Under the pieces are notes generated by a model, which was not told the DNA's origin, did not search any database, and worked only from the letters and a program-made list of their open reading frames with translations. The position numbers and the translations under genes were made by a program. Below are positions 1 through 64,000 of a stretch of 64,000 nucleotides of DNA, piece by piece. The DNA is taken from assembly GCF_002310495.1 (NCBI RefSeq), contig NZ_CP023344.1, positions 372,001 to 436,000 of the forward strand. Direction: 5' to 3'. Position 1 is the stretch's first letter, and each line of letters starts with the position of its first letter. The stretch comes from Nibricoccus aquaticus. GTDB taxonomy: Bacteria > Verrucomicrobiota > Verrucomicrobiia > Opitutales > Opitutaceae.

Positions 1-34
1 AGCCGTTTTCGCCCCTCACCGTCGCGCTTTGGAC

Positions 35-2068
35 ATGGCATTTCCCACTCTTCCCGCCTGCCTCGCCCAACGTGATTTGCGCCCGGCCGAACTCGCCGCA
101 AACACCGACGCCGCCCTCCTGCGTATCTACGCCTGGATGCACCTCGCGCGCACCGCCGATAACCGCATCCTCGATCTTTTCCGCCAGGGCTTGATCAAGG
201 GCACCGTCACCGGCGGCCAGGGCAACGAAGGACTCATCGTTCCGCTCGCGCTCCTCGCCGACAAATCCATCGACGTCGTCTCCTTCACGCACCGCGGCTT
301 CGGCGGCCACCTCCTCTGGAGCGGTCACCTCTGCGATCACCTCAACCAGTACTGCGCCAACGCTCAGAGCCCCACCAAAGCGCGCGAGGGCAACATCCAC
401 CACGGCGATCCCGCCAACCGCTCGCTGCCGATGATCAGCCATCTCGGTGCCATGCTCTCCAACGTCCTCGGCTCCACCGATTCCCAGCGCCGCCTCGGCA
501 AACCCGCCGTCGGCTTCACCCTCTTCGGCGACGGCGGCTCCAGCACCGGCGACATCCACGAATCCCTCAACCTCGCCTCGCTCCTCTCTCTCCCCGTTCT
601 CTTCGTCATCGAGAACAACAAATACGCGTACTCCACGCCCGTCAGCGAACAGTTCACCGCAGGCACCGAACTCTGGAAACGCGCCGCCGGCTACGGCATC
701 GAGGGCTTCAGCATCGACGCCACGGATACCGAAGCCTCCGCCAAAGCCCTCGCCGCCGCCATCGAAAAAGTCCGCACCACCGGCCGCCCTCTCCTCATCG
801 AGGCACACACTCTCCGCCTTCGCGGCCACGCCGCCTACGACACCGGCGACTACCTTCTCCCCGGCGAAAGCGACGGTTTCTTCGCCCGCGATCCTCTTCC
901 CAAACTCCGCGCCCGCCTCGCCGCTTCCGGCCACTCCGCGCAACTCGACTCCCTCGACGCCGAGCTCAACGCCTTCATCGAAGCCTGTATCAAAGTCTCC
1001 CTCGCCGTCCCGCGCCCCACACCCGACGGCATGGAGGCCGACCTCTTCGCGCCGGACTCCGCGCCGCTCCCGTGGAAAGCCGAGCCCGCCAAGCCTCAGC
1101 ACATCACCATGGCCCAGGCCATCGGCCTCGCTCACCGCAAGATCCTCTCCGAACGCCCCGAGTCCATCGTCATGGGTCAGGACATCGGCACCTACGGCGG
1201 CGCCTTCAAAGTCACCGACGGCCTCCTCAAAGACTTCGGCCGTGCCCGCGTCTTCAATACGCCCCTCGCCGAGAGCGCCTGCACCGGCTACGCCATCGGC
1301 CTCGCCCTCAACGGCCACCGCCCCATCGAAGAATTCCAGTTCGCCGACTTCTCCACTGAAGCCGTCACCCAGATCACCCAAAACGCCGCCACCTACCACT
1401 TCCGCTCCGGCGCCGCCGTCCCCCTCGTCCTCCGCCTCCCCACCGGCGGCGGTCTCACCTTCGGCTCCTTCCACTCGCAGGAACTCGACTCCTTCTTCCT
1501 CGCGATGCCCGGCCTCAAAGCCCTCTACCCAAGCACACCGCAAGACGCCTTCAACGCCCTCCTCGCCGCCTACGAAGACAACAACCCCGTCCTTCTCTTC
1601 GAACACAAAGGCCTCTACCGCCGCGGCAAATTCGACGTGTCCTGGGACGCCAACTACCGCGACATCTGGCACCCGCAGCAACTCCGCTCCGGCAACTTCG
1701 CCACCGTCGTCACCTACGGCGAAATGGTCCACCTCGCCCTCGACGCCACCGACTACCTCGCCACCGAGTACGAACGCACCTTCGACGTCTTCGACCTCCG
1801 CGCCCTCGCCCCCCTCAAGCTCGACGCCATCCGCTCCTCTCTCGCCGCCACCCATCGCCTGATCGTGATCCACGAAGGCCGCCGCACCCACGGCTTCGGC
1901 GCCGAACTCGTCGCCCGTCTCACCGAGGAAATGTTCTTCGATCTCGAAGCCGCCCCTCTGCGCATCGCCTCGCTCGACTTGCCTGTCCCCTTCGCCCCCG
2001 AGCTCGAGCACGCCTACCGCCCCACCAAAGACTCCATTATCGACCGCATCGCCACCTGGATGGGCTGA
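35..2068 (+). CDS. Fused alpha/beta E1 component of a 2-oxoacid dehydrogenase complex
   Basis: Thiamine-diphosphate-dependent E1 enzyme that decarboxylates a 2-oxoacid and passes the acyl group to the lipoyl E2. Both subunits are in one chain of about 677 residues. The alpha half (about 1-330) carries the ThDP motif GDGGSSTG at 165-172 and the paired Asn near 194. The beta half begins with ITMAQAIGLAHRKI and has the transketolase-type pyrimidine-binding region and C-terminal domain. The alpha and beta subunits are separate in most pyruvate or branched-chain complexes, so this is the fused form. The ATG at 35 is preferred over an in-frame TTG at 29; no ribosome site is visible. Substrate (pyruvate, branched-chain 2-oxoacid or acetoin) cannot be told from sequence, and E2/E3 are not in the window. 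Confidence 0.9.
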   Translation: MAFPTLPACLAQRDLRPAELAANTDAALLRIYAWMHLARTADNRILDLFRQGLIKGTVTGGQGNEGLIVPLALLADKSIDVVSFTHRGFGGHLLWSGHLCDHLNQYCANAQSPTKAREGNIHHGDPANRSLPMISHLGAMLSNVLGSTDSQRRLGKPAVGFTLFGDGGSSTGDIHESLNLASLLSLPVLFVIENNKYAYSTPVSEQFTAGTELWKRAAGYGIEGFSIDATDTEASAKALAAAIEKVRTTGRPLLIEAHTLRLRGHAAYDTGDYLLPGESDGFFARDPLPKLRARLAASGHSAQLDSLDAELNAFIEACIKVSLAVPRPTPDGMEADLFAPDSAPLPWKAEPAKPQHITMAQAIGLAHRKILSERPESIVMGQDIGTYGGAFKVTDGLLKDFGRARVFNTPLAESACTGYAIGLALNGHRPIEEFQFADFSTEAVTQITQNAATYHFRSGAAVPLVLRLPTGGGLTFGSFHSQELDSFFLAMPGLKALYPSTPQDAFNALLAAYEDNNPVLLFEHKGLYRRGKFDVSWDANYRDIWHPQQLRSGNFATVVTYGEMVHLALDATDYLATEYERTFDVFDLRALAPLKLDAIRSSLAATHRLIVIHEGRRTHGFGAELVARLTEEMFFDLEAAPLRIASLDLPVPFAPELEHAYRPTKDSIIDRIATWMG

Positions 2069-2127
2069 GCCGCTCGAATCGCCACCGTTCCACAACCGCG
2101 CCCCGCTCCTCCAGCAGCCTTCCCGCC

Positions 2128-2730
2128 GTGCCCGCCAAATCTAAGTCTAAAAATAAATCCGCCAGCCGCGCAGCTTCACGTCCACGCCCGGCTCGCACGT
2201 CCTCTCGCTCCGCTCCCGCGTCAAAAAAAATCCCACCCGCCCGCTGGGCCGCGATCCGCCTCTTCGCAATGGACGTCGATGGCATCCTCACCGACGGCAC
2301 GCTTCACATCTGCTCCGACGGCTCCGAGACCAAAATCTTCAACGTCCTCGACGGCATGGGCCTCACCCGCTGCGCCAAATCCGGCATCGTCACCGCCTGG
2401 ATCTCCGGCCGCCTCTCCGGTGCCACCACCGTCCGCGCCGGCGAATTAAAAATCCCGCATCTCATCCAAGGCCGCACCGACAAACACGTCGCCCTCCAAG
2501 AACTCGCCGCCCAGCTCGGCATCGCCTCCGAGAACATCGCCTACATGGGCGACGACGACATCGACGCCGCCGCCCTCCGCTGGGCCGGCATTGGCATCAC
2601 CGTCCCTGGCGGCATGCCCGCCGCCTTCGCCGCCGCCGACTACGTCACGACTCGGCAAGCCGGATACGGCGCTGTCCGCGAAGTCTGTGAACATATCTTC
2701 GCCGCCCGCGGTCTCACCTTCGTCCCATGA
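2128..2730 (+). CDS. kdsC: 3-deoxy-D-manno-octulosonate 8-phosphate phosphatase (KdsC), HAD family
   Basis: Hydrolyses KDO-8-phosphate to KDO for the lipopolysaccharide inner core. HAD motif I is DVDGILTDG, with the nucleophile Asp at 49 and acid/base Asp at 51; the late motif MGDDDIDAAAL supplies the Mg-binding acids. The small cap-less fold and about 170-residue core fit KdsC. The first 45 residues are Lys/Arg/Ser/Pro-rich and not part of the enzyme. The start is a GTG; no other start sits upstream of motif I except an ATG immediately before it, which would cut the first strand. It overlaps lptC by four bases (ATGA), beginning a tightly packed LPS operon. Confidence 0.9.
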   Translation: MPAKSKSKNKSASRAASRPRPARTSSRSAPASKKIPPARWAAIRLFAMDVDGILTDGTLHICSDGSETKIFNVLDGMGLTRCAKSGIVTAWISGRLSGATTVRAGELKIPHLIQGRTDKHVALQELAAQLGIASENIAYMGDDDIDAAALRWAGIGITVPGGMPAAFAAADYVTTRQAGYGAVREVCEHIFAARGLTFVP

Positions 2731-3218
2731 CCCGCGCCCGCCATCTTCCTCCGTCTCGCCTTGCCTGCGCCCGCATGTTCATACCCGCACTCGCGCTCGC
2801 ACTCTCCGCCGTATCCGCCGTCCAGGCACAATCCGCCTCCGTCATCGCCAACGCCCCCGTCAAAAACATGCGCCTCCCGTCCTTTAACGACGCCGGCCAC
2901 CGCACCAGCCTCCTCCGCGCCGGCGAGGCCCGCTATATCAGCAACACCCACATCGACGTCCTCGAACTCAACTTCGCCCAGTTCGTCGGCGACGGTTCCA
3001 CCGAAACCGTCAACCTCCTCCTCGCTCCTTCCGCCACCGTCACCATCCCCGAGAAAAACCGCTACCTCATCTCCGGTAAGGAAAGCGTCCGCCTCATCGC
3101 CAAAAACGCCGAGGCCACCGGCGAAGACTGGACCTACGATTACTCTGCGCAGCGCCTTATCATGAACAAAAACGTCCGCGTCGTCTTTCACACCGAACTC
3201 AAAGGCATCCTCGACTGA
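2727..3218 (+). CDS. lptC: LptC-like LPS export periplasmic protein
   Basis: 163 residues with a signal-type N-terminus (basic start, hydrophobic 17-34, ending VQA before Q) followed by a beta-rich domain without enzyme motifs. The call rests mainly on position: it sits between kdsC and an OstA-domain lptA-like gene followed by lptB, exactly where lptC is found in Gram-negative bacteria. LptC receives lipopolysaccharide from the LptBFG transporter and hands it to LptA. Overlaps kdsC by ATGA and abuts the next start (TGATG). The apparent cleavable signal, rather than a retained anchor, differs from typical LptC. Sequence similarity alone would not be enough for this name. Confidence 0.55.
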   Translation: MTRARHLPPSRLACARMFIPALALALSAVSAVQAQSASVIANAPVKNMRLPSFNDAGHRTSLLRAGEARYISNTHIDVLELNFAQFVGDGSTETVNLLLAPSATVTIPEKNRYLISGKESVRLIAKNAEATGEDWTYDYSAQRLIMNKNVRVVFHTELKGILD

Positions 3219-3796
3219 TGAAACTCCTCCGCCTCCTTCCCCTTCTCGCTTTCGCCGTCGCTCCCCTCGGCGCGCAAACGCCCCCCGCCACTCCCGTTCC
3301 CCTGGTCGAAACCGTCATCACCGCCACCTCGGCCGAGATCTGGAGTAACGAAACGGGCACCGAGACCTACGCCATTTTCAAGGGCAACGTCGTCGTTACC
3401 GGCACCAACCTCCGCATCACCTGCGATCGCATCGACGCCACAGCCGCTGGCAGCAACGATACCACGGCCAAAAACACGACCGCGCAGGACGTCGAAAAAT
3501 TCAAAACCATCCTCGCCACCGGCAAAGTTCACATCGTCCAGGGAGACCGCGAGGCCAACTGCGAGCGCGCCGAAGTTCTCCCGCGTGAAGGCAAAATCGT
3601 TCTCACCGGCAAGCCGGTGGTCATCGACCGCAGCGCCAATATCGTTTTCACCGGCGAACCCATGACCCTCCTCAAAAACGAACGCCGTGTTCAGGGCGAA
3701 AACGTCCGCATCATCCTGCCCTCCGTACCCGACCTCGGATTCGACAAAAACTCCCCCGCCCCCGCCAAGCCCGCCGACGCCGCTCCCAAACCATGA
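3218..3796 (+). CDS. lptA: LptA/OstA-type LPS transport periplasmic protein
   Basis: 192 residues: signal peptide (about 1-19, ending APLGAQ), then an OstA/LptA beta-jellyroll domain (about 30-160) with the recurring pattern of alternating strands (AIFKGNVVVTG, LRITCDRIDA, ILATGKVHIVQGDREANCERAEV, KIVLTGKPVV). LptA forms the periplasmic bridge that carries lipopolysaccharide to the LptDE translocon. An insertion rich in Thr/Ala/Asn splits the strands around 75-90. It lies between lptC and lptB with overlaps of one to four bases, so the proteins are probably translated together. The C-terminal Pro/Ala tail is low complexity. Confidence 0.8.
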   Translation: MKLLRLLPLLAFAVAPLGAQTPPATPVPLVETVITATSAEIWSNETGTETYAIFKGNVVVTGTNLRITCDRIDATAAGSNDTTAKNTTAQDVEKFKTILATGKVHIVQGDREANCERAEVLPREGKIVLTGKPVVIDRSANIVFTGEPMTLLKNERRVQGENVRIILPSVPDLGFDKNSPAPAKPADAAPKP

Positions 3797-4545
3797 GTTC
3801 CCCGTCGCCGACCTCCGCCCCCGAGGCCCAGATCTCCACCCAGGGCCTCGTCAAAACCTACGGCGAGCGCAACGTGGTCAACGGCGTCGACATCACCGTC
3901 CGCGCCGGAGAGATCGTCGGCCTCCTCGGGCCCAACGGCGCCGGCAAGACCACGTCGTTCTACATGATCGTCGGCCTCGTCCCCGCGACGTCAGGCAAAG
4001 TCCTCATCAACGGAAGCGACGCCACCAAACTCCGCATGCACGAGCGCGCCCGCCTCGGCGTCGGTTACCTCCCGCAAGAAGCGTCCATCTTCCGCAAACT
4101 CACCGTCGAGGACAACATCCTCGCCATCGTCGAAACCATTGGCCTCGCCAAAAAGGAACACCGCGCGCGCGTCCAGCAGCACCTCGAGGAACTCCACCTC
4201 ACCCACGTCGCTAAACAAAAAGCCTTCACGCTCTCCGGAGGCGAACGCCGTCGCCTCGAGATCGCCCGCGCCCTCGTCACCCAGCCGAAATTCCTCCTCA
4301 TGGACGAACCCTTCGCCGGCGTTGACCCCATCTCCGTCGCCGACGTCCAGAAGATGATCCTCGCCCTCAAACAACGCGGTATCGGCATTCTCATCACCGA
4401 CCACCAAGTCCGCGAAACGCTCAAGATCGTCGACCGCGGCTACATCATCCACAAAGGCAAAGTCCTCACCAACGGCCCCGCCAGTTTCCTCATCACCGAC
4501 CCCCAGGCCCGCGAATTCTACCTCGGCAAAGACTTCAACCTCTGA
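3793..4545 (+). CDS. lptB: LPS export ABC transporter ATP-binding protein LptB
   Basis: 250-residue cytoplasmic ATPase that powers lipopolysaccharide extraction by LptFG. Walker A GPNGAGKTT at 46-54, Q-loop Gln95 (YLPQEASIF, characteristic of LptB), signature LSGGE at 147-151, Walker B LLMDEP at 168-173, switch His203 (ITDHQVRETL). The length is slightly above the usual 240 because of a short N-terminal extension. It overlaps lptA by ATGA. The LptF/LptG permeases are not in this window. In Proteobacteria this gene is followed by rpoN, hpf and ptsN; here hprK follows after 82 bp. Confidence 0.95.
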   Translation: MSSPSPTSAPEAQISTQGLVKTYGERNVVNGVDITVRAGEIVGLLGPNGAGKTTSFYMIVGLVPATSGKVLINGSDATKLRMHERARLGVGYLPQEASIFRKLTVEDNILAIVETIGLAKKEHRARVQQHLEELHLTHVAKQKAFTLSGGERRRLEIARALVTQPKFLLMDEPFAGVDPISVADVQKMILALKQRGIGILITDHQVRETLKIVDRGYIIHKGKVLTNGPASFLITDPQAREFYLGKDFNL

Positions 4546-4570
4546 CGGACCGGCACTTATCAAGTGCCGC
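4544..4570. repeat. REP-like hairpin, copy 1 (GGCACTT...AAGTGCC)
   Basis: Begins at the last codon of lptB. Seven-base perfect stem with a three-base loop inside the longer shared string ACGGACCGGCACTTA. The same string and hairpin recur at 58778-58804, with only the loop changed (TC versus CCC), so this is a mobile or maintained palindromic repeat rather than a one-off hairpin. It is not followed by a T-run, so terminator function is unsupported. Confidence 0.6.
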
Positions 4571-4576
4571 CCCCTT

Positions 4577-4620
4577 CCGACCTACTCGCTACCCGCTACT
4601 CACTGCTCGCTACTTCTCCC
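4577..4620 (-). repeat. Modular short repeat, unit GCGAGTAG / AGTAGCG
   Basis: Intergenic tract between lptB and hprK made of imperfect repeats of CTACTCGCTAC read on the plus strand. Nearly the same tract (CTACTCGCTACCCGCTACTC) occurs inside the exonuclease-ligase fusion gene at 47378-47416, and a degraded copy at 17091-17120. Confidence 0.75.
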
Positions 4621-4627
4621 AAACCCC

Positions 4628-5638
4628 ATGCCCAAATCCATCCAAGGCATCACCGTCGCCCACTTCTTCGACACCTACCGCGAGCGCCTCAAGATGGAGC
4701 TCGTCCTCGGCGAGCCCGGCCTGCACCGCATGATCCGCGAGGGCTCCATCAACCGCCCCGCCCTCGCCCTCACTGGCTTCTTCAAATATTTCGCGAACAA
4801 ACGTATCCAGGTTCTGGGCGCGGCCGAGATGACCTACCTCAAGACGCTCGATCACGCCCGCCAGGTCGAGATCCTCCAGGAGATGGTCGAGCGCCAGATC
4901 CCCTGCCTCGTCCTCACGCGTAATTTCCACCCCACGCCCGCCATGCTCAGCGTCGCGAAGGAGAAAAACCTCCCCGTGTTCCGCACCACGCTGATCACGA
5001 TGAACTTCATCAACCTCGCCACCCTCTGCATCGACAACGAGTTCGCCCCCTCCGTCACCGAGCACGCCACCACCCTCGATATCCGCGGCATCGGCGTCAT
5101 GCTCCGCGGCTCCAGCGGCGTCGGCAAAAGCGAATGCGCCCTCGCCCTCATCGAGCGCGGCCACTCCCTCGTCGCCGACGACCTCACCGTCATCAAGCTC
5201 CTCGACGAACGCGAACTCATGGCCTCCTCCCGCCCGCTCAACCGCGGCTACATGGAGTGCCGCGGCATCGGCATCATCAATATCTCCGACATGTTCGGAG
5301 TGAAGAGCGTCCGCCCCGAGAAACGCATCGACCTCGTCGTCTCCCTCTTCGAATGGACTCCCGACGCCGTCGAGGAACGCACCGGCCTCGAAGAAAACTT
5401 CTACGAGATACTGGAGCTCAAAGTCCCCCACATCATCCTCTACGTCCGCCCCGGCCGCGACATGGCCCGCCTCGTCGAAGTCGCCGCCCTCACCCAAGCC
5501 CTCAAGAAAATGGGCCACGATCCCGCGAAAACTTTCAACGACCGCCTCATCGCTTACATGACGCAACAGTCCGAAACCCCCGCCCGCACCATCCGCCTCG
5601 ACCCCGATCGCAGCCGCTCGGAAGAAGACCGCTCCTGA
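4628..5638 (+). CDS. hprK: HPr kinase/phosphorylase HprK
   Basis: Phosphorylates and dephosphorylates a serine of the PTS protein HPr (or an NPr-like protein), linking carbon status to regulation. 336 residues: N-terminal DRTGG-like domain (about 1-130), then the kinase core with Walker A GSSGVGKS at 161-168, the catalytic VADD acids near 182-185, and the HprK signature MECRGIGIINI at 209-219. Full length for the family. It follows the lpt genes after an 82-bp gap that holds a REP hairpin and a short-repeat tract. No HPr or PTS enzyme gene is in the window. The ATG start gives the normal N-terminus; no clear ribosome site. Confidence 0.95.
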   Translation: MPKSIQGITVAHFFDTYRERLKMELVLGEPGLHRMIREGSINRPALALTGFFKYFANKRIQVLGAAEMTYLKTLDHARQVEILQEMVERQIPCLVLTRNFHPTPAMLSVAKEKNLPVFRTTLITMNFINLATLCIDNEFAPSVTEHATTLDIRGIGVMLRGSSGVGKSECALALIERGHSLVADDLTVIKLLDERELMASSRPLNRGYMECRGIGIINISDMFGVKSVRPEKRIDLVVSLFEWTPDAVEERTGLEENFYEILELKVPHIILYVRPGRDMARLVEVAALTQALKKMGHDPAKTFNDRLIAYMTQQSETPARTIRLDPDRSRSEEDRS

Positions 5639-5675
5639 CCCTCCGCCGCCTCTGCTCTTTCCTTTCCCTCCTATT

Positions 5676-5750
5676 CAAATTTCCGAACTCCGTGCTCTCC
5701 GTGTCATAGCTCTGTGCCCTCTGTGGCCCCTTTGAAACTCCGCAGCTCCG
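5676..5750 (-). repeat. Modular short repeat, unit CACAGAGG / CACGGAG
   Basis: Region between hprK and rph. Read on the minus strand it contains CACAGAGGGCACAGAG and CACGGAGAGCACGGAG, bracketed on the plus strand by GAAACTCCGCAGCTCCG on one side and TTTCCGAACTCCG on the other. Related tracts lie at 49220-49268 and 52190-52236. Confidence 0.75.
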
Positions 5751-5784
5751 GTTCCGCATCTTCCTACTTTCCTTTCCTTTTCGC

Positions 5785-6546
5785 ATGTCCACCACCGCCC
5801 GCCACGACGGCCGCACCGCCGACCAGCTCCGCACCATCACCTTCGAAGCCGACATCGCACCGCACGCCACTGGCTCGGTCCTCGTCAGCTTCGGCAAAAC
5901 CCGCGTGATCTGCGCCGCCACCATCGAGCCCGGCGTCCCCACCTGGATGAAACAGCAGGGCGTCAAAGGAGGCTGGCTCACCGCCGAGTACTCGATGCTC
6001 CCCTACAGCACCCACGAGCGCAAATCCCGCGACATCTCCCGCGGCAAGATCGACGGCCGCACCGTCGAGATCCAGCGCCTCATCGGCCGTTCCCTTCGCG
6101 CCGTCATCGACCTCAGCAAACTCGGGCAGAACACTCTCTGGCTAGATTGCGACGTCCTCCAGGCCGACGGCGGCACCCGCACCGCCTCTATCACCGGCGC
6201 CTACCTCGCCGCCCGCCTCGCCGTCCAAAAACTCCTCGACTCACAAAAACTCCGCGAGAATCCCCTCACCGATTCCGTTGCCGCCGTCAGCGTCGGCGTC
6301 GTCGCCGGCCGCGAGCTCCTCGACATCGCCTACCTCGAAGACAAAGACGCCGAAGTGGACTTCAACATCGTCATGACCGGCCAGGGCAAATTCGTCGAAG
6401 TCCAGGGCTCCGGCGAAGAAACCACCTTCAGCCACGACCAACTACAAAGTCTCTTAGTCCTCGCCCAAAAAGGCCTGAAAGAAGTCTCCGCCGCCCAAAC
6501 CGCCTTCCTCACCAAACAACTCCTCAGCACCCTAAAACTCGGCTGA
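5785..6546 (+). CDS. rph: Ribonuclease PH
   Basis: Phosphorolytic 3'-5' exoribonuclease that trims tRNA 3' ends. 253 residues, normal length, single RNase PH domain: the N-terminal RHDGRTADQLR (RxDGR family signature), the GGWLTAEYSMLPYSTHER block, the Arg-rich EIQRLIGRSLRAV helix, WLDCDVLQADGGTRTASITG (the strongly conserved phosphate-site region), and a C-terminal VEVQGSGEE. ATG start at 5785; repeat sequences fill the 146-bp gap upstream. The spacing from hprK suggests its own promoter, but none is clear. Confidence 0.97.
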   Translation: MSTTARHDGRTADQLRTITFEADIAPHATGSVLVSFGKTRVICAATIEPGVPTWMKQQGVKGGWLTAEYSMLPYSTHERKSRDISRGKIDGRTVEIQRLIGRSLRAVIDLSKLGQNTLWLDCDVLQADGGTRTASITGAYLAARLAVQKLLDSQKLRENPLTDSVAAVSVGVVAGRELLDIAYLEDKDAEVDFNIVMTGQGKFVEVQGSGEETTFSHDQLQSLLVLAQKGLKEVSAAQTAFLTKQLLSTLKLG

Positions 6547-6613
6547 ACTCCACGCTCATCTAATGGCCTCTGATCAATTCCACGCGGCCTCACCTAGCGG
6601 AGATATTTTCTTT

Positions 6614-6826
6614 ATGACACCCCCTAAAATATTCGGTCTAGCCGTCAGGATCACGGGCCTCGTAAGCCTGCTGTATATGTTGTCTGCCTCGGTTCTTCTT
6701 TTCGGCTTTGTTGGAGTACCAGCCTTCATGATCATCATGAAATTTCTGGTTTGGCTGGCCCTCACCATCTGGTTGCTACGGGGTGCACCCAATTTGGTTC
6801 GGTTCGCTTATCCCGATGAGCAATGA
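6614..6826 (+). CDS. Small two-span membrane protein of unknown function
   Basis: 70 residues from the ATG at 6614 (MTPPKIFGLAV), chosen because GGAG stands 12 bases upstream and the codons before it look non-coding; an in-frame start at 6563 would add 17 polar residues. Two hydrophobic segments, about 7-30 and 36-56, then a short charged tail ending PDEQ. No recognised family. Its AT-richer codon use differs from rph and resembles the next gene, which overlaps its stop codon region, so the two may have arrived together. Confidence 0.6.
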   Translation: MTPPKIFGLAVRITGLVSLLYMLSASVLLFGFVGVPAFMIIMKFLVWLALTIWLLRGAPNLVRFAYPDEQ

Positions 6827-6876
6827 CGGCTCGTGGTCTGAAGCCTGATCAAGTCCGCTCATTCAAGAACAACCCC

Positions 6877-7293
6877 ATGAAAACACTCCGCCTTTTTGCT
6901 GTATTGCTTCTGACATCCTTTACACCGCTTTTTTCGTCAGAGCCTCCAACCAAAGTTCGGCTGGAGATGTGGGAAGGGTGCCTCTGTCAGGGACCAAAGC
7001 ATGTGCGAACCTATGAGCAATTGAACAATGAACGCTCGAAGCGAATGGTTGTCGGCGTTGACGTGGCAGTCGGCCCCGAACAGCAGGGCTTATCTGCGTT
7101 TGCTTTGCTGAACCAGAGAGTCAGCGAAGATAAGCCACCCGCTGATCTCGCTTTTTATTGGATCGGCCTGGTCTATCGAAAGAGCAAAGATGGACTGTCG
7201 CATCCGATTGGTTTTCGCGGCTCCATGGCCAAACTTCAATCGTCCGAGTTGAAGGACGGTGATCTAGTGGTGTTCTTCAAAGAAGCTTTCTAA
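6877..7293 (+). CDS. Secreted or periplasmic hypothetical protein
   Basis: 138 residues from ATG 6877 (MKTLRLFAVLLLTSF), giving a clean signal peptide ending near FSSEPP. The frame is open upstream to 6823, but those codons would bury the signal. The mature part has two close cysteines (GCLCQG) after KVRLEMWE and no motif I recognise. Codon use is AT-richer than the flanking housekeeping genes. No partner or function is suggested by context beyond the small membrane protein just upstream. Confidence 0.6.
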   Translation: MKTLRLFAVLLLTSFTPLFSSEPPTKVRLEMWEGCLCQGPKHVRTYEQLNNERSKRMVVGVDVAVGPEQQGLSAFALLNQRVSEDKPPADLAFYWIGLVYRKSKDGLSHPIGFRGSMAKLQSSELKDGDLVVFFKEAF

Positions 7294-7463
7294 AGTTCAC
7301 GATTTCCGCATCAACACGGTACGCCAGCGCCCTCAACTGGACCGATGCCTCCATGGGCCGTCTCGCACCTCGCAATCTCGGCTTGTGCTGATCACCTTTG
7401 ACCACCTGTCCCACTGGCCCATCTCTTGCCGAAACCTCTTTCATACCTCGACCAATACCGCCC

Positions 7464-7661
7464 ATGAAAACCGCCCGCCGTTTCCTCACCGCGCTTCTCG
7501 TCACCCTCCCCTCACTCGCGCAAGCCCACCCTGGCCACGACGGACACGAACTCACGTGGGACTTCCACGGCCACGGCCTCTGGGACAATCCTCTGACGCT
7601 GATTATCGGCGGCCTCTGCGCCGCCGCCCTCGCCTACCGCTTCGCCCAAAAACGCCGCTGA
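7464..7661 (+). CDS. Tiny His-rich membrane protein, HupE/UreJ-like N-terminus
   Basis: 65 residues: signal sequence ending LAQA, then HPGHDGHELTWDFHGHG, then one membrane span (about 42-60) and a basic tail. The AHPGH start of the mature part resembles HupE/UreJ nickel permeases, which often accompany urease or hydrogenase genes, but the four or five further spans of that family are absent. It points towards the urease accessory genes on the other strand. Metal binding by the six histidines is inference. Start chosen for the signal peptide; an open frame continues upstream to 7398. Confidence 0.55.
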   Translation: MKTARRFLTALLVTLPSLAQAHPGHDGHELTWDFHGHGLWDNPLTLIIGGLCAAALAYRFAQKRR

Positions 7662-7675
7662 CCTTTTCGCTCCCT

Positions 7676-7700
7676 GTCGGAGCGGCTTTACGCCGCGATC
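7676..7700. repeat. REP-like palindrome GGAGCGGC...GCCGCGA
   Basis: TCGGAGCGGCTTTACGCCGC forms a hairpin (GCGGC/GCCGC with loop TTTAC). It resembles REP palindromes that read GTAGGAGCGGC in many bacterial genomes. Only one copy was seen in this window. Confidence 0.45.
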
Positions 7701-7702
7701 TC

Positions 7703-7730
7703 AGCGCCGCCTCACCCGCGGCGCTTTTTT
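7703..7730 (+). terminator. Rho-independent terminator
   Basis: Stem AGCGCCGC/GCGGCGCT with a seven-base loop followed by six T. It ends the transcript of the tiny His-rich membrane protein. Confidence 0.8.
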
Positions 7731-7753
7731 ATTTCCCAACGCCACGCACCCGA

Positions 7754-7800
7754 TCCTTCGCTCCGACTTAGCGTCTTCGCGTCTTTGCGATTAACCTAAT
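7754..7800 (-). repeat. Modular short repeat, unit GCGAAGAC (CTTAGCGTCTTCGCG type)
   Basis: About 47 bp nearly identical to 49272-49317, including both flanks (TCCTTCGCTCCGA on one side, TTAACCTAA on the other). The body reads CTTAGCGTCTTCGCGTCTTT. Lies downstream of ureD. A third, shorter relative lies at 20171-20205. Confidence 0.8.
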
Positions 7801-7851
7801 CGTCGCCCTCCAGAACCTCCCAACGGCCGCCCCATCCCGCCCTACGCACAC

Positions 7852-8802
7852 TCACACCCGCCTGAGCGCCGCCCGCATCCTCGGCAACCGCTCCGCCAGG
7901 ATCTCCCGCACTTCACCGAGCACCCGACGCAGCTCCGCCCCATCCGCCGCCACAATCTTCAAACTCCACGCCCCGCACCCGCCGCGCAGCGCGCTCACCC
8001 CCACCCACGCCCGCGCCCCGTGCAACGCCTCGATCCATTCCCTCCACGCCCCGCACTCCTCCAACTTGCGCGACACAATCACCACATTCCCAAAACAACA
8101 CGCCCCGCTCTCCGCGCTCGCTCCATTTTCCGCCGCCGCATTCGCGTCCATTCGCGTCCATTCGCGGTTAAAAACTCCGCCGCCTCCGCTTTCACCCTTC
8201 CCCCTTCCCTCTTCACTCTTCAGCTCGCCCACACCCGCCAGCTTCGCGAGCGCTTTCATCTCCTCCCCGCTCTGATCCAGCCGCTCCCGCAAAATCAATT
8301 CCCCGCCCACGCGCACGCTTAGCTCCAGCCGCAAACGCGACCACGACCACATCTCCCCGCGCGCGATCCGCCCCGGCATCAACAAATCCGCAAACGCGAT
8401 CTCCCCGCCCTCCGCCACCTCGATCTCCGTCACCTGCCGGAAACTCGACCGGTCATGCGGGACGAGGGGCTCCGGCAAAAACTCCAGCCACCCACCCGCC
8501 TCCACCGAAAATTTCTGCGACGCCACCGCCTCGCCCGCCCGCATATGGAAAACCCGGCTCGCACTCGGAGTCGTCACGAGCAACGCCGCGCCACTTCCCA
8601 CCGCGATCTCCGTCTCCAACTTATCTCCCTCCAAAATCCCCGCCGTCGGATTCACGACCTGCACGCGCAACGCCGCGCCCTCCTCGTCCCAGTAAGCCTT
8701 TCCCACATGAAACGGCGCGCGAAACGACTGCCCCGCCAGCACGGTTTTCCCGTTCTCACGCACCTCCGCGCGCAACTTCAGATGTCCGGAAAACTCACCC
8801 AT
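7852..8802 (-). CDS. ureD: Urease accessory protein UreD
   Basis: Scaffold of the UreDFG complex that delivers nickel to urease. 316 residues with UreD blocks such as GKAYWDEEGA, NPTAGILEGD, TPSASRVF and LEFLPEPLVPHDRSSF. Residues about 194-234 are not UreD-like: they are encoded by two short-repeat tracts (8190-8222 and 8139-8180), giving SEEGRGKGES and FNREWTRMDAN, and the frame stays open through them. The start codon lies in a perfect inverted repeat (8800-8816). Last gene of a ureF-ureG-ureD run whose structural partners (ureABC) and ureE are absent here. Confidence 0.88.
   Translation of the reverse strand: MGEFSGHLKLRAEVRENGKTVLAGQSFRAPFHVGKAYWDEEGAALRVQVVNPTAGILEGDKLETEIAVGSGAALLVTTPSASRVFHMRAGEAVASQKFSVEAGGWLEFLPEPLVPHDRSSFRQVTEIEVAEGGEIAFADLLMPGRIARGEMWSWSRLRLELSVRVGGELILRERLDQSGEEMKALAKLAGVGELKSEEGRGKGESGGGGVFNREWTRMDANAAAENGASAESGACCFGNVVIVSRKLEECGAWREWIEALHGARAWVGVSALRGGCGAWSLKIVAADGAELRRVLGEVREILAERLPRMRAALRRV
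8139..8180 (-). repeat. Modular short repeat inside ureD, unit CGCGAATGGA
   Basis: Three copies of ATTCGCGTCC/TTCGCGG on the plus strand followed by TTAAAAACTCCGC. Translated in the ureD frame as FNREWTRMDAN. Confidence 0.85.
8190..8222 (-). repeat. Modular short repeat inside ureD, unit GAAGAGTGAA / GGAAGGG
   Basis: Plus strand TTTCACCCTTCCCCCTTCCC then TCTTCACTCTTC. The same unit appears within the helicase gene at 49987-50020. Confidence 0.8.
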
Positions 8803-8816
8803 GATGATTCATCATG
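8800..8816. other. Perfect inverted repeat at the ureD start codon
   Basis: CATGATGA-T-TCATCATG: eight-base perfect arms around one central base. The outer left arm contains the ureD ATG (minus strand). Could be an operator or a translation-controlling hairpin; function not shown. Confidence 0.5.
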
Positions 8817-8898
8817 TGAAACCCAGAAAACAGGACCGGGAATTTCGCATCCTCTCCGTTTCCAGTCTTCCTGATTTCCACATTAAAAACGCTCCTCA

Positions 8899-9534
8899 TC
8901 ATGCGCCCGATTTCCTCGCACCAAACAACACCTCGCGCACGATCCACGCCACGATCGCGTCGAGATTATGCTCCCGCTTCAGATCGCAAAAAATAAACGG
9001 CCGCGTCCCCCGCTGCACCTTCGCGTCGCGCTCCATCACCCCGAGATCCGCCCCCACATACGGCGCCAGATCGATTTTATTTATTAAGAGCAGATCCGAG
9101 TACTTGATCGCCGGCCCACCCTTGCGCGGCATCTTTTCCCCCTCCGCTACATCGAGCACATAGATAAACGCATCGACCAGCTCCGGCGAAAATGTCGCCG
9201 TCAGATTATCCCCGCCACTCTCCACCAACACGAGCTGCAGATCAGGAAACGCTTTTTCCAGCCCCTGCACCGCCTGCTCATTCATCGTCGTGTCATCGCG
9301 AATCGCCGTGTGCGGACACCCGCCGGTCTCCACGCCCACGATCCGCTCCGCCGGCAGCGCCTTCGCCTCCTTCAGATACCGCGCATCCTCCGACGTGTAG
9401 ATGTCGTTCGTCACCACGCCCAAGCTATACCGCTCCCTCAGCCGCTGACACAGCTTCAGACAAAGCATCGTCTTGCCGGACCCCACCGGGCCACCAACAC
9501 CAATTCGAGGAGGACGTTTAGAAGACATAGACAT
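8899..9534 (-). CDS. ureG: Urease accessory GTPase UreG
   Basis: SIMIBI-class GTPase that couples GTP hydrolysis to nickel insertion into urease. 211 residues: P-loop GGPVGSGKT at 14-22, switch region TNDIYTSED, the nickel-binding Cys-Pro-His at 73-75 ([13 protein letters not shown]), [15 protein letters not shown], and the base-specificity motif [13 protein letters not shown]. Full length with all signature residues, so it should be active. Two in-frame ATG codons (9534 and 9528) are both possible starts. Separated from ureF by 107 bp that include a short-repeat element and from ureD by 96 bp. Confidence 0.97.
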
Positions 9535-9584
9535 TTAAGGAAGCAGGATGCTCACCGCGGATCGCCCGTCTGCAATCCTTCCCA

Positions 9585-9629
9585 ATCATCAGTGTGCATC
9601 AGTGCTCATCAGTGGTTAAAAACTCCGCT
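9585..9629 (-). repeat. Modular short repeat, unit CACTGATGAG
   Basis: Three copies of ATCAGTG-type unit on the plus strand (CATCAGTGTGCATCAGTGC...) then GTTAAAAACTCCGC. Lies between ureG and ureF. A close relative is at 44636-44680. Confidence 0.85.
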
Positions 9630-9641
9630 CGATCGTCCGTC

Positions 9642-10445
9642 TCACGAAATAAACAACCGCGCCGCCGCCCGCTCATGCCGCGCCGCCGCGATATCCAGCC
9701 ACGGATTAAACCACCCGATCTCCCCCACCGGCACCTTCTTCGCCGCCGCCACGATCTCCGGCGCTTTCCCCATCATTTCCGTCAGCAACGTCTGCGACCC
9801 ATTCTGCCCGAGCCGCAGCAGCTTCATCGCCGCCGCCATCAGCCCCGCGATGCTCGCATAAAAAACCGACGCCAGCGCCGCCTCCAGTGGCGCCCCCAAC
9901 ACCCGCGCCTCCAGCGCCGCCGCCGCCGCCGGCGAATACGGCCACTTCTCCGCCTCCGCCCATCGCACAAACTCCACCGCCAGCGGATGTCCTCGCAACT
10001 TCGCCGCCAGCTCCGCCCGCTGCCGCCCAATATTCTCCGCCGCCAACCGCGCCTCCTTCGCCGACTTCAACGCCGACGCCAGCACACACAGCTCCCCGAC
10101 CTTCCTCCAATCCACCCACTCCACCGCTCTCCTCCCATCCTCATTTTCCGAAATCCCGTTAATCCTCTTAATCTTGTCCAAAACTCCATCCCCCGACACC
10201 TCCGCATTACGACCGCCTCCCAACGCCCCCCACGCATGAATCACCACCGGCAGTTCCGCCTGCCTTAACGCTGGCAGCGCCGACCTCAGCAAAAACTCCC
10301 GCAACGTCTCCCGATCCCGCACCGCTCCCAGCTCGATCATCCCCTCCAGCCCAAACGAGTGCGCATACGCCCCCGTCGGATAAAACGTATCCCCCATCTG
10401 GAGCATCCCCGCCAGCCACGCCACTCCTGAGGTTTCGGTGTTCAT
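9642..10445 (-). CDS. ureF: Urease accessory protein UreF
   Basis: All-helical accessory protein that joins UreD and UreG during urease activation. 267 residues, longer than the usual 220-230. Family blocks: LQMGDTFYPTGAYAHSFGLEG near the N-terminus (the SFAYSxGLE-like signature), a central helical region, and PVGEIGWFNPWLDIAAARHE at the end. The extra length is at residues about 78-107, encoded by a short-repeat tract at 10151-10190 that reads LDKIKRINGISE in frame. First gene of the ureF-ureG-ureD run; upstream is glgC on the same strand, separated by 209 bp. Confidence 0.9.
   Translation of the reverse strand: MNTETSGVAWLAGMLQMGDTFYPTGAYAHSFGLEGMIELGAVRDRETLREFLLRSALPALRQAELPVVIHAWGALGGGRNAEVSGDGVLDKIKRINGISENEDGRRAVEWVDWRKVGELCVLASALKSAKEARLAAENIGRQRAELAAKLRGHPLAVEFVRWAEAEKWPYSPAAAAALEARVLGAPLEAALASVFYASIAGLMAAAMKLLRLGQNGSQTLLTEMMGKAPEIVAAAKKVPVGEIGWFNPWLDIAAARHERAAARLFIS
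10151..10190 (-). repeat. Modular short repeat inside ureF, unit CAGGATTAA / GAGGATTAA
   Basis: Plus strand AAATCCCGTTAATCCTCTTA then ATCTTGTCCAAAACTCCATC. Translated in ureF as LDKIKRINGIS. Belongs to the ATCCTGT family also found at 17044, 52145 and 63434. Confidence 0.8.
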
Positions 10446-10546
10446 CGTTCTCTTATTCGTCGCAACATGGCCGCTGCACTCGTTGCGTCACCAAAGAACG
10501 TGATTTGAGCAGTTCAAAAAAGTGAGGGCCCTATTCTCGAGGGAAA

Positions 10547-10589
10547 CCCTCCGTGCCGTCCACGGTCGGCAACGAGCCCGGCCCTCCCA
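10547..10589. repeat. Possible REP element GGAGGG...CCCTCC
   Basis: Imperfect palindrome bounded by CCCTCCGTGCCGTCC and GAGCCCGGCCCTCCC in the gap between ureF and glgC. Similar in style to the other palindromes of this window; only one copy seen here. Confidence 0.35.
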
Positions 10590-10594
10590 TAAAC

Positions 10595-10624
10595 GAAACA
10601 GTCGGCCCCTCGGCCGCCTGTTTC
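10595..10624 (-). terminator. Hairpin downstream of glgC, possible weak terminator
   Basis: Outer stem GAAACAG/CTGTTTC with inner GGCC pairing. It stands 30 bp past the glgC stop on the minus strand but has only a short T-rich stretch (GTTTATG), so termination is uncertain. Confidence 0.4.
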
Positions 10625-10654
10625 GCTCACACACGATTCAAAAAAACGGCGCGC

Positions 10655-11941
10655 TCAGATCACCGTTCCATTCGGCACCACTCCGCCCTTCGGCACGAGA
10701 AGAACGCCGTCGCGGATGATGACGCCATGCGGATAGGTGCCGTCTGGCTTGCCATCCACCGTCAACGTCACCCCATCGCCAATACGCGAGTTTTTATCGA
10801 TGATCGCGCCACGAATAATGCAGCCTTTCCCGAGCCCCAGATGCGGACGCCCCTGCTCCACGTTCGCCTCCAGTTGCTCCGGAGTTTCATAAAAATCCGA
10901 GCCCATCATCACCACATCCTGCAACTGTGTGCCTTCACGCACAAACGACCGGATTCCGAGCACGCAATGTTTCAGCGTCGAATCCTCGATGATCGAACCG
11001 TCGCCGATGACGACATAGTCGATGGCGCAGTTGTTGATCTTCGATGCAGGCAGATAGTTGTCCTTCGTGTAGATCGGATCTTTCGCATCGAAGAAATTAA
11101 ACGGCGGCAGCGGCTGCGCGAGCGCGAGGTTCGCATCGAAAAACGCCTTCACCGTTCCAATGTCTTCCCAATATCCCTCGAAAATGTGGGCGAAGAGCTT
11201 CTTCTTCCCGAGCAGGCCGGGAATGATCTCCTTGCCGAAATCCGTCATATTGTTGTCCAACGCCTCGGCCAGTGCCGTGCGGTTGAAAACATAAATACCC
11301 ATCGACGCCAGGCAGTGCTTCTCACCGGCCACCGGCTGCTCCAGCTTCGCTTCGAGCGCCGCGCTGAGGGTGAGACTGTTGATCACCGCTGGATCTTTTG
11401 GTTTTTCCACGAACTGAGCGATCGAGAGATCATCGTTCACGCGTGTCAGGCCGAGGCCCTCGACCTTCGAAACAGGAAACGGAATCGCCGCGATCGTCAC
11501 ATCCGCTCCAGTCGACATGTGCTGCTCGATGATCTTCCGGAAATCCATCCGGTACAGCTGGTCCCCCGAGAGAATCAAAACCAGGTCATGCGGGAACGTG
11601 CGGAAATGCTGGAGATTGCGCCTCACCGCATCGGCCGTGCCCTGATACCAATCGACGCTCTTCTCCGTCTGCTCCGCCGAAAGAATGTCCACGAAACCAC
11701 CGCCAAACGGATCGAAATGATACGTCGCCTGGACGTGACGATGCAGGGAGGCCGTGTGAAACTGCGTCAGCAAAAAGATGCGATTCAACCCCGAGTTGAT
11801 GCAGTTGCTGATCGGAATATCGACCAGGCGGTACTTGCCGGCGAGAGGAACGGCGGGTTTGCAGCGCTCCATCGTGAGCGGATAAAGACGCGTGCCGCGA
11901 CCGCCGCCCATGATTACCGAGATGACTTTGGGTGTTGCCAT
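10655..11941 (-). CDS. glgC: Glucose-1-phosphate adenylyltransferase (ADP-glucose pyrophosphorylase)
   Basis: Makes ADP-glucose from glucose-1-phosphate and ATP, the committed step of glycogen synthesis. 428 residues: nucleotidyltransferase domain with MGGGRGTRLYPLT at 11-23, KPAVPLAGKYRLVDIPISN, GTADAVRRN, and VLILSGDQLYRMD; then a left-handed beta-helix domain with hexapeptide repeats (CIIRGAIIDKNSRIGDGV). Closest in style to the plant/cyanobacterial subfamily. It diverges from glmS across a 72-bp gap. Other glg genes are not in the window. Confidence 0.96.
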   Translation of the reverse strand: MATPKVISVIMGGGRGTRLYPLTMERCKPAVPLAGKYRLVDIPISNCINSGLNRIFLLTQFHTASLHRHVQATYHFDPFGGGFVDILSAEQTEKSVDWYQGTADAVRRNLQHFRTFPHDLVLILSGDQLYRMDFRKIIEQHMSTGADVTIAAIPFPVSKVEGLGLTRVNDDLSIAQFVEKPKDPAVINSLTLSAALEAKLEQPVAGEKHCLASMGIYVFNRTALAEALDNNMTDFGKEIIPGLLGKKKLFAHIFEGYWEDIGTVKAFFDANLALAQPLPPFNFFDAKDPIYTKDNYLPASKINNCAIDYVVIGDGSIIEDSTLKHCVLGIRSFVREGTQLQDVVMMGSDFYETPEQLEANVEQGRPHLGLGKGCIIRGAIIDKNSRIGDGVTLTVDGKPDGTYPHGVIIRDGVLLVPKGGVVPNGTVI

Positions 11942-12013
11942 ATTTGTGGGCCTTAAAGCCTTGCTCCACGTTTATCGCGGTCGGTAGTTTCGCCAGCCAA
12001 AAGCAAAAAAACT

Positions 12014-13864
12014 ATGTGTGGAATCGTTGGTTACGTTGGGAAACAGAAAGCCGCCTCAATCATTATCGAGGGCCTCAAGCGTCTCGAATACCGCGGCTAC
12101 GACTCTGCTGGTGTCGCTGTTCTCCAGAACGACCGCATCGATGTCGCAAAAAAAGCCGGACGCGTCGAAATCCTCGCTAAAGAAGCCGCTCGCCACCGCT
12201 TCACCGGCACCACCGGCATCGGCCACACCCGCTGGGCCACGCATGGCGGTGTCACCGACGCCAACGCCCACCCCCACGTCTCCAGCGACGGCAAGTTCGC
12301 CCTCATCCACAACGGTGTCATCGAGAACTACTCCTCGATCAAAAAATTTCTCCTCTCCAAAGGCTACACGTTCTCCTCCGAGACCGACACCGAGGCGCTC
12401 GTTAACCTCATTGCCTACCACTACCAGAAGGAGCCCGCCGCCGAGGACAAAAGCCGCTTTCTCGAAAGCGTCCGCCGCAGCCTCATGCACGTCGAGGGCA
12501 CCTACGGCATCGCCGTCATCTGCACCGATTCCCCCGGCGAACTCGTCGCCGCCCGCAAAGCCTCGCCCCTCATCCTCGGCGTGGGCGACGGCGAATTCAT
12601 CATCGCTTCCGACGTCTCCGCTCTCATCAGCCGCACGCAAAACGTCGTTTACTTAAAAGACGGCGAACTCGTCCACCTCACGGGAAAAAACTTTTCCATC
12701 ATCACGCAGTCCGAGGAAGACGTTTCCCCCATCGTCAACAAAGTCACCTGGAGCGCTGAGGCCGCCGAGATCGGCAGCTTCTCGCACTTCATGGAGAAAG
12801 AAATTTTCGAGCAGCCCGTCGCCCTCGAAAACGCCATGCGCGGCCGCTTCTCCGCCGACGGCTCCACCGCCCAGTTCGGCGGCCTCAATCTCACGCCCAT
12901 CGAGGTCCGCCAGATCGACCGCTTTGCCTTCTGCGGCTGCGGCACCGCCTGGCACGCCTGCCTCGTCGCCGAGCACCTCATCGAGCGCTTCGCCCGCGTC
13001 CCCGTCGAAGTCGATTACGCCTCCGAGTTCCGCTACCGCAATTCCCCGCTCGACGGTAACACCCTCTTCTTCGTCGTCAGCCAGTCCGGCGAAACCATCG
13101 ACACCCTCGGCGCTCTCCGCGAAGCCAAGCGCAAAGGCTACAAGGTTCTCGCGATCAACAACACCGTCGGCTCCTCCATCGCCCGCGAAGCCGACGGCGG
13201 CATCTACCAGCACGTCGGCCCCGAGATCGGCGTCGCCTCCACCAAGGCATTCACCTCTCAACTACTGATCGGCGCCATGTTCGCCCTCTACGTCGCCCGC
13301 ATGAGGGACATGAGCTTCAGCGACGGCGTCGAGTACGTGAAAGCCCTCAAGGCCGCCCCCGATCTCGTCCGCAAAGCCTTGGAACAAGCCCCCCGCATCA
13401 AGGAAATCGCCAAGCGTTACGCCCAGTATGCCGACATGCTTTTCCTCGGCCGCCTCTCGCTCTTCCCCATCGCCCTCGAGGGCGCACTGAAGCTTAAAGA
13501 GATCTCCTACATCCACGCCGAGGGTTATCCCGCCGCCGAGATGAAGCACGGCCCCATCGCCCTCATCAGCGAGAAATGTCCGTCCGTCTTCTTCGCCCCC
13601 AAGAGCGAGATCTTCAACAAGATTGTCTCCTCCATTCAGGAGATCAAAGCGCGCAACGGCAAAACCATCGTCATCACCACCGAGGGTTGCGAATTCCCGC
13701 CCGGTGTCGCCGACGACGTCATCTACATCCCCGACTGCCACGAAGCCGTCCTCCCCATCGTCGCCACTGTACCGGTTCAGCTTCTCAGCTACTACATCGC
13801 CTGCGAACGCGGTTGCGATGTCGATAAGCCCCGCAACCTGGCAAAGTCCGTCACCGTCGAATAA
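12014..13864 (+). CDS. glmS: Glutamine--fructose-6-phosphate aminotransferase (isomerizing)
   Basis: Makes glucosamine-6-phosphate for peptidoglycan and lipopolysaccharide. 616 residues: class II amidotransferase domain with catalytic Cys2 (MCGIVGYVG), GHTRWATHG, and THNGVIEN-like IHNGVIENY; two SIS sugar-isomerase domains (about 290-420 and 460-600) with SQSGETIDTL and the C-terminal KSVTVE. Full length. The start is fixed by the need for Cys2. The 72-bp gap to glgC is too short for a glmS ribozyme. Confidence 0.97.
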   Translation: MCGIVGYVGKQKAASIIIEGLKRLEYRGYDSAGVAVLQNDRIDVAKKAGRVEILAKEAARHRFTGTTGIGHTRWATHGGVTDANAHPHVSSDGKFALIHNGVIENYSSIKKFLLSKGYTFSSETDTEALVNLIAYHYQKEPAAEDKSRFLESVRRSLMHVEGTYGIAVICTDSPGELVAARKASPLILGVGDGEFIIASDVSALISRTQNVVYLKDGELVHLTGKNFSIITQSEEDVSPIVNKVTWSAEAAEIGSFSHFMEKEIFEQPVALENAMRGRFSADGSTAQFGGLNLTPIEVRQIDRFAFCGCGTAWHACLVAEHLIERFARVPVEVDYASEFRYRNSPLDGNTLFFVVSQSGETIDTLGALREAKRKGYKVLAINNTVGSSIAREADGGIYQHVGPEIGVASTKAFTSQLLIGAMFALYVARMRDMSFSDGVEYVKALKAAPDLVRKALEQAPRIKEIAKRYAQYADMLFLGRLSLFPIALEGALKLKEISYIHAEGYPAAEMKHGPIALISEKCPSVFFAPKSEIFNKIVSSIQEIKARNGKTIVITTEGCEFPPGVADDVIYIPDCHEAVLPIVATVPVQLLSYYIACERGCDVDKPRNLAKSVTVE

Positions 13865-13929
13865 CCCTTCCGCCCGCTTCGCCTCACGCGAATCTCCAGC
13901 CGCCACGCCGCGCTCCCGTTTCCGTCCTC

Positions 13930-15411
13930 ATGAACATCTTCCCGTGCAAAGACGCCTTCCTCTGCCTCGCCAGTCAGGGCAACGTCATCCCCGTTTACAC
14001 CGACTTGATGGCTGACTTCGAAACGCCCGTCTCCGCCTACGCGAAGCTCAAGGAAACCGGCCCGTCCTACCTCCTCGAATCCGTCGAAGGCGGCGAAAAC
14101 CTCTCGCGCTACAGCTTCATCGGCTGCCGCCCCCGCAAGATCTTCGCCTGCGGCCCCAAGACCACCGAGATCCGCGTGCCCGGCAAACCGATACAGACCA
14201 TCCCGACGCCGCAAGACCCGCTCACGCTCATCCAGACCGAGATGGCGCAGCACAAGCCGGTCAACATTCCCGGCCTCCCCCGCTTCACCGGCGGTGCCGT
14301 CGGTTTCATCAGCTACGAATACGTCTCTCGCATCGAGCCTTCGGTCCCGACTGCCAAGTCCGACGTCCTCGGCCTCCCCGTGATCTACTTCATGCTCACG
14401 GATTCGCTGCTCACCTTCGACCGCGCGAAGCAAACCCTCCGCCTCTGCGTCAACGCCCACATCGCCGCCGACCCCGCCGCCGCCTACGACGCCGCCGTCA
14501 CCGAACTCAATCATCTCCACTCTCTCCTCCGCCGCCCAAGCTCCCTCGCCCCCGCGCCTCTCGTCGATCCCGGCAAGATCATCGTCCCTCCCGGCAACTT
14601 CACCCAGCCCGTCTTCGAGGGCGTCGTGGACGGCGTCAAAGAATACATCCGCTCCGGCGACATCATCCAGGTCGTCCCCTCCCAGCGCTTCACCAAGCCC
14701 TTCGCCAAATCCCCCCTCGATCTCTACCGCGCCCTCCGCACGGTCAACCCGTCGCCGTATATGTTTGTCCTGGATACGGGCGACTTCGCCATCGTCGGCG
14801 CCTCGCCCGAGGTCCACGTCCGCCTCACCGACGGCCTTGTCGAGATCCGTCCCATCGCCGGCACCCGCAAACGCGGTCTCACCCACGCCGACGACCTCGC
14901 CCTCGAAAAAGACCTCCTCGCCGACCAGAAGGAGCGCGCCGAACACCTCATGCTCGTCGATCTCGCCCGCAACGACATCGGCCGGGTCTGCCAGTTTGGC
15001 TCCGTCACCGTCCCCGAGATGATGGTCATCGAGCGCTACTCGCACGTCATGCACATCGTCTCGCAAGTAGAGGGGAAAATCTCCCCCGACAAAAACGCCT
15101 ACGATCTCATGCGCGCCACTTTCCCCGCCGGCACTGTCAGCGGCGCGCCAAAAATCCGCGCCATGCAGATCATCGCGGAAAATGAACCCTCCCAGCGCGG
15201 CTTCTACGCCGGTGCCCTCGGCTACTTCGGCTACGACGGCAACAGCGACACCTGCATCATGCTCCGCACCGCCCTCATCAAAGACGGCCACATCCACATC
15301 CAGTCCGGCGCCGGCGTCGTCGCCGACAGCGTGCCCGAGGCCGAGTACCAGGAGACCGTCAACAAAGCCTCCGCTCTCTTCAAAGCCGTCGCCATCGCCG
15401 AAAAATTCTAA
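13930..15411 (+). CDS. trpE: Anthranilate synthase component I
   Basis: Converts chorismate and glutamine-derived ammonia to anthranilate for tryptophan. 493 residues. The N-terminal domain has LLESVEGGENLSRYSFIG, which includes the tryptophan-feedback LLES element. The C-terminal chorismate-binding domain has IQVVPSQRF, GASPEVHVR, RPIAGTRKRG and DLARNDIGRV, ending with FPAGTVSGAPKIRAM and GALGYFGYDGN. No trpG or other trp gene is adjacent. The ATG is 65 bp after glmS; no leader peptide or attenuator is visible in so short a gap. A terminator follows about 50 bp downstream. Confidence 0.96.
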   Translation: MNIFPCKDAFLCLASQGNVIPVYTDLMADFETPVSAYAKLKETGPSYLLESVEGGENLSRYSFIGCRPRKIFACGPKTTEIRVPGKPIQTIPTPQDPLTLIQTEMAQHKPVNIPGLPRFTGGAVGFISYEYVSRIEPSVPTAKSDVLGLPVIYFMLTDSLLTFDRAKQTLRLCVNAHIAADPAAAYDAAVTELNHLHSLLRRPSSLAPAPLVDPGKIIVPPGNFTQPVFEGVVDGVKEYIRSGDIIQVVPSQRFTKPFAKSPLDLYRALRTVNPSPYMFVLDTGDFAIVGASPEVHVRLTDGLVEIRPIAGTRKRGLTHADDLALEKDLLADQKERAEHLMLVDLARNDIGRVCQFGSVTVPEMMVIERYSHVMHIVSQVEGKISPDKNAYDLMRATFPAGTVSGAPKIRAMQIIAENEPSQRGFYAGALGYFGYDGNSDTCIMLRTALIKDGHIHIQSGAGVVADSVPEAEYQETVNKASALFKAVAIAEKF

Positions 15412-15835
15412 ACCGGCTTCCCGCCAAACCGCGCCTTCCCCGCACGCCATTTCCCTCTCCAACCGCGTCTTCACCGACGCGGTTTTTTCATGATCCTCAC
15501 TTCATCCCGTTCGCGCAATTCCTATCCATCGCCTGCATTTATCCCGATACCGCCACCGGCACGCCTCGTTCTGCACTCATTTGCGCTTCTCTCACTTCGC
15601 GCTATTTTCCCTCTGAAAATTTTCTTTTGAGCCACCAGCCAGCCTTCCCCGCGCCACGCTGTCGCAGGAAAGTCACAGACTGCTTATAAATTTTTGCATC
15701 GTTCAGAGGAGTCCATGCGTATAACTCCATGGAACGATTCCGGCTGGGGTATGGTCGTCACAAAATCATACCGCACGCTGTTCTGCCGTTCTGACCGACC
15801 GTGTGCATCGAAACTTAAACTCGAGGAAACCTGTC
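15412..15835 (+). other. Intergenic region between trpE and the sigma factor gene
   Basis: 424 bp with no convincing gene. It holds the trpE terminator (15461-15488), then AT-richer sequence leading to the sigma gene. Possible promoter elements are CTTATAAATTT near 15683 and GTATAAC near 15719, but no matching -35 could be fixed. Two small hairpin-capable pairs follow (TCCATG/CATGGA about 15712-15732 and GGTATG/CATACC about 15748-15772). The end has the ribosome site GAGGAAAC for the sigma factor. Confidence 0.5.
15461..15488 (+). terminator. Rho-independent terminator of trpE
   Basis: Nine-base perfect stem AACCGCGTC/GACGCGGTT, six-base loop, then a run of T. Confidence 0.88.
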
Positions 15836-16927
15836 ATGGCTCAGCAACAGACTAAAACCCGCAAGTACGCCGAGGCCGACGAAGTAGAGACGAACCACGC
15901 CTCCACCACCGCCCTGCAACCAGTTCCTCTGGATGCACCGCCCTCCTTCTTGGAGAAAAACGAACGCGCCGCTCCCGAAGCGCCCGCCAAAAACTCCGGC
16001 CCTTCGGAGCGCAGCAACCTTCAACTCTATCTACAAGAGATTGGGAAGACGCCCCTTCTCACCATCAAGGAGGAAATCTCCCTCGCCCGCCGTATCCGCC
16101 GCGGCGATAAGGCCGCCCGCGATCACATGATCTCGGCCAATCTCCGCCTCGTCGTGAAGATCGCCCACGACTATAAAGACTTCGGCCTCCCGCTCCTCGA
16201 CCTTATCAGCGAGGGCAACATCGGCCTCATCAAAGCCGTCGAACGCTTCGACCCACGCAAGGGCGGCAAGCTCTCCACGTATGCCGCATGGTGGATCAAA
16301 CAATCCATCAAGCGCGCTCTCGCCAACCAGAGTAAAACCATCCGCCTGCCCGTCCATCTGGTAGACAAAATCTCCAAGATGCGCCGCACCGCGATGGCCC
16401 TCACCGAAGAACTCGGCCGCGAACCCACGGACGAAGAATTGGCCATGGAGCTCCAGATCCCGACCAACAAGGTCGCGCATCTGAAGTCCGTCTCCGTCCG
16501 CCCGACTTCCCTCGACGCACCCATCGGCGAAGACGGCGACTCGTCCACCTTCGGCGAAATCGTCGGCGACGAAAACGCCATCAGCCCCGCCGACAGCCTC
16601 AAGGAACGTAACCGCAACTCCGATCTCCACTCGATGGTCGCCTCCCTCGACCCGCGCGAAGCCGAGATCATCAAGCTGCGCTTCGGTCTCGACGGCTCCA
16701 GCGAGCTCACCCTCGAAGAAGTCGGCAAGAAATTCAAAGTCACCCGCGAGCGCGTCCGTCAGCTGCAAAACCTCGCGCTCTCGAAAATGCGCAAGGCGAT
16801 TTCCGCAAATGAGGTTCAGCGCACCGTCGAGGACATCGAAGTCGAGGACCGCGAGCGCAAACGCATGCAGGTCATCCGCGAGTTCATCCAATCCAAGTCC
16901 GCCGCCAAACAACAGCCCCACGGCTGA
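15836..16927 (+). CDS. RNA polymerase sigma-70 family factor (RpoD/SigA type)
   Basis: 363 residues from ATG 15836, chosen because GAGGAAAC stands eight bases upstream; an in-frame GTG at 15803 lacks this. After a variable 70-residue N-terminus come region 1.2 (LYLQEIGKTPLLT), region 2 with the core-binding and -10 melting blocks (ANLRLVVKIAHDY, NIGLIKAVERFD, STYAAWWIKQSIKRAL), region 3, and region 4 with the -35 helix-turn-helix (LTLEEVGKKFKVTRERVRQL). The regions match the primary sigma group, but there is no region 1.1 and the protein is short, so it could be a group 2 factor. A long 5' region and clear ribosome site suggest separate regulation. A strong terminator follows. Confidence 0.9.
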   Translation: MAQQQTKTRKYAEADEVETNHASTTALQPVPLDAPPSFLEKNERAAPEAPAKNSGPSERSNLQLYLQEIGKTPLLTIKEEISLARRIRRGDKAARDHMISANLRLVVKIAHDYKDFGLPLLDLISEGNIGLIKAVERFDPRKGGKLSTYAAWWIKQSIKRALANQSKTIRLPVHLVDKISKMRRTAMALTEELGREPTDEELAMELQIPTNKVAHLKSVSVRPTSLDAPIGEDGDSSTFGEIVGDENAISPADSLKERNRNSDLHSMVASLDPREAEIIKLRFGLDGSSELTLEEVGKKFKVTRERVRQLQNLALSKMRKAISANEVQRTVEDIEVEDRERKRMQVIREFIQSKSAAKQQPHG

Positions 16928-16956
16928 CCGCGTTCGATCACAAACATCGCTCCCCA

Positions 16957-16984
16957 AGCCGCCGGAAACCCCCGGCGGCTTTTT
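16957..16984 (+). terminator. Rho-independent terminator of the sigma factor gene
   Basis: Nine-base stem AGCCGCCGG/CCGGCGGCT followed by five T. Confidence 0.9.
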
Positions 16985-17043
16985 CATGCCCGTAGCCACG
17001 AGCGCCAGCGAGCGGTCCCCAGCATCACCCGTCGGCCTCCGCC

Positions 17044-17083
17044 CAATCCTGTGAATCGTGTTCATCCTGTCTAAAAACTCCGC
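17044..17083 (-). repeat. Modular short repeat, unit CAGGATGAA
   Basis: Plus strand CAATCCTGTGAATCGTGTTC then ATCCTGTCTAAAAACTCCGC. Same ATCCTGT family as 52145 and 63434, with the common AAAAACTCCG tail. Lies between the sigma factor and the ABC permease. Confidence 0.8.
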
Positions 17084-17090
17084 TCCGTCT

Positions 17091-17120
17091 CCGATCTACC
17101 CGCTACCCTCTAGCCTCTCC
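17091..17120 (-). repeat. Degraded short repeat, CTACCCGCTAC unit
   Basis: CTACCCGCTACCCTCTAGCC resembles the 4577 and 47378 tracts but is shorter and less regular. Confidence 0.5.
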
Positions 17121-17185
17121 CCGTTCCGCCCGAGCCCCGCTTTCCCGCTTCCCACCGCACGTCTTCTCCCCTTACTTCGCGCCCG

Positions 17186-18880
17186 ATGTCGCAGACTTTC
17201 GCCCGCGTCGTTTTCGCGCTCACCGCCGCCTTCTTCGCCGCCTTCTTCATCTGGCCCATTTTCCAGATCCTCAAGGGCGGCTTCATCGACGCCGACGGCA
17301 AACTCACCTTCGAGTATCTCCGCCTCCTCCTCAGCGACCCCACCTACCTCGGCGGCCTCGGCAACGCCTTCCTCCTCGCCTGCGCCACCACCACCCTCGC
17401 GCTGCTCATCTCGCTCCCGCTCGCCTTCGTCTCTGACCGTTTCCTCTTCCCCGGTAAAGGCATCCTCAGCTCCCTCGTCCTGATCCCGATGATCCTGCCG
17501 CCCTTCGTCGGCGCCATCGGCATCAAACAAATCTTCGGCCAGTACGGCGCGCTCAACGCCCTCCTCATCAACCTCGGCATCCAGCCCGAGGGCTGGACCT
17601 ACGACTGGTTTGCCGCGAACCAGTTCTGGGGCATCGCCGTCGTCCAGGCCCTCTCGCTGTATCCAATTATCTACCTCAACGCCACCGCCGCCCTCGCCAA
17701 CATCGATCCCGCGATGGAAGAGGCTGCGCAAAACCTCGGCTGCACCGGCTTCCGCCGCTTCTTCAAAATCACCCTGCCACTTATGCGCCCCGGCCTCTTT
17801 GCCGGCGGCACCATCGTCTTCATCTGGGCCTTCACCGAACTCGGCGTCCCGCTGATCTTCGACTACCCCCACGTCACCTCCGTCCAGATTTTCTACGGCC
17901 TGAAAGACATCGGCGGAAACCCGTTCCCCTACGCCCTCGTCGCCGTGATGCTAGCCAGCACCACACTGCTCTACGCGCTCGGCAAAGGCCTCTTCGGCCG
18001 CCAGGGCCACGCCATGATGGCCAAGGCCACCAGCTCCGGCGGCCCCCGCAAACTCCCCTCGCGCCGCGCCTGGCTCTGCACCGCGCTCTTCGCGGGCGTC
18101 ACCTTCATCGCCGTCCTTCCCCACATCGGCGTCGTCCTCGTCGCCTTCTCCAGCGACTGGTACGCGAGCGTCCTCCCGAAGAGCTACACCTTGGAAAATT
18201 TCCAGATCGCCCTCGGCCACGACCTCACCGTCCCCGCCATCGCCAACAGCCTCAAGTTCGCCAGCATCTCCACGTTCATCGACATCATCCTCGGCATCGC
18301 CATCGCCTACGTCGTCGTCCGCACAAAAATCGCCGGACGCCAGGTTCTCGACTTCCTCGCGATGCTCCCCCTCGCCGTCCCCGGCCTCGTTCTCGCCTTC
18401 GGTTACCTCGCTATGAGTCAGGAAGGGAAATTCTTCGAATTCCTCAACCCCACCAAAGACCCGACCATCCTCCTCATCATCGCCTACTCCGTCCGACGCC
18501 TCCCCTACGTCGTCCGCTCCGCCTCCGCCGGCTTCGAGCAAACCAGCGAGACCCTCGAAGAAGCCGCCCAAAACCTCGGCTGCCCTCCCCTCAAAGCCAC
18601 CTTCAAGATCACCCTCCCGCTCATCACGGCCAACCTCATCGCCGGTGGACTCCTCGCCTTCGCCTTCGCCATGCTCGAAGTCAGCGACTCGCTCATCCTC
18701 GCGCAAAAACAAGTCTTCTACCCGATCACCAAAGCCATCCTCGAACTCTTCCAACTCCTCGGTGACGGCAAATTCATTGCCTCCGCCCTCGGCGTCTGGG
18801 CCATGGCGTTCCTCGGTGTCACCATCGTCGGCCTCAGCCTCCTCCTCGGCAAAAAACTCGGCGCCATCTTCCGCGTGTAG
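17186..18880 (+). CDS. Two-domain iron(III)-type ABC transporter permease (FbpB/SfuB family)
   Basis: 564 residues with two fused binding-protein-dependent permease domains, each with about six membrane spans. The two EAA loops are nearly identical: EEAAQNLGCTGFRRFFKITL and EEAAQNLGCPPLKATFKITL, marking the sites that dock the ATPase. Such double permeases usually serve ferric iron, but thiamine, phosphonate or polyamine systems share the fold, so the substrate is inference. The binding protein and ATPase are not adjacent: a sigma factor lies upstream and a small membrane protein downstream. Residues 280-300 form the charged linker between the halves. Confidence 0.88.
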   Translation: MSQTFARVVFALTAAFFAAFFIWPIFQILKGGFIDADGKLTFEYLRLLLSDPTYLGGLGNAFLLACATTTLALLISLPLAFVSDRFLFPGKGILSSLVLIPMILPPFVGAIGIKQIFGQYGALNALLINLGIQPEGWTYDWFAANQFWGIAVVQALSLYPIIYLNATAALANIDPAMEEAAQNLGCTGFRRFFKITLPLMRPGLFAGGTIVFIWAFTELGVPLIFDYPHVTSVQIFYGLKDIGGNPFPYALVAVMLASTTLLYALGKGLFGRQGHAMMAKATSSGGPRKLPSRRAWLCTALFAGVTFIAVLPHIGVVLVAFSSDWYASVLPKSYTLENFQIALGHDLTVPAIANSLKFASISTFIDIILGIAIAYVVVRTKIAGRQVLDFLAMLPLAVPGLVLAFGYLAMSQEGKFFEFLNPTKDPTILLIIAYSVRRLPYVVRSASAGFEQTSETLEEAAQNLGCPPLKATFKITLPLITANLIAGGLLAFAFAMLEVSDSLILAQKQVFYPITKAILELFQLLGDGKFIASALGVWAMAFLGVTIVGLSLLLGKKLGAIFRV

Positions 18881-18907
18881 TTACCTCCGCGCCCCTCGCA
18901 CCTCTCC

Positions 18908-19312
18908 ATGTCGACCAACCCCGCGACAAAACAAATCCCCCCAACGCTCCTTCAGTGGATCGTCTGGTCGGGCATCACCACCGGATTGATCGTCATCTAC
19001 TTCACGATCGGCCAGCGGCCGGCGGCTCCCACCGCCCGCGAACTTCCCGCCGCGTTCGCCTACGTGGGACTCTTTCCACTTCTCCTCAGCGCCGCTCTCC
19101 GCTGGGTACTTCTGCCCCGAGTCACCGACCCCCAAAAACGCCTCCCGCTCTTTATCGCCGGCGTCGCCCTCGCCGAGGGCTGCGGAGTTCTCGGGATCTT
19201 CCTCGGCGGCCCCCACAAAGACACGCTTTTCGCCCTCAGCCTGCTCGGCCTCGCCCAATTTTTCCCCGCCTTGCTTCCCCGCTCTGCCCCCCAAGCATCA
19301 CCCTTCCGGTAA
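18908..19312 (+). CDS. Small multi-span membrane protein of unknown function
   Basis: 134 residues with four hydrophobic stretches (about 16-34, 47-66, 80-100, 108-125). No known motif. It starts 27 bp after the permease and ends three bases before the EamA transporter start, so all three are probably cotranscribed. A role with the permease cannot be inferred from sequence. Confidence 0.7.
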   Translation: MSTNPATKQIPPTLLQWIVWSGITTGLIVIYFTIGQRPAAPTARELPAAFAYVGLFPLLLSAALRWVLLPRVTDPQKRLPLFIAGVALAEGCGVLGIFLGGPHKDTLFALSLLGLAQFFPALLPRSAPQASPFR

Positions 19313-19315
19313 TTC

Positions 19316-20164
19316 GTGCTCTACCTCCTCGCCGTATCCATTATCTGGGCCATGTCCTTTGGCCTGGTCAAAAAACTCGCCGGACTCGACAGCGCCTTCA
19401 TCTCCGCCGTCCGCCTCGGCCTCGCCCTCCTCGTCTTCCTGCCCTTCCTCCGCCCGCGCGATCTTTCCCCGCGCGCCATCGTCTCCCTCATCGGCATCGG
19501 CGCGCTCCAATTCGGCCTGATGTACCTCGCCTACAACGAAAGCTACCGCCACCTCGCCGCCCACGAAGTCGCCCTCTTCACCCTCACCACGCCCATCCTC
19601 GTCACACTGCTGGCCGACGCCTTTGACCGCACCCTCCGCCCCCGCGCCCTCACCGCCGCGCTCCTCGCCACCGTCAGCGCCGCCTTCATCGTCATCCAAA
19701 GCGCCACTCTCCAAACCACGCTCACCGGCCTCGGCCTCGTCCAACTCGCCAACCTCGCCTTCGCCCTCGGCCAGATCCTCTACCGTCGTTTCCGCACGCA
19801 AAATCCCGCCGTCCGCGACCGCGAGATCTTCGGCTTCCTCTATATCGGCGCATTCCTAATCACGCTGCCCTTCGTGCTCGTCCGCTCCGGCCTCGTTTTC
19901 CCTGCGCTCACGACCACGCAAATCACCACGCTCCTCTACCTCGGCATCCTCGCCTCGGGCCTCTGCTTCTTCTGGTGGAATCTCGGCGCCACCCGCGTCA
20001 ACGCCGGCACCCTCGCCGTCTTCAACAACGCCAAAGTCCCCCTCGGCGTCGCCTGCTCCCTCCTCTTCTTCGGTGAAACCGCCGACCTCCCCCGCCTCGC
20101 CGTCGGCGGCGCCCTCCTCATCGCCGCCGTCGCCGTCGCCGAAACCAAACCCCGCCCGGTCTGA
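19316..20164 (+). CDS. EamA/DMT-family transporter
   Basis: 282 residues, about ten membrane spans as two EamA repeats (first about 1-130, second about 142-275). The ends of the repeats carry typical Gly-rich turns (SIIWAMSFGLVKK, ASGLCFFWWNLGATRVNAG). DMT proteins export amino acids, metabolites or drugs; the substrate is not evident. The GTG start follows the preceding stop almost directly. Last gene of the plus-strand run begun by the ABC permease. Confidence 0.85.
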   Translation: MLYLLAVSIIWAMSFGLVKKLAGLDSAFISAVRLGLALLVFLPFLRPRDLSPRAIVSLIGIGALQFGLMYLAYNESYRHLAAHEVALFTLTTPILVTLLADAFDRTLRPRALTAALLATVSAAFIVIQSATLQTTLTGLGLVQLANLAFALGQILYRRFRTQNPAVRDREIFGFLYIGAFLITLPFVLVRSGLVFPALTTTQITTLLYLGILASGLCFFWWNLGATRVNAGTLAVFNNAKVPLGVACSLLFFGETADLPRLAVGGALLIAAVAVAETKPRPV

Positions 20165-20170
20165 CTCCTC

Positions 20171-20205
20171 TGCCTTTCTTTGCGCCTTCGCGCCTTTGCG
20201 TGAGC
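20171..20205 (-). repeat. Modular short repeat, unit GCGAAGGCGC
   Basis: Plus strand TTTCTTTGCGCCTTCGCGCC then TTTGCGTGAGCC. Relative of the GCGAAGAC family at 7754 and 49272. Lies between two convergent genes. Confidence 0.65.
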
Positions 20206-20233
20206 CATCCGCGGCCTTCGCCTCGGTCGCACC

Positions 20234-21232
20234 TCACGCAGAGACCGTCACCACAATCTTCCCAAACTGCGCCCCGCGCTCCATCAGCCCAAACGCCTCC
20301 TCCGCGTGCTCGATCGGCAGCAGCGCGCTCACCACCGGCCTGATCTTCTTCGCGTTCACAAACGCCACCATCGCCGCCCAATCCTCAGGACTCCCCATCG
20401 TCGTCCCGAGCAACGTCAGCTGACGCCAGAAAACCTTCCGCATCGCCAGCAGCTGCGGATTCCCCCGCGTCGCCCCGAAGAAAACGATCCGCCCGCCCGG
20501 TGCCGCCACATCGATCACCGCGTCGAAACCATCCCCACCCGCGCTGTCCACGATCACGTCAAACGCTCCGGCCGCCTTCAACGCCTCCGCCGTCCACGTC
20601 TTCTCCGTGTAGTTGAATCCCCCCTTCGCCCCCAGCTTCACTGCCTGCGCGATCTTCTCCGCCGAACTCGACGTCACCCACACCTCCGCTCCCGCCGCCA
20701 CCGCGAACTGCAAAGCGAACAACGCCACGCCTCCACCGATCCCCGTGATCAATACGCGCTCGCCCTCCTTCAACCCTGCCCGCGTAAATAACGCCCGGTA
20801 AGCCGTCAGTCCCGCGAGCGGCAACGCCGCCGCCTCCTTCCACGACAGATGCTCCGGCTTCGCCGACAGTTGCCCCACCGGCACCGCCACCGCCTGAGCG
20901 AGCGTACCTGCACGCGGCAAACCAAGAATCGAAAACTCCGCCCCCTGCGCCGCGTTCGATGCACCCCAGCCAAAACTCGGATTGATGATCACCTCGCGCC
21001 CTATCCACGACGCATCGACTCCCTCGCCCACCGCGCTCACCACGCCCGCCCCATCTGATCCCGGGATGCTCGGGAACTTCAGCCCCGCATACTGCCCCGC
21101 CTTGATCCACACATCCCGGTGATTGAGCGCCGCCGCCTTGATCGCAACGACCGCTTCCCCCGCCCCCGCCACCGGTGCCGGGACTTCGGATACGCTCAAC
21201 TGATTCACCGCGGATAAAACGACAGCTTTCAT
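20234..21232 (-). CDS. Zinc-free MDR-family NAD(P)H quinone oxidoreductase-like protein
   Basis: 332 residues from the ATG at 21232 (MKAVVLSAVNQLSVSEVPAP). GroES-like N-terminal domain with NHRDVWIKAGQY and PGSDGAGVV: the GHE zinc motif of alcohol dehydrogenases is replaced by GSD, as in quinone reductases. Rossmann NAD(P) domain with the pattern GIGGGVALFALQFA. The reading frame is open 60 codons further upstream, but that part runs through a REP palindrome (21301-21330) and is rejected as coding. Substrate unknown. Confidence 0.88.
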   Translation of the reverse strand: MKAVVLSAVNQLSVSEVPAPVAGAGEAVVAIKAAALNHRDVWIKAGQYAGLKFPSIPGSDGAGVVSAVGEGVDASWIGREVIINPSFGWGASNAAQGAEFSILGLPRAGTLAQAVAVPVGQLSAKPEHLSWKEAAALPLAGLTAYRALFTRAGLKEGERVLITGIGGGVALFALQFAVAAGAEVWVTSSSAEKIAQAVKLGAKGGFNYTEKTWTAEALKAAGAFDVIVDSAGGDGFDAVIDVAAPGGRIVFFGATRGNPQLLAMRKVFWRQLTLLGTTMGSPEDWAAMVAFVNAKKIRPVVSALLPIEHAEEAFGLMERGAQFGKIVVTVSA

Positions 21233-21300
21233 ATGCCCGCACCATGCCCGCCCGCTCCCACCGCGCAACCCGTCTCCCATCAAACACTCTCTCTTTCCGA

Positions 21301-21330
21301 AATGGAGGGACGACCTCCGTGTCGTCCATT
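21301..21330. repeat. REP-like palindrome AATGGA...CATT
   Basis: AATGGAGGGACGACCTCCGT followed by GTCGTCCATT. Arms GGACGAC/GTCGTCC with an outer AATGG/CCATT. Lies upstream of the quinone reductase-like gene. One copy in the window. Confidence 0.6.
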
Positions 21331-21433
21331 CACCTCGATAAACATCCCCCGCCACCAAACAAAAAAAGCCGCCCCTCTCAGGACGACTTCGCGTGATCCA
21401 AAAAATTTTCACCTCCAGGCGTGTCGCCTAGGC

Positions 21434-22147
21434 TCAATCGTCGCTGCGACGCATAGACAACAGATACAGAAGATTGATCAGCGAAGAAAGGAACGCCGCC
21501 ACATACGTCAGCGCCGCCGCATTCAACGTCTCTTTGACACCCGGTATTTCATCGCGCTCGACGATCCCGAGCCCTGCCAGCTCTACATTCGCACGACGGC
21601 TCGCATCGAACTCCACCGGCAAGGTCACAAAATGAAACACCGTGAGCACCGCGTAGCACAGGATGCCGATGTCCAGGATCATGTTGTTGCGGAAGCCTCC
21701 GAAAAAGAGACCGCCCATCATCACGAACGGCAGGATCTGCGACGAAATCTGCGTGATCGGCACGAGCGCCATGCGCGTTTTCAACATCGAGTAACCCACC
21801 TTGTGCTGGATCGCATGGCCCGCTTCGTGAGCCGCCACGCCAAGCGCCGCCAGACTGGTGCCCCGATAGTTTTCAGACGACAGCACCAGGCGACGATTGG
21901 TCGGATCGTAATGGTCCGTCAGATGCCCGCCCGTTTCTTCGATCGTCACATCGGAAATGCCCGCGCGATGCATCACCGCCTCAGCCGCCTCGCGCCCCGT
22001 GATTCTGCCACGAGACGGTATCTGGACATTCTTGTTATAGGCGCTCGAAACCTTCATCTGCGCGTACAGCCCAAAAATAAACGTGGCTCCGAGCAGAACC
22101 CAAACCAGCCACATAGGGAGATAAACGAAGGCGAGAAGTGTAGTCAT
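21434..22147 (-). CDS. Membrane-bound neutral zinc metallopeptidase (YugP family)
   Basis: 237 residues with an N-terminal membrane span (about 3-28), the zinc motif HEAGH at 107-111 (AAHEAGHAIQHK), and two further hydrophobic spans (about 128-150 and 156-180). This is the arrangement of the YugP/DUF2268-like inner-membrane zinc peptidases, whose substrates are mostly unknown. An Asn-x-Asn-rich linker precedes GREAAEAVMHRAGI. It is transcribed toward the quinone reductase gene and separated from the M3 peptidase by 119 bp. Confidence 0.85.
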   Translation of the reverse strand: MTTLLAFVYLPMWLVWVLLGATFIFGLYAQMKVSSAYNKNVQIPSRGRITGREAAEAVMHRAGISDVTIEETGGHLTDHYDPTNRRLVLSSENYRGTSLAALGVAAHEAGHAIQHKVGYSMLKTRMALVPITQISSQILPFVMMGGLFFGGFRNNMILDIGILCYAVLTVFHFVTLPVEFDASRRANVELAGLGIVERDEIPGVKETLNAAALTYVAAFLSSLINLLYLLSMRRSDD

Positions 22148-22266
22148 AGTTGTAAGGTGAAACGTGAATGCCCTCTCAAATCATTCAAAAACTAATTTTG
22201 GCAAGCCGGGCGGCCAACTTTGGAAACGCCCCGGCAAATTAGAATGAAATCCCCCGCACGTCCGGC

Positions 22267-24318
22267 TCACGCCGCCAACCCGCACCGCTTCAACAACGCC
22301 GTCAGCTCCGGATCGCGTCCCATGAATGCCCGGAACAACTCCGCCGGATCGGCCGAGTTCCCCTTGCTCAAAATGTGTTCAACGAACGCCGCGCCCACCT
22401 TCCGGCTGAACACGCCTTCCTTCTTGAACCGCGTGAACGCATCCGCATCGAGCACCTCCGCCCACTTGTACGAATAGTAACCCGCCGCATAGCCCACCGG
22501 ATTGGAGAACAAATGCGTAAACCGCTTCACGATCGTCGGCGACGCCGGCTCCGTCGGGATCAGACACTCCGCGATTGCTGCCCGCGCCACGCTCTCCACA
22601 TCGCCTGTCAATCCCGCCGTCAGCTCCGGCTTCGCATGCAGCAACAAATCCATTTTCCCAAACGCCGTCTGCCGCATCACCGCACACGCCGACCGGAAAT
22701 TCCGCGCCGCCACCATCTTCGTGAACATCTCCTCCGGAATCGCTGCGCCCGTCTCATGATGCCGTGCGAACAAATCCAGACTCTCCCGCTCCCAACACCA
22801 GTTCTCCAGGATCTGCGACGGCAGCTCCACAAAGTCCCACGCCACATTCACGCCATTCAGCGCCTTGATCTCCACTTCACCCAGCAAGTGATGAATCAAA
22901 TGACCGAACTCGTGAAAAATCGTCTGAACCTCGCGATGCGTGAGCAGCGCCGGTTTGTCGCCCACCGGCGGCGTCATGTTGCCACACATCAATCCCAAAT
23001 GCGGCGCGCGTGAACCATCCGGGCGCGGTCCACCCGTGATAAAAGAATCCATCCACGCCCCACCCCGCTTCGACTCACGCGGATGCCAGTCGGCATAAAA
23101 CGATCCGACATGCCGCCCGCCATCATCGCGCATGTCATAAAACTTCACTTCAGGATGCCACACCTCCGCCGAGCCATCCGTCCGCTCGACAATCGCCAAG
23201 CCAAACACCCGCTTCGCCAGCTCGAATAACCCGCCGATCACCCGATCCATCGGGAAAAACGGCCGCAGCTGCTCCTCGTCGAAATCGTACCGCACCTTCC
23301 GCAACTTCTCCGCCCAGTATCCGATTTCCCACGGCGCCAGCCGCCCGGCCGACGTCCCCAGACTCCGCGCCTTGAATTCCTCCAGCTCCAGACACTCATG
23401 CGCGAACGCGGTCTTCGCCCGCACGCCCATGTCTTCCACAAACGCCAGCGCCGTCGCCGCCGACTTCGCCATGCGCCGTTCAAGCGTAAGATCCGCAAAA
23501 TTCGCCTTCCCCAGCATCGCCGCCTTCTCCGTCCGCAACGCCAGGATGCGCAGCACCAGCGGTGAATTATCGTGCGGGGCTTTCCCGCCCACCGCGACCG
23601 CCGCCGTCCACATCTCGCGCCGCAACTCCGCGTCTTCGAGATAAGTCATGAACGGCTCCTGCGACGGCATGTGCAGCGTGAACCGCCACGCGGCCTTCCC
23701 TTTCGCCTCCGCACTCCGCTGCGCCGCCGCCTTCGCGTGCTCCGGCAAACCCGCCAGCCGCGCCTCGTCTTCGACGATCAGCTCCCACGCATTCGTCGCA
23801 TCCAACACGTTCTCCGCATACTTCTGCGTCACCTGCGCCAGTTCGCTCTGCAACGCCTCGAACCGCGCCCGTTTCTCCTGCGCCAGATCCGCGCCCTGCT
23901 GCCGAAAATCCGCCACTGTCTCCTCCAGATAACGCCGCCGCACCGGACTCAACTCATCCGCCGCCGCCGTGTTCCAAAACGCCCTCAACCGTTCCCACAA
24001 CGCTGCGTTCAATGGAATGCGCGCGAAGAAAGCCGACACCTTCGGCAACATCGCATTGTGCGCGTCACGCAGCGCCGGCGAGTCCGCCACCAGCTGCAAA
24101 TGCGTCACCTTCCCCCACGCCTGATTCAGCCGCTCCGTCGATTTCTCCAACGCCAGAAACGTGTTCTCAAACGTCACCGTCTTCACATCGCGCCCGGCGA
24201 TTTCATCGATCGCCGTCTGCGCGTCCGTCAGCGCCTGCTCGATCGCCAGAGCGATGTGCTCGGGCGTCAGTTGCGACCAGCGGATTTCAAAATCGGTTTG
24301 GAGAAACGGATTAGCCAT
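22267..24318 (-). CDS. M3-family oligopeptidase (oligopeptidase A-like)
   Basis: 683 residues, a usual length for oligopeptidase A (PrlC). Zinc motif HEFGHLIHH near residue 468, with the downstream Glu-containing region FVELPSQILENWCWE that gives the third zinc ligand. The N-terminus (NPFLQTDFEIRWSQLTPEHI) is also typical. It degrades short peptides, including cleaved signal peptides, in the cytoplasm; no signal sequence is seen. Single gene with its own start at 24318; the TonB receptor upstream ends 66 bp away. Confidence 0.93.
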   Translation of the reverse strand: MANPFLQTDFEIRWSQLTPEHIALAIEQALTDAQTAIDEIAGRDVKTVTFENTFLALEKSTERLNQAWGKVTHLQLVADSPALRDAHNAMLPKVSAFFARIPLNAALWERLRAFWNTAAADELSPVRRRYLEETVADFRQQGADLAQEKRARFEALQSELAQVTQKYAENVLDATNAWELIVEDEARLAGLPEHAKAAAQRSAEAKGKAAWRFTLHMPSQEPFMTYLEDAELRREMWTAAVAVGGKAPHDNSPLVLRILALRTEKAAMLGKANFADLTLERRMAKSAATALAFVEDMGVRAKTAFAHECLELEEFKARSLGTSAGRLAPWEIGYWAEKLRKVRYDFDEEQLRPFFPMDRVIGGLFELAKRVFGLAIVERTDGSAEVWHPEVKFYDMRDDGGRHVGSFYADWHPRESKRGGAWMDSFITGGPRPDGSRAPHLGLMCGNMTPPVGDKPALLTHREVQTIFHEFGHLIHHLLGEVEIKALNGVNVAWDFVELPSQILENWCWERESLDLFARHHETGAAIPEEMFTKMVAARNFRSACAVMRQTAFGKMDLLLHAKPELTAGLTGDVESVARAAIAECLIPTEPASPTIVKRFTHLFSNPVGYAAGYYSYKWAEVLDADAFTRFKKEGVFSRKVGAAFVEHILSKGNSADPAELFRAFMGRDPELTALLKRCGLAA

Positions 24319-24383
24319 GATCCCGCACTGACTTTCCGCCCCGCACCTTTGTCAACGGGAAGATTTGTCAGTCCGAGACCAGC

Positions 24384-26270
24384 TTACCACGCGTAGCTCA
24401 CACCCGCCGACACTTGTCGCGGCGAAGCAGGCACTGCCGGCACTTCCTGAAACTCCGAGTCCCACAGATTCTCCACCTCGACTGAGAGCCGCAGACCTTT
24501 CACGAACGCTGGCGAAAAATAGACCCCCGCCGAGCTGATCACCGCTTCGTCGTCCGACTTCCGCAGCGCATTCTCTTCCTGGATGCGCGCCTCATTATCC
24601 ATGCGCACTTCCCAACCCGCGCCCAGCCGCACCACCGCCGCAGCCGTAAGCCGATGCTTCGGGAAATTCAGCGCATAGAAACTCGCATTCACCGCCATCG
24701 ACCCATAATCCGCATCCTTCGTCAGCCCCGTGTATCCGAAAACCAGATCGGCCCGCTTGCTCGCGTAGCGCGCCACCGCCTCGAACCCCGTCGTCGCAAT
24801 ATCCACCGCACTTGCCGTGCGCGCATTCGGCAGGCTCGTGCTGTAAATCCAGTCCACCAGTTGGTCATCGCTCCGGTGGAAAACCGCCGTCGTCACGCTC
24901 CAGCCGCCAAACGCCCCCCGTGCGCCGACCTCGAAATTCTTCGCCGTCTCCCGCCCCAGATTCGGATTGCCGCGAAACAATCCCGCCGACGCCCGCGAAT
25001 TCAACGCCGTGTACGTCGGCGTCTGCGAACTCTTCGCAAACGACACATACACCGCCTCGATTCCCACACCCGGCGCCACACGATCCAGCGTGATCTGCGC
25101 CACAGGAGAAACCTCCGCGCCATTCCTGTCCGTGTCATCGTAAGCCGCGCCGGCCTTCACATTCAAAACGCGCCCTTCCGCCATCGCCCACGAACGCTCC
25201 GGCACAACCGCCAGCTTCACATGCTCGCGCCACCGGTAATTCCCAAACGTCAGTGACGACGACTTCAGCTCGTCATCCACAAACGTCACCACCGAGTTCC
25301 AGTGAACTTCCCCGGTCGTGATCCGCGCCTCCGCCCCGGCCGAGTAAACCCAGGTTGTATGATACGACGGTCCCGGTGCCGCTCCGAACGCCGGATTAAA
25401 CGCGCCAGCGTCTCCACGATTGAAAACATAGTGATCCTTATTCCGCCGGTAGTACCCGCCCACCGCCACAAAGTCTCCGTCACCCAGCTCCTCGCGGTGA
25501 TTCAGCACCACCAGATTCGTCTGGAGATTCTCCGTCTCGAACACATTCGCAAACGGCGTGTATAGATTCGGCCAGCCAAAGAACTTTGATTGGTATCCGT
25601 AAAACAAATCCGTCTGCCCCTGCTCGCCCGCCAGCTGCACGCGCGCGTTGTACCGCGTGAACTCATGCTCGCTGAACCGCAGCGCCCCGTCCGAGCGCGA
25701 GTGCGCGAACGCCCCATCCACCGCCAGCGTGCGCCCCGCGAACGTCACGCCGCTTTTCCAACCTTGATAAAGTTCTCCCCGCCTCGTCGCGAACTCCCCC
25801 ACCGCCGCCGTCACCTGCCCGCCCGTCCGCACCGGCTTCCACTGATAAGCCACCGTACCCGCGTTCGCATTCCACCCGCGCACCGCATTCTCCGCGCCCA
25901 CCAAAATTTCCGGCGCCGTCAACATCGCCGGAGCCACCGGAATCTCCGCGAAATAATGCCCCGTCTGCGGATCGTACAGCGACAGCGCGCCCACCTTGAA
26001 TCCCGTGTTCTCAAAAATCCCCCCGCGGATAGCGATGTCCGCCTGCCCCTCGGCCATGTTCCGCGACTGCACATCCACCAACGGCTCGAACCGCAACGCC
26101 GACACCGGCATCGCAAACGTCCCCAGCGGCTCCTGCAACGCTACACGCGGCGAATAAACCGAGAGCTGCGGCAGCTCGACCGGCGTGCTCTGCGCAACCA
26201 CCACCGTGGTCGCAGCACCCAACATCAACGAAGCAGTAACAAAAGCGGAAACGTTCATGATCGCTGGCAT
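24384..26270 (-). CDS. TonB-dependent outer-membrane receptor
   Basis: 628 residues: signal peptide (about 1-26, ending VVAQ), plug domain (about 40-140, AIRGGIFENTGFKVGALSLYDPQ), then a beta-barrel of alternating strands ending with the C-terminal aromatic residue (SYAW), as outer-membrane insertion requires. It imports an iron-siderophore, cobalamin or other ligand using TonB energy. It is short for the family, with a plain TonB box region. No ligand-specific motif or riboswitch was found. Two in-frame ATG codons (26270, 26258) are both possible. The region upstream has a direct repeat GTTAACAG. Confidence 0.88.
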   Translation of the reverse strand: MPAIMNVSAFVTASLMLGAATTVVVAQSTPVELPQLSVYSPRVALQEPLGTFAMPVSALRFEPLVDVQSRNMAEGQADIAIRGGIFENTGFKVGALSLYDPQTGHYFAEIPVAPAMLTAPEILVGAENAVRGWNANAGTVAYQWKPVRTGGQVTAAVGEFATRRGELYQGWKSGVTFAGRTLAVDGAFAHSRSDGALRFSEHEFTRYNARVQLAGEQGQTDLFYGYQSKFFGWPNLYTPFANVFETENLQTNLVVLNHREELGDGDFVAVGGYYRRNKDHYVFNRGDAGAFNPAFGAAPGPSYHTTWVYSAGAEARITTGEVHWNSVVTFVDDELKSSSLTFGNYRWREHVKLAVVPERSWAMAEGRVLNVKAGAAYDDTDRNGAEVSPVAQITLDRVAPGVGIEAVYVSFAKSSQTPTYTALNSRASAGLFRGNPNLGRETAKNFEVGARGAFGGWSVTTAVFHRSDDQLVDWIYSTSLPNARTASAVDIATTGFEAVARYASKRADLVFGYTGLTKDADYGSMAVNASFYALNFPKHRLTAAAVVRLGAGWEVRMDNEARIQEENALRKSDDEAVISSAGVYFSPAFVKGLRLSVEVENLWDSEFQEVPAVPASPRQVSAGVSYAW

Positions 26271-26304
26271 CGCTACCAGTCAGCTTTCACAAAACAAGCC
26301 CCAG

Positions 26305-26346
26305 TTAACAGCCGTCCGCATTTCTTGTTAACAGGACAGTCCATCC
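26305..26346. promoter_or_regulatory. Direct repeat GTTAACAG upstream of the TonB receptor
   Basis: Two copies of GTTAACAG about 22 bp apart, centre to centre roughly two helical turns, 35-75 bp before the receptor start. Could bind a regulator; this is only a pattern observation. Confidence 0.3.
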
Positions 26347-26425
26347 ATCCCAAAGTCCCAATCCGTCACGTACTCCGGTACGACAATCATGCCCCCAAAA
26401 TCCACACGCCGCTCCGTCCATTCAC

Positions 26426-26456
26426 AAAAAAACCTCCCGGCGCGAACCGGGAGGTT
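26426..26456 (-). terminator. Rho-independent terminator of the ferredoxin gene
   Basis: Ten-base perfect stem AACCTCCCGG/CCGGGAGGTT with a six-base loop and, on the minus strand, seven T after the stem. Confidence 0.92.
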
Positions 26457-26486
26457 TCAAATTTTTAGGGCTTGGTCGCCTGCGGC

Positions 26487-26723
26487 TTACTCGTCGCCAT
26501 CGTTGCCGATCGCTTCGACCGGGCAGCCTTCCAGCGCTTCCATACACAGCGAAACGTCCTCTTCCGTCGTAGGCTGCTTATGCACGAAGGAGTAGCCTCC
26601 CTCGTCATGCCGGGTAAAGAAGGCCGGTGCCGTCTCGCGGCACAGGTCACAGTCGATGCACTGCTGATCGACAAAAAACTTACCCGGAACGTTCGGTTCC
26701 CATTTGTCTGCTTTGTTTGCCAT
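26487..26723 (-). CDS. Single-cluster [4Fe-4S] ferredoxin
   Basis: 78 residues from ATG 26723 (MANKADKWEPNVPGKFFV); a TTG four codons earlier is less likely. CIDCDLC supplies three cluster ligands and GCPVEAI the fourth, the pattern of Thermotoga-type monocluster ferredoxins; an extra Cys (SLCMEAL) may form the disulfide known in that type. Acidic electron carrier; its redox partner is not adjacent. Followed by a strong terminator. Upstream 271 bp separate it from the divergent rhomboid gene and contain no other gene. Confidence 0.93.
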   Translation of the reverse strand: MANKADKWEPNVPGKFFVDQQCIDCDLCRETAPAFFTRHDEGGYSFVHKQPTTEEDVSLCMEALEGCPVEAIGNDGDE

Positions 26724-26994
26724 GGTGTCCGGCAAGAAAAAGGAAATGAAATCGCTGTCAAGCGGTCAGCCCCGCGCTGCGATAATCAGCGCCATAACTA
26801 ACAGAGCGCATTCGTATGCGCCGCTTTTCTTATCCATCCAATCCGAACATCCACCCGTGCATCACCCACTACTCGCCCCTTTTGCAGAAAAAACGTGAAT
26901 CCCATTCCCCCGCGCCTTCCACCTGCCTAAACCACCTCAAAATCCCGGGACACTGCTTGTGTTTGCCAGAGCGGATACCTAGCTTGCGCCCGAG

Positions 26995-27882
26995 ATGCTT
27001 TCAGACCGGTCCTACATGCGCGACAGCTACGGGCGCACCACCACATCCACACTCACCTGGATGCTGTGCGCATTGACCGCCGGCTTCCTCATTCAAACCG
27101 TTTTTGAGCGCGCTCTCGGGTCTCCCCATTTCAACCAGTTCACCGCGCTATCCCTCGGCGGCCTGCAACGCATCTGGCTCTGGACCTTTGTCACGTATCC
27201 GCTCCTTCACAGCAACGTCCTGCACTGGCTCGCCAGTCTCGTGACCCTCTTTTTCCTCGGCCGCGAACTCCTCCCACTCATGGGCGAACGCCGCTTCGCG
27301 TGGTTCAGTGCGTTCTCCGCTGTCTGCGGCGGACTCGTCTGGTTGCTCGTCCCGCACGGCAGCGGCGGCGCCCTCATCGGTGCCACCCCAATTGTCTGCG
27401 CGCTCCTCATGCTGTTCGCCTGCCTGCACCCGAACCGCGCCCTGCCGTTCCTGTTTTTCTTCATGCCCGTCACCGTCAGGCCCAAGCACCTCGCCTGGGC
27501 CGTGGCAGGTATCTCCGCCCTCGGACTCGCCGTGAGCGAAATCCCCGGCGACCGCTTCAATCTCGGCATCGCCCACTCCGCCCACCTCGGCGGCATGTTG
27601 GCCGCACTGCTTTATTATCGCTTCGTCCACCTCCGCGAATGGCGCACACCCGACGGCCGCGCCGACATCGAGCTCCCCCGCTGGCTCTCAAAAACCGCCA
27701 AAGTCGCCCCCGCCGCCGAGCCTGCTAAATACACTGTCAACGTCACCGCGCCCACCCGTGAAAGCCTCAAAGCCGAGGTCGATCGCATTCTCGATAAAAT
27801 AAATTCCGAAGGCCTCGCCGCTCTCACTGCCCAGGAAAAGCGTCTTCTCGACGACGCGCGCAACCAGATCAGCCGCCGTTGA
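26995..27882 (+). CDS. Rhomboid-like membrane protein, catalytic serine apparently missing
   Basis: 295 residues with about six membrane spans in the rhomboid order: a first span at 20-36, the region after it with the WR-like loop, then the segment with IGATP at 128-132, and the His-containing last span (IAHSAHLGGML, His197). Active rhomboids have GxSx in the fourth span; here the position reads GATP, so the nucleophile is absent and the protein is probably a pseudoprotease. The C-terminal 60 residues form a soluble helical tail (SLKAEVDRILDKINSEGLAAL) seen in related rhomboid-like proteins. Stand-alone gene. Confidence 0.8.
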   Translation: MLSDRSYMRDSYGRTTTSTLTWMLCALTAGFLIQTVFERALGSPHFNQFTALSLGGLQRIWLWTFVTYPLLHSNVLHWLASLVTLFFLGRELLPLMGERRFAWFSAFSAVCGGLVWLLVPHGSGGALIGATPIVCALLMLFACLHPNRALPFLFFFMPVTVRPKHLAWAVAGISALGLAVSEIPGDRFNLGIAHSAHLGGMLAALLYYRFVHLREWRTPDGRADIELPRWLSKTAKVAPAAEPAKYTVNVTAPTRESLKAEVDRILDKINSEGLAALTAQEKRLLDDARNQISRR

Positions 27883-28055
27883 GCGCCAACACCTTGACGC
27901 CCCGCCTCGCTCCCCAGGCATCCGCCCCTGGCCATCCGGCGCTAAAATCGGCCCCGAAACAGCCGAAATAAGTCTGAGCTTCGCGCGCCTCGCTCCCCGC
28001 TTTCTGCCCACCCGCTCTTGAAACATTTTTCCACTCTCCACGTCTCTCTACCGCG

Positions 28056-30380
28056 ATGAAGTTCTCCCACCTCCGCTCACTCACCCTCTCTTTGCTGGCA
28101 TTCGTTCTCGCCCAGCCTGCACTCCACGCCGCCGAGCGCACCTACAAGCCCGACGCCTACTTCGAGCGCGAGGTCACCCAGCTCATCCGCCTCCTCGAGG
28201 AGTATCACTATAACCGCGACGGCGTGAAATCTGCCGACTACGCGCAAATCATCCCCGACTTCATGGCCGAGTTCGACGGCCTCCGCCTCTTCTTCCTCGA
28301 ATCCGACAAACAGGATTTCCAGAAGCGCTGGCCCGCCCCCTGGCTCTACAACAACATCTCCAACCTAGGCCGCATCGAGCCCGCCTTCGAAATCTTCCGC
28401 ACCTACGAAGAACGCACCACCGCCCGCATTAACTGGATACTCGAAGAACTCAAAAAAGACTTCGATCTCACCACCAAGGAAACCTACCTCGTCGATCGCT
28501 CCAAGAGCGCCTGGCCTGCCACCCCCGAAGAAGCCGACGCCCTCTGGCGCAAACGCCTCACCTTCGAACTCATTCAAGAGCTCCTCGAAAAAAAGCCCGC
28601 CCCCGTCGCCAGCACCACGCCTGCACCCGACGCCTCCACCAACGCGCCCACGCCTGCGCCCACACCCGAGGTTAAACCCGCCGAAGCCTCTTCCGCTCCT
28701 GTAGCCGTCGCCTCTGCTCCCGTCACCATCGACGAAGCCAAACAAAACATCCGCAAACGCTACGAGCGCCGCCTCAAAACCATGACCGATTTCGAAAACC
28801 ACGAGATCGGCGAAATCTTCCTCTCCTCCATCACGCGCCTCTACGACCCGCACTCCACCTACTTCTCCGCCGCCACCTTCGAGGACTTCGCGATCCAGAT
28901 GCGCCTCCAGCTCGTCGGCATCGGCGCCCTCCTCGGCATCGAAGACGATGTCTGCGTCATCAAAGAACTCATCACCGGCGGCCCCGCCGACTTGGGAAAA
29001 CAACTACGCCCCAACGACAAAATCATGGCCGTCTCCCAGGACGGAGCCGAACCCGTCGAAGTCACCGGCATGAAACTTCGCAAGATCGTGGACATGATCC
29101 GCGGCAAAAAAGGCACCAAGGTCTCCCTCACCATCAAGCCAGCCGCCGCCACCGATCCCTCCGAACGCACTCAGATCCACATCATCCGCGACGTCGTTAA
29201 CCTCAACTCCGCCCGCGCCCGCGCCTCCATCTACGAAGTCCCCGGCGCCTCCGGTAAAACTACCTCCCTCGGCGTCATCACCCTCCCCGCCTTCTACGGC
29301 CCCGACGGTGGCAGCGATGGCGGCGACAAAGCCAGCGCCACCCGCGACGTCGCCGAACTCATCAACCAGCTAAAAAAAGCCGGCATTCACGGTCTCGTCC
29401 TCGACCTCCGCCAAAACGGCGGCGGCCTCCTCTCCGAAGCCATCGACCTCACCGGCCTCTTCATCAAACAAGGCCCCGTCGTTCAGGTGAAAAATTACTA
29501 CGGCGAAGTGAAGATCGATAACGACGAAGACGCCGCCATCGCCTACACCGGCCCGCTCGCCGTCCTCGTATCCAAATTCTCCGCCTCCGCCTCCGAGATC
29601 GTCGCCGGCGCTCTCCAGAATTACGGCCGCGCCATCATCATCGGCGACAGCTCCACCCACGGCAAAGGCAGCGTCCAGCAACTCATCGAAATGAAAAACG
29701 CCGCCCCTCCGATGATGCTCTCCCGCGCCACTGGCAAAGCCGGCGCCGCCAAACTCACCATCCAGAAATTCTACCTCCCCGACGGCCACTCCACTCAGCT
29801 CAAAGGCGTTGTCCCCGACATCATCCTCCCCTCGATCGAAGACCTCCTCCCCGTCGGTGAAAAAGACCTCACCCGCGCTCTAGTCTGGGACGAAATCCCC
29901 TCCAGCAACTTCGAAGGCCATCCTCTTAAATCAGAAGTCGTCTCTCCGCTGCTCAACGCCAGCAACCAGCGCCAGAAGACCCTCGAAGAATTCGCCTATC
30001 AGCAAAAGAACATCGACTGGTTCAGAACCAAACAGGACCAGAAAGAAATCTCCATCAACCTCGAGGACCGCCGCCAGCAACGCGAAGCCGACACCGCCTT
30101 CCGCAAGCTCATGCGCGAAGAAAAAGCCCGCCTCTCCAAAGACGAATACGCCTCCCGCGATTTCACCCTCGGGCCACCCAAGACCGCCAACATCAAACCC
30201 GAGCTCACCCCCGAGGAGATCGCCGATGGCCAGGAGACCGAAGAAGACGCCAAGAAACTCGACATCCATCTCCGCGAAGCCCTCCGCGTCGTGAACGACG
30301 CCATCGAGCTCGCCATCAAATCCGCCCGCACCTTCACCGACGCCCCGCCCCTCACCGCCCAGGCAGTGAAGCGCAGCTGA
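28056..30380 (+). CDS. Tail-specific periplasmic protease (Prc/CtpA, S41A)
   Basis: 774 residues: signal peptide (about 1-26), N-terminal helical domain, a Pro/Ala/Thr-rich linker (about 185-230), a PDZ domain (about 275-370), the S41 protease core, and a C-terminal helical domain. Catalytic Ser lies in SASASE (511 or 513) and Lys537 in HGKGSVQ, the Ser-Lys pair of Prc. It trims or degrades envelope proteins from their C-terminus. The Pro-rich linker is unusual for Prc. Single gene with a strong terminator downstream; no promoter evident. Confidence 0.94.
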   Translation: MKFSHLRSLTLSLLAFVLAQPALHAAERTYKPDAYFEREVTQLIRLLEEYHYNRDGVKSADYAQIIPDFMAEFDGLRLFFLESDKQDFQKRWPAPWLYNNISNLGRIEPAFEIFRTYEERTTARINWILEELKKDFDLTTKETYLVDRSKSAWPATPEEADALWRKRLTFELIQELLEKKPAPVASTTPAPDASTNAPTPAPTPEVKPAEASSAPVAVASAPVTIDEAKQNIRKRYERRLKTMTDFENHEIGEIFLSSITRLYDPHSTYFSAATFEDFAIQMRLQLVGIGALLGIEDDVCVIKELITGGPADLGKQLRPNDKIMAVSQDGAEPVEVTGMKLRKIVDMIRGKKGTKVSLTIKPAAATDPSERTQIHIIRDVVNLNSARARASIYEVPGASGKTTSLGVITLPAFYGPDGGSDGGDKASATRDVAELINQLKKAGIHGLVLDLRQNGGGLLSEAIDLTGLFIKQGPVVQVKNYYGEVKIDNDEDAAIAYTGPLAVLVSKFSASASEIVAGALQNYGRAIIIGDSSTHGKGSVQQLIEMKNAAPPMMLSRATGKAGAAKLTIQKFYLPDGHSTQLKGVVPDIILPSIEDLLPVGEKDLTRALVWDEIPSSNFEGHPLKSEVVSPLLNASNQRQKTLEEFAYQQKNIDWFRTKQDQKEISINLEDRRQQREADTAFRKLMREEKARLSKDEYASRDFTLGPPKTANIKPELTPEEIADGQETEEDAKKLDIHLREALRVVNDAIELAIKSARTFTDAPPLTAQAVKRS

Positions 30381-30401
30381 CAATCACGTCATCCTTTCAC
30401 C

Positions 30402-30430
30402 AAGGCGCGGCACACACCGCGCCTTTTTTA
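30402..30430 (+). terminator. Rho-independent terminator of the tail-specific protease gene
   Basis: Stem AAGGCGCGG/CCGCGCCTT with loop CACACA, followed by T-run and ATTT. Confidence 0.9.
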
Positions 30431-30432
30431 TT

Positions 30433-31320
30433 TCACCGCCACGCCATCACGAACCGATCCCGCCCCGTCAGATCCTGCTTCGACTCGCTACGCGCAAAAC
30501 CCGCCGCCCCACAAGCCGCCACCAACTCCGCGTGCTGCGCGATCCCCGTCTCCAACGCCAGCACGCCACCCTCCGCCATAAACCTCGGCGCACCCGCGAT
30601 GATCCTCCGCAAATCCGCCGCCCCCGCATCCGCCGCGATCAACGCGCTCACCGGCTCAAACGCCCGCACCTCCGGCTCCGCCTCCGCGACCTCGGCCTCC
30701 GTCAGATAAGGCGGATTACTCACGATCAGCCCGAAACGCTCCGTCACATCCTTCGGCTCCGGCACCGCCGAAAACCAGTCCGACTTCAAAAACGTCACCC
30801 GCTCCGTCAACCCGAGCGCCATCGCATTCTCCGTTGCGAGCGCCAGAGCCTCCTCGCTCGCATCCACCGCGAACACCTTCGCCTCGGGAAACTCCTTCGC
30901 CAGCGCCAGCGCGATCGCCCCCGTTCCCGTGCCCAGATCCAAAATACGCGTCACCGGCGTGCCAGCGGCGCCCGCGTCCTTCGCCGCCTTCACCGCAAAC
31001 TCCATCAACAACTCCGTCTCCGGCCGCGGAATCAGCGCCCGCTTGTCCGTCTTGAGCTTCAACCCGTACCACTCCGTCTCGCCCAGGATGTACTGCAACG
31101 GCTCCCGCAGCGCCCGCCGCCTCACCAGCGGCCTAATCTTCTCCAGCTCCGCCTCCGCCAGCAGCCGCTCAAACTGCAAATAAAGCTGCATCCGCTTCAG
31201 CCCAAGCGCGTGCCCGATAACCAACTCCGCATTCAGCCGCGGACTCTCCACGCCTTTCGACGCAAAAAAGTCCGTCGTCTTCTTAATGATCTCCAAAACG
31301 CTCAGCATACTCTTGTTCAT
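30433..31320 (-). CDS. prmC: Release factor glutamine N5-methyltransferase
   Basis: Methylates the Gln of the GGQ motif of release factors with S-adenosylmethionine. 295 residues: N-terminal helical release-factor-binding domain, then a Rossmann fold with the SAM motif DLGTGTGAIALALA and the active-site NPPY (VSNPPYLTEAEV). Its start overlaps the prfA stop by ATGA, the usual prfA-prmC pairing, which strengthens both calls. A second ATG five codons in is possible. Confidence 0.95.
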   Translation of the reverse strand: MNKSMLSVLEIIKKTTDFFASKGVESPRLNAELVIGHALGLKRMQLYLQFERLLAEAELEKIRPLVRRRALREPLQYILGETEWYGLKLKTDKRALIPRPETELLMEFAVKAAKDAGAAGTPVTRILDLGTGTGAIALALAKEFPEAKVFAVDASEEALALATENAMALGLTERVTFLKSDWFSAVPEPKDVTERFGLIVSNPPYLTEAEVAEAEPEVRAFEPVSALIAADAGAADLRRIIAGAPRFMAEGGVLALETGIAQHAELVAACGAAGFARSESKQDLTGRDRFVMAWR

Positions 31321-32447
31321 TCGTCGTCCTCCGTGCCGCCCCGCTTCCCCGCAAACCCCGCAAACTCCACTCCCGTCAACGCCGCCAGCTTCTCCTCAAA
31401 GTCCGCGCGCTGCAGCGACTCCACCACCTCGTCGATCCGCCCTTCCATCACCTGCGGCAGACTGTACAGCGTCAGCCCGATGCGATGATCCGTCAGCCGG
31501 TTCTGCGGGAAATTATACGTGCGGATGCGCTCACTGCGCCCGCCTGATCCGATCTGGCTCTTCCGATGCGCCGCGTACTTCGCGTGCTCCTCGTCTTCCT
31601 TCAGCTTCAACAACCGCGACCGCAGCACCGTCATCGCCTTCGCCTTGTTCTTGAGCTGCGAACGCTCGTCCGCGCACTGCACCATCAAGCCCGACGGCTT
31701 GTGGAAAATCTGCACCGCCGAGTCCGTCGTATTCACACCTTGGCCACCGGGCCCGCTCGCGCGACAGACCATAATATCCAGATCCTGCGGATCGATCTGC
31801 ACATCGACTTCCTCCGCCTCCGGCAGCACCGCCACCGTCACGGTCGACGTGTGAATGCGTCCATTCGCCTCCGTCGTCGGCACGCGTTGCACCCGCTGCA
31901 CCCCGCTCTCGAACTTCAGCTGCTTGTACACGTCCTGCCCCGTGATCAAAAAAATCACCTCCTTGATGCCTCCACGTTCCGACGCGCTCGAACTCATCGG
32001 CTGGATCTTCCACCCACGCCCTTCCGAGTAGCGTGTGTACATGCGAAAAAGCTCCGCCGCAAAAAGGCTCGCCTCATCTCCTCCGGTTCCCGCGCGGATT
32101 TCCATCACCGTATTCCGAGAATCACTCGGCTCCGGCGGGATCATCCCGCGCAGCACAATCTCCTTCAGCTCGTCGCGCCGCTTCTGCAAATCCGGCAGTT
32201 CCATCTCCGCCAGCTCCTTCAAATCCGGATCGCCCGCCTGATCTTTGATGAGCGCCTGCGCTTCCGCGATCTCCCGCACCGTTTTCTCATGCGCGTGATA
32301 ATCGTTCACGAGCTGCTGCGTCTTCTGCTGCTCGCGCGACACTTCCGCAGCCTTACGCGGATTGTTGTAGAATGACGGGTCCGCCATCTGCGCATCGAGT
32401 TCGTCGAGACGCCGCTGAAACGGGAAAATATCGGGAAGCTTCTCCAT
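31317..32447 (-). CDS. prfA: Peptide chain release factor 1
   Basis: Recognises UAA/UAG and releases the finished peptide. 376 residues from ATG 32447 (MEKLPDIFPFQRRLDEL), preceded by CAGGAC; the open frame reaches 35 codons further without support. GGQ motif in RASGPGGQGVNTTDSAV; the codon-reading tripeptide is Pro-Thr-Thr (RVPTTE), a PxT form that marks RF1 rather than RF2 (SPF). Length and domain order are normal. Cotranscribed with prmC. Confidence 0.96.
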   Translation of the reverse strand: MEKLPDIFPFQRRLDELDAQMADPSFYNNPRKAAEVSREQQKTQQLVNDYHAHEKTVREIAEAQALIKDQAGDPDLKELAEMELPDLQKRRDELKEIVLRGMIPPEPSDSRNTVMEIRAGTGGDEASLFAAELFRMYTRYSEGRGWKIQPMSSSASERGGIKEVIFLITGQDVYKQLKFESGVQRVQRVPTTEANGRIHTSTVTVAVLPEAEEVDVQIDPQDLDIMVCRASGPGGQGVNTTDSAVQIFHKPSGLMVQCADERSQLKNKAKAMTVLRSRLLKLKEDEEHAKYAAHRKSQIGSGGRSERIRTYNFPQNRLTDHRIGLTLYSLPQVMEGRIDEVVESLQRADFEEKLAALTGVEFAGFAGKRGGTEDDE

Positions 32448-32609
32448 GTCCTGAAATGAGTGAGTGAAATCCAAACCAATCCTCGGCGCGTCGTGTAACT
32501 TCGTTTCCGCCCGGGGCGCGCCTCCCCATTTGCGAATTGCGCAGACCCGCACCCGCGGGCTTGCTTCAGCCTCAACAAAGGAACGGCCCGCTACAGGTGC
32601 CGATCAAAC

Positions 32610-33668
32610 ATGGCTACGACGCTTTTCACTCAGAACATCATCGCCTGCATCTGGGACTTCGACAAGACCCTAATCCCGGAGTACATGCAGTCTCCCCTCT
32701 TCCGGCGCTACGGCGTCAACGAGTCCAACTTCTGGACCGAGACCAACAACCTCCTCGAGAAGTACCGCAGCCGCGGTTACCTCATCTCCGGCGAGATCGC
32801 CTACCTCAACCATCTGCTCACCTACGTCCTCGCCGGCGCTATGCCGAAGCTGAGCAACAAAATCCTCCGCGAGTGCGGCGCCGACATTAAGTTCTACCCC
32901 GGCCTCCCCGAGTTCTTCGACCGCGCCAAAAAATTCGCCACCGAGCGCGAGGCCTACCGCAAACACGAGATCCAGGTGGAGCACTACATCGTCTCCACCG
33001 GCCTCGCCGAGATGGTCCGCGGCAGCGCCATCGCCAGATACGTCGACGGCATCTGGGGCTGCGAATTCATCGAGAACCCGCTCCAACCCGGCTTCCTCAA
33101 ACAAAAAGAACTCGAGATCTCCGCCGAGTCCCAGATCGCCCAGATCGGCATGGTCATCGACAACACGACCAAGACCAAGGCCCTCTTCGAGATCAACAAG
33201 GGCACCAACAAAAACGCCGCCATCGACGTGAACGCCAACATCACGCTCGAAGACCGCCGCATCCCGTTTCAGAACATGATCTACATCGCGGATGGCCCGA
33301 GCGACATCCCGAGCTTCTCCGTCGTGAAGAAAGGCGGCGGCAAAGCCTACGGCGTCTACAACCCCGCCCGCTCCGACGAATTCGCCCAAAACGACCGCCT
33401 CCGCCAGGTCGGCCGCATCGACCACTACGGACCGGCCGACTACACAGAAACGAGCAGCACCGCCCAATGGCTCAAGCTCCACATCCAAGCCATGTGCGAC
33501 CGCATCGTCTCCGACCGCGAAGCCGCCGTCGCCTCGCGAGTGTCGCGCCCACCACGCCACTTGAATTCCACGCCAGAAGAAGAAGCCGCTGCGCGTGCTG
33601 CAAAAGCGCCAAAGCAATCATCGCTCTGGTCGGAAACAACTCCACCTGTAGAAAAGAGTTCATCCTAG
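32610..33668 (+). CDS. HAD-superfamily hydrolase of unknown substrate
   Basis: 352 residues. HAD motif I WDFDKTLIP near the N-terminus (Asp16 and Asp18), a large helical cap region (about 40-150), the motif with Lys near GFLKQKELEIS, and motif IV IADGPSDIPSF, so the catalytic set appears complete. Length exceeds simple phosphatases because of the cap and a C-terminal Ala/Pro/Ser-rich tail (about 310-352). No family with known substrate recognised. Divergent from prfA with a 162-bp gap. Confidence 0.8.
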   Translation: MATTLFTQNIIACIWDFDKTLIPEYMQSPLFRRYGVNESNFWTETNNLLEKYRSRGYLISGEIAYLNHLLTYVLAGAMPKLSNKILRECGADIKFYPGLPEFFDRAKKFATEREAYRKHEIQVEHYIVSTGLAEMVRGSAIARYVDGIWGCEFIENPLQPGFLKQKELEISAESQIAQIGMVIDNTTKTKALFEINKGTNKNAAIDVNANITLEDRRIPFQNMIYIADGPSDIPSFSVVKKGGGKAYGVYNPARSDEFAQNDRLRQVGRIDHYGPADYTETSSTAQWLKLHIQAMCDRIVSDREAAVASRVSRPPRHLNSTPEEEAAARAAKAPKQSSLWSETTPPVEKSSS

Positions 33669-33677
33669 CCCACTAAG

Positions 33678-34348
33678 ATGACGGAGATCGCCGATATCAT
33701 TCAAAGTGTAAGTATTATTCTAACCTGCATCACTATCGTCCTAGGAATCGATGCGTGGCGTAGAGAGTTCATCGGCAAACGAAAAATCGAGCTAGCTGAA
33801 GACGTACTCACTCGCTTTTACGAAGCTCGCGACGCTATCGAACGCATCAGATCCCCGTTCAGCTACTCATCTGAAGGCGCGCAACGTAAACGGCGTGACG
33901 GAGAAACCAAAGAAGAGTCTGAGATCCTCGATAGCGCTCACGTCGTGTTCGTTCGCTATGAAAAAGAGCAACAACTATTCAATGGAATACATGCGCTACG
34001 CTATCAGGTGATGGCGAGGATTGGAATCGAAGCATCCAAGCCATTCGAAGAACTGCGCAAAGTCGTTGGAGACTTTTTTTCTCCGCGAATCGCCTAGGAT
34101 CGCACTACTGGCAGCGTCAAGGGCGGGTCCAAATGACCGACGATGAGTTTCAAAGGCATCTGAAAGAGATGCACGAACATGAGGCCGTGTTTTGGTCCGG
34201 TTTTCAAAAGCCTGACCCTATCCGGGATCGTGTAGATAGCGCTGTCGCTTCGATAGAAACCGTTTGCCGTCCCGTAATGGAAGAAAAGGCCATTGGTTTT
34301 ATCCTAACTGAACCTGTCTGGAGACTTCTTCGTAAGCGAAAAAATTGA
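33678..34348 (+). pseudogene. Membrane-anchored hypothetical gene split by a frameshift at a poly-T tract
   Basis: Two frames that continue each other. The first part (33678-34097) has an N-terminal membrane span (about 11-27) and helices. It ends with RKVVGDFFSPRIA and a stop. In the -1 frame the sequence after the T7 run at 34074-34080 continues as FSANRLGSHYWQRQGRVQ into the second open frame from 34133 (MTDDEFQRHLKEMHEHEA), ending at 34348. One missing T would explain the break, giving an ancestral protein of about 222 residues. Codon use is AT-richer than neighbours, suggesting transfer. Sequencing error at a homopolymer, or slippage during expression, are alternatives. Function unknown. 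Confidence 0.7.
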
Positions 34349-34357
34349 GGTAATACC

Positions 34358-36619
34358 TCACGCCGCCCCTAGCAACGCCGCCACCGCCGCTCTGAAATCC
34401 CGGAGCGCAAAAGGCTTCGAGAGATAAGTCTTCGCGTTGCGCTCGAGGAAACGCTCGAACGTCTCGCTCATCACGTCGCCCGTCATGAACAGCAGCCGAC
34501 GCGCGCTCTCCGGATCGTGCACGCGCAGGTGTTCGTAGAGCTGAATGCCATTCAAGCCCGGCATCTTCCAGTCGCTCACGATCACGTCGAATTTCCGACC
34601 GCTCAAAATTTCCAGCGCTTTCTCACAGCTGAGCAACGCCACGACCTCATAGCCTTCGCGGCGCAGCAGCTCTTCCGTCAGACTCAAAATCCATTCCTCG
34701 TCGTCGATCACCAGCACGCTTTTGCCGATGCCCGACTTCACTGAAACAGTCGCCGCCATCGGTGGACGCGAGCCGCCGCCTTTCAACTTCATCGACGCCT
34801 GCTCCGCTGCCGTCGCTACCGGCAGCTCGATGATGAACACCGCGCCCTGCCCCACTTCGCTTTTCACGCGAATAGTGCCGCGATGCTCCTGCATGATTCC
34901 GTAAACCAGACTCAGCCCGAGTCCCGTGCCCTTGCCTACCGGCTTCGTCGTGAAAAACGGATCGAAGATTTTCGCCAGATGCTCCGGTTTGATCCCCGGC
35001 CCGTTATCCTGAAATTCCAGCCGTATCGTCTCGCCCGCGACAAACGCCCGCACCGCAATGCGCCCGTCTTTGCGAAACCCTTGAATCGCCTGCCGCGCAT
35101 TGCTGAGCAAATTCACGAACACCTGCTGCAGCTGATGCGCGTCCCCCACGATCGGCGGCAGCGCATCCACCTCGCCAAACTCGCGCACCACTTCGACACC
35201 GCTCGTGCGAAGATCATACGCCATGATCTCCAGGATGTCGTCGATCAGCGCTCCGAGCCGCAGCAGCTTCCGCTCAGGCGCATGCTGACGCGAAAAACTC
35301 AGCAAGCTCTGCACGATCTTCTGACACCGCTGCCCGCTCCGCGCGATCAGATCGATCTGCGGCCGGATCGCCGGATCGTCCACCGTCTCTTTCAACAAAT
35401 CCGAGAACCCGATCACCGCCGTCAGCGGATTATTCAACTCGTGCGCCACGCCCGCCACGAACTGCCCGACCGCCGACAACTTCTCACTCTGCACGAGTTG
35501 AGCCTGCGTGTTGTTCAACGTCACCACCGCCTTCTCCAGCTCCGCGCGCGAGCTCTGCAAATTCACCGTCATCCGGTTAAACGCCACCGCCACCTCCCCG
35601 CACTCGTCGTTGGAAAACTTCTCCACCTTCTTCGAAAAATCGCCGCGCCCCACCGCCTCCGCCATATCGCGTAATTCCCGCAGCGGCCTCGTCGCCCGGC
35701 TCACGAAAAACCACACCACGAGCGCGCTCAGCAAAATGCCACCCACGCTCACGCCCACCAGCAACCGCTGAGTCCGTGCCAGCGCGCGCAACCGCTGTTC
35801 ATACGACGACAACAGCACATAACGAAACCCCGGCGCATTCCTGTCATCCGTCGCGAGCGCGAGAAAATACTCCTCTTTGATCTCAAAGTCCCGAATCGCG
35901 CCGGCTCCCTCTGCCTGCGCCGCTGCCGCGTCGGTCATCGCTTCAAACGCATCCGCCGCCGGCAGCGTCGAAGCCGCCACCTGCCCGTTCGCCACCAGCA
36001 AAATTTCCGTGCGCGTGAGCGCCTTCATTTCCTGCACTGCGCTCTCACCGAGCCTCACCGCCACCACCAGCGCGCCCGTCAGCGGCCCGCGTTCGCGCAC
36101 CGTCCCGGAAACCGCGACCACCGTATAAATGCGGTTCCCAAACGCCAGGTAGTCCAGGCCCTGCCCGCCCTCCAGCGCCAGCACCACCGTCGGCCGTACC
36201 GTCTTCGAAAAATCCTCGATAGACAGCGACGCATCTCTTCGCGCCGACGCGAGCAACTCCCCATCCTCACGCGTGAACAAAATCACTTCGTTATCCTCGC
36301 CGAACTCCTCCAGCAGGTCGTTCAAGTAAGCCGTCATCGTCTTCGAATCCCCCAGCTGCGAGACCGCCTTGAACCGCGGCTCATTCACGACATTGCGAAA
36401 ACGCGCCCGCAGATTTCGCGAACGAATTTCCAACGACTGCTTAAAAACCGCCTCCGCCGTTTCGAGCGTCAGCCGCGCCTCATCCTGCACCTGCCGGCTC
36501 ACATGTCGGTTCACCAGCCACAGCGTGATCGCCGGCACCAGCACGAGAAAGGCGAGCACCACGATCAGTACCTTCGCCTGTAAACTCACCCGGAGTTTGC
36601 GCGCATCGATCAGGGGCAT
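34358..36619 (-). CDS. Hybrid sensor histidine kinase with C-terminal receiver domain
   Basis: 753 residues: membrane span about 17-37, periplasmic Cache-type sensor region (about 40-285), second span about 287-307, HAMP (about 308-360), a short coiled coil, HisKA with phospho-acceptor His393 ([20 protein letters not shown]), ATPase domain with N-box [10 protein letters not shown] and G-boxes DNGPGIKP and GKGTGLGLS, then a receiver domain with phospho-acceptor Asp683 ([11 protein letters not shown]). No output domain, so it must pass phosphate on or control a partner. The periplasmic cupredoxin gene ends seven bases upstream of its start and the porin gene precedes that, so the three probably act together. 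Confidence 0.93.
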
Positions 36620-36626
36620 GACTCAC

Positions 36627-37304
36627 TCAATACTTGGGCAATTCGCCGAGCCCCAGCACGAAATCGACTTTCACGTCACCCGTCTCCGGCACGACGACAT
36701 CCAGCGTACGCGACGGCAGCCGCTCATGCCACGCGCGCAACTTATACGTCCCCGCCGGCACATCCCGGATCACAAATTTCCGCTTCGCATCCGCCTTCGC
36801 GAAATACTGATTCGGCACCACCAGCACGATGCAGTGCATCTTCGAATGAATGCTGCAAAACACGTCCACACGTCCCGTCCTGTCGAAAACCAACGCCGGT
36901 TCTTTCTCCTTCTTGTACATCCCGAGATCGAACTCCTTGGTGTCTGACATCGAAAACACGTTGTGATAAATGTCGTCCTCGTTCGGCCAGCGCACCGTCG
37001 TTCCTACAGCGACCGGTAAGACATGCGGCTCAAACGCGGCCTCCTTCTGCACCATCTTCGCCTGCGTCGTCGCCCCGCTCCGGGCCGGCATCACCTGATC
37101 GATATAGACCACGAAATCCTCCAGCGAGTCGTAGTCGATTTTCTCCACGAACTTATAGCGACGACTCTGATAATTTCCTCCACCCGCGCCCGCCGCTTCA
37201 TCCGCGCCACGCGCCAGCACGGTGCCGGTGATCGTCCCCGCGCACACGTCAGCCGCCAGCGCCGTCATCAACAGACAGCCCACCAATGCAGAATAGGATT
37301 TCAT
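36627..37304 (-). CDS. Periplasmic cupredoxin-domain protein
   Basis: 225 residues: signal peptide (about 1-22, ending CAG), a plastocyanin-like domain (about 60-165) and a C-terminal carboxypeptidase-regulatory-like beta domain (FVIRDVPAGTYKLRAWHERL). Type 1 copper ligands can be placed at His114 (DIYHNVFS), Cys150, His153 (FCSIHSKMH) and Met156. Family members include methylamine-utilisation and other periplasmic electron carriers. Sits between a porin and a hybrid histidine kinase; a copper or redox signal is plausible but not shown. Confidence 0.82.
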   Translation of the reverse strand: MKSYSALVGCLLMTALAADVCAGTITGTVLARGADEAAGAGGGNYQSRRYKFVEKIDYDSLEDFVVYIDQVMPARSGATTQAKMVQKEAAFEPHVLPVAVGTTVRWPNEDDIYHNVFSMSDTKEFDLGMYKKEKEPALVFDRTGRVDVFCSIHSKMHCIVLVVPNQYFAKADAKRKFVIRDVPAGTYKLRAWHERLPSRTLDVVVPETGDVKVDFVLGLGELPKY

Positions 37305-37340
37305 CGTGAAGTCAGGTGATCGTTCATCGCGCGCGTTCGC

Positions 37341-38687
37341 TCAAAATTTCAGGCCGATCTCCGCCGCGAACAGATCTTCGTTGTCGCGCTTGGTACCGTT
37401 CAGCAAAGAACCGTCCTCCATCATGTACTCGGCTTTGATGACCAGTGGTTCACCGAACCGATAACCGACACCAAGCCCCAGCCTCCGGAGTTCGTCCGTC
37501 AGCGCGCCGCTGAACAAATAGCGCCCGCGATCCCCATGCCCGCTCAACGGGTAACCCTTTTTCGCGTCGATCCAGCTGTACCGCGCCGCGCCGAAAAATC
37601 CGTCCACAAACGTCTGCATCAACTCGACGGAGCCATAACTCATCCGCCGCGAGTTATCCGCCGCGCGGTCATCATCCGAATACTCGCCCCGTCCCAACGC
37701 CACATTCAGATGCCCGCTTTTCCAGCGGCCAGTCGCATTGAGTTCATAAAGCTTTCCCGAAAACACCGTCGTCGTCGGCCCGCCGATGGGCACGAACACG
37801 CCATCGGCAAACCACACTTCAGAAATGCCATCGCCCGCCACACTCAGATCGCCCGTCCGCAGCGCGCTCGCACTCACATGCAACCATGCCAGCGGATCGT
37901 AGCTCACCCGCGCCGTCACCGACTTGTCCTTGTCGAAATCCCGCGCCAGCGCCCGCCCGCCATTCTGCACCGCGAGCACGTAACTCCATTTCCCTTTCTC
38001 GCCATAAAGCGCCACGCCTTCATCCACGCCCCAGACGTCCGCCAGCGAGTGCGAAATCAGCGGATTGTTGATCGCGTCACGCACCAGATACTCTTCGCCA
38101 AACGGCAGATTGATCCGCCCCACGCGCACATTCAGTTCACGCCCGAGCCCAAACGCACGCCCCGCGCGTTCAAAATCCATATACACTTCGCCGAGCGCGA
38201 TGGTGTCCTGCTCGCGCAGCGTCAGATCGATCTCCGCCAGAAAGTACGTGTCCGTCCACACCGGCGCTTCGAGAAACAACTTCGCCTCATCCACGCGAAA
38301 CTCCGCATTGGGAAATTGCCCCTGCGATCCGCTGTCGAAAAACGCCAGCCCCGCCACGCCGCTCAAAATCACTTTCTGCCCGCCACCTTCCGACCGCACC
38401 GCGCTCGCCGCCGGTGAGCCCGCGTTTTCCGCCACCTGTTCTTTGATTTCCAACAGCTGCGTTTCCCGCCGCGCGCTCACGCCATCCGCTGCATCCATGC
38501 GCGTCCGCAACTCGTCGATGGTCTTCTGCTGGGTCTTCAATTGCTCCATCAACTGCCGGTTCTGCTCAGCCAGTTCACGCAGCTGATCCTCCACCGAAAC
38601 CGCCGCCTCTCCACTCGTAGCCGCAGCCAGAAGGCAGGCGGCACTGACAAGGCGCGTAAATGAACGATGAAGAACCAATCGAGGCAT
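37341..38687 (-). CDS. Outer-membrane porin with N-terminal coiled coil (OprP/OprO-like)
   Basis: 448 residues: signal peptide (about 1-28), a coiled coil (about 34-85, DQLRELAEQNRQLMEQLKTQ), a short linker, then a phosphate-selective porin-like barrel of alternating strands ending in Phe (EIGLKF), as outer-membrane proteins do. The substrate is unknown. First gene of the run with the cupredoxin and the histidine kinase. Its 5' neighbour is a separate S26-like gene 161 bp away. Confidence 0.8.
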   Translation of the reverse strand: MPRLVLHRSFTRLVSAACLLAAATSGEAAVSVEDQLRELAEQNRQLMEQLKTQQKTIDELRTRMDAADGVSARRETQLLEIKEQVAENAGSPAASAVRSEGGGQKVILSGVAGLAFFDSGSQGQFPNAEFRVDEAKLFLEAPVWTDTYFLAEIDLTLREQDTIALGEVYMDFERAGRAFGLGRELNVRVGRINLPFGEEYLVRDAINNPLISHSLADVWGVDEGVALYGEKGKWSYVLAVQNGGRALARDFDKDKSVTARVSYDPLAWLHVSASALRTGDLSVAGDGISEVWFADGVFVPIGGPTTTVFSGKLYELNATGRWKSGHLNVALGRGEYSDDDRAADNSRRMSYGSVELMQTFVDGFFGAARYSWIDAKKGYPLSGHGDRGRYLFSGALTDELRRLGLGVGYRFGEPLVIKAEYMMEDGSLLNGTKRDNEDLFAAEIGLKF

Positions 38688-38848
38688 CCGTCAGCTGCGG
38701 CACAGTCGCCTCCGGTCTTTAGTCTCAAAAAGACAATCGACGCTCTGCAGATTGCAGCAACCGGTCAGCTAGTTAGCTAATTTCCAGCGCCCACCTTCGC
38801 CCGTCGTTGAGTCCGCCGAGCGACGCGCTTCAGCACCGTCTCGCCAAC

Positions 38849-39361
38849 TCACTTGGCCGGAGCCGCGAGGACAGTCGTCGTATTGCTGACCAGCGAAGCG
38901 ATCGCGCCCGCGTTCTCGGTCAGGCCATTCGAGTGAAGCGTGATATAAACCACACCGAGCAGATTGTCGGCATTCACCAGCGTCGTGTCCGCCTTCGAGT
39001 TGTTGTAACCCTGAGCGACCCAGCCATCGGCCTTCGCTTCGATCAAACGGTGAGCCACCATTTCGCCAAAACGATTTTTATAGGCCACCACCATACCGGC
39101 CTTCAAAGCCGCAGCATCGATCTTCTTCACGAGAAGAACCGAGCCTTCGCCGAAAAAGGGGAGCATCGAGCGGCCTTCTACTTTCAACACGCTCAGATCG
39201 GCGCGCTTGGCCGCGATGCGGTAAGCATCAGCGATCGTCGTGTCGAAAGACTCACCCGTCAGTGGACGCTCCGCAATCGCCGCACCCGCCACCGTCGCCA
39301 CCGCAGAAAAAAGCACTGCGGCAAGCAGGCTGCGGACTGTGGAGGCGAACGTCATGCCCAC
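38849..39361 (-). CDS. S26-family signal peptidase-like protein, SipW/ER-type His catalytic pattern
   Basis: 170 residues with an N-terminal hydrophobic segment (about 8-28). The S26 blocks are in order: VEGRSMLPFF with Ser65, KKIDAAALKAGMVVAYKN, MVAHRLIEA with His104 where bacterial enzymes have Lys, and GYNNSKAD. Ser plus His is the SipW/archaeal/eukaryotic ER signal peptidase type, otherwise mostly found in spore formers and archaea. No substrate genes (for example TasA-like) are next to it. It could process a small set of secreted proteins, or serve as a relic. Two in-frame ATGs, 39361 and 39355. Confidence 0.6.
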   Translation of the reverse strand: MGMTFASTVRSLLAAVLFSAVATVAGAAIAERPLTGESFDTTIADAYRIAAKRADLSVLKVEGRSMLPFFGEGSVLLVKKIDAAALKAGMVVAYKNRFGEMVAHRLIEAKADGWVAQGYNNSKADTTLVNADNLLGVVYITLHSNGLTENAGAIASLVSNTTTVLAAPAK

Positions 39362-39546
39362 ACTCTACCGATCCCTCCAAAAATTCTCTATTGAGTGTGT
39401 TCCTCAATCACCCGGCCACTTTAGCCCAAACAGCATCCGAACTTATCCCGGCCCAACTAGGTAATCTTCCTCAATGCATGGGGATTTTCCGCAACCGGCG
39501 ATGAACGCTTCATTCCATCGTCGGGCAGAACGCACCAACTATCGGC

Positions 39547-40503
39547 TCAAACCGTGACCTCTTGACGGGCTTTTTCCGCCAGCGCCGTGCTCAGGTAACG
39601 CTCACCGAAACTGCACCCGACCGTCACGATCGTCTTCCCCGCGAACTCCGGCCGCTTCGCCACCTGCAACGCCGCCCACACATTCGCCCCCGTCGAGATG
39701 CCGCCCAAAATTCCGTCCAGCGTCGCCAGCTGCCGCGCCGTCTCGAACGCATCGTCATCCGTCACCGCGATGATCTCGTCGATGATCGCCGTATTGCAGT
39801 TCTTCGGGATAAACCCCGCGCCGATGCCCTGGATCTTGTGGCGACCCGGTTTGCCGCCCGCGAGCACCGGACTTGCCGCCGGTTCCACCGCAAACGTCTT
39901 CATCGCCGTACGCGCTTTGATCACTTCAGAAACGCCCGTGATCGTTCCACCCGTGCCGACACCCGCGACAAACGCGTCGATCTTCCCGCCCGTCGCCGCC
40001 CAGATTTCCTCCGCCGTCGTCCGGCGATGCACTTCCGGATTCGCCGGATTTTCAAACTGCTGCGGCATGAATCCGCGGCTCCCATGCTGCGCCAGCAATT
40101 CCCCCGCACGGCGAATCGCTCCCGGCATTCCTTCCGCGCCCGGCGTCAGCACGATCTCCGCTCCGAGCATGCGCAACAACACGCGCCGCTCGATCGACAT
40201 CGTTTCCGGCATCGTCAAAATCAACTTGTATCCCCGCGCCGAGCACACGAACGCCAGCGCGATCCCCGTGTTACCCGACGTCGGCTCGATCACGACCGAG
40301 TCCGCCCGCAGCTTCCCCTCCTTCTCCGCTGCCTCGATCATCGCTAGTCCGATGCGATCCTTCACACTCGCTAGCGGATTAAAAAACTCCGCTTTCAAAT
40401 AAACATCGCCTACCACCCCCGCCGCCGCCGCGATCCGGTTCAACTTGATGAGCGGCGTGTTTCCAATCGTGGCAGTGATGTTCGGATAAGCCTGGGATGA
40501 CAT
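39547..40503 (-). CDS. cysK: Cysteine synthase A (O-acetylserine sulfhydrylase)
   Basis: Makes cysteine from O-acetylserine and sulfide using PLP. 318 residues from ATG 40503 ([20 protein letters not shown]). PLP Lys in [11 protein letters not shown], substrate loop TSGNTGIAL, and the phosphate cradle [10 protein letters not shown]. Normal length. The frame is open upstream, but that sequence belongs to the 5' gap and to the 3' end of the next gene. It lies downstream of the FAD oxidoreductase on the same strand. Confidence 0.95.
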
Positions 40504-40552
40504 AGTGCGCATAATCACGCGCCCCACCGCCCGCTCAGTCAAGGCCGTCGCC

Positions 40553-41521
40553 TCAATCCGCCGACTCCTCATGCTCCAGCGTGTCCGCGATCCGCGCCGC
40601 CAGCGCCAGCCCCGACAACGCTGCACCTTCCACCCTCGGCCCCCCAAACGCGTCGCCCGCCAGCCCCAGCGAAATCTCCGGCAGCCACACGCACCGCTCC
40701 GCCCACGTCGTCACCGGCTCGCTGTAACGCCAGCGATGCAACGCGACCGACACCACCCCCGCGCTCCCCAGCCACTCCCGCGCCGCTGGCACGAGCAGCT
40801 CCGCCACTTCGCTCTCCGTTTTCCCATAATGCTCCGCCGAAAACGCCGGCGTCGCCAGCAACGTCACCGCCCCCTGCCCTTCCGGCGAAATCCCTTTCTT
40901 CGCGTTATCTGCCACCCACCGTAGCGGCCCTTGTTTGATCGCCACGCCCTCGACGGGCACCGCGCTCGCTCCGTCCAGTACCACGAGCAACGCCAGACAC
41001 GGATGATAGCTCACCCGCCCCAGCTCCGCCGCCAGCGTCTCCTTGAGCGCCACGCCGCCCGCAACAAGCAACGCCAGTGTCTGCGGTACCGGCGCCGTCG
41101 ATACGAGCCGCTCCACCCGCATCAATCCATGTCCCTCGATCATCAGCTCCCAACCGTCCGCCACCCGCATCGCCGCCGTGACCTTGTGCTCCCGTTTGAT
41201 GTCCAGCCCGTCACTCAACCGCTTCGCCACCGCCGTCATTCCCGGCCGCCCCGTCCAGCGTTCATTAACCTCGCCCGGCCATTTCGCCGCCACGCCCGAC
41301 CGCTCCCAGTCCGCCAGCCAGCTCTCCATCGCCGCATCTCTCACCGTGAAAAATTGCGCCCCTTGATCGAACACCGCCGTCCCCACCCGCTTCGTCGCCA
41401 TCCGTCCGCCGACCCCGCGACTCTTCTCCAAAACCACCACGCTCGCCCCACGCTCACGCAGCGCCCGCGCCGCCATCAGTCCCGCCATGCCTGCACCGAT
41501 GATCGCGATAGTTTTGTTCAT
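40553..41521 (-). CDS. FAD-dependent amine oxidase-like oxidoreductase (renalase type)
   Basis: 322 residues from ATG 41521 ([21 protein letters not shown]). Dinucleotide-binding GAGMAGL, second FAD motif [14 protein letters not shown], and a C-terminal FAD segment [14 protein letters not shown]. Resembles the renalase-like NAD(P)/FAD proteins that frequently accompany TIGR01777 epimerases and photolyases. Start lies 13 bp after the epimerase stop on the minus strand, so it is probably translated from the same message. Substrate unknown. Confidence 0.85.
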
Positions 41522-41534
41522 GTCGCCCGCACCA

Positions 41535-42908
41535 TCACCGCCCGAGCACATGACGCAACGCGTCTTCCAATTTCCCGTGTCGAAATTCGTACCGCGCCTC
41601 ATCCAGCCGCGCCGGTTCCACCCGCACACCGCTGAGCAGCGCCTCCTCCGCCATCTGCCCCAGCGCCGCCTTCAACGTCCACGCGGGCACACTCAACCAC
41701 GCCCGTTTCCCCAACACCCGCGCAAGGGTCTCCGCAAACTCCGCATTCGTCACCGCTCCCGGCGCCACCGCATTCACCGGCCCACCGCACCGCTGATCGA
41801 TCACCGCGTGATAAATCGCCCCGACGAAATCCTCCACGCCGATCCAGCTCATCCACTGCCGCCCGCTCCCCATCTTTCCACCGAGCCCCGCGCGAAACGC
41901 CGGTAACATCTTAGCCAGCGCCCCGCCCGCCGGCGTCAGCACCACGCCCGCGCGCAATGCCACCGCCCGCAGCCCCAGCGCTTCCGCCGCCCCCGTTTCC
42001 TTTTCCCACGCCTTGCACACGTCCGCCAAAAATCCCGTCCCGCGCATCGACTCTTCGTTCACACGCTCCTCGCCGCGATTCCCATAAATCCCCGTCGCCG
42101 ATGCGCTCACCAAGACAAACGGCCGGTGCTTCATCTTCTCGATCGTGCTGACGAGGGTCCGCGTCGCAGCCACCCGACTGCTCAAAATCGCCTCACGCCT
42201 CGCCGCCGTCCAACGCCCGCCCGCCACGTTCTCCCCGGCCAGATTGATAACGACATCCACCCCCCGCAGCTTCGCCGCATCGAGTTCACCCTTCGCCGGA
42301 TTCCAAAAAATCTCCCCCGCGCCCGCCGCCTCGCGCCGCACCAATCGCACCACCGTGTGCCCTTGCGATTTCAAAAACGGCACCAACGCCCCGCCCACTA
42401 GCCCCGACGCTCCTGCCACGAGAAACGTCATCGGCCGCACAGCACCGTATCGAAACGCCAACTCCACATCCGCCCGCGTCACCTCATGCCGGTACGTGAA
42501 CAACCGCTCCAGCTTCCGCCGCACCCAGCCGCCCGCCACCGCATTTCCGATCACGCCGCCCGGCAGCTCATAAATAATCTCATCCGTCAGCACGCACTCC
42601 GCCGATCCTTCCGCCTCGATCCGGTGCGTATGCTCCCACCGCTTGAACGGCCCGCTGATCTGCACATCGCGAAATTGTTTATCCTCGATCACGTCGCAGT
42701 GCTCCACATCCCACGCCGGCCAGAACGGCCCCACTTTCGACTTCACCACCACCCGCGCACCATTCGCCACGCCCACGTGCTTCACGACTTCGGCCCGCTC
42801 CCACGGCGGCATCAACCGCTCCAGCGCCCCCGGCCGCAGATGCCACGCGAACACTTCGCTCGCAGGCCGGCTGATACGGATGGATCGGGAAAACGTCTGA
42901 AGACTCAT
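41535..42908 (-). CDS. SRPBCC ligand-binding domain fused to TIGR01777-family epimerase
   Basis: 457 residues from ATG 42908 (MSLQTFSRSIRI). N-terminal SRPBCC domain (about 1-150) of the kind found in polyketide cyclases. C-terminal extended SDR-like domain (about 155-455) with the Rossmann motif GASGLVGGALV and the conserved VLVSASATGIYGNRGEE region. The family (old name YfcH/SulA) has no proven reaction. The two-domain form is common in light-responsive clusters. Between the photolyases and the FAD oxidoreductase on the minus strand. Confidence 0.85.
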   Translation of the reverse strand: MSLQTFSRSIRISRPASEVFAWHLRPGALERLMPPWERAEVVKHVGVANGARVVVKSKVGPFWPAWDVEHCDVIEDKQFRDVQISGPFKRWEHTHRIEAEGSAECVLTDEIIYELPGGVIGNAVAGGWVRRKLERLFTYRHEVTRADVELAFRYGAVRPMTFLVAGASGLVGGALVPFLKSQGHTVVRLVRREAAGAGEIFWNPAKGELDAAKLRGVDVVINLAGENVAGGRWTAARREAILSSRVAATRTLVSTIEKMKHRPFVLVSASATGIYGNRGEERVNEESMRGTGFLADVCKAWEKETGAAEALGLRAVALRAGVVLTPAGGALAKMLPAFRAGLGGKMGSGRQWMSWIGVEDFVGAIYHAVIDQRCGGPVNAVAPGAVTNAEFAETLARVLGKRAWLSVPAWTLKAALGQMAEEALLSGVRVEPARLDEARYEFRHGKLEDALRHVLGR

Positions 42909-43008
42909 GTCTGGAGCGCACCGCCATACGTACCGCCCACCGCACCCGCAATCCTCAATCCCACGCAGCCGCCCGCACTCATCATCCTCATCGTCGCCCA
43001 CTCCGCGT

Positions 43009-44649
43009 TCACAGCCCCGGCAACTCCGCCTGCCCGTTCCCCTTCGCCCGCGCCTCTGCTCCCGCGCCCGGCGGCACGCCGCCGTTTTTGCGGATCGTCT
43101 CCGCCCGCGCCTGGATCGCCTCCCGTGCCTTCGCATCGAGCCGCGCCAGATTTTTCACCTGCAAACCCATCCGCGGATTCGCCGCCAGCCGCCGCTCATG
43201 CCGCAGCAAAAAATCCCAGTACAACGTCGTGAATGGACACGCCCGCTCCCCCGTCGATTGCGCCGGATCGAAGCGGCACCCCGCGCACGCGTTGCTCATG
43301 CGTTTGATATAGTTGCCCGTCGCCACATACGGTTTCGACGCCATCACCCCGCCGTCCGCGTACTGCGACATCCCCAGCGTGTTCGGCAGCTCCACCCACT
43401 CCACCGCATCCACGTACACCGCCAGATACCACGCATGGATTTCCTGCGGCTTCACCCCGAGCATCAGCGAATAAAGCCCCGTCACCATCAGCCGCTGGAT
43501 GTGGTGCGCGTATCCGAGATCCAACGTCTGCCGGATCGCATCCCTTAAACATGCCATCGGCACTTCCCCCGTCCAATAAAACCCCGGCAGCGCCTCCTCC
43601 GCCTTCAGCGCGTTTCGCTCCACATACTCCGGCATGTGCAGCCAATAAACGCCCCGCACATACTCGCGCCACCCGAGGATCTGCCGGATAAATCCCTCGA
43701 CCGACGCCAGCGACGCCTTCCCTCCGCGATACGCCGCCTCCGCCGCCGCGATCACTTCACGCGGATCGAGCAGTTTCAGATTCATCGCCGCCGACAGCCG
43801 CGAATGAAACAGCCACGGCTCCCCCAACCAGATCGCATCCTGAAACTCCCCGAATCTCTCCAGCCGGTACTTCACAAAATCCTCCAGCGCCTCCCGCGCC
43901 TGCACCCGCGTCACCGGCCAGTCAAACGCCTCCAGACGCCCCGGATGCTTCGCGAAAATCCTCTCCACATCCGCGATTGCTCTGCGCGTCACCGCATCCG
44001 GCGGAAACCGTTTCGGCGCCCTCAACCCCTCCGGTCCGCTCTTCGCGAAACTCCCGCGATTCTCCGGATCGTAGTTCCACTGCCCGCCCTCCGGCTCTCC
44101 GTTCGCATCCAGCAGCACGCGGTGTTTCCGCCGCATTTCCCGATAAAAAAACTCCATCCGCAGCTGCTTCCGCCCCGCCGCGTGCGTCCGAAACTCCTCC
44201 AGCGAACACAGAAAATGTCGGTCCGCCCGCTCCTCCCACATCACACCGAGCTCGGCCGCCACCGCTTCCAGCGCCGCCCGCACCCGCCAGTCGCCCGGCT
44301 GCGTCACGATCATCCGCTCCGGCTTCAACCGCCTCACCGCCCGCGCCAGCTCCCCCGCCAGACTTCCCGAGTTTTCCTTGTCGCCGATTTCCGAGTACTC
44401 CACCCGCCAGCCCCGCCCGCGCAGTTCGTCGCGAAAATGCCGCATCGCCGCCAGGAACAACGCCGTCCTCGGCTGCGTGCTCCACACATGCGTCGACTCC
44501 TCCGCCACCTCCGCCATCCACACCGCATCCGTCGTCGCATCAAACCCCTCCAGCGCCGCCCCGCCCGCATCCAGCTGATCCCCCAGCACCACCACCAAAT
44601 TCCTCACCCCACCATTCAGCCGCTTCTTCTTTTCCGCATCAGTGTTCAT
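43009..44649 (-). CDS. FeS-bearing (6-4)-type photolyase (cryptochrome/photolyase-related)
   Basis: Up to 546 residues. Alpha/beta antenna-binding domain at the N-terminus (NLVVVLGDQLDAGG), helical FAD domain at the C-terminus. Four cysteines, 367, 455, 458 and 471, have the same spacing (88, 3, 13) that I recall for the [4Fe-4S] ligands of Agrobacterium PhrB, an FeS (6-4) photolyase. So light-driven repair of (6-4) photoproducts is the likely role. The annotated ATG lies inside a short-repeat element (44636-44680); the GTG 14 codons later (VRNLVVVLGDQ) may be the real start. Next to a CPD photolyase upstream and the epimerase fusion downstream. Confidence 0.87.
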   Translation of the reverse strand: MNTDAEKKKRLNGGVRNLVVVLGDQLDAGGAALEGFDATTDAVWMAEVAEESTHVWSTQPRTALFLAAMRHFRDELRGRGWRVEYSEIGDKENSGSLAGELARAVRRLKPERMIVTQPGDWRVRAALEAVAAELGVMWEERADRHFLCSLEEFRTHAAGRKQLRMEFFYREMRRKHRVLLDANGEPEGGQWNYDPENRGSFAKSGPEGLRAPKRFPPDAVTRRAIADVERIFAKHPGRLEAFDWPVTRVQAREALEDFVKYRLERFGEFQDAIWLGEPWLFHSRLSAAMNLKLLDPREVIAAAEAAYRGGKASLASVEGFIRQILGWREYVRGVYWLHMPEYVERNALKAEEALPGFYWTGEVPMACLRDAIRQTLDLGYAHHIQRLMVTGLYSLMLGVKPQEIHAWYLAVYVDAVEWVELPNTLGMSQYADGGVMASKPYVATGNYIKRMSNACAGCRFDPAQSTGERACPFTTLYWDFLLRHERRLAANPRMGLQVKNLARLDAKAREAIQARAETIRKNGGVPPGAGAEARAKGNGQAELPGL

Positions 44650-44680
44650 CAGTGCCCATCAGTGGTTAAAAATTCCGTCC
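44636..44680 (-). repeat. Modular short repeat, unit CACTGATGGG / CACTGATGAA
   Basis: Plus strand CATCAGTGTTCATCAGTGCC then CATCAGTGGTTAAAAATTCC. Relative of the 9585 element. Supplies the apparent ATG and first four codons of the FeS photolyase gene. Confidence 0.85.
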
Positions 44681-44701
44681 TCTCTCAATCTCCCCGCACA
44701 C

Positions 44702-46186
44702 TCACGCCGGCCGCTCCGCCTTCAGCGCCTTGAACGCCTCCAGCGCCGCATCCCGCGCCGTCTTATGATCCACCACCGGCGCAGGATAATTCTCCCCCAA
44801 CCGCACGCCCGCTTTTAACCGCACCTCCTCCGGCGCTTCCCACGGCGCATGCAAAAACGCATCCGGCATCTTCGCCAGCTCCGGCACCCACTGCCGCACA
44901 TACTCGCCGCCGCCATCGAACTTCACGCCCTGCAACACCGGCGCGAACACGCGAAAATACGGCGCCGCATCCGCTCCGCACCCCGCGCTCCACTGCCAGC
45001 CCAGCGTGTTACTCGCCAGATCCGCATCGACGAGCGTGTCCCAAAACCACTCCGCCCCGTGCGTCCACGACAGCCGCAGATGCTTCACCAAAAACGACGC
45101 CACCACCATCCGCACGCGGTTGTGCATCCACCCCGTCGCCCACAGCTGCCGCATCCCCGCATCCACGATCGGATAACCCGTCAGCCCGCGCTTCCACGCC
45201 TTCAACTTCTTCCCGCCCGGATCGCTCGCCCACGGAAACTCCGCGAACTCTTCCCGCAACGGCTGCACCGGCGTCTTGGGAAAATGATACAACAGATGAT
45301 GCGCAAACTCCCGCCAGCCCACCTCCTTCAAAAACGTCTGCACGCCCGCATTCGCCGGGAAAACGCCTGACTCCTTCCCCTGCGCCCGCGCCGCCGCCCA
45401 GATCTGCCGCGGCCCGATCTCCCCGAAATGCAGATGCGGCGACAACCGCGACACCCCGTCCACCCCCGGCAGATCGCGCTGCTCGCCATAATCCGCCGCC
45501 AGCTTCTTCAAAAAATATCCCAGCCGCTTTTTCGCGCCCGCCTCACCCGGCGTCCACGCCGCATAAAATCCCGCGTCCCACGGAATCGTCGGTAACAACG
45601 CCAGCGCCTCGATCTCCACCGACTCCGGCCACCGCTCCGGCGCCGGAAACGTCTTCGCCTTCACCACCACCTCTTCCGCCGTCTCCAGACTCAGGCAATG
45701 CCGCCAGTACGGCGTGAACACCTGAAACGGCCCGCCCGCCTTGTTCACGATCGTGTGCGGCTCATTCAACAGCGCGCTGTTAAAGCTCTTCACCTCCAGC
45801 CCGTGCTCCGCCAGCGACGCCTTCACGACCTTATCCCGCGCGATCACCGCCGGTTCATAGCGACGATTCCAATACACCGCCCCCGCGCCCGTCTCTTTCA
45901 CGAGCTTCCGCAAAACCTCCAGCGACTTCCCCTGCGCCACCACCAGCCGCGACCCACGCTCCTTCAGCGACGCATCCAGCGCCTTCAACGACTGATGCAA
46001 CCACCACCTCGACGCCCCGCCCATCGGCCATCGCCCTTCGCCCTCCTCATCCAGAATATAAACCGGCACCACCGCGCCGCCGCGCTCCAGTGCAGCCTGC
46101 AACGCCGCATTATCCTGCAACCTTAAATCCTGCCGGAACCAGATGATCGTTGAGGAAACTTTCACGGCTGCGAAAGAGCCGCGCAC
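44702..46186 (-). CDS. phrB: Deoxyribodipyrimidine photolyase (CPD class I)
   Basis: Light-driven repair of cyclobutane pyrimidine dimers. 494 residues: N-terminal antenna domain (IIWFRQDLRLQDNAAL), C-terminal FAD domain with GEIGPRQIWAA, the catalytic-site helices, and the family block YPIVDAGMRQLWATGWMHNR followed by NTLGWQWSAGCGADAAPYFR. Start is GTG at 46186 or the better-looking GTG at 46165 (MKVSSTIIWF). Divergent from the exonuclease-ligase gene, with about 100 bp between starts. First gene of the minus-strand photorepair run. Confidence 0.95.
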   Translation of the reverse strand: MRGSFAAVKVSSTIIWFRQDLRLQDNAALQAALERGGAVVPVYILDEEGEGRWPMGGASRWWLHQSLKALDASLKERGSRLVVAQGKSLEVLRKLVKETGAGAVYWNRRYEPAVIARDKVVKASLAEHGLEVKSFNSALLNEPHTIVNKAGGPFQVFTPYWRHCLSLETAEEVVVKAKTFPAPERWPESVEIEALALLPTIPWDAGFYAAWTPGEAGAKKRLGYFLKKLAADYGEQRDLPGVDGVSRLSPHLHFGEIGPRQIWAAARAQGKESGVFPANAGVQTFLKEVGWREFAHHLLYHFPKTPVQPLREEFAEFPWASDPGGKKLKAWKRGLTGYPIVDAGMRQLWATGWMHNRVRMVVASFLVKHLRLSWTHGAEWFWDTLVDADLASNTLGWQWSAGCGADAAPYFRVFAPVLQGVKFDGGGEYVRQWVPELAKMPDAFLHAPWEAPEEVRLKAGVRLGENYPAPVVDHKTARDAALEAFKALKAERPA

Positions 46187-46286
46187 CTCACGCGAAGCAA
46201 GTCCTCAAAGCCCGTTTTCAACTTTCTCTTTCCCGCCCACTTGCGCCGTACGATTCCCCGCATCCACTGCCTGCCTTCACCCGTAC

Positions 46287-49082
46287 ATGTCCTCTTGGGA
46301 TGTTCAATTTCGCAACGGGATCTACCTCCCGCAAATCGACTGGTGGCTCGACGCCCACCACCCCGTCGAGCGCTCCTTCGTTTCCCACGCGCACTTCGAT
46401 CACCTCGCGCCGCACAAAGAAATTCTCTGCTCCGAAGGCACCGCCCGCCTCATGCGCGCCCGCATGAACACCGAACGCCGCGAACACGTCATCCCTTTCG
46501 GCCACACCGAACCACTCACGCCCGACACTACCGTCACGCTGCATCCCGCCGGCCACATCTACGGCTCCGCCCAAAGCCTCCTCGCGCACGCCGACCACGG
46601 CACGCTCCTGTACACCGGCGACTTCAAACTCCGCCGCGGCCTCTCCGCCGAACCCTGCGCCACCCCGCACGCCGACGTCCTCATCATGGAGACCACCTTC
46701 GGCCGCCCGCAGTACGTCTTCCCGCCCACCGAAAAAATCCTCGCCGACATCGCCGCCTTTTGCCGCGCCGCCCTCGAAGACAATGAAACGCCCGTACTTT
46801 TCGGATACAGCCTCGGCAAATCCCAGGAACTCCTCAGCGGCCTCGCCGCCGCGAAACTCCCGGTGATGCTCCACCCGCAAACCCACAAGCTCACCCAGAT
46901 CTACGAAGAGCTCGGTCTCACCTTCCCGCCCTACTGCGAATTCTCCGCCGCCGAACTCTCCGGCCACGTCGTCATCTGCCCGCCCCAGGCCGCGCAGTCT
47001 CCCTTCCTCAAAAAAATCCGCGCCCGCCGCACCGCCATGATCACCGGCTGGGCCCTCGATCCCGGCGCGATCTTCCGCTACCAATGCGACGCCGCCTTCC
47101 CGCTCTCCGATCACGCCGACTTCCCAGACCTACTCCGCTTCGTCGAACTCGTCGCCCCCAAACGCGTCCTCACCCTCCACGGCTTCTCCTCCGACTTCGC
47201 CCGCACCCTCCGCGACCGCGGCATCGAAGCCTGGGCCATCAACCAGGACAACCAACTCGAGATGCCACTCGCCGTCTCCGCCCCAATTACCAACTACGAA
47301 CTACAAACTCCCTCCGATTCCCCTTCGATCCCTTCGCCCGACCTTCGCGAGACAACTCCTTCCGACATTCCCTCCGACCTACCCACTACTCGCTACCCGC
47401 TACTCGCTACTTCTCCTTCCGACCTCACCTCCTTCGCGACAACCGCCGACCGCATCCGCGCCATCCCCTCCAAACTCGAAAAAATTGCCCTCCTCCGCGA
47501 CTACCTCGTCTCGCTCCCATCCGAAGAAGATGCCGCCCTCGCCGCCGTCTTCTTCACCGGCCGCCCCTTCCCCCAATCCGATCCGCGCACACTTAACATC
47601 GGCTGGTCCCTCCTTCGCCGCGCCATCCTCGAAGTCACCCGCCTTAACGTCGCCGACTTCAAGCAAACGTATCTGCGCTACAGCGACAGCGGCGACACCG
47701 CCGAAGCCCTGCTCACCGGCCGCACCACACCCGAGCCATTCACTCTCTCCGAAACCGCCGACTTCTTCGCCGCCCTCGCCGCCGCCCGCGGCCCCGCCGC
47801 CAAGCTCGACCTCTTCCAAACCCGTCTCGCCCGCCTCACGCCCGCCGCCGCGAAATACCTCATCAAGATCATCACCACCGATCTCCGCATCGGCCTCAAA
47901 GAAGGCCTCGTCGAAGAAGCCATCGCCGCCGCCACGAGCCGCCCTCTCGAATCCGTCCGAGAAGCCAACATGCTCAGCGGCGACCTCGCTCAAGTCGTCC
48001 GCGCCGCCCGCCGAGACGAACTCGCCAGCATCTCGCTCCGCATCTTCCACCCGCTCCAGTTCATGCTCGCGAGCCCCGAGCCCACAGCCGAAGCGATCCT
48101 CGAACGCCTCACCCCACCCGTCTGGCTCGAAGAAAAATACGACGGCATCCGCTGCCAGCTCCACAAACAAGGCCCGTGCGTCGAACTCTTTTCCCGCGAC
48201 CTCCACAACATCACCGCCCAATTCCCCGACCTCGCCCGCGCCGCCGCCTCGCTCCCCGCCGACGTCATCCTCGACGGCGAGTTGCTCGCCTGGCGCGACG
48301 GCCGCGCCCTCCCCTTCGCCGAACTCCAAAAACGCCTCGGTCGCAAAGGCGGCGACGACTTCTTCCTAGGCCAAGAGATTCCCATTTCCTTCTCCACCTA
48401 CGACCTCCTCTGGCTGAACGGAAATTCACTCCTAAAATCCCCTCTCCAAGACCGCCGTACCGCCCTCGAATCCATTCTTAATTCATCATTCCTAATTCAT
48501 AATTCCGCCCTCTACCTTGCCCCGGTCAAACCAGCCCAAACGGCGGGCGAAATCGACGCCGCCTTCCTCGCCTCCCGCCAGCGCGGCAACGAAGGCCTCA
48601 TGGCCAAAGATCCACAAAGCCCCTACACGCCCGGCCGTCGTGGACTCGCCTGGCTCAAACTCAAAAAAGCCTACGCCACGCTCGACGTCGTCGTGACCGG
48701 CGTCGAGTACGGCCACGGCAAACGACGCGGCGTCCTCAGCGATTACACATTCGCCATCCGCGACGACGCCACCGGCGCCCTCCTCACCGTCGGCAAAGCC
48801 TACTCCGGTCTCACCGATGCCGAGATCGCCCAATACACCGAACACTTCCTCGCCAACACCCTCGAAGAACACGGTCGCTTCCGCACCGTCACGCCCGACG
48901 TCATACTCGAAGTCGCTTTCGACTCCATTCAGGAAAGCAAACGCCACCCCAGCGGCTACGCCCTCCGCTTCCCGAGAATCGCCCGCATCCGCACCGACAA
49001 GACCCTCGCCGACATCGACACCCTCGAAACCTGCCGCCGCCTCGCCGGCCCCAACGCGTTCGCCCCAACCAAAACCGTTTGA
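46287..49082 (+). CDS. Ligase-associated DNA exonuclease fused to ATP-dependent DNA ligase
   Basis: 931 residues from ATG 46287 (MSSWDVQFRNGIYLPQIDWW); an open frame runs upstream to 46143 but has poor content. Residues 1-325: metallo-beta-lactamase/SNM1-like exonuclease with HAHFDH at 34-39. Residues about 385-931: DNA ligase with N-terminal DNA-binding domain, adenylated Lys617 in EKYDG, EGLMAKD at 769-775, WLKLKK at 789-794, and an OB domain. In most bacteria these are separate genes. The joining stretch (about 331-383, TNYELQTPSDSPSIP and TTRYPLLATSPSDLTS) is encoded by short-repeat tracts, and a third tract reads SSFLIHNSAL at about 733-741. Followed by the helicase and pdeM of the same repair module. 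Confidence 0.9.
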   Translation: MSSWDVQFRNGIYLPQIDWWLDAHHPVERSFVSHAHFDHLAPHKEILCSEGTARLMRARMNTERREHVIPFGHTEPLTPDTTVTLHPAGHIYGSAQSLLAHADHGTLLYTGDFKLRRGLSAEPCATPHADVLIMETTFGRPQYVFPPTEKILADIAAFCRAALEDNETPVLFGYSLGKSQELLSGLAAAKLPVMLHPQTHKLTQIYEELGLTFPPYCEFSAAELSGHVVICPPQAAQSPFLKKIRARRTAMITGWALDPGAIFRYQCDAAFPLSDHADFPDLLRFVELVAPKRVLTLHGFSSDFARTLRDRGIEAWAINQDNQLEMPLAVSAPITNYELQTPSDSPSIPSPDLRETTPSDIPSDLPTTRYPLLATSPSDLTSFATTADRIRAIPSKLEKIALLRDYLVSLPSEEDAALAAVFFTGRPFPQSDPRTLNIGWSLLRRAILEVTRLNVADFKQTYLRYSDSGDTAEALLTGRTTPEPFTLSETADFFAALAAARGPAAKLDLFQTRLARLTPAAAKYLIKIITTDLRIGLKEGLVEEAIAAATSRPLESVREANMLSGDLAQVVRAARRDELASISLRIFHPLQFMLASPEPTAEAILERLTPPVWLEEKYDGIRCQLHKQGPCVELFSRDLHNITAQFPDLARAAASLPADVILDGELLAWRDGRALPFAELQKRLGRKGGDDFFLGQEIPISFSTYDLLWLNGNSLLKSPLQDRRTALESILNSSFLIHNSALYLAPVKPAQTAGEIDAAFLASRQRGNEGLMAKDPQSPYTPGRRGLAWLKLKKAYATLDVVVTGVEYGHGKRRGVLSDYTFAIRDDATGALLTVGKAYSGLTDAEIAQYTEHFLANTLEEHGRFRTVTPDVILEVAFDSIQESKRHPSGYALRFPRIARIRTDKTLADIDTLETCRRLAGPNAFAPTKTV
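47284..47316 (-). repeat. Modular short repeat inside the exonuclease-ligase linker, unit TAGTTGGTAATT / GTAGTTCG
   Basis: Plus strand CAATTACCAACTACGAACTA then CAAACTCCCTCCG. In frame it gives ITNYELQTPSD. Has the common A-rich plus TCCG tail. Confidence 0.8.
47378..47416 (-). repeat. Modular short repeat inside the exonuclease-ligase linker, CTACTCGCTAC unit
   Basis: CCTACCCACTACTCGCTACC then CGCTACTCGCTACTTCTCC. Same as the tract before hprK (4577). Translated as TTRYPLLATSPS. Confidence 0.85.
48473..48508 (-). repeat. Modular short repeat inside the ligase domain, unit GAATTATGAATTA
   Basis: Plus strand CATTCTTAATTCATCATTCC then TAATTCATAATTCCGCC, reading SSFLIHNSAL in frame. It lies between conserved parts of the adenylation domain. 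Confidence 0.8.
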
Positions 49083-49084
49083 AT

Positions 49085-49107
49085 CGCGAAGACGCGAAGA
49101 CGCTAAG
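49085..49107 (+). repeat. Inverted copy of the GCGAAGAC short repeat
   Basis: CGCGAAGACGCGAAGACGC then TAAG, opposite in direction to the other elements. Pairs with 49286-49308 (22 of 23 positions). The only element seen with this orientation. Confidence 0.75.
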
Positions 49108-49149
49108 AGTCCAAAACATCACTCATCCGACGTGCTTACTCGTCTCTCA

Positions 49150-49200
49150 CCTGCGCCTCTTCGTTCCCTTCGGTCTCTTCTGTGAAACTTCCGAACTCCG
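49150..49200 (-). repeat. Degraded short repeat, GAAGAG / GAACGAAG unit
   Basis: Between the ligase and the helicase, plus strand CTGCGCCTCTTCGTTCCC then TTCGGTCTCTTCTG, and the tail GAAACTTCCGAACTCCG. Less regular than the others. Confidence 0.5.
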
Positions 49201-49219
49201 TCCCCACTCTCTACGACTC

Positions 49220-49268
49220 CAAGCTCCGTGTCCTCTGTGCCTCTGTGGTTAAAACAAAAACTCCGATT
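49220..49268 (-). repeat. Modular short repeat, unit CACAGAGG
   Basis: Plus strand CTCCGTGTCCTCTGTGCCTC then TGTGGTTAAAACAAAAACTCCG. Same family as 5676 and 52190. Confidence 0.85.
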
Positions 49269-49271
49269 CCT

Positions 49272-49317
49272 TCCTTCGCTCCGACCTTAGCGTCTTCGCG
49301 TCTTTGCGCTTAACCTA
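49272..49317 (-). repeat. Modular short repeat, unit GCGAAGAC
   Basis: Almost identical to 7754-7800 over about 47 bp including flanks. Plus strand CTTAGCGTCTTCGCGTCTTT then GCGCTTAACCTAA. Just upstream of the helicase gene. Confidence 0.85.
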
Positions 49318-49343
49318 AAGTTCGCCCGCTTTCGCCCCTCTCA

Positions 49344-52049
49344 ATGTTCACCCGCGTAGAAAAACCCGCCCTCACCGAGCCGCGCCTCTTCTCCGCCCTC
49401 CACCCCGAACTCGCCACCTGGTTCGCCAACAAATTCACCCACTTCTCCCCCGGCCAGCTCACCACCGTCCCCGAAATCCTCGCCGGCCACTCCGCCCTTC
49501 TCTGCTCGCCCACCGGTACCGGCAAAACCCTCGCCGCCTTCCTCGGCGTCTTCGATTACCTCGCCAAAGCTCACGACCGCAAAGAACTCCCCGCCGGACT
49601 AGTCGCCATCTACGTCTCGCCTCTCCGCGCGCTCACGTACGACCTCCAAAAAAATCTCCAAAGCCCGCTCGACGAACTCGGCTGGAAACACATCCGCGTC
49701 GCTTCCCGCAGCGGGGACACCACGCCCAAAGAGCGCGCCGCCCAACGCCGCAAGCCCCCGCACATCCTCGTCACCACGCCCGAAAGTCTGACGCTTCTCC
49801 TCAGCCAGCCGACCTGGATCGCCGCCTTCAAAACCGTCCGCTTCCTCATCATCGACGAACTCCACGCCCTCGCCGAAAACAAACGCGGCTCCCTCCTCAT
49901 GGCCTCCGCCGAGCGCCTAGAAGACGTCATCGCAACCGCGCACCGTTCTCCGACGCCCTCCACCCCGGTTTCCGGCTCATCCTCCGCTTTCACTCTTCCC
50001 TCTTCACCCTTCACTCTTCAACGCATCGGCCTCTCCGCCACCGTCGCCCCACTGGAAACGGTCGCCGAATTCCTCGTCGGCACCGACCGCCCCTGCCGCA
50101 TCATCGACATCGCCCCCTTCAAACGCGCCCACATCGAGCTCTTCTCCCCGCTCCGCAAAAATCCCTACCCACCCGCCGGCTGGGGCGGCGCCCGTCTCCA
50201 CAAAGAACTCTGCACGCTGCTCCTCCAGAAACGCACCACGCTCATCTTCACCAACACCCGCAGCGGAGCCGAAAGCATCGGCCTCCGCCTGAAACAACTC
50301 CTCCCTGACCTCGCTCCGCAGATCGAAGTCCACCACGCCTCGCTCGACCGTGCCGTCCGCCTCGAAGTCGAAGACCGACTCAAACGCGGCGAACTCCGCG
50401 CCGTGGTCTGCTCCACCAGTCTCGAACTCGGCATCGATATCGGTTCCATCGATACAGTCGTCATGGTCTCCGCGCCCAAAGGCGTCTCCCGCGCCCTCCA
50501 ACGCATCGGCCGCTCCGGCCACTCGATGAAGCAGACCAGCCACGGTGTCCTCTTCGCGACCAACATCAACGACCTCGTCGAGTGCACCGTCACCGCGCAG
50601 ATGATGGAGCGCCGCGAACTCGAACCCGTCCGCCTCCACGCCGATCCGCTCGATGTCCTCGCCCAACATCTCGTCGGCCTCGCCATCTTCAGCTCCGTCA
50701 CGCCCGACGAAGCCTTCGCCCTTCTCCGCCGCGCCCAGCCCTTCAAGGAACTCACCCGCGAAAAGTTCGACCGCGTTCTCCGCTACCTCGAAGGCGGCGG
50801 CGTGTCACTGGAACGCAACTACCGCGACGTCTTCGGCAAGATCCGCCTTGTCGACGGGCAACTCACGATCCCGTCGCCGCGCACCGCCCGCGACTTCTAC
50901 CAAAACGTCGGCACCATCGCCGCCTCACCGATGATCCAGGTCCGCCTCGGCCGCCGCAATTTAGGCCAGGTCGAGGAAATGTTCATGAAGGGCCTTCGCC
51001 CCGGAGACACTTTCGTCCTCAACGGCCGCACCGTCCGCCTCATCGAGACGCGTCTCCTCACCGCGAAAGTCGCCGAAGCTAAAAACTCCCTCCCGACCGT
51101 CCCCCGTTGGAACGCCAACAAAATGCCCCTCACCAGCGGCATCGCTCTCGAAGTCGCCCGCTTCCGCACCGAACTCGCTTCCCGCCTGCCCGCGCCCCCC
51201 GCGAATTCCCCCACGTCGATCAATCTCCACGCGTCACTCGCCGCCAACGTTGGCCGGATCGAGTCCGCCACCGACTGGCTTGCCACCGGCTACTCACTCT
51301 CCCGCGCGAACTCCGAAGCCATCGTCCGCCACTTCCTTCTTCAGTCCCAAATTTCCCGCGTCCCCACTACCGGCTTCTTCCTCATCGAGCGCTACGAAGA
51401 ACGCGGCCTCCTGCACTATTTCGTTCACTCCCTCATAGGTCGTTCGCCCAACGACGCGCTCTCCCGCATCATCGTCTGGCGCGTCAACCAGATCGTCGGC
51501 GGCAACGCCCGCGTCACCATCGATGACTACGGCTTTCTTCTCACCGTCGCACCTTTCCAAGCCATCGATCTGCCCACCTGGAAAAAACTCTTCGTGCGCG
51601 AGGGCGCCGAGGAAGCCCTTCGCTCCGCCCTCTCCGAAGCCGACCTCGTCAAATGGCAATTCCGCGGCGTCGCTCAAACCGGCCTCATGGTCCCACGCCG
51701 CGTCCACGGCCAGGAACGCGGCGCCCGCTCACTCCAGTGGAGCGCCGAGATCATCTTCGACGTCCTCCGCCGCCACGAGCCCGATCACCCGCTCCTTGAA
51801 GAAGCCTACGCCGAAGCCACGCTCCGCTTCCTCGATACACCCCGCGCCCTCCAATTCCTCGACGACGTCCACAACGTCCCGTGGGAACTCGTCCCCACCG
51901 ACCGCGTCAGCCCGTTTTCCTTTGGCATCTTCGTCAGTAAAATCAAAGAGACCATGACCCTCGAAGACCCCGAAACCACCATCGAGCGCCTCTACCACGA
52001 CAGGTACGGCGCCGACCTCGCAAACGTCCCGTCCGCGAATGACCAATGA
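49344..52049 (+). CDS. Ligase-associated DNA damage response DEXH-box helicase (Lhr-like)
   Basis: 901 residues. Helicase core: Walker A SPTGTGKT at 55-62, DELH box 171-174, SAT motif 231-233, C-terminal helicase domain with QRIGRSGHS-type motif VI, then a winged-helix and the large Lhr-type C-terminal region (DUF4145-like). Such helicases are found next to the ligase, exonuclease and PdeM genes in one repair module, as here. Residues about 200-226 are encoded by a short-repeat tract (SSSAFTLPSSPFTL) inserted between the DELH and SAT motifs. ATG start 261 bp after the ligase, in a gap full of repeats. Confidence 0.93.
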   Translation: MFTRVEKPALTEPRLFSALHPELATWFANKFTHFSPGQLTTVPEILAGHSALLCSPTGTGKTLAAFLGVFDYLAKAHDRKELPAGLVAIYVSPLRALTYDLQKNLQSPLDELGWKHIRVASRSGDTTPKERAAQRRKPPHILVTTPESLTLLLSQPTWIAAFKTVRFLIIDELHALAENKRGSLLMASAERLEDVIATAHRSPTPSTPVSGSSSAFTLPSSPFTLQRIGLSATVAPLETVAEFLVGTDRPCRIIDIAPFKRAHIELFSPLRKNPYPPAGWGGARLHKELCTLLLQKRTTLIFTNTRSGAESIGLRLKQLLPDLAPQIEVHHASLDRAVRLEVEDRLKRGELRAVVCSTSLELGIDIGSIDTVVMVSAPKGVSRALQRIGRSGHSMKQTSHGVLFATNINDLVECTVTAQMMERRELEPVRLHADPLDVLAQHLVGLAIFSSVTPDEAFALLRRAQPFKELTREKFDRVLRYLEGGGVSLERNYRDVFGKIRLVDGQLTIPSPRTARDFYQNVGTIAASPMIQVRLGRRNLGQVEEMFMKGLRPGDTFVLNGRTVRLIETRLLTAKVAEAKNSLPTVPRWNANKMPLTSGIALEVARFRTELASRLPAPPANSPTSINLHASLAANVGRIESATDWLATGYSLSRANSEAIVRHFLLQSQISRVPTTGFFLIERYEERGLLHYFVHSLIGRSPNDALSRIIVWRVNQIVGGNARVTIDDYGFLLTVAPFQAIDLPTWKKLFVREGAEEALRSALSEADLVKWQFRGVAQTGLMVPRRVHGQERGARSLQWSAEIIFDVLRRHEPDHPLLEEAYAEATLRFLDTPRALQFLDDVHNVPWELVPTDRVSPFSFGIFVSKIKETMTLEDPETTIERLYHDRYGADLANVPSANDQ
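49987..50020 (-). repeat. Modular short repeat inside the helicase gene, unit GAAGAGTGAAGGGTGAA
   Basis: Plus strand CTTTCACTCTTCCCTCTTCA then CCCTTCACTCTTCAAC, in frame as FTLPSSPFTLQ. Same family as 8190-8222. Confidence 0.85.
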
Positions 52050-52054
52050 TCGAG

Positions 52055-52080
52055 GTGGAGCGCGCACTCCGAGCGCGCTG
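52055..52080. repeat. REP-like palindrome AGCGCGC...GCGCGCT
   Basis: GTGGAGCGCGCACTCCGAGC then GCGCTG; stem AGCGCGC/GCGCGCT with loop ACTCCG-like. Lies just after the helicase stop. One copy here. Confidence 0.45.
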
Positions 52081-52144
52081 TTCACCATCGCCCGTTTTCA
52101 CCTCACTCAGCCGCCTCTCGTAACGAGCCACTATCTTCCCATCG

Positions 52145-52187
52145 CCAATCCTGTTCATCCTGTAATCCTGTCCAAAAATTTCCGTCC
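52145..52187 (-). repeat. Modular short repeat, unit CAGGATGAA / CAGGATTA
   Basis: Plus strand CCAATCCTGTTCATCCTGTA then ATCCTGTCCAAAAATTTCCG. Same family as 10151, 17044 and 63434. Confidence 0.85.
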
Positions 52188-52189
52188 TC

Positions 52190-52236
52190 CCAGTTCTCCG
52201 TGTCCTAGCTCCGTGCCCTCTGTGACCCCCTCCGAA
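52190..52236 (-). repeat. Modular short repeat, unit CACGGAG / CACAGAGG
   Basis: Plus strand GTTCTCCGTGTCCTAGCTCC then GTGCCCTCTGTGACCCCCTCCG. It directly precedes the GTG start of pdeM. Same family as 5676 and 49220. Confidence 0.85.
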
Positions 52237-52238
52237 AA

Positions 52239-52910
52239 GTGACGCCACCTCGCCACCAAATCTCCCCCGGCATCCACCTCGATTCCCGCCGCGCCCTCTT
52301 CATCGAGTCCCTCCGCATCCTCGTCGTCGCCGACCTCCACTGGGGCTACGTCGAATCCCACCGCGCCCGCGGCAACCTCCTCCCCCACTGGGGCGACGCC
52401 GAGATCGCCTCCCAACTCCGCTCCCTCATCGCCGACTACCAACCGCGCGAAATGATCTGGCTCGGCGACTCCCTCAACGCCCCCACCGGCCGCACCGCCG
52501 CCGAAAAATTCCTCACGGACTTATCCACGCCCACCGGCCCCGACATCTTCATCCTCGCCGGCAACCACGACCACCGCTGGTCCCGCGCCAATCTCCGCGA
52601 ACTCCAGCGCCCCGGCTTCTTCTTCCACCACGGCGACGACACCAAACTCAAAGCCCCCGCCGACACCCTCGAAATCATCGGCCACCACCACCCCGCCGTC
52701 TCGCTCTATGACGGAGCAGGCACGCGCCTGAAACTTCCCGCCCTCGTCGCTTCCTCAAGCCGTCTCATTCTACCCGCCTTCTCCCCGTGGTCCGCCGGCA
52801 CCAATTGGCTCAACTACGTGGAACCCAAAGAATTCCTCTGGGCAATTGCACCTTCCCGGATTTTCGCAGTCAAACCCGAGCACCACGGAATCCTCCGCGG
52901 TCGTCCATGA
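52239..52910 (+). CDS. pdeM: Ligase-associated DNA damage response endonuclease PdeM
   Basis: 223-residue metallophosphoesterase of the ligase-helicase-exonuclease repair module. Metal motifs: ADLHWGY (Asp32, His34), LGDSLNA (Asp77), AGNHDHRW (Asn109-His112), and GHHHPAV. GTG start directly after a short-repeat element; no ribosome site. The last gene of the module: its stop overlaps the start of the DUF3108 gene by ATGA. Confidence 0.92.
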   Translation: MTPPRHQISPGIHLDSRRALFIESLRILVVADLHWGYVESHRARGNLLPHWGDAEIASQLRSLIADYQPREMIWLGDSLNAPTGRTAAEKFLTDLSTPTGPDIFILAGNHDHRWSRANLRELQRPGFFFHHGDDTKLKAPADTLEIIGHHHPAVSLYDGAGTRLKLPALVASSSRLILPAFSPWSAGTNWLNYVEPKEFLWAIAPSRIFAVKPEHHGILRGRP

Positions 52911-53692
52911 AACTCCTGCCCGCTTTTCTCCTCTCACTCACCACCCTCGTCTGTTCCGCCGCCCTCCGCGCCGCTCCCATTTCTTTCGGCGACGGTGAAC
53001 GATTCAACTTCCGCGTCAGCTGGGGCCTCTTCAGCGAAGCCGCCGAGATCACCATCGCCGCCCGCGCCGAACAATCCGCCGGTCTCTCCCAGATCCGCGT
53101 CACCACCACCACCGCCACGCGCGGGATGATCCGCAAACTCTACTCCTTCGACGGACGCGCCGAATCCGTCTTCGACAGCACCGACGGCCGCATGCTCGCC
53201 GCAGTCGCCAGCACCTCCACCAAAAAGAAAAAGACCCACGCGATGGCCGTCTTCGACTACACCGCCGCCAACGTCCGCTACGAAGATTATCTCCGTCCAC
53301 ACCGCTCCCTCAACATCCCGCTGCCCGCCGGCCAGCCGATGGACCTCATCACGAGCCTCATCGAATCGCGCGCCTGGAATCTCAAAGTCGGCGACCGCCG
53401 CCCCACCACCGTGATGTTCGACGACGAGTTCTACGACCTCACCCTCGTCGCCGAAAAAATCGAGCGCGTCGAAACCCCCACCGGCACCTACGACACCCTC
53501 GTGATCGTCCCCCTCATGGAGAAAGACCCCAAAGGCATGTTCAAACGCGGCGGCACCGTCCGCGTCTGGATCTCCCAGGACGAAAAACACCTCCCCGTAA
53601 AACTCGAAGTCTCCCTCAAATACGGCACCGGCACCGCCTGGCTCACCGACTACCGCCCACCCTTCACGCCAGTCGCCCTCCGCCAACCCTGA
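52907..53692 (+). CDS. DUF3108 periplasmic protein
   Basis: 261 residues from ATG 52907 (MKLLPAFLLSL), with a signal peptide ending ALRAAP. Beta-rich domain with FRVSWGLFSEAAEITIAA and GTVRVWISQDEKHLPVKLEV, as in DUF3108 proteins, whose function is unknown. The overlap with pdeM may be no more than compact packing. A RAYT gene follows. Confidence 0.8.
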   Translation: MKLLPAFLLSLTTLVCSAALRAAPISFGDGERFNFRVSWGLFSEAAEITIAARAEQSAGLSQIRVTTTTATRGMIRKLYSFDGRAESVFDSTDGRMLAAVASTSTKKKKTHAMAVFDYTAANVRYEDYLRPHRSLNIPLPAGQPMDLITSLIESRAWNLKVGDRRPTTVMFDDEFYDLTLVAEKIERVETPTGTYDTLVIVPLMEKDPKGMFKRGGTVRVWISQDEKHLPVKLEVSLKYGTGTAWLTDYRPPFTPVALRQP

Positions 53693-53711
53693 ATCCGCGC
53701 GCTTCAGCCCC

Positions 53712-53737
53712 CGTAGGTCAGCGTGCTTGCACGCGCT
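53712..53737. repeat. REP palindrome, left of RAYT (GTGC TT GCAC)
   Basis: CGTAGGTCAGCGTGCTTGCA followed by CGCGCT. Hairpin stem GCGTGC/GCACGC. Same direction as the right copy at 54310. Confidence 0.85.
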
Positions 53738-53739
53738 TC

Positions 53740-54303
53740 GTGATCTGCTCGCCCGCTCTTGTATTACCGCCATTGCCTCGCAGCGTCGCCAACGTGCAAC
53801 CGCCCCGAGGGTTTGAGTCGCTCCGTAGCCATCGATGGTCATCGCGCTATTCGAGCTACTTTCTAACACTCTGCACAGCTGATCGCGCCGTCGGACTCAC
53901 ATCAAACCCGGTCGCCGCCGCGATTCGCCAGCAAGTCGATGCATGTGCCCACGACGGCCATTGGCGCCCCCGCGCCACAGTCATCATGCCCGACCACACG
54001 CACCTCCTCATCGAACTCACAGGCGCTCTCCCACTCGGCCGCGTCGTAGCGAGGCTCAAAACCAAAACTCGGTCTGCTCTCATCGCCGCCGGTCTCCGCT
54101 GGCAGGGAAATTACTACGAACATCGACTCCGCGATGGCGATGAGGTCGGGACCGTCCTGCAGTATATTTTCCTGAACCCCTACCGCGCTGGCCTCGTTCC
54201 AACGACTGAAATCTACCCGCATTTCTGGCTGCACGAAGACGACGCCCGACGATTCCGCCCCACGCTCGACGACGACCGCCCATTCCCCGAATGGCTCGCA
54301 TAA
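53740..54303 (+). CDS. REP-associated tyrosine transposase (RAYT; IS200/Y1-like)
   Basis: Up to 187 residues. Y1/HUH nuclease: HTH in MPDHTHLL (86-88) and the catalytic Tyr142 in QYIFLNPYRAGL. The fold strands SSYFLTLCTADR and WQGNYYEHRLRD are typical of the single-domain RAYT family that moves REP palindromes. REP copies lie on both sides (53712, 54310) and one inverted copy follows at 54381. The first codon in the open frame (GTG 53740) lies next to the left REP; GTG 53794 (MQPPRGFESL) is a likelier start. Confidence 0.88.
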   Translation: MICSPALVLPPLPRSVANVQPPRGFESLRSHRWSSRYSSYFLTLCTADRAVGLTSNPVAAAIRQQVDACAHDGHWRPRATVIMPDHTHLLIELTGALPLGRVVARLKTKTRSALIAAGLRWQGNYYEHRLRDGDEVGTVLQYIFLNPYRAGLVPTTEIYPHFWLHEDDARRFRPTLDDDRPFPEWLA

Positions 54304-54309
54304 CGCCGC

Positions 54310-54335
54310 CGTAGGCCAGCGTGCTTGCACGCGCT
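54310..54335. repeat. REP palindrome, right of RAYT
   Basis: CGTAGGCCAGCGTGCTTGCA followed by CGCGCT. Differs from the left copy at one position in the first twelve. Direct orientation. Confidence 0.85.
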
Positions 54336-54380
54336 CGGAAAAATCACGTCATCCGTCCTTCCGCCCAGGTTTTTCCAACC

Positions 54381-54404
54381 GCGCGAGCAAGCTCGCTGTC
54401 CTGC
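54381..54404. repeat. REP palindrome, inverted copy
   Basis: GCGCGAGCAAGCTCGCTGTC then CTGCC. Reverse complement GGCAGGACAGCGAGCTTGCT then CGCGC, matching the other two copies with compensating changes in the stem (GAGC/GCTC instead of GTGC/GCAC). It ends just before the glycosylase stop. Confidence 0.7.
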
Positions 54405-54405
54405 C

Positions 54406-54957
54406 TTAAGTCTTCTTCACCTCCTTCACTTCCGTCGGTTTCAAAACAAACCGCCAAGGTTTCCCCGCCCACTCCGCCCCCGCGAAATCCACACCCACGC
54501 GCGGCGTCGCCTGTATTCGATTTCCCGGCACACGCTGGCCCTCCTCGATCCACAGCCCGCTTTCCTCCGTCGCCGCCAGCCCGTTGAGCGCCCGCCCGAT
54601 CTCCAGCCGCTTCGTCAACCGGCCCGGCCCCTTCGCATCCGCCACGCCACGGATCAGCACCGCCGCCGGAAAATCCTCCGGCCCCGTCACGAGATTCAAC
54701 ATCTCGTGAATCCCATAACACAGGTACACGTACCACACGCCGCCCGCGCGATACATCACCTCCGTCCGCGCCGTCCGCCCCGCCCGCGCGTGACACGCCA
54801 GATCCTCTTCGCCGCAGTACGCCTCCGTCTCCGTGATCACATGCCGCGTTACGCTCCCATCCTCCCGCCGCCGCACGAGCACTCGTCCGATCAACCCGCG
54901 CGCCACCGCCACCGTGTTTACGCGCTGAAAGACTTTCGCTTGGAGGATTTCCGGCAT
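54406..54957 (-). CDS. DNA-3-methyladenine glycosylase (AAG/MPG family)
   Basis: Base-excision enzyme that removes alkylated purines. 183 residues. Blocks: LIGRVLVRRREDGSVTRHVI, ETEAYCGEEDLACHARAGRT with the catalytic Glu and active-site Tyr, MYRAGGVWYVYLCYGIHEML, and KGPGRLTKRLEI. Complete. Its stop lies two bases from a REP palindrome. Divergent from the MFS transporter by five to thirty bases. Confidence 0.95.
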   Translation of the reverse strand: MPEILQAKVFQRVNTVAVARGLIGRVLVRRREDGSVTRHVITETEAYCGEEDLACHARAGRTARTEVMYRAGGVWYVYLCYGIHEMLNLVTGPEDFPAAVLIRGVADAKGPGRLTKRLEIGRALNGLAATEESGLWIEEGQRVPGNRIQATPRVGVDFAGAEWAGKPWRFVLKPTEVKEVKKT

Positions 54958-54986
54958 GCTGGTTGAGTGCCCCTTTCATATTCCGC

Positions 54987-56384
54987 GTGAGCACCAACGC
55001 AACGACCGCCCCTATTTCTCTCCTTCGCCAAAACCTGCGTCGCTGCACCTACGACGGCCTCGCCGCCATGCCTGCGGTCTTCCTGCTCACTCCGGGAAAC
55101 TTCGTCGCTGCGGCACTCCTCACCGGCCTTTATCAGCTTCCTCCGAGCACCTACGGCATCATCGTTTCAATGCCCTTCTGGTGCAATTTTCTCCAGCTCG
55201 GCCTCACCCCTCTCCTCTCCAAAATCCGTCCGCAACGCCTCGCCTGCTTCAGCGCCGCCGCACAAACAGCCCTCCTCGCCGTCCTCGGAGCCGTCATGTT
55301 CTGGCTGCCCGTCAACGACCCCGGCCGCAGCGCGCCCTGGTTCATGGCGCTCTTCGCCTTGCTCGGCGTCACCGCGGCCCTCGCCGGCGTGGGCTGGACT
55401 TCTTGGATACAAGAATGGGTTCCCGGCCGCGTGCGCGGAAAATACTTCGGCATCCGCAATCAGGTCATCCAGGTCGCCACCGCCGTCTTCCTCATCGCGG
55501 TCGGCACACTCCTGCGGCGCAACAACAGCTCCGTCCTCGCCTTCCAACTCGTGATTTTCGGAGCCGTCGCCCTCCGCGCGCTCTCTGCGTGGTATCAGGC
55601 GATCATGCGCACGCCGGAACTTTCCGCCGCCACCCAGGAAGCAAAACGCCCGTGGCGCGACCAACTCGCCGAGCTCCGTCACTCGTCATCCCTGCTCTGG
55701 TTCGTCGCCTTCGGTGCCGTCTGGGGCTTCGCCGCCAACTGCATCGGTCCCTTCTACGCTGTCTTCATGTATCGACATCTTGGGCTCACCGTAGAAGCCC
55801 TCAGCTGGCTCACCATCCTCACGAGTATCGGCGGCATCCTTTCCTATCCGGCGTGGGGCGCGCTCGCCCACCGCTTTGGCAACAAACCCGTCATCTTCTT
55901 CGGCATGGTCACCTGGCAGGTTCAAAACTTCCTCTGGTGCTTTCTCCACCCCGACAACGCCTGGCTGCTCTGGCCCATGTGGATCTTCGGTGGCGTCATG
56001 AGTGCCGGCGTGTTGCTCGGCATCTTTAACATCCTCCTCAAACTCATCCCCGCCACCGCCAAGACAGCCGCCATCAGCCTCAACCTCGCCATCGCCTCCC
56101 TCGTCACCGCCGTCGCCCCGATGCTCGGCGGTCGCATCCTCGAAACATTTCTCTCCGCCGGTCACGATCCTATGACCGTCTACCACCGCCTCTTCCTCCT
56201 TCAGCCCGTTCTCGCCATCGCCGCCTGCCTCTTCCTCCTCTCCCGCGTCCGCGAACCGCAATCCGGCGAGCTGACCACCGTCTTCGGTGCCATGCGCAAC
56301 ATCCGCACCCTCGGCTCCATCTTCGGCCTCACCTACGTCGTGAACTTCATCTTCGTTCAGAACCCCAAGGACAAAAAATCATGA
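54987..56384 (+). CDS. MFS-family transporter
   Basis: 465 residues from GTG 54987 (TTG 54963 is an alternative). About twelve membrane spans in two halves with the loop WIQEWVPGRVRGKYFGIRNQ between spans 4 and 5, a motif typical of a subset of MFS proteins. Substrate unknown. Overlaps the PfkB kinase gene by ATGA, so a sugar or glycoside substrate is plausible but not shown. Confidence 0.87.
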   Translation: MSTNATTAPISLLRQNLRRCTYDGLAAMPAVFLLTPGNFVAAALLTGLYQLPPSTYGIIVSMPFWCNFLQLGLTPLLSKIRPQRLACFSAAAQTALLAVLGAVMFWLPVNDPGRSAPWFMALFALLGVTAALAGVGWTSWIQEWVPGRVRGKYFGIRNQVIQVATAVFLIAVGTLLRRNNSSVLAFQLVIFGAVALRALSAWYQAIMRTPELSAATQEAKRPWRDQLAELRHSSSLLWFVAFGAVWGFAANCIGPFYAVFMYRHLGLTVEALSWLTILTSIGGILSYPAWGALAHRFGNKPVIFFGMVTWQVQNFLWCFLHPDNAWLLWPMWIFGGVMSAGVLLGIFNILLKLIPATAKTAAISLNLAIASLVTAVAPMLGGRILETFLSAGHDPMTVYHRLFLLQPVLAIAACLFLLSRVREPQSGELTTVFGAMRNIRTLGSIFGLTYVVNFIFVQNPKDKKS

Positions 56385-57340
56385 GCGCCCCCACGACACC
56401 TCACATCTACACGCTCACCGGCAACCTCCTCGCCGAGCGCACCCAAGACTTCGCCGCCTGGTCCCCCGGCAAAACCCACCGCGCCACGTCCCAATCATTC
56501 CAAGTCGGCGGCAAAGGCATCAACGTCTCAAAGATGCTCAATCGTCTCGGCACGCCAAATACCGCCCTCTGCTTCCCCGGCGGCGCCTCCGGAGCCGAAT
56601 GCCTCGCCTGGCTGCGCTATCACAACTTCAATCTCCACGCCTTCCCCACGCAAAAAGCCACCCGCACCGGCCTCGTCATCCGCGCGCCCGGCCAGCCCGA
56701 AACCACCTTCCTCGGCCCCGACTCCCCACCCGACTCCATCGCCCTCCAGGCCTGCGCCGACTACCTCGACGCCCTGCCCGACAACTCCGTCCTCGCCCTC
56801 TGCGGAAGTTTCCCCGGCCTGGATACTCCCGACGCCGCCCCACTCCGCACCGCCCTCGAACGACTCATCCCTCGCGCCATCATCTGCGCCGACACCTACG
56901 GCGCTCCCCTCACCTGGCTCGTCGAACGCCCCGTCAGCCTCATCAAAATCAACCGCGATGAATTCGACCTTCTCTTCCCCCCCGCCGAACGATCTACCCC
57001 CGTGCTCGCCCGCCTCGCCACCGCCCGCACCCGCTGGCCCGTTCAGCGCTGGATCATCACCGAAGGTCCCGGCGAAGTCTGCTTCATCGAAAACACTCCG
57101 TCTTCCACCGCCTCCACACCGTCGTCCCTCCGCCCACCACCCATCGCCGAAATCTCCCCCACCGGCTCCGGCGATGTCCTCTTCGCCTGCGTCCTCCACG
57201 CTCTGTTAATAAAAAAATTCATCCTCGCCGACGCCGTCGCCTTCGCGCTTCCCTTCGCCTCCGCCAACGCCGCCAGCCCGGGAATCGCGGACTTCCCTAT
57301 GAACCAAGTTCCTCAATCGAGGTCACTTCCCACACCATGA
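56381..57340 (+). CDS. PfkB-family sugar kinase (1-phosphofructokinase-like)
   Basis: 319 residues. N-terminal signature VGGKGINVSKMLNRLG and C-terminal SPTGSGDVLFACVL with the catalytic Asp; the pattern is that of the FruK/LacC subgroup. It phosphorylates a sugar (phosphate) in the cytoplasm. Cotranslated with an MFS transporter upstream and overlaps the next start by ATGA. A short Ser/Thr/Pro stretch (about 241-252) precedes the GSGD loop. Confidence 0.88.
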   Translation: MSAPTTPHIYTLTGNLLAERTQDFAAWSPGKTHRATSQSFQVGGKGINVSKMLNRLGTPNTALCFPGGASGAECLAWLRYHNFNLHAFPTQKATRTGLVIRAPGQPETTFLGPDSPPDSIALQACADYLDALPDNSVLALCGSFPGLDTPDAAPLRTALERLIPRAIICADTYGAPLTWLVERPVSLIKINRDEFDLLFPPAERSTPVLARLATARTRWPVQRWIITEGPGEVCFIENTPSSTASTPSSLRPPPIAEISPTGSGDVLFACVLHALLIKKFILADAVAFALPFASANAASPGIADFPMNQVPQSRSLPTP

Positions 57341-58038
57341 ACCGTAAAGTCGTCATTATCCTCACCCTCCTTATCGTCCTCGCCGGTGGCTTCTTCGGCT
57401 ACCGTAGCTACAAAGCCGGCGCCGACCGCGAACTCGCCGCCCGCCAGCAAGCCGAGGCCGACGCCGAAGCCGCCCGCCTCGCCGACGCCGCCCGCAAGCG
57501 CGCCGCCGCAGAAGCCGAGGCGCAACGCCTCATCTCTCTTCAAGCCGAGAAAGACGCCAAAGCCGCCGAAGCCGAACTCGCCCGCCTCCGCGCCGACGAA
57601 GCCGCCGCCGAAGCCAAACGCCTCGCCGCCGCCGAAGAAGCCCGCCTCGCCACCCTAGAACGCGAACGCCTCTCCGCCGAAAAGGCCGCCGCCGAAGGCG
57701 AAGCCCGCCGCATCGCCGAACAACGCGAACGCCAGGCCATCGAAGCCGAAAAAGCCCGCCAAGCCGCCCTCGCAAAACTCGCCGCCGACGAAAAATCCAA
57801 AAAAGAAGCCGCCGACCGCGAAGCCGCCCGTCTCGCCGCTCTCAAACGCCAGCAAGAACTCGAAAAACAAAAGGCCGAGGAGATCACCCAAAAAGCCGAA
57901 CTCCTCTCCCGCTCCATCTACCCCAGCGACTACAAGCGCCGCACCCATTACTACCTCGACGTCGATATGAAAAATGCCGATGCCGAAGCCGCCGTTCAAA
58001 GACCCGCCAGCGAGAAAGCCACCGACAAGAAACCTTAA
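57337..58038 (+). CDS. Membrane-anchored Ala/Glu/Lys-rich coiled-coil protein
   Basis: 233 residues: one N-terminal membrane span (about 5-20), then a long heptad-rich charged region (about 27-190, patterns such as RLADAARKRAAAEAEAQRL), then a short tail with the pattern IYPSDYKRRTHYYLDVDMKN. Resembles the stalk of TolA, but there is no TolA C-terminal domain and no tol-pal genes nearby. Overlaps pfkB by ATGA. A structural envelope role is inference. Confidence 0.65.
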   Translation: MNRKVVIILTLLIVLAGGFFGYRSYKAGADRELAARQQAEADAEAARLADAARKRAAAEAEAQRLISLQAEKDAKAAEAELARLRADEAAAEAKRLAAAEEARLATLERERLSAEKAAAEGEARRIAEQRERQAIEAEKARQAALAKLAADEKSKKEAADREAARLAALKRQQELEKQKAEEITQKAELLSRSIYPSDYKRRTHYYLDVDMKNADAEAAVQRPASEKATDKKP

Positions 58039-58079
58039 CCGGATCTCGGACGCTGTTTTTCCCAAATAAATCCTTGCTA

Positions 58080-58117
58080 GGGCGGACTAAGATTCACTTA
58101 GTTCGCCCCTTTATTTT
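58080..58117 (+). promoter_or_regulatory. Leader hairpin upstream of rplU, attenuator-like
   Basis: Twelve-base stem GGGCGGACTAAG/CTTAGTTCGCCC (one G-T pair) with loop ATTCA, then CTTTATTTT ending at the ATG. A stem of this strength with a T-rich tail directly before a ribosomal protein gene could stop transcription or hide the start, as in ribosomal-protein leaders. No experimental evidence. Confidence 0.65.
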
Positions 58118-58432
58118 ATGAAAGCGACCATCAAAACACAGGGCCAGCAGTTCGCCGTTTCCGAAGGCGACATCCTGATCGTTAACCGCTACCCCAATTC
58201 CGAAGCCGGCTCCTCCGTTCAAATCAACGAGGTTCTCTCCGTCGGTGAAGGCGAAAGCTTCCGCGTCGGCGCCCCCCTCCTCAACGGAGCCAGCGTCACC
58301 GCCACGATCCTCGAAAACAAGCGCAGCAAAAAGATCGTCGTCTTCAAAAAGAAGAAACGTAAGGGCATGGAGCGCAAGCAAGGCCACCGTCAGGATCTCT
58401 CCGTGATCAAGATTCAATCTATCAACGCTTAA
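58118..58432 (+). CDS. rplU: 50S ribosomal protein L21
   Basis: 104 residues, full length. [19 protein letters not shown] and [21 protein letters not shown] are L21 features; the RKQGHRQ block is the RNA-binding C-terminus. Followed by rpmA after 23 bp, the usual pair. Its start follows a 12-bp leader hairpin (58080-58108) by nine bases, with no separate Shine-Dalgarno. Confidence 0.97.
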
Positions 58433-58455
58433 TCTAAACTAGGAGACACTAAGTC

Positions 58456-58695
58456 ATGGCGCATAAAAAAGGTGCAGGTTCTACAAGTAACGGTCGCGAC
58501 AGCCAGCCACAGATGCTCGGCGTCAAGAAGTTCGGCGGACAAGCCGTTCTCGCCGGTAACATTCTCGTCCGTCAGCGCGGCTCCAAACTCCACGCAGGCA
58601 AAAACGTCGGCACCGGCCGCGACTGGACCCTCTTCGCACTCAAGGACGGCACCGTCCAGTACGACAAGGCCCACCGCAAGGTCGCCATCGTCTAA
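58456..58695 (+). CDS. rpmA: 50S ribosomal protein L27
   Basis: 79 residues, [16 protein letters not shown] start, [22 protein letters not shown] core. The N-terminus reaches the peptidyl transferase centre and starts directly at Met-Ala, so no cleaved extension of the kind known in Firmicutes. Preceded by the clear ribosome site AGGAGAC. A terminator follows 25 bp downstream. The usual obg gene does not follow. Confidence 0.98.
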
Positions 58696-58719
58696 GCGAT
58701 CAACCGCTTCACTCTCAAA

Positions 58720-58749
58720 AACGCAGCCCGCAACGGCTGCGTTTTTTTT
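58720..58749 (+). terminator. Rho-independent terminator of rplU-rpmA
   Basis: Stem AACGCAGCC/GGCTGCGTT, six-base loop, then eight T. Confidence 0.93.
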
Positions 58750-58777
58750 ATGCCCGCAGGTCGGCGACGCCCTCCGC

Positions 58778-58804
58778 ACGGACCGGCACTTACCCAAGTG
58801 CCGC
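58778..58804. repeat. REP-like hairpin, copy 2 (GGCACTT...AAGTGCC)
   Basis: ACGGACCGGCACTTACCCAA then GTGCCGC. Same as 4544-4570 apart from the loop. Stands between the rpmA terminator and the next gene. Confidence 0.6.
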
Positions 58805-58880
58805 TTACCCTCACGAGTCATCAAGGCCCCGGAAATTCGCGCGAACCACCTTCGCATCGCGTGGTCTAGCGCGTCGAGTT

Positions 58881-59387
58881 TTGACCGCCGTATCCGCAAT
58901 CCCCTTCGCCCAGATCGATGCCCCGCGCATCGAGCTCGCCCGGCTTTGCCGCCAGATCTGCCTCAACATCGAAACCTCCGCGCCCGCTGACCACCACGCG
59001 CTCGACCGCGACCTCGCCGAAGCCCTCGCCACCGTCCGAGCCGCGCACGGCCCCGATAGCATCCACGAAAACGACCTCCTCGATCTCTACCGCGCCGAAC
59101 AACTCCGCGTCACCGACGCCGCCCTCCTCGCCGAACTCCTCGCGCCCAAGCTCGCCGCCTTCCTGCGCAACCACGGTCTCTCCTCCTCGCCATTCCCAGG
59201 CTTCACGCCGCCCTCGGCAGCACCATTCCCCGCTCCGCAGTCCGCGCCCGCGCGCTCACCACTCTCCGCTTCGTCACCTCTGCCCGCCGCTCCGGCCGGT
59301 CCCCTGGGCATCGCCGATCTCCTCGATGGCATGCTCGAACAAGACCGCCGCGATGAACGCACCCGTCGCCCCGGCGCGCGCAGATAA
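58881..59387 (+). CDS. Hypothetical protein next to the MamK-like gene
   Basis: 168 residues with a TTG start (only in-frame start after the last stop). Helical N-terminal part (about 10-105, pattern RQICLNIETSAPADHHALD and LLDLYRAEQLRVTDAALLAEL) and a Pro/Ser/Ala-rich stretch (110-140) before a short helix (GIADLLDGMLEQ). No known family. Ends 27 bp before the actin gene, so they probably share a message, and it may be a partner of the filament. That is context inference only. Confidence 0.6.
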   Translation: MTAVSAIPFAQIDAPRIELARLCRQICLNIETSAPADHHALDRDLAEALATVRAAHGPDSIHENDLLDLYRAEQLRVTDAALLAELLAPKLAAFLRNHGLSSSPFPGFTPPSAAPFPAPQSAPARSPLSASSPLPAAPAGPLGIADLLDGMLEQDRRDERTRRPGARR

Positions 59388-59414
59388 ACCGAAACCCATC
59401 CGACCGATCACGTC

Positions 59415-60575
59415 ATGAGCACATCCTCCGCCACCCTCGAAAAACCCTCCTCCGGCTTCCCCGCCGCCAGCGCCTCGCCGTTTCCCAATCCCCCCGCTGC
59501 CAAGTCCGCGAAAACCAAAACCCTCCTCGTCGGCTTCGACCTCGGTACCAATAAATCCTGCGTCCTCGCCGGCGCGCCCGGCACCACCGACATCGCTCTC
59601 AGCAAAGTCGTCCCGAGCGTCATCGGCTACGTGAAGGAAGGCATCGTGGACGGCATCATCACCGGCAACGCCTCCATCCTCTTCGGCGAAGACGCGCTGA
59701 AAAATTCTCTCCACGTCAACCTCGTCGCCCCGCTCGCCGAAGGTGTGGTCGCTCACGCCGACGCCGCCCGTGATCTTTTCAAACACATCCGCAGCCTCGT
59801 CGATCCCTCCGGCACCGCCGAGATCCGCGCCGTCATCGGCGTCCCCGCCAACGCCGACCAGGCCGCCCGCGAAGACATCCGCCAGTGCGCCCTCGGCGTC
59901 TTCGACCGCATCCTCCTCATCCCCGAGCCCTTCCTCGCCGCCCTCGGCTTCCGCGAAGACAGCCGCGTCGGTCAGGCCGGTTACGTCGATCCCGTCACCA
60001 ACTCCCTCTTCATCGACATCGGCGGAGGCACGAGCGACCTTTGCTTGGTTCAAGGCTACTTCCCCACCCGCGACGACCAGGCCTGCATCGCCTTCGCCGG
60101 CGACGCCATCGACGAACTCATCCAGCAAGACCTGAACCGCACGTATCCGAATAACGGACTCTCTCGCCTGAAGGTCCGTGAGCTCAAGGAATCCCACTCC
60201 TACGTCGGCCCTGTCCGCAAACCGCTCGACGTCAAAGTCATCATCGGCGGCAAGAGCCACACCCTCGATCTCGGCGACACCATCGGCAACGCCTGCAATG
60301 CCCTCATCGAGAAAATCTACCCGTCGCTCACCGCGCTCATCGCCCGCGCCGGTTCCGACAGCGTCGTCGCCCTCCTTCAAAACATCATCATCACCGGCGG
60401 CGGCTCGCAGATCAAAGGCATCGACACCGTCCTCCAGCAACGCCTCGCCGCCGATGGTTTTGAGTCCCCGAAAGTCCGCCTCGCCGGTCAGGATTATAAA
60501 CGCTACGTCGCCATGGGCGCCCTCAAAGCCGCCCGCGCCGCCCGCGAAAACCAGTGGCAGCACCTGCTGGCATAA
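59415..60575 (+). CDS. MamK-like actin-family ATPase
   Basis: 386 residues: a low-complexity N-terminus (1-35), then the actin fold: phosphate 1 DLGTNKS at 42-48, phosphate 2 DIGGGTSD at 201-208, adenosine motif ITGGGSQIKG at 326-335. The blocks AVIGVPANADQAAREDI, EPFLAALGF and the order of the C-terminal half match magnetosome actin MamK better than MreB (no EPx9 MreB tail, no mreC nearby). Filament-forming ATPase. No magnetosome genes are in the window, so the cargo is unknown. A bidirectional terminator follows. Confidence 0.85.
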   Translation: MSTSSATLEKPSSGFPAASASPFPNPPAAKSAKTKTLLVGFDLGTNKSCVLAGAPGTTDIALSKVVPSVIGYVKEGIVDGIITGNASILFGEDALKNSLHVNLVAPLAEGVVAHADAARDLFKHIRSLVDPSGTAEIRAVIGVPANADQAAREDIRQCALGVFDRILLIPEPFLAALGFREDSRVGQAGYVDPVTNSLFIDIGGGTSDLCLVQGYFPTRDDQACIAFAGDAIDELIQQDLNRTYPNNGLSRLKVRELKESHSYVGPVRKPLDVKVIIGGKSHTLDLGDTIGNACNALIEKIYPSLTALIARAGSDSVVALLQNIIITGGGSQIKGIDTVLQQRLAADGFESPKVRLAGQDYKRYVAMGALKAARAARENQWQHLLA

Positions 60576-60623
60576 ACGCGTTAACCAAATCACAAAAGGC
60601 AGACGTAAATCACACGTCCGCTC

Positions 60624-60660
60624 AAAAAAAATGGAGCACGATCCCGTGCTCCATTTTTTT
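60624..60660. terminator. Bidirectional Rho-independent terminator
   Basis: Stem AAAAAAAATGGAGCACG/CGTGCTCCATTTTTTT with a short loop, T-runs on both strands. Serves the MamK-like gene and the convergent minus-strand gene. Confidence 0.92.
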
Positions 60661-60807
60661 GCCCATCAGTCCTGCGTAAGGAATTCAAAGTTGTGCGATA
60701 CTTCAGCCTGTAACCAGGCTCGCTCGACAATCCATTCCGAACCTCGCCGACGGTGCTGCAAGAAAAGTGCCTTGAACCTAACTCACCGCGCTAATTGGCA
60801 TGTTGCT

Positions 60808-61254
60808 TTAACCTGTGCGAACGTCGCCACTCAGTCGAACTCTCCTACCTAACCTAAAAAAAACTATTCCACCGACCGCACTGAACAGCGCAGCAAACCA
60901 GTACGAGCGATTACTGTAGTCGGTAGTGAAAACGTAGAAGGACGGAAAACCGGCCACATACTTTATCGGGGTTTCAATCTGAAGTAACTGAGCTGACGGC
61001 ACGACAATCAGCGGGGCTCCATTCTCGTCTCTAATCTGAACCGAATAACGAACCACAGCTGTTTCAGTAAATCCGGGTACTCGCCCCTTCCTGAAATGGT
61101 AATCCCGCTCCAAACCCAAGTGACTTTCTCCTTTCGGCACAGCGGTGCCGTCCAAGTAAATAAAGGGCGCGGATGAAAAAGCGACTGACGCAGTAAATAA
61201 CGGGAATGCCACAGCCTGAAGCACCGCCCCAGTTAATTTTGCGGCAGTGTTCAT
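60808..61254 (-). CDS. Hypothetical membrane protein
   Basis: 148 residues with a signal-like or membrane N-terminus (about 6-30) and a C-terminal span (about 117-134), and a beta-rich middle (VVRYSVQIRDENGAPLIVVP). No family recognised. The sequence is AT-richer than its neighbours pheA and the actin gene, so it may be a recent arrival. Ten bases separate it from pheA on the same strand. Confidence 0.6.
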   Translation of the reverse strand: MNTAAKLTGAVLQAVAFPLFTASVAFSSAPFIYLDGTAVPKGESHLGLERDYHFRKGRVPGFTETAVVRYSVQIRDENGAPLIVVPSAQLLQIETPIKYVAGFPSFYVFTTDYSNRSYWFAALFSAVGGIVFFRLGRRVRLSGDVRTG

Positions 61255-61264
61255 TGAAGGTTCA

Positions 61265-62344
61265 TCACCCCGCGACCGGATAACTCCCCAGCCACTTCAC
61301 CATCGTGCAAAATTGCTTCAGCTCCGTGATCGCTTCACGCATCGCCGGATCGTCGTGATGCCCTGCCACATCGAGGAAGAAATAGTAATCCCACGCCCGC
61401 CGCTTGCTCGGCCGCGATTCGATCTTCGACAAATTGATCCCGCGATCCGCCAGCGGCTTCAGCATCTTCAAAAGCGCGCCCGAATTCGCCGCGTCTTCAT
61501 CACCGAGCGAGATCAACAGGCTCGTCATATCACGCCCGTTGCCGACCGGCCCCGACGGCTTTTTTCCGATGACGAAAAACCGCGTCGTATTGTTCGCCTT
61601 GTCCTGAATGCCCTTCGCCACCACCGGCACGCCATAGTGCGTCGCGGCGATTTCCGGCGCCACGCCCGCCGCGCCTTCCTCATCGCGCGCGATCTGCACC
61701 GACCGCGCGGTGCTCGCCGTATCGATCAACTGCGCGTGCGGTAAATGCCGCTGCAGCCACATGCGGCACTGCGCGAGCGCCTGATCCTTCGAGTAAACCT
61801 TCGTGATCTTCTCCAGCGGCGATTTCGAGATCAACGTGTACGAGATCTCCAGATAAAGCTGCGCGACGATCTTCAGATCCGATCCGACAAACTGATCCAG
61901 CGCATCGCGCACCGACCCTTCCGTCGAGTTCTCAATCGGGATGATCCCGTAATCCGCTTCGCCCTTCTCCACCGCCGTGAAAATGTCCGCAAACGTCGAG
62001 AACGCGTGATAGTTAACGCTCGCTCCGAATTTCTTAAGCGCCGCCTGATGACTGTTCGTCGCCTCCGGCCCGAGATACGCGATGAGCAATGGCTGCTCCA
62101 ACGCGATGGCCGCCGACATGATCTCACGATAGATAGCGCGCAGCGCGTCATCCTTGATCGGTCCTTGGTTCAGCCCGGTAACTTTGCGGAAAACCGCGTC
62201 TTCACGCTCGGCAACATAGATCTGCCCACCCGAGCCGCGCTTCGCTTTCCCAATCTCGGCGGCAACCGCCAGACGTTGGTTGAGCAGCTCCACGATCTGC
62301 TGGTCAAGCGCATCGATCTTCTCGCGAAAAGGTGTGAGGTCCAT
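61265..62344 (-). CDS. pheA: Bifunctional chorismate mutase/prephenate dehydratase (P-protein)
   Basis: Makes phenylpyruvate from chorismate for phenylalanine. 359 residues: AroQ chorismate mutase (about 1-85, IDALDQQIVELLNQRLAVAAE), prephenate dehydratase (about 90-270, YLGPEATNSHQAAL, IPIENSTEGSVRDALD, NNTTRFFVIG with the TRF catalytic block), and a C-terminal ACT domain (about 285-355, ESRPSKRRAWDYYFFLDV) that binds phenylalanine. Complete. scpB lies upstream on the same strand with 20 bp between. Confidence 0.96.
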   Translation of the reverse strand: MDLTPFREKIDALDQQIVELLNQRLAVAAEIGKAKRGSGGQIYVAEREDAVFRKVTGLNQGPIKDDALRAIYREIMSAAIALEQPLLIAYLGPEATNSHQAALKKFGASVNYHAFSTFADIFTAVEKGEADYGIIPIENSTEGSVRDALDQFVGSDLKIVAQLYLEISYTLISKSPLEKITKVYSKDQALAQCRMWLQRHLPHAQLIDTASTARSVQIARDEEGAAGVAPEIAATHYGVPVVAKGIQDKANNTTRFFVIGKKPSGPVGNGRDMTSLLISLGDEDAANSGALLKMLKPLADRGINLSKIESRPSKRRAWDYYFFLDVAGHHDDPAMREAITELKQFCTMVKWLGSYPVAG

Positions 62345-62364
62345 GACGTGCGTCGTTTGGCTGA

Positions 62365-63357
62365 TTAAACAGGTTTCTCTTCCGACTCATCTGCCGCCGC
62401 CGCTTCATCCGCATCACTCGCGTCTTCTGACGCAGCCTCAGAGACCACAGTTTCCACTGAGGATTCAACAGACTCTTCCGCCGACTCCGACATCGCATCC
62501 TGCGAGTGATCGTGATGCTCCACCGACACCGCTTCGAGATTGGGCGAATCACCTTCGCCCTCCTCCAACGGCAGTCCCATCTCCGCATCCGTCGGCGTCT
62601 TGGGATTGATCGCGTTCTTCATCCACTCGTCGATCTGCCGCGGCGACAACACGTCCGACGCCGGCAACTCCACGAGCGATTTCACACCGACAAAATCCAA
62701 AAACTTGTCCGTCGTCCCATACTGCAACGGACGTCCCGGCAAATCCGCGCGCCCCGTGATATAAACGAGCTCGCGCTCCATCAACTTGTTCAACCCCGCC
62801 TCCGCCGACACACCACGAATCGCCTCCAGCTCCGTGCGCGTCACCGGCTGACGGTACGCCACGATCGCGAGCGTCTCGAGCGCCGACTGCGTCAACTTCA
62901 CCGGCGCAGGCTCATCACGCTGGATACGAATCCACCGCGCGAAACGCGGATGCGTCACGATGCGAAATCCCGTCGGTCCCTCGATCAGCAGATAAATATC
63001 GTTCGCCACGCGCAGCTCTTCTCCGATCGCCGCCATCGCCTCGCGAATCTGCGTCGCCGTGATCAGCGATGGCACATCCTGATAAAGCTCCGCGTCCTTT
63101 TCTTCCGGCGAAACCACGGCAACCTCAGTCGCCTCCACCGAGCCCGCCGTAGCCTCTGGCATCTGGCTTCCGGCTTCCAGCTTCTCTTCCCCGCCAGTCT
63201 CCGCAGTCGCTGCGCTCTCAGTTTCGCCTTCGTTCACCACCGGCAAAACCGCCTGGTCATGAAAGCGCGCGAAGACCGCCTGAACGTCCTTAACCGAAAG
63301 CGGCTGGCTCGAAGAAAAGAGCAGCGCCTTGAGCACTTTTTGCAGATTGAAAGCCAT
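62365..63357 (-). CDS. scpB: Segregation and condensation protein B
   Basis: Partner of ScpA and SMC in chromosome organisation. 330 residues from ATG 63357 (MAFNLQKVLKALLFSSSQ); the open frame reaches far upstream but has no coding character. Two winged-helix domains; conserved QSALETLAIVAYRQPVTRTELE and IRGVSAEAGLNKLMERELV. Longer than usual: an Ala/Glu insertion about 50-90 (TAETGGEEKLEAGSQMPE) and an acidic Ser/Glu/Ala-rich tail about 245-330. scpA is not in the window. Confidence 0.93.
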   Translation of the reverse strand: MAFNLQKVLKALLFSSSQPLSVKDVQAVFARFHDQAVLPVVNEGETESAATAETGGEEKLEAGSQMPEATAGSVEATEVAVVSPEEKDAELYQDVPSLITATQIREAMAAIGEELRVANDIYLLIEGPTGFRIVTHPRFARWIRIQRDEPAPVKLTQSALETLAIVAYRQPVTRTELEAIRGVSAEAGLNKLMERELVYITGRADLPGRPLQYGTTDKFLDFVGVKSLVELPASDVLSPRQIDEWMKNAINPKTPTDAEMGLPLEEGEGDSPNLEAVSVEHHDHSQDAMSESAEESVESSVETVVSEAASEDASDADEAAAADESEEKPV

Positions 63358-63433
63358 GCGGTAAAGCCGGTCAGTGAATGCGGCGCGCTCCCGGTGAAGC
63401 AACCCCAATTTCCCCGCTTCCCATCTTCCTCCT

Positions 63434-63478
63434 CCAATCCTGTTAGTCCCTCTTAATCCTGTCCAAAAATTCCGACCT
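63434..63478 (-). repeat. Modular short repeat, unit CAGGATTAA
   Basis: Plus strand CAATCCTGTTAGTCCCTCTT then AATCCTGTCCAAAAATTCCGACC. Same family as 10151, 17044, 52145. Confidence 0.85.
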
Positions 63479-63489
63479 CCTCCGCTCCG

Positions 63490-63562
63490 CCACTTCCTCT
63501 CTGCATCTTCCGCTTCCGCCCCTCCGCGCCTCCGCGATCCCCCTTCCTCAGCCTCCGCGATC
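63490..63562 (-). repeat. Degraded short repeat, unit GCGGAGG
   Basis: Plus strand CGCCCCTCCGCGCCTCCGCG then GATCC, followed after a gap by CAGCCTCCGCGATCC. Adjacent to the ATCCTGT element. Confidence 0.6.
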
Positions 63563-63663
63563 CACACAGCATCCGCTCCTTTCCTCCCGCCACTGTTTCG
63601 GTCCGCCCCGCTTTCAATTCTTGCCCGCCTCGCCCGCGTTTGGTGTCGTTCGCCCTTCTTTCC

Positions 63664-64000
63664 ATGAGCAACACCAAGCCCGCTGATCCCCTGCGCCCCC
63701 ACTCGTCCGTCGTCGTTGACGGCAACGACCGTGCCCCCGCCCGCTCCATGCTCCGCGCCGTCGGCTTCACCGACGAGGACTTCAAGAAACCCCAGATCGC
63801 CGTCGCCTCTTCCGCGAGCAACATGACGCCCTGCAACGTCCACCTCGGCGACCTCAGCGAGCACGCGCAAAAAGGCATCAACGCCGCCGGCGGCAAAGCA
63901 GTTTATTTCAACACCATCACCGTCACCGACGGCATCAGCATGGGAACGCAGGGCATGAGATACTCGCTCGTCTCCCGCGACGTCATCGCCGACTCCATCG
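63664..64000 (+). CDS. ilvD: Dihydroxy-acid dehydratase, N-terminal part (runs off the window)
   Basis: First 112 codons of the valine/isoleucine dehydratase that removes water from dihydroxy acids. ARSMLRAVGFTDEDFKKP, SNMTPCNVHLGDLS (with the first FeS Cys) and TVTDGISMGTQGMRYSLVSR are family blocks. The rest lies beyond base 64000, so completeness is unknown. ATG start. Confidence 0.95.
   Translation, partial: MSNTKPADPLRPHSSVVVDGNDRAPARSMLRAVGFTDEDFKKPQIAVASSASNMTPCNVHLGDLSEHAQKGINAAGGKAVYFNTITVTDGISMGTQGMRYSLVSRDVIADSI

Follow-up and report, generated by a model that had tools for sequence, protein, structure and literature searches.

The window analysed here is a 64,000-nucleotide stretch of Nibricoccus aquaticus contig NZ_CP023344.1 (positions 372,001 to 436,000). 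A first-pass annotation, made from the sequence alone, had described a family of short-repeat tracts in it, and such tracts are indeed present. Seven tail-bearing tracts, one complete inverted pair, one degraded tract and six tracts of heptamer units were mapped (Table 1). Their occurrence exceeds chance: with up to two mismatches allowed, GTGGTTAAAAAYTCCG had 62 matches in the genome, as against one for the reversed control. The tail-bearing tracts consist of the words ATCAGTG, ATTCGCG, ATCCTGT or CTCTGTG, repeated with a period of 9–10 nt and followed by GTTAAAAA or CCAAAAA. An Rfam search of the window gave no match.

Table 1. Word tracts in the window. Positions count from the first letter of the window, and assignments to arms of GxxExxY elements are to be read as highly probable.
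Feature	Position	Strand	Remark
CTACTCG heptamer tract	4582..4614	+	
Degraded CTCCGTG/CTCTGTG arm, end GTGGCCCC	5688..5730	+	Read by eye
Solo arm, ATTCGCG x3, end GTTAAAAACTCCG	8140..8179	+	Antisense within predicted gene; word also in both arms of GxxExxY gene L467
TTCACTC/TTCCCTC heptamer tract	8189..8224	+	Directly after ATTCGCG arm
Solo right arm, ATCAGTG x3, end GTTAAAAACTCCG	9588..9627	+	23/24 aligned letters identical to right arm of resident GxxExxY element L466
Solo arm, ATCCTGT, end CTAAAAACTCCG	17045..17082	+	Arms of GxxExxY gene L474 have the same word, outer end TTTTTTTGGACAGGAT
Solo right arm, ATCAGTG x3, end GTTAAAAATTCCG	44638..44677	+	29/29 aligned letters identical to L466 right arm, tail included; 2-nt gap in A-run
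Heptamer-like tract CCAATTACCAACTACGAACTACAAACT	47282..47311	+	In nuclease-ligase fusion linker that also bears a CTACTCG tract
CTACTCG heptamer tract	47379..47411	+	In frame, linker of nuclease-ligase fusion gene
AATTCAT heptamer tract	48473..48506	+	In frame, loop of ATP-dependent ligase domain
Left arm CGCGAAGACGCGAAGACGCTAAG of complete gene-less inverted pair	49082..49107	-	24/26 letters complementary to 49286-49311
Solo arm, CTCTGTG/CTCCGTG, end GTTAAAACAAAAACTCCG	49223..49265	+	Nested within pair 49082-49311
Right arm CTTAGCGTCTTCGCGTCTTTGCGCTT of gene-less pair 49082-49311	49286..49311	+	Pair lies between ligase-fusion and Lhr-type genes
TTCACTC heptamer tract	49989..50020	+	In frame, loop of Lhr-type helicase
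Solo arm, ATCCTGT x3, end CCAAAAATTTCCG	52146..52184	+	Word as in L474 arms
Solo arm, ATCCTGT (one copy decayed), end CCAAAAATTCCG	63436..63474	+	Antisense within predicted gene

It had been claimed that the repeat bodies are usually followed by an A-rich stretch and a TCCG tail. This holds for the tail-bearing class, and the tail is commoner beside the bodies than elsewhere: TCCG was found within 10 nt downstream in 39 of 66 elements, compared with 6.6 % of the same-strand positions between genes (4,434 of 67,325). The rule is limited to that class because the heptamer units, which belong to a different class, lack such a tail. TCCG is, moreover, a local feature. Among 133 copies from the species-genome scan the end that is kept is GTTAAA, and TCCG was present in just 11; it is not the attachment site of the whole family. 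A placement of TCCG within a target duplication was also considered and rejected; 27 of 64 cases have the letters on either side, but the preceding letter agrees in only 9 of those 27. An inverted partner was detected within 250 bp upstream in 38 of 127 word tracts and downstream in none of the 127. Within tracts, word letters agree in 261 of 399 comparisons, as against 160 ± 9 after shuffling.

For the left arm at 49082, a candidate partner directly downstream scored 16 and was dropped; the partner lies farther on, at 49286–49311. The random-window control is unusable for this pair, as a window drawn at random may take in the partner.

The tail-bearing tracts are very probably single arms (right-hand arms in the case of ATCAGTG) of a larger element built around a GxxExxY gene. 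The full element is approximately 450–500 bp long and contains a GxxExxY gene of about 130 codons between two inverted arms. On the left side, an outer end of the type (T)TTAACC is followed by a 7-nt word in approximately three copies with a period of 9–10 nt; on the right side, the inverted right arm is followed by the outer end GGTTAA(A). An in-frame ATG can fall inside the left arm. The word varies from one copy of the element to another and is common to both arms of any one copy. No GxxExxY gene was found in the window, where arms stand singly or form the gene-less pair; the two genes of this genome lie outside it, at 343,907 and 4,665,562. The resident element at 4,665,562 (L466) has a right arm that is near-identical, down to the TCCG tail, to the tracts at 9588 and 44638. 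In the sampled part of the genome all eight ATCAGTG tracts are nearer to the right arm of L466 than to its left.

To compare arms with their surroundings, inverted-arm scores were determined for 61 unique GxxExxY genes (from 62 HMM matches). The median was 41 for a gene's own arms and 18 for the outer flanks (Mann–Whitney, 6e–19). Scores of at least 35 were reached by 43 of the 61 genes, 18 lying below, and outer flanks passed the threshold in none of 60 cases; in 33 of the 61 the gene's own partner was unbeaten by any other. A second set of 30 loci, taken from genomes picked by word scan, gave similar values in the 29 that remained after removal of one whose flank was too short; its L490 and L506 repeat genes of the first set, L235 and L204. 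There the arm median was 39, as against 16 for the outer flanks (p 1e–8), with scores of at least 35 in 19 of 29 genes and 1 of 27 outer flanks. Inverted arms were found around GxxExxY genes both of relatives and of other phyla. The 10 of 29 lower arm scores include three Chryseobacterium copies. By eye, clear inverted arms were seen in only one of four plasmid copies of GxxExxY. The arm word correlates weakly with the protein (Mantel 0.21), a value reached by none of 2000 permutations.

Different bodies with a common tail had been taken in the first-pass annotation as a sign of one mechanism of spread. For the tail-bearing tracts this survives, as each of their words recurs in the two inverted arms of one GxxExxY gene or another. 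The arm assignments of ATTCGCG (7 in arms, 17 in a laxer outer-flank control), CTTCGCG (14 and 37), CTTTGCG (9 and 20) and ATCCTGT (4 and 5) are based on single loci, the control not lying below the arm count. The idea does not extend to the heptamer units: CTACTCG and TTCACTC occur in both arms of none of 88 GxxExxY genes and AATTCAT in those of three, with no exact copy.

The protein encoded by the element is a member of families TIGR04256 (126.8 bits; cut-off 35) and PF13366, PDDEXK_3 (117.8 bits), of the PD-(D/E)XK nuclease fold; the NCBIfam and Pfam entries name the family without a function. Residues E36, D76, K88, Q100 and Y104 are invariant in nine sequences, the divergent tenth (L239) having been left out of the alignment. 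The predicted structure model has a pLDDT of 93.3. Its best match among solved folds is 4ic1 (SSO0001), which we take to be a Cas4, with Z 9.3, rmsd 3.2 and 99 aligned residues; the best Foldseek E value was just 2.1e–3. The likeness to Cas4, lambda-exonuclease and RecB-type PD-(D/E)XK nucleases lies in the fold and in these five invariant residues, which include the RecB-type Q...Y. Unlike Cas4, the GxxExxY proteins have no conserved cysteine column for an Fe–S cluster (nine sequences). Two GxxExxY copies had no match in the PADLOC (anti-phage) or PHROGs (phage) libraries. The literature excerpts available name GxxExxY in passing only, with nothing in them on flanking word arms or mobility, and the word-arm element, found in many phyla, has apparently not been described so far.

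The association of words and gene is apparent at the level of genomes. GxxExxY was present in 44 of 49 genomes picked by word scan and absent in five, whereas none of 14 control genomes exceeded the cut-off, three giving weak signals. Over 57 genomes (this one and 56 relatives) word tracts and GxxExxY are correlated (rho 0.52, p 4e–5); 24 genomes have both, one has words only, 15 have the gene only and 17 have neither (Fisher, 5e–5). Searches with the word query gave no match in phages and one weak match in plasmids, and 104 stretches with a two-word pattern were seen in viral contigs; these entered only the scan for heptamer-flanked reading frames.

A comparison of related genomes for empty sites and target duplications, as had been proposed, was positive at two sites of the same-genus pair G001/G069. 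The duplications differ, being 21 nt (one mismatch) at one site and 6 nt at the other, and both inserts contain more than one element. Ten G001 loci entered this comparison; eight were queried, six were located in G069 and two had a clear empty site (L420 and L429 were uninformative). At one orthologous site the gene is present in G001 and the arms alone in G069.

These results suggest that the GxxExxY nuclease may be the mover of the element. The nuclease would bind the words, which lie about one helical turn apart, and would cut at the outer end and thereby make the element move, perhaps via single-stranded DNA at the replication fork. Solo arms may represent one-ended insertions, or leftovers of full copies that have lost the gene and the left arm. 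The broadest form of the hypothesis, to which a probability of roughly 0.45 is assigned, is that of a prokaryote-wide, undescribed minimal mobile element. Its one small gene, for a Cas4-like nuclease that would read its own word, would lie between inverted arms of three tandem words, and the two arms would change word together. Single-stranded DNA at the replication fork would receive single arms copied in trans, all copies being oriented alike in strongly skewed genomes. A considerable part of the so far unexplained 'word' repeats in environmental genomes would then derive from such elements.

The small number of full copies in this genome, two compared with 64 tracts in 15 % of it, would also fit a reading of GxxExxY as a passenger, or as a nuclease that has been domesticated. 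The arms would then be the mobile repeats of another agent, or hairpins accompanying the gene in a structural or regulatory role, such as the control of its expression. The same TCCG tail on other hairpin bodies (L006, L011, L023 and L026) points in that direction. Against it stand the words themselves, which vary by copy and yet match between both arms in distant phyla, and the recovery of the gene in most genomes chosen by words. This reading is rather unlikely, but it retains an appreciable chance.

Tract orientation in this genome tracks the replication half, independently of gene direction. Genome-wide, this strand rule is obeyed by all 37 matches with at most one mismatch, and 5 of 25 two-mismatch matches run counter to it; 64 of 66 sampled tracts obey. 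As a 16S search of the genome gave no match, PF00009 translation-factor matches were used for orientation. Six of the eight point to the G-rich strand as the leading one and two are opposed; the count of called genes, 189 of 332 on the C-rich strand, also runs counter to a G-rich leading strand. The assignment of the lagging strand is thus only tentative. A search for dif near the skew switches yielded nothing convincing. No general strand rule was apparent in other phyla, where local skew was negative at 58 and positive at 45 of 103 word loci (of 120, six with both strands and the rest, shorter than 4 kb, having been left out). GxxExxY genes lie on the C-rich and G-rich strands in 14 and 21 of 35 cross-phylum loci, and in 32 and 18 of 50 loci of relatives.

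The orientation seen here is what would be expected if the tracts were selected sites of a host process with fixed replication polarity, comparable to KOPS or Chi. Such sites are very improbable, given the patchy distribution of the tracts (from 0 to 81 copies among the 57 genomes), the lack of a strand rule elsewhere and the empty sites with target duplications. A retro-element or telomerase-like reverse transcriptase, copying words from an RNA template and leaving an A-rich end comparable to the tail of a SINE, would account for the agreement of tandem units within a tract, the single fixed end and the strand rule of this genome. It is nevertheless more doubtful again, since reverse transcriptase genes and tracts are uncorrelated over the 57 genomes (rho 0.06) and several tract-rich genomes have no such gene.

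REP/RAYT and MITE-type elements are short non-autonomous repeats with inverted ends, accompanied in their genome by a relative that bears a gene. The GxxExxY element likewise combines short non-autonomous repeats, a resident gene-bearing copy and inverted ends. It differs in that its gene encodes a PD-(D/E)XK nuclease and not a Y1 transposase, and in that its arms consist of three tandem words that vary by copy, with single arms widespread; the terminal inverted repeats of a transposon or MITE are present in full elements and not in solo arms. That the tracts are themselves repeats of the REP/RAYT type, with a Y1 transposase as their mover, might be considered, as they are short, intergenic, numerous and at times palindromic, and Y1 genes correlate with tracts across the whole set of 57 genomes (rho 0.34, p 0.009). 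Within the family, however, the correlation is not significant (rho 0.21, p 0.2), tracts occur in genomes without Y1, one tract-free genome has 49 Y1 matches, and the arms flank a different gene; this explanation has scarcely any likelihood left. Ordinary microsatellites, grown by replication slippage from chance seeds, would explain the short tandem units and can practically be dismissed in view of the same 24-letter pattern in many phyla, the fixed end and inverted partners on one side only.

If the GxxExxY nuclease does move the element, a likely source is at hand for the short repeats that recur, so far unexplained, between genes of bacteria and archaea, and a catalogued nuclease family without a known function gains a testable role in mobility, its own arms being the substrate. 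DNA-word specificity and protein could then be read as pairs across many lineages, and in a genome as strongly skewed as this one the strict strand rule would make the route of insertion testable.

The CTACTCG, AATTCAT and TTCACTC tracts constitute an insertion class apart from the GxxExxY arms. The helicase loop that bears such a tract in the window is of middle length in G033, G068 and G005, without word arrays by eye; L120, read in a wrong frame, was not used in the ligase comparison. A candidate for a small gene carrying heptamer arms is the 'four helix bundle' (S23) family; no such protein was seen by eye among the heptamer-flanked reading frames scanned in the sampled loci. In the available part of their description, the TAACTGA direct repeats of Beggiatoaceae, Cyanobacteria and Bacteroidetes are tandem heptamers with a patchy distribution over phyla, for which horizontal transfer is suspected and no mechanism is apparent (MacGregor 2015, PMC4679880). 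A term search of the main text of that paper returned neither GxxExxY nor nuclease. As far as these sources go, the heptamer tracts match the TAACTGA repeats and the cyanobacterial STRR heptamers as tandem 7-nt units, whereas the tail-bearing tracts differ from both in their 9–10-nt period, their GTTAAA end and the gene between inverted arms. Two further heptamer-like tracts, at 46017 and 63150, were seen in addition to the six that were mapped.

The short-repeat tracts described in the first-pass annotation were found in the window (372,001-436,000 of the single 4,730,447-bp contig of the Nibricoccus aquaticus genome), where they fall into two classes. In the tail-bearing class a 7-nt word is repeated about three times with a period of 9-10 nt, and the tract ends in GTTAAAAA or CCAAAAA, often followed by [CT]TCCG. 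The heptamer class (CTACTCG, AATTCAT, TTCACTC) has a period of 7 and does not carry that end. A search of the whole genome with GTGGTTAAAAAYTCCG, allowing up to two mismatches, gave 62 matches, versus 1 for the reversed control. TCCG lay within 10 nt after the element in 39 of 66 sampled elements, compared with 6.6% of background positions. The common tail claimed in the annotation is thus confirmed for N. aquaticus; of 133 copies from the scan of species genomes, some of them from Opitutaceae, only 11 have it. Four N. aquaticus loci (L006, L011, L023 and L026) have hairpin bodies, e.g. GGCCATTGGCC...CGCCCCATTGGCG, with the same AGTGGTTAAAAA-TCCG end (that of L026 has GTGGTCAAAAA); this end may thus be used by bodies other than the word tracts.

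It is apparent that the words are widely spread. The pattern ATCNGTGN{2,3}ATCNGTGGTTAAA was present in 25 of 57 genomes (N. aquaticus and 56 relatives), with 0-81 copies each, versus 0 of 57 for the reversed control, and its three-word form gave at least 120 stretches in the GTDB species genomes. Judged from record titles, mostly of MAGs, the matches listed include Verrucomicrobiota, Planctomycetota, Bacteroidota, Cyanobacteriota, Spirochaetota, Acidobacteriota, Armatimonadota, Nitrospirota, Pseudomonadota, Bacillota, a Chlamydiae MAG, a Methanosarcinales MAG and several candidate phyla; Chryseobacterium, Pedobacter, Phormidium and Pelagicoccus are among the named isolates. An inverted partner was found within 250 bp upstream of 38 of 127 species-scan tracts and downstream of none, and the variable letter of the word agreed inside a tract in 261 of 399 comparisons (160 +/- 9 when shuffled).

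The words are linked to genes for GxxExxY proteins. Word and gene counts were correlated over the 57 genomes (rho 0.52, p 4e-5) and inside the family (rho 0.40, p 0.013); both were present in 24 genomes, words only in 1, the gene only in 15 and neither in 17 (Fisher 5e-5). Words at 3,216,978(-) and 3,217,456(+) flank a GxxExxY gene at 3,217,044-3,217,385 in the relative G019, as do words at 1,715(-) and 2,126(+) a gene at 1,765-2,109 on contig 276 of G021. Among 49 genomes chosen non-randomly from the word-scan matches listed, mostly non-Opitutaceae, 44 had the gene; 14 control genomes gave three weak matches, none above the cut-off.

The genes lie between inverted arms. The sequences on either side of 61 unique full GxxExxY genes were compared for their best inverted match: the median score was 41, versus 18 for outer flanks, 200-400 bp more distant (0 of 60 above threshold), and 17 for mismatched locus pairs; the Mann-Whitney p is 6e-19. 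The 99th percentile of the mismatched pairs, which often have words in common, was exceeded by 27 of the 61, and in 33 of 61 the gene's own partner was unbeaten by any other. In a second set (29 of 30 loci from the genomes of this gene survey, of which L490 and L506 are genes of the first set) the medians were 39 for arms and 16 for outer flanks, and scores of at least 35 were reached by 19 of 29 arms versus 1 of 27 outer flanks; the former include archaeal, spirochaete, cyanobacterial, Nitrospirae, Aminicenantes, acidobacterial and armatimonad loci. The words vary between copies (CTCTGTG, CTCCGTG, CTTTGCG, CTTCGTG, ATCTGCG, ATCCGTG, ATCAGTG, ATTCGTG, CTTCGCG, ATCCTGT and others), yet both arms of any one copy agree. 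By eye, clear inverted arms were seen in 1 of 4 plasmid copies, an annotated GxxExxY gene on a closed Bacteroides finegoldii plasmid, which lies between CACCACAGAGGACGCAGAGGACACGGAG and CTCTGTGACCTCTGTGTCCTCTGTGGTG. In seven genomes (L438, L439, L440, L449, L450, L455 and L460) an element was observed, by eye, between putative gatA and gatB genes, with word letters that differ among the seven; this set could serve to test whether the two arms change together.

All words of the window's tail-bearing tracts, and of an inverted pair there, have exact copies in both arms of at least one GxxExxY gene (see the table). Four words (ATTCGCG, CTTCGCG, CTTTGCG and ATCCTGT) rest on single loci, since their counts in the outer flanks, by a laxer criterion, equal or exceed those in the arms. 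The heptamers do not match this scheme: of 88 genes, none has CTACTCG or TTCACTC in both arms, and 3 have AATTCAT, with no exact copy.

Words in both arms of GxxExxY genes, and paired or gene-internal arrays
Feature	Locus or window position	Remark
ATCAGTG in both arms	L466, L476, L459	
ATTCGCG in both arms	L467	
ATCCTGT in both arms	L474, L483	
CTCTGTG in both arms	L439, L148, L486	
CTTCGCG in both arms	L457, L478	
Gene-less inverted pair, complete	49082-49107 + 49286-49311	24/26 letters complementary
CTCTGTG arm nested inside this pair	within 49082-49311	
Loop word array inside gene	49989-50020	Lhr-type helicase
Loop word array inside gene	48473-48506	ligase
Loop word arrays inside genes, further	L089, L123	

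N. aquaticus itself has two GxxExxY genes, at 343,907 (L447) and 4,665,562 (L466). The latter is arranged as GTTTCAACCACTTATTTCCACTGATGGACACTGAT - gene - CATAAGTGTTCTTCAGTGCCCATCAGTGGTTAAAAAAATTCCG, its left arm containing, by eye, an in-frame ATG. Window tracts 9588 and 44638 align with its right arm over 24 and 31 columns, respectively, the latter including the TTCCG tail, and all eight ATCAGTG tracts compared score closer to the right arm than to the left. The probability that the tail-bearing tracts are GxxExxY arms is put at about 0.9. No description of these words or of GxxExxY elements was found among the papers listed by the literature searches, most subscription journals lying outside those searches.

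The protein encoded in the relative G001 at the site L419/L424 matches GxxExxY (TIGR04256, 126.8 bits; cut-off 35) and the PD-(D/E)XK nuclease superfamily (PF13366, 117.8 bits). In nine sequences, which leave out the divergent tenth (L239), E36, D76, K88, Q100 and Y104 (L148 numbering) are invariant, as are G33 and Y39 of the name-giving motif; the matching columns are 95-100% conserved across the 61 genes. The predicted structure (pLDDT 93.3, pTM 0.85) best matched 4ic1 (SSO0001; Z 9.3, rmsd 3.2, 99 aligned), followed at Z 5-7.5 by restriction-like, Cas4-like, Hjc and lambda-exonuclease-type folds. Because the best Foldseek E-value was only 2.1e-3, the model assigns the protein to a superfamily and not to a function.

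The annotation had proposed a search for empty sites and target duplications, and both were seen at two sites when G001 was compared with G069, of the same genus (10 G001 tracts, 8 flanks queried, 6 sites located). At L416/L428 two genes that overlap in G069 (by eye) are about 200 bp apart in G001, the insert comprising a word arm and another palindrome; the junction GGAGCGGCG[C/A]GCATGAGCACG stands at both ends of the insert, so that 21 nt are duplicated with a single mismatch and both genes remain intact. The G001 insert at L421/L427, about 300 bp long, carries both arms and is flanked by two copies of ATGAAA, of which G069 has one. The same gap at L415/L425 is occupied by an ATCCGTG arm in one genome (G001) and by CTACTCG heptamers in the other (G069). 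Arms are present in both genomes at L419/L424, with the gene between them in G001; its GxxExxY part was unmatched in the G069 stretch examined. Further palindromic repeats were observed nested with or beside word arms: GGTAGGCGAAGCC..., CGTCGCTC...GAGCTATGGCGG and CCGGGGTAGGTGGCGTGCT... (L081-L085 of G019; L416 of G001).

The N. aquaticus tracts obey a strand rule. When one mismatch at most is allowed, all 25 plus-strand matches lie within 0.27-1.99 Mb and all 12 minus-strand matches within 2.29-4.45 Mb (37 of 37); 5 of 25 two-mismatch matches break the rule. GC skew is strong (20-kb samples, -0.12 to -0.35 in one half and +0.13 to +0.29 in the other) and switches near 2.1 and 4.48 Mb. Of 66 sampled tracts, 64 have their sense on the C-rich strand, no words being seen by eye in the two exceptions; the heptamer pattern matches in the first samples did so in 11 of 11 cases, some overlapping. 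Neighbouring genes do not account for this orientation, since the contexts of the 45 tracts of the first samples vary: 23 lie between same-strand genes, 13 are mixed, 4 lie between two opposite genes, 3 are within a gene (2 antisense, 1 sense) and 2 are at an edge. The origin is tentatively placed near 2.1 Mb, far from dnaA, with the C-rich side lagging, because 6 of 8 translation-factor (PF00009) matches are on the G-rich strand. All six are in 0-2.1 Mb, and both matches in the other half are on the C-rich strand. The called genes argue against this placement, since 189 of 332 have the C-rich strand as their sense. Coordinate 1 falls at dnaA (identified by eye), some 0.24 Mb away from one of the skew switches.

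The GxxExxY nuclease is a reasonably likely mover of the element. It would read its own word, three times per arm and about one helical turn apart, and might cut at the outer end of the element; the freed strand could then enter single-stranded DNA at the fork, on the lagging side if the origin is correctly placed. Solo right arms would derive from one-ended events or from loss of the gene and left arm.

In two genes, one for an Lhr-type helicase and one for a nuclease-ligase fusion, heptamers keep the reading frame and fall in loops of the protein. The helicase loop is missing in two solved relatives compared; among orthologues it is short in G071 and G012, of middle length and devoid of evident words in G033, G068 and G005, and has a different word array in G003, whose ligase loop contains a hairpin and CTCAACC heptamers. 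With arrays differing from genus to genus, both loops look like recurrent insertion spots within genes. Among described repeats the closest are the TAACTGA direct repeats, for which horizontal transfer was suspected and no mechanism was evident (PMC4679880). On three IMG/VR viral contigs (L301, L310 and L336) reading frames are enclosed by inverted heptamer pairs, and the heptamer class may therefore likewise occur in pairs.
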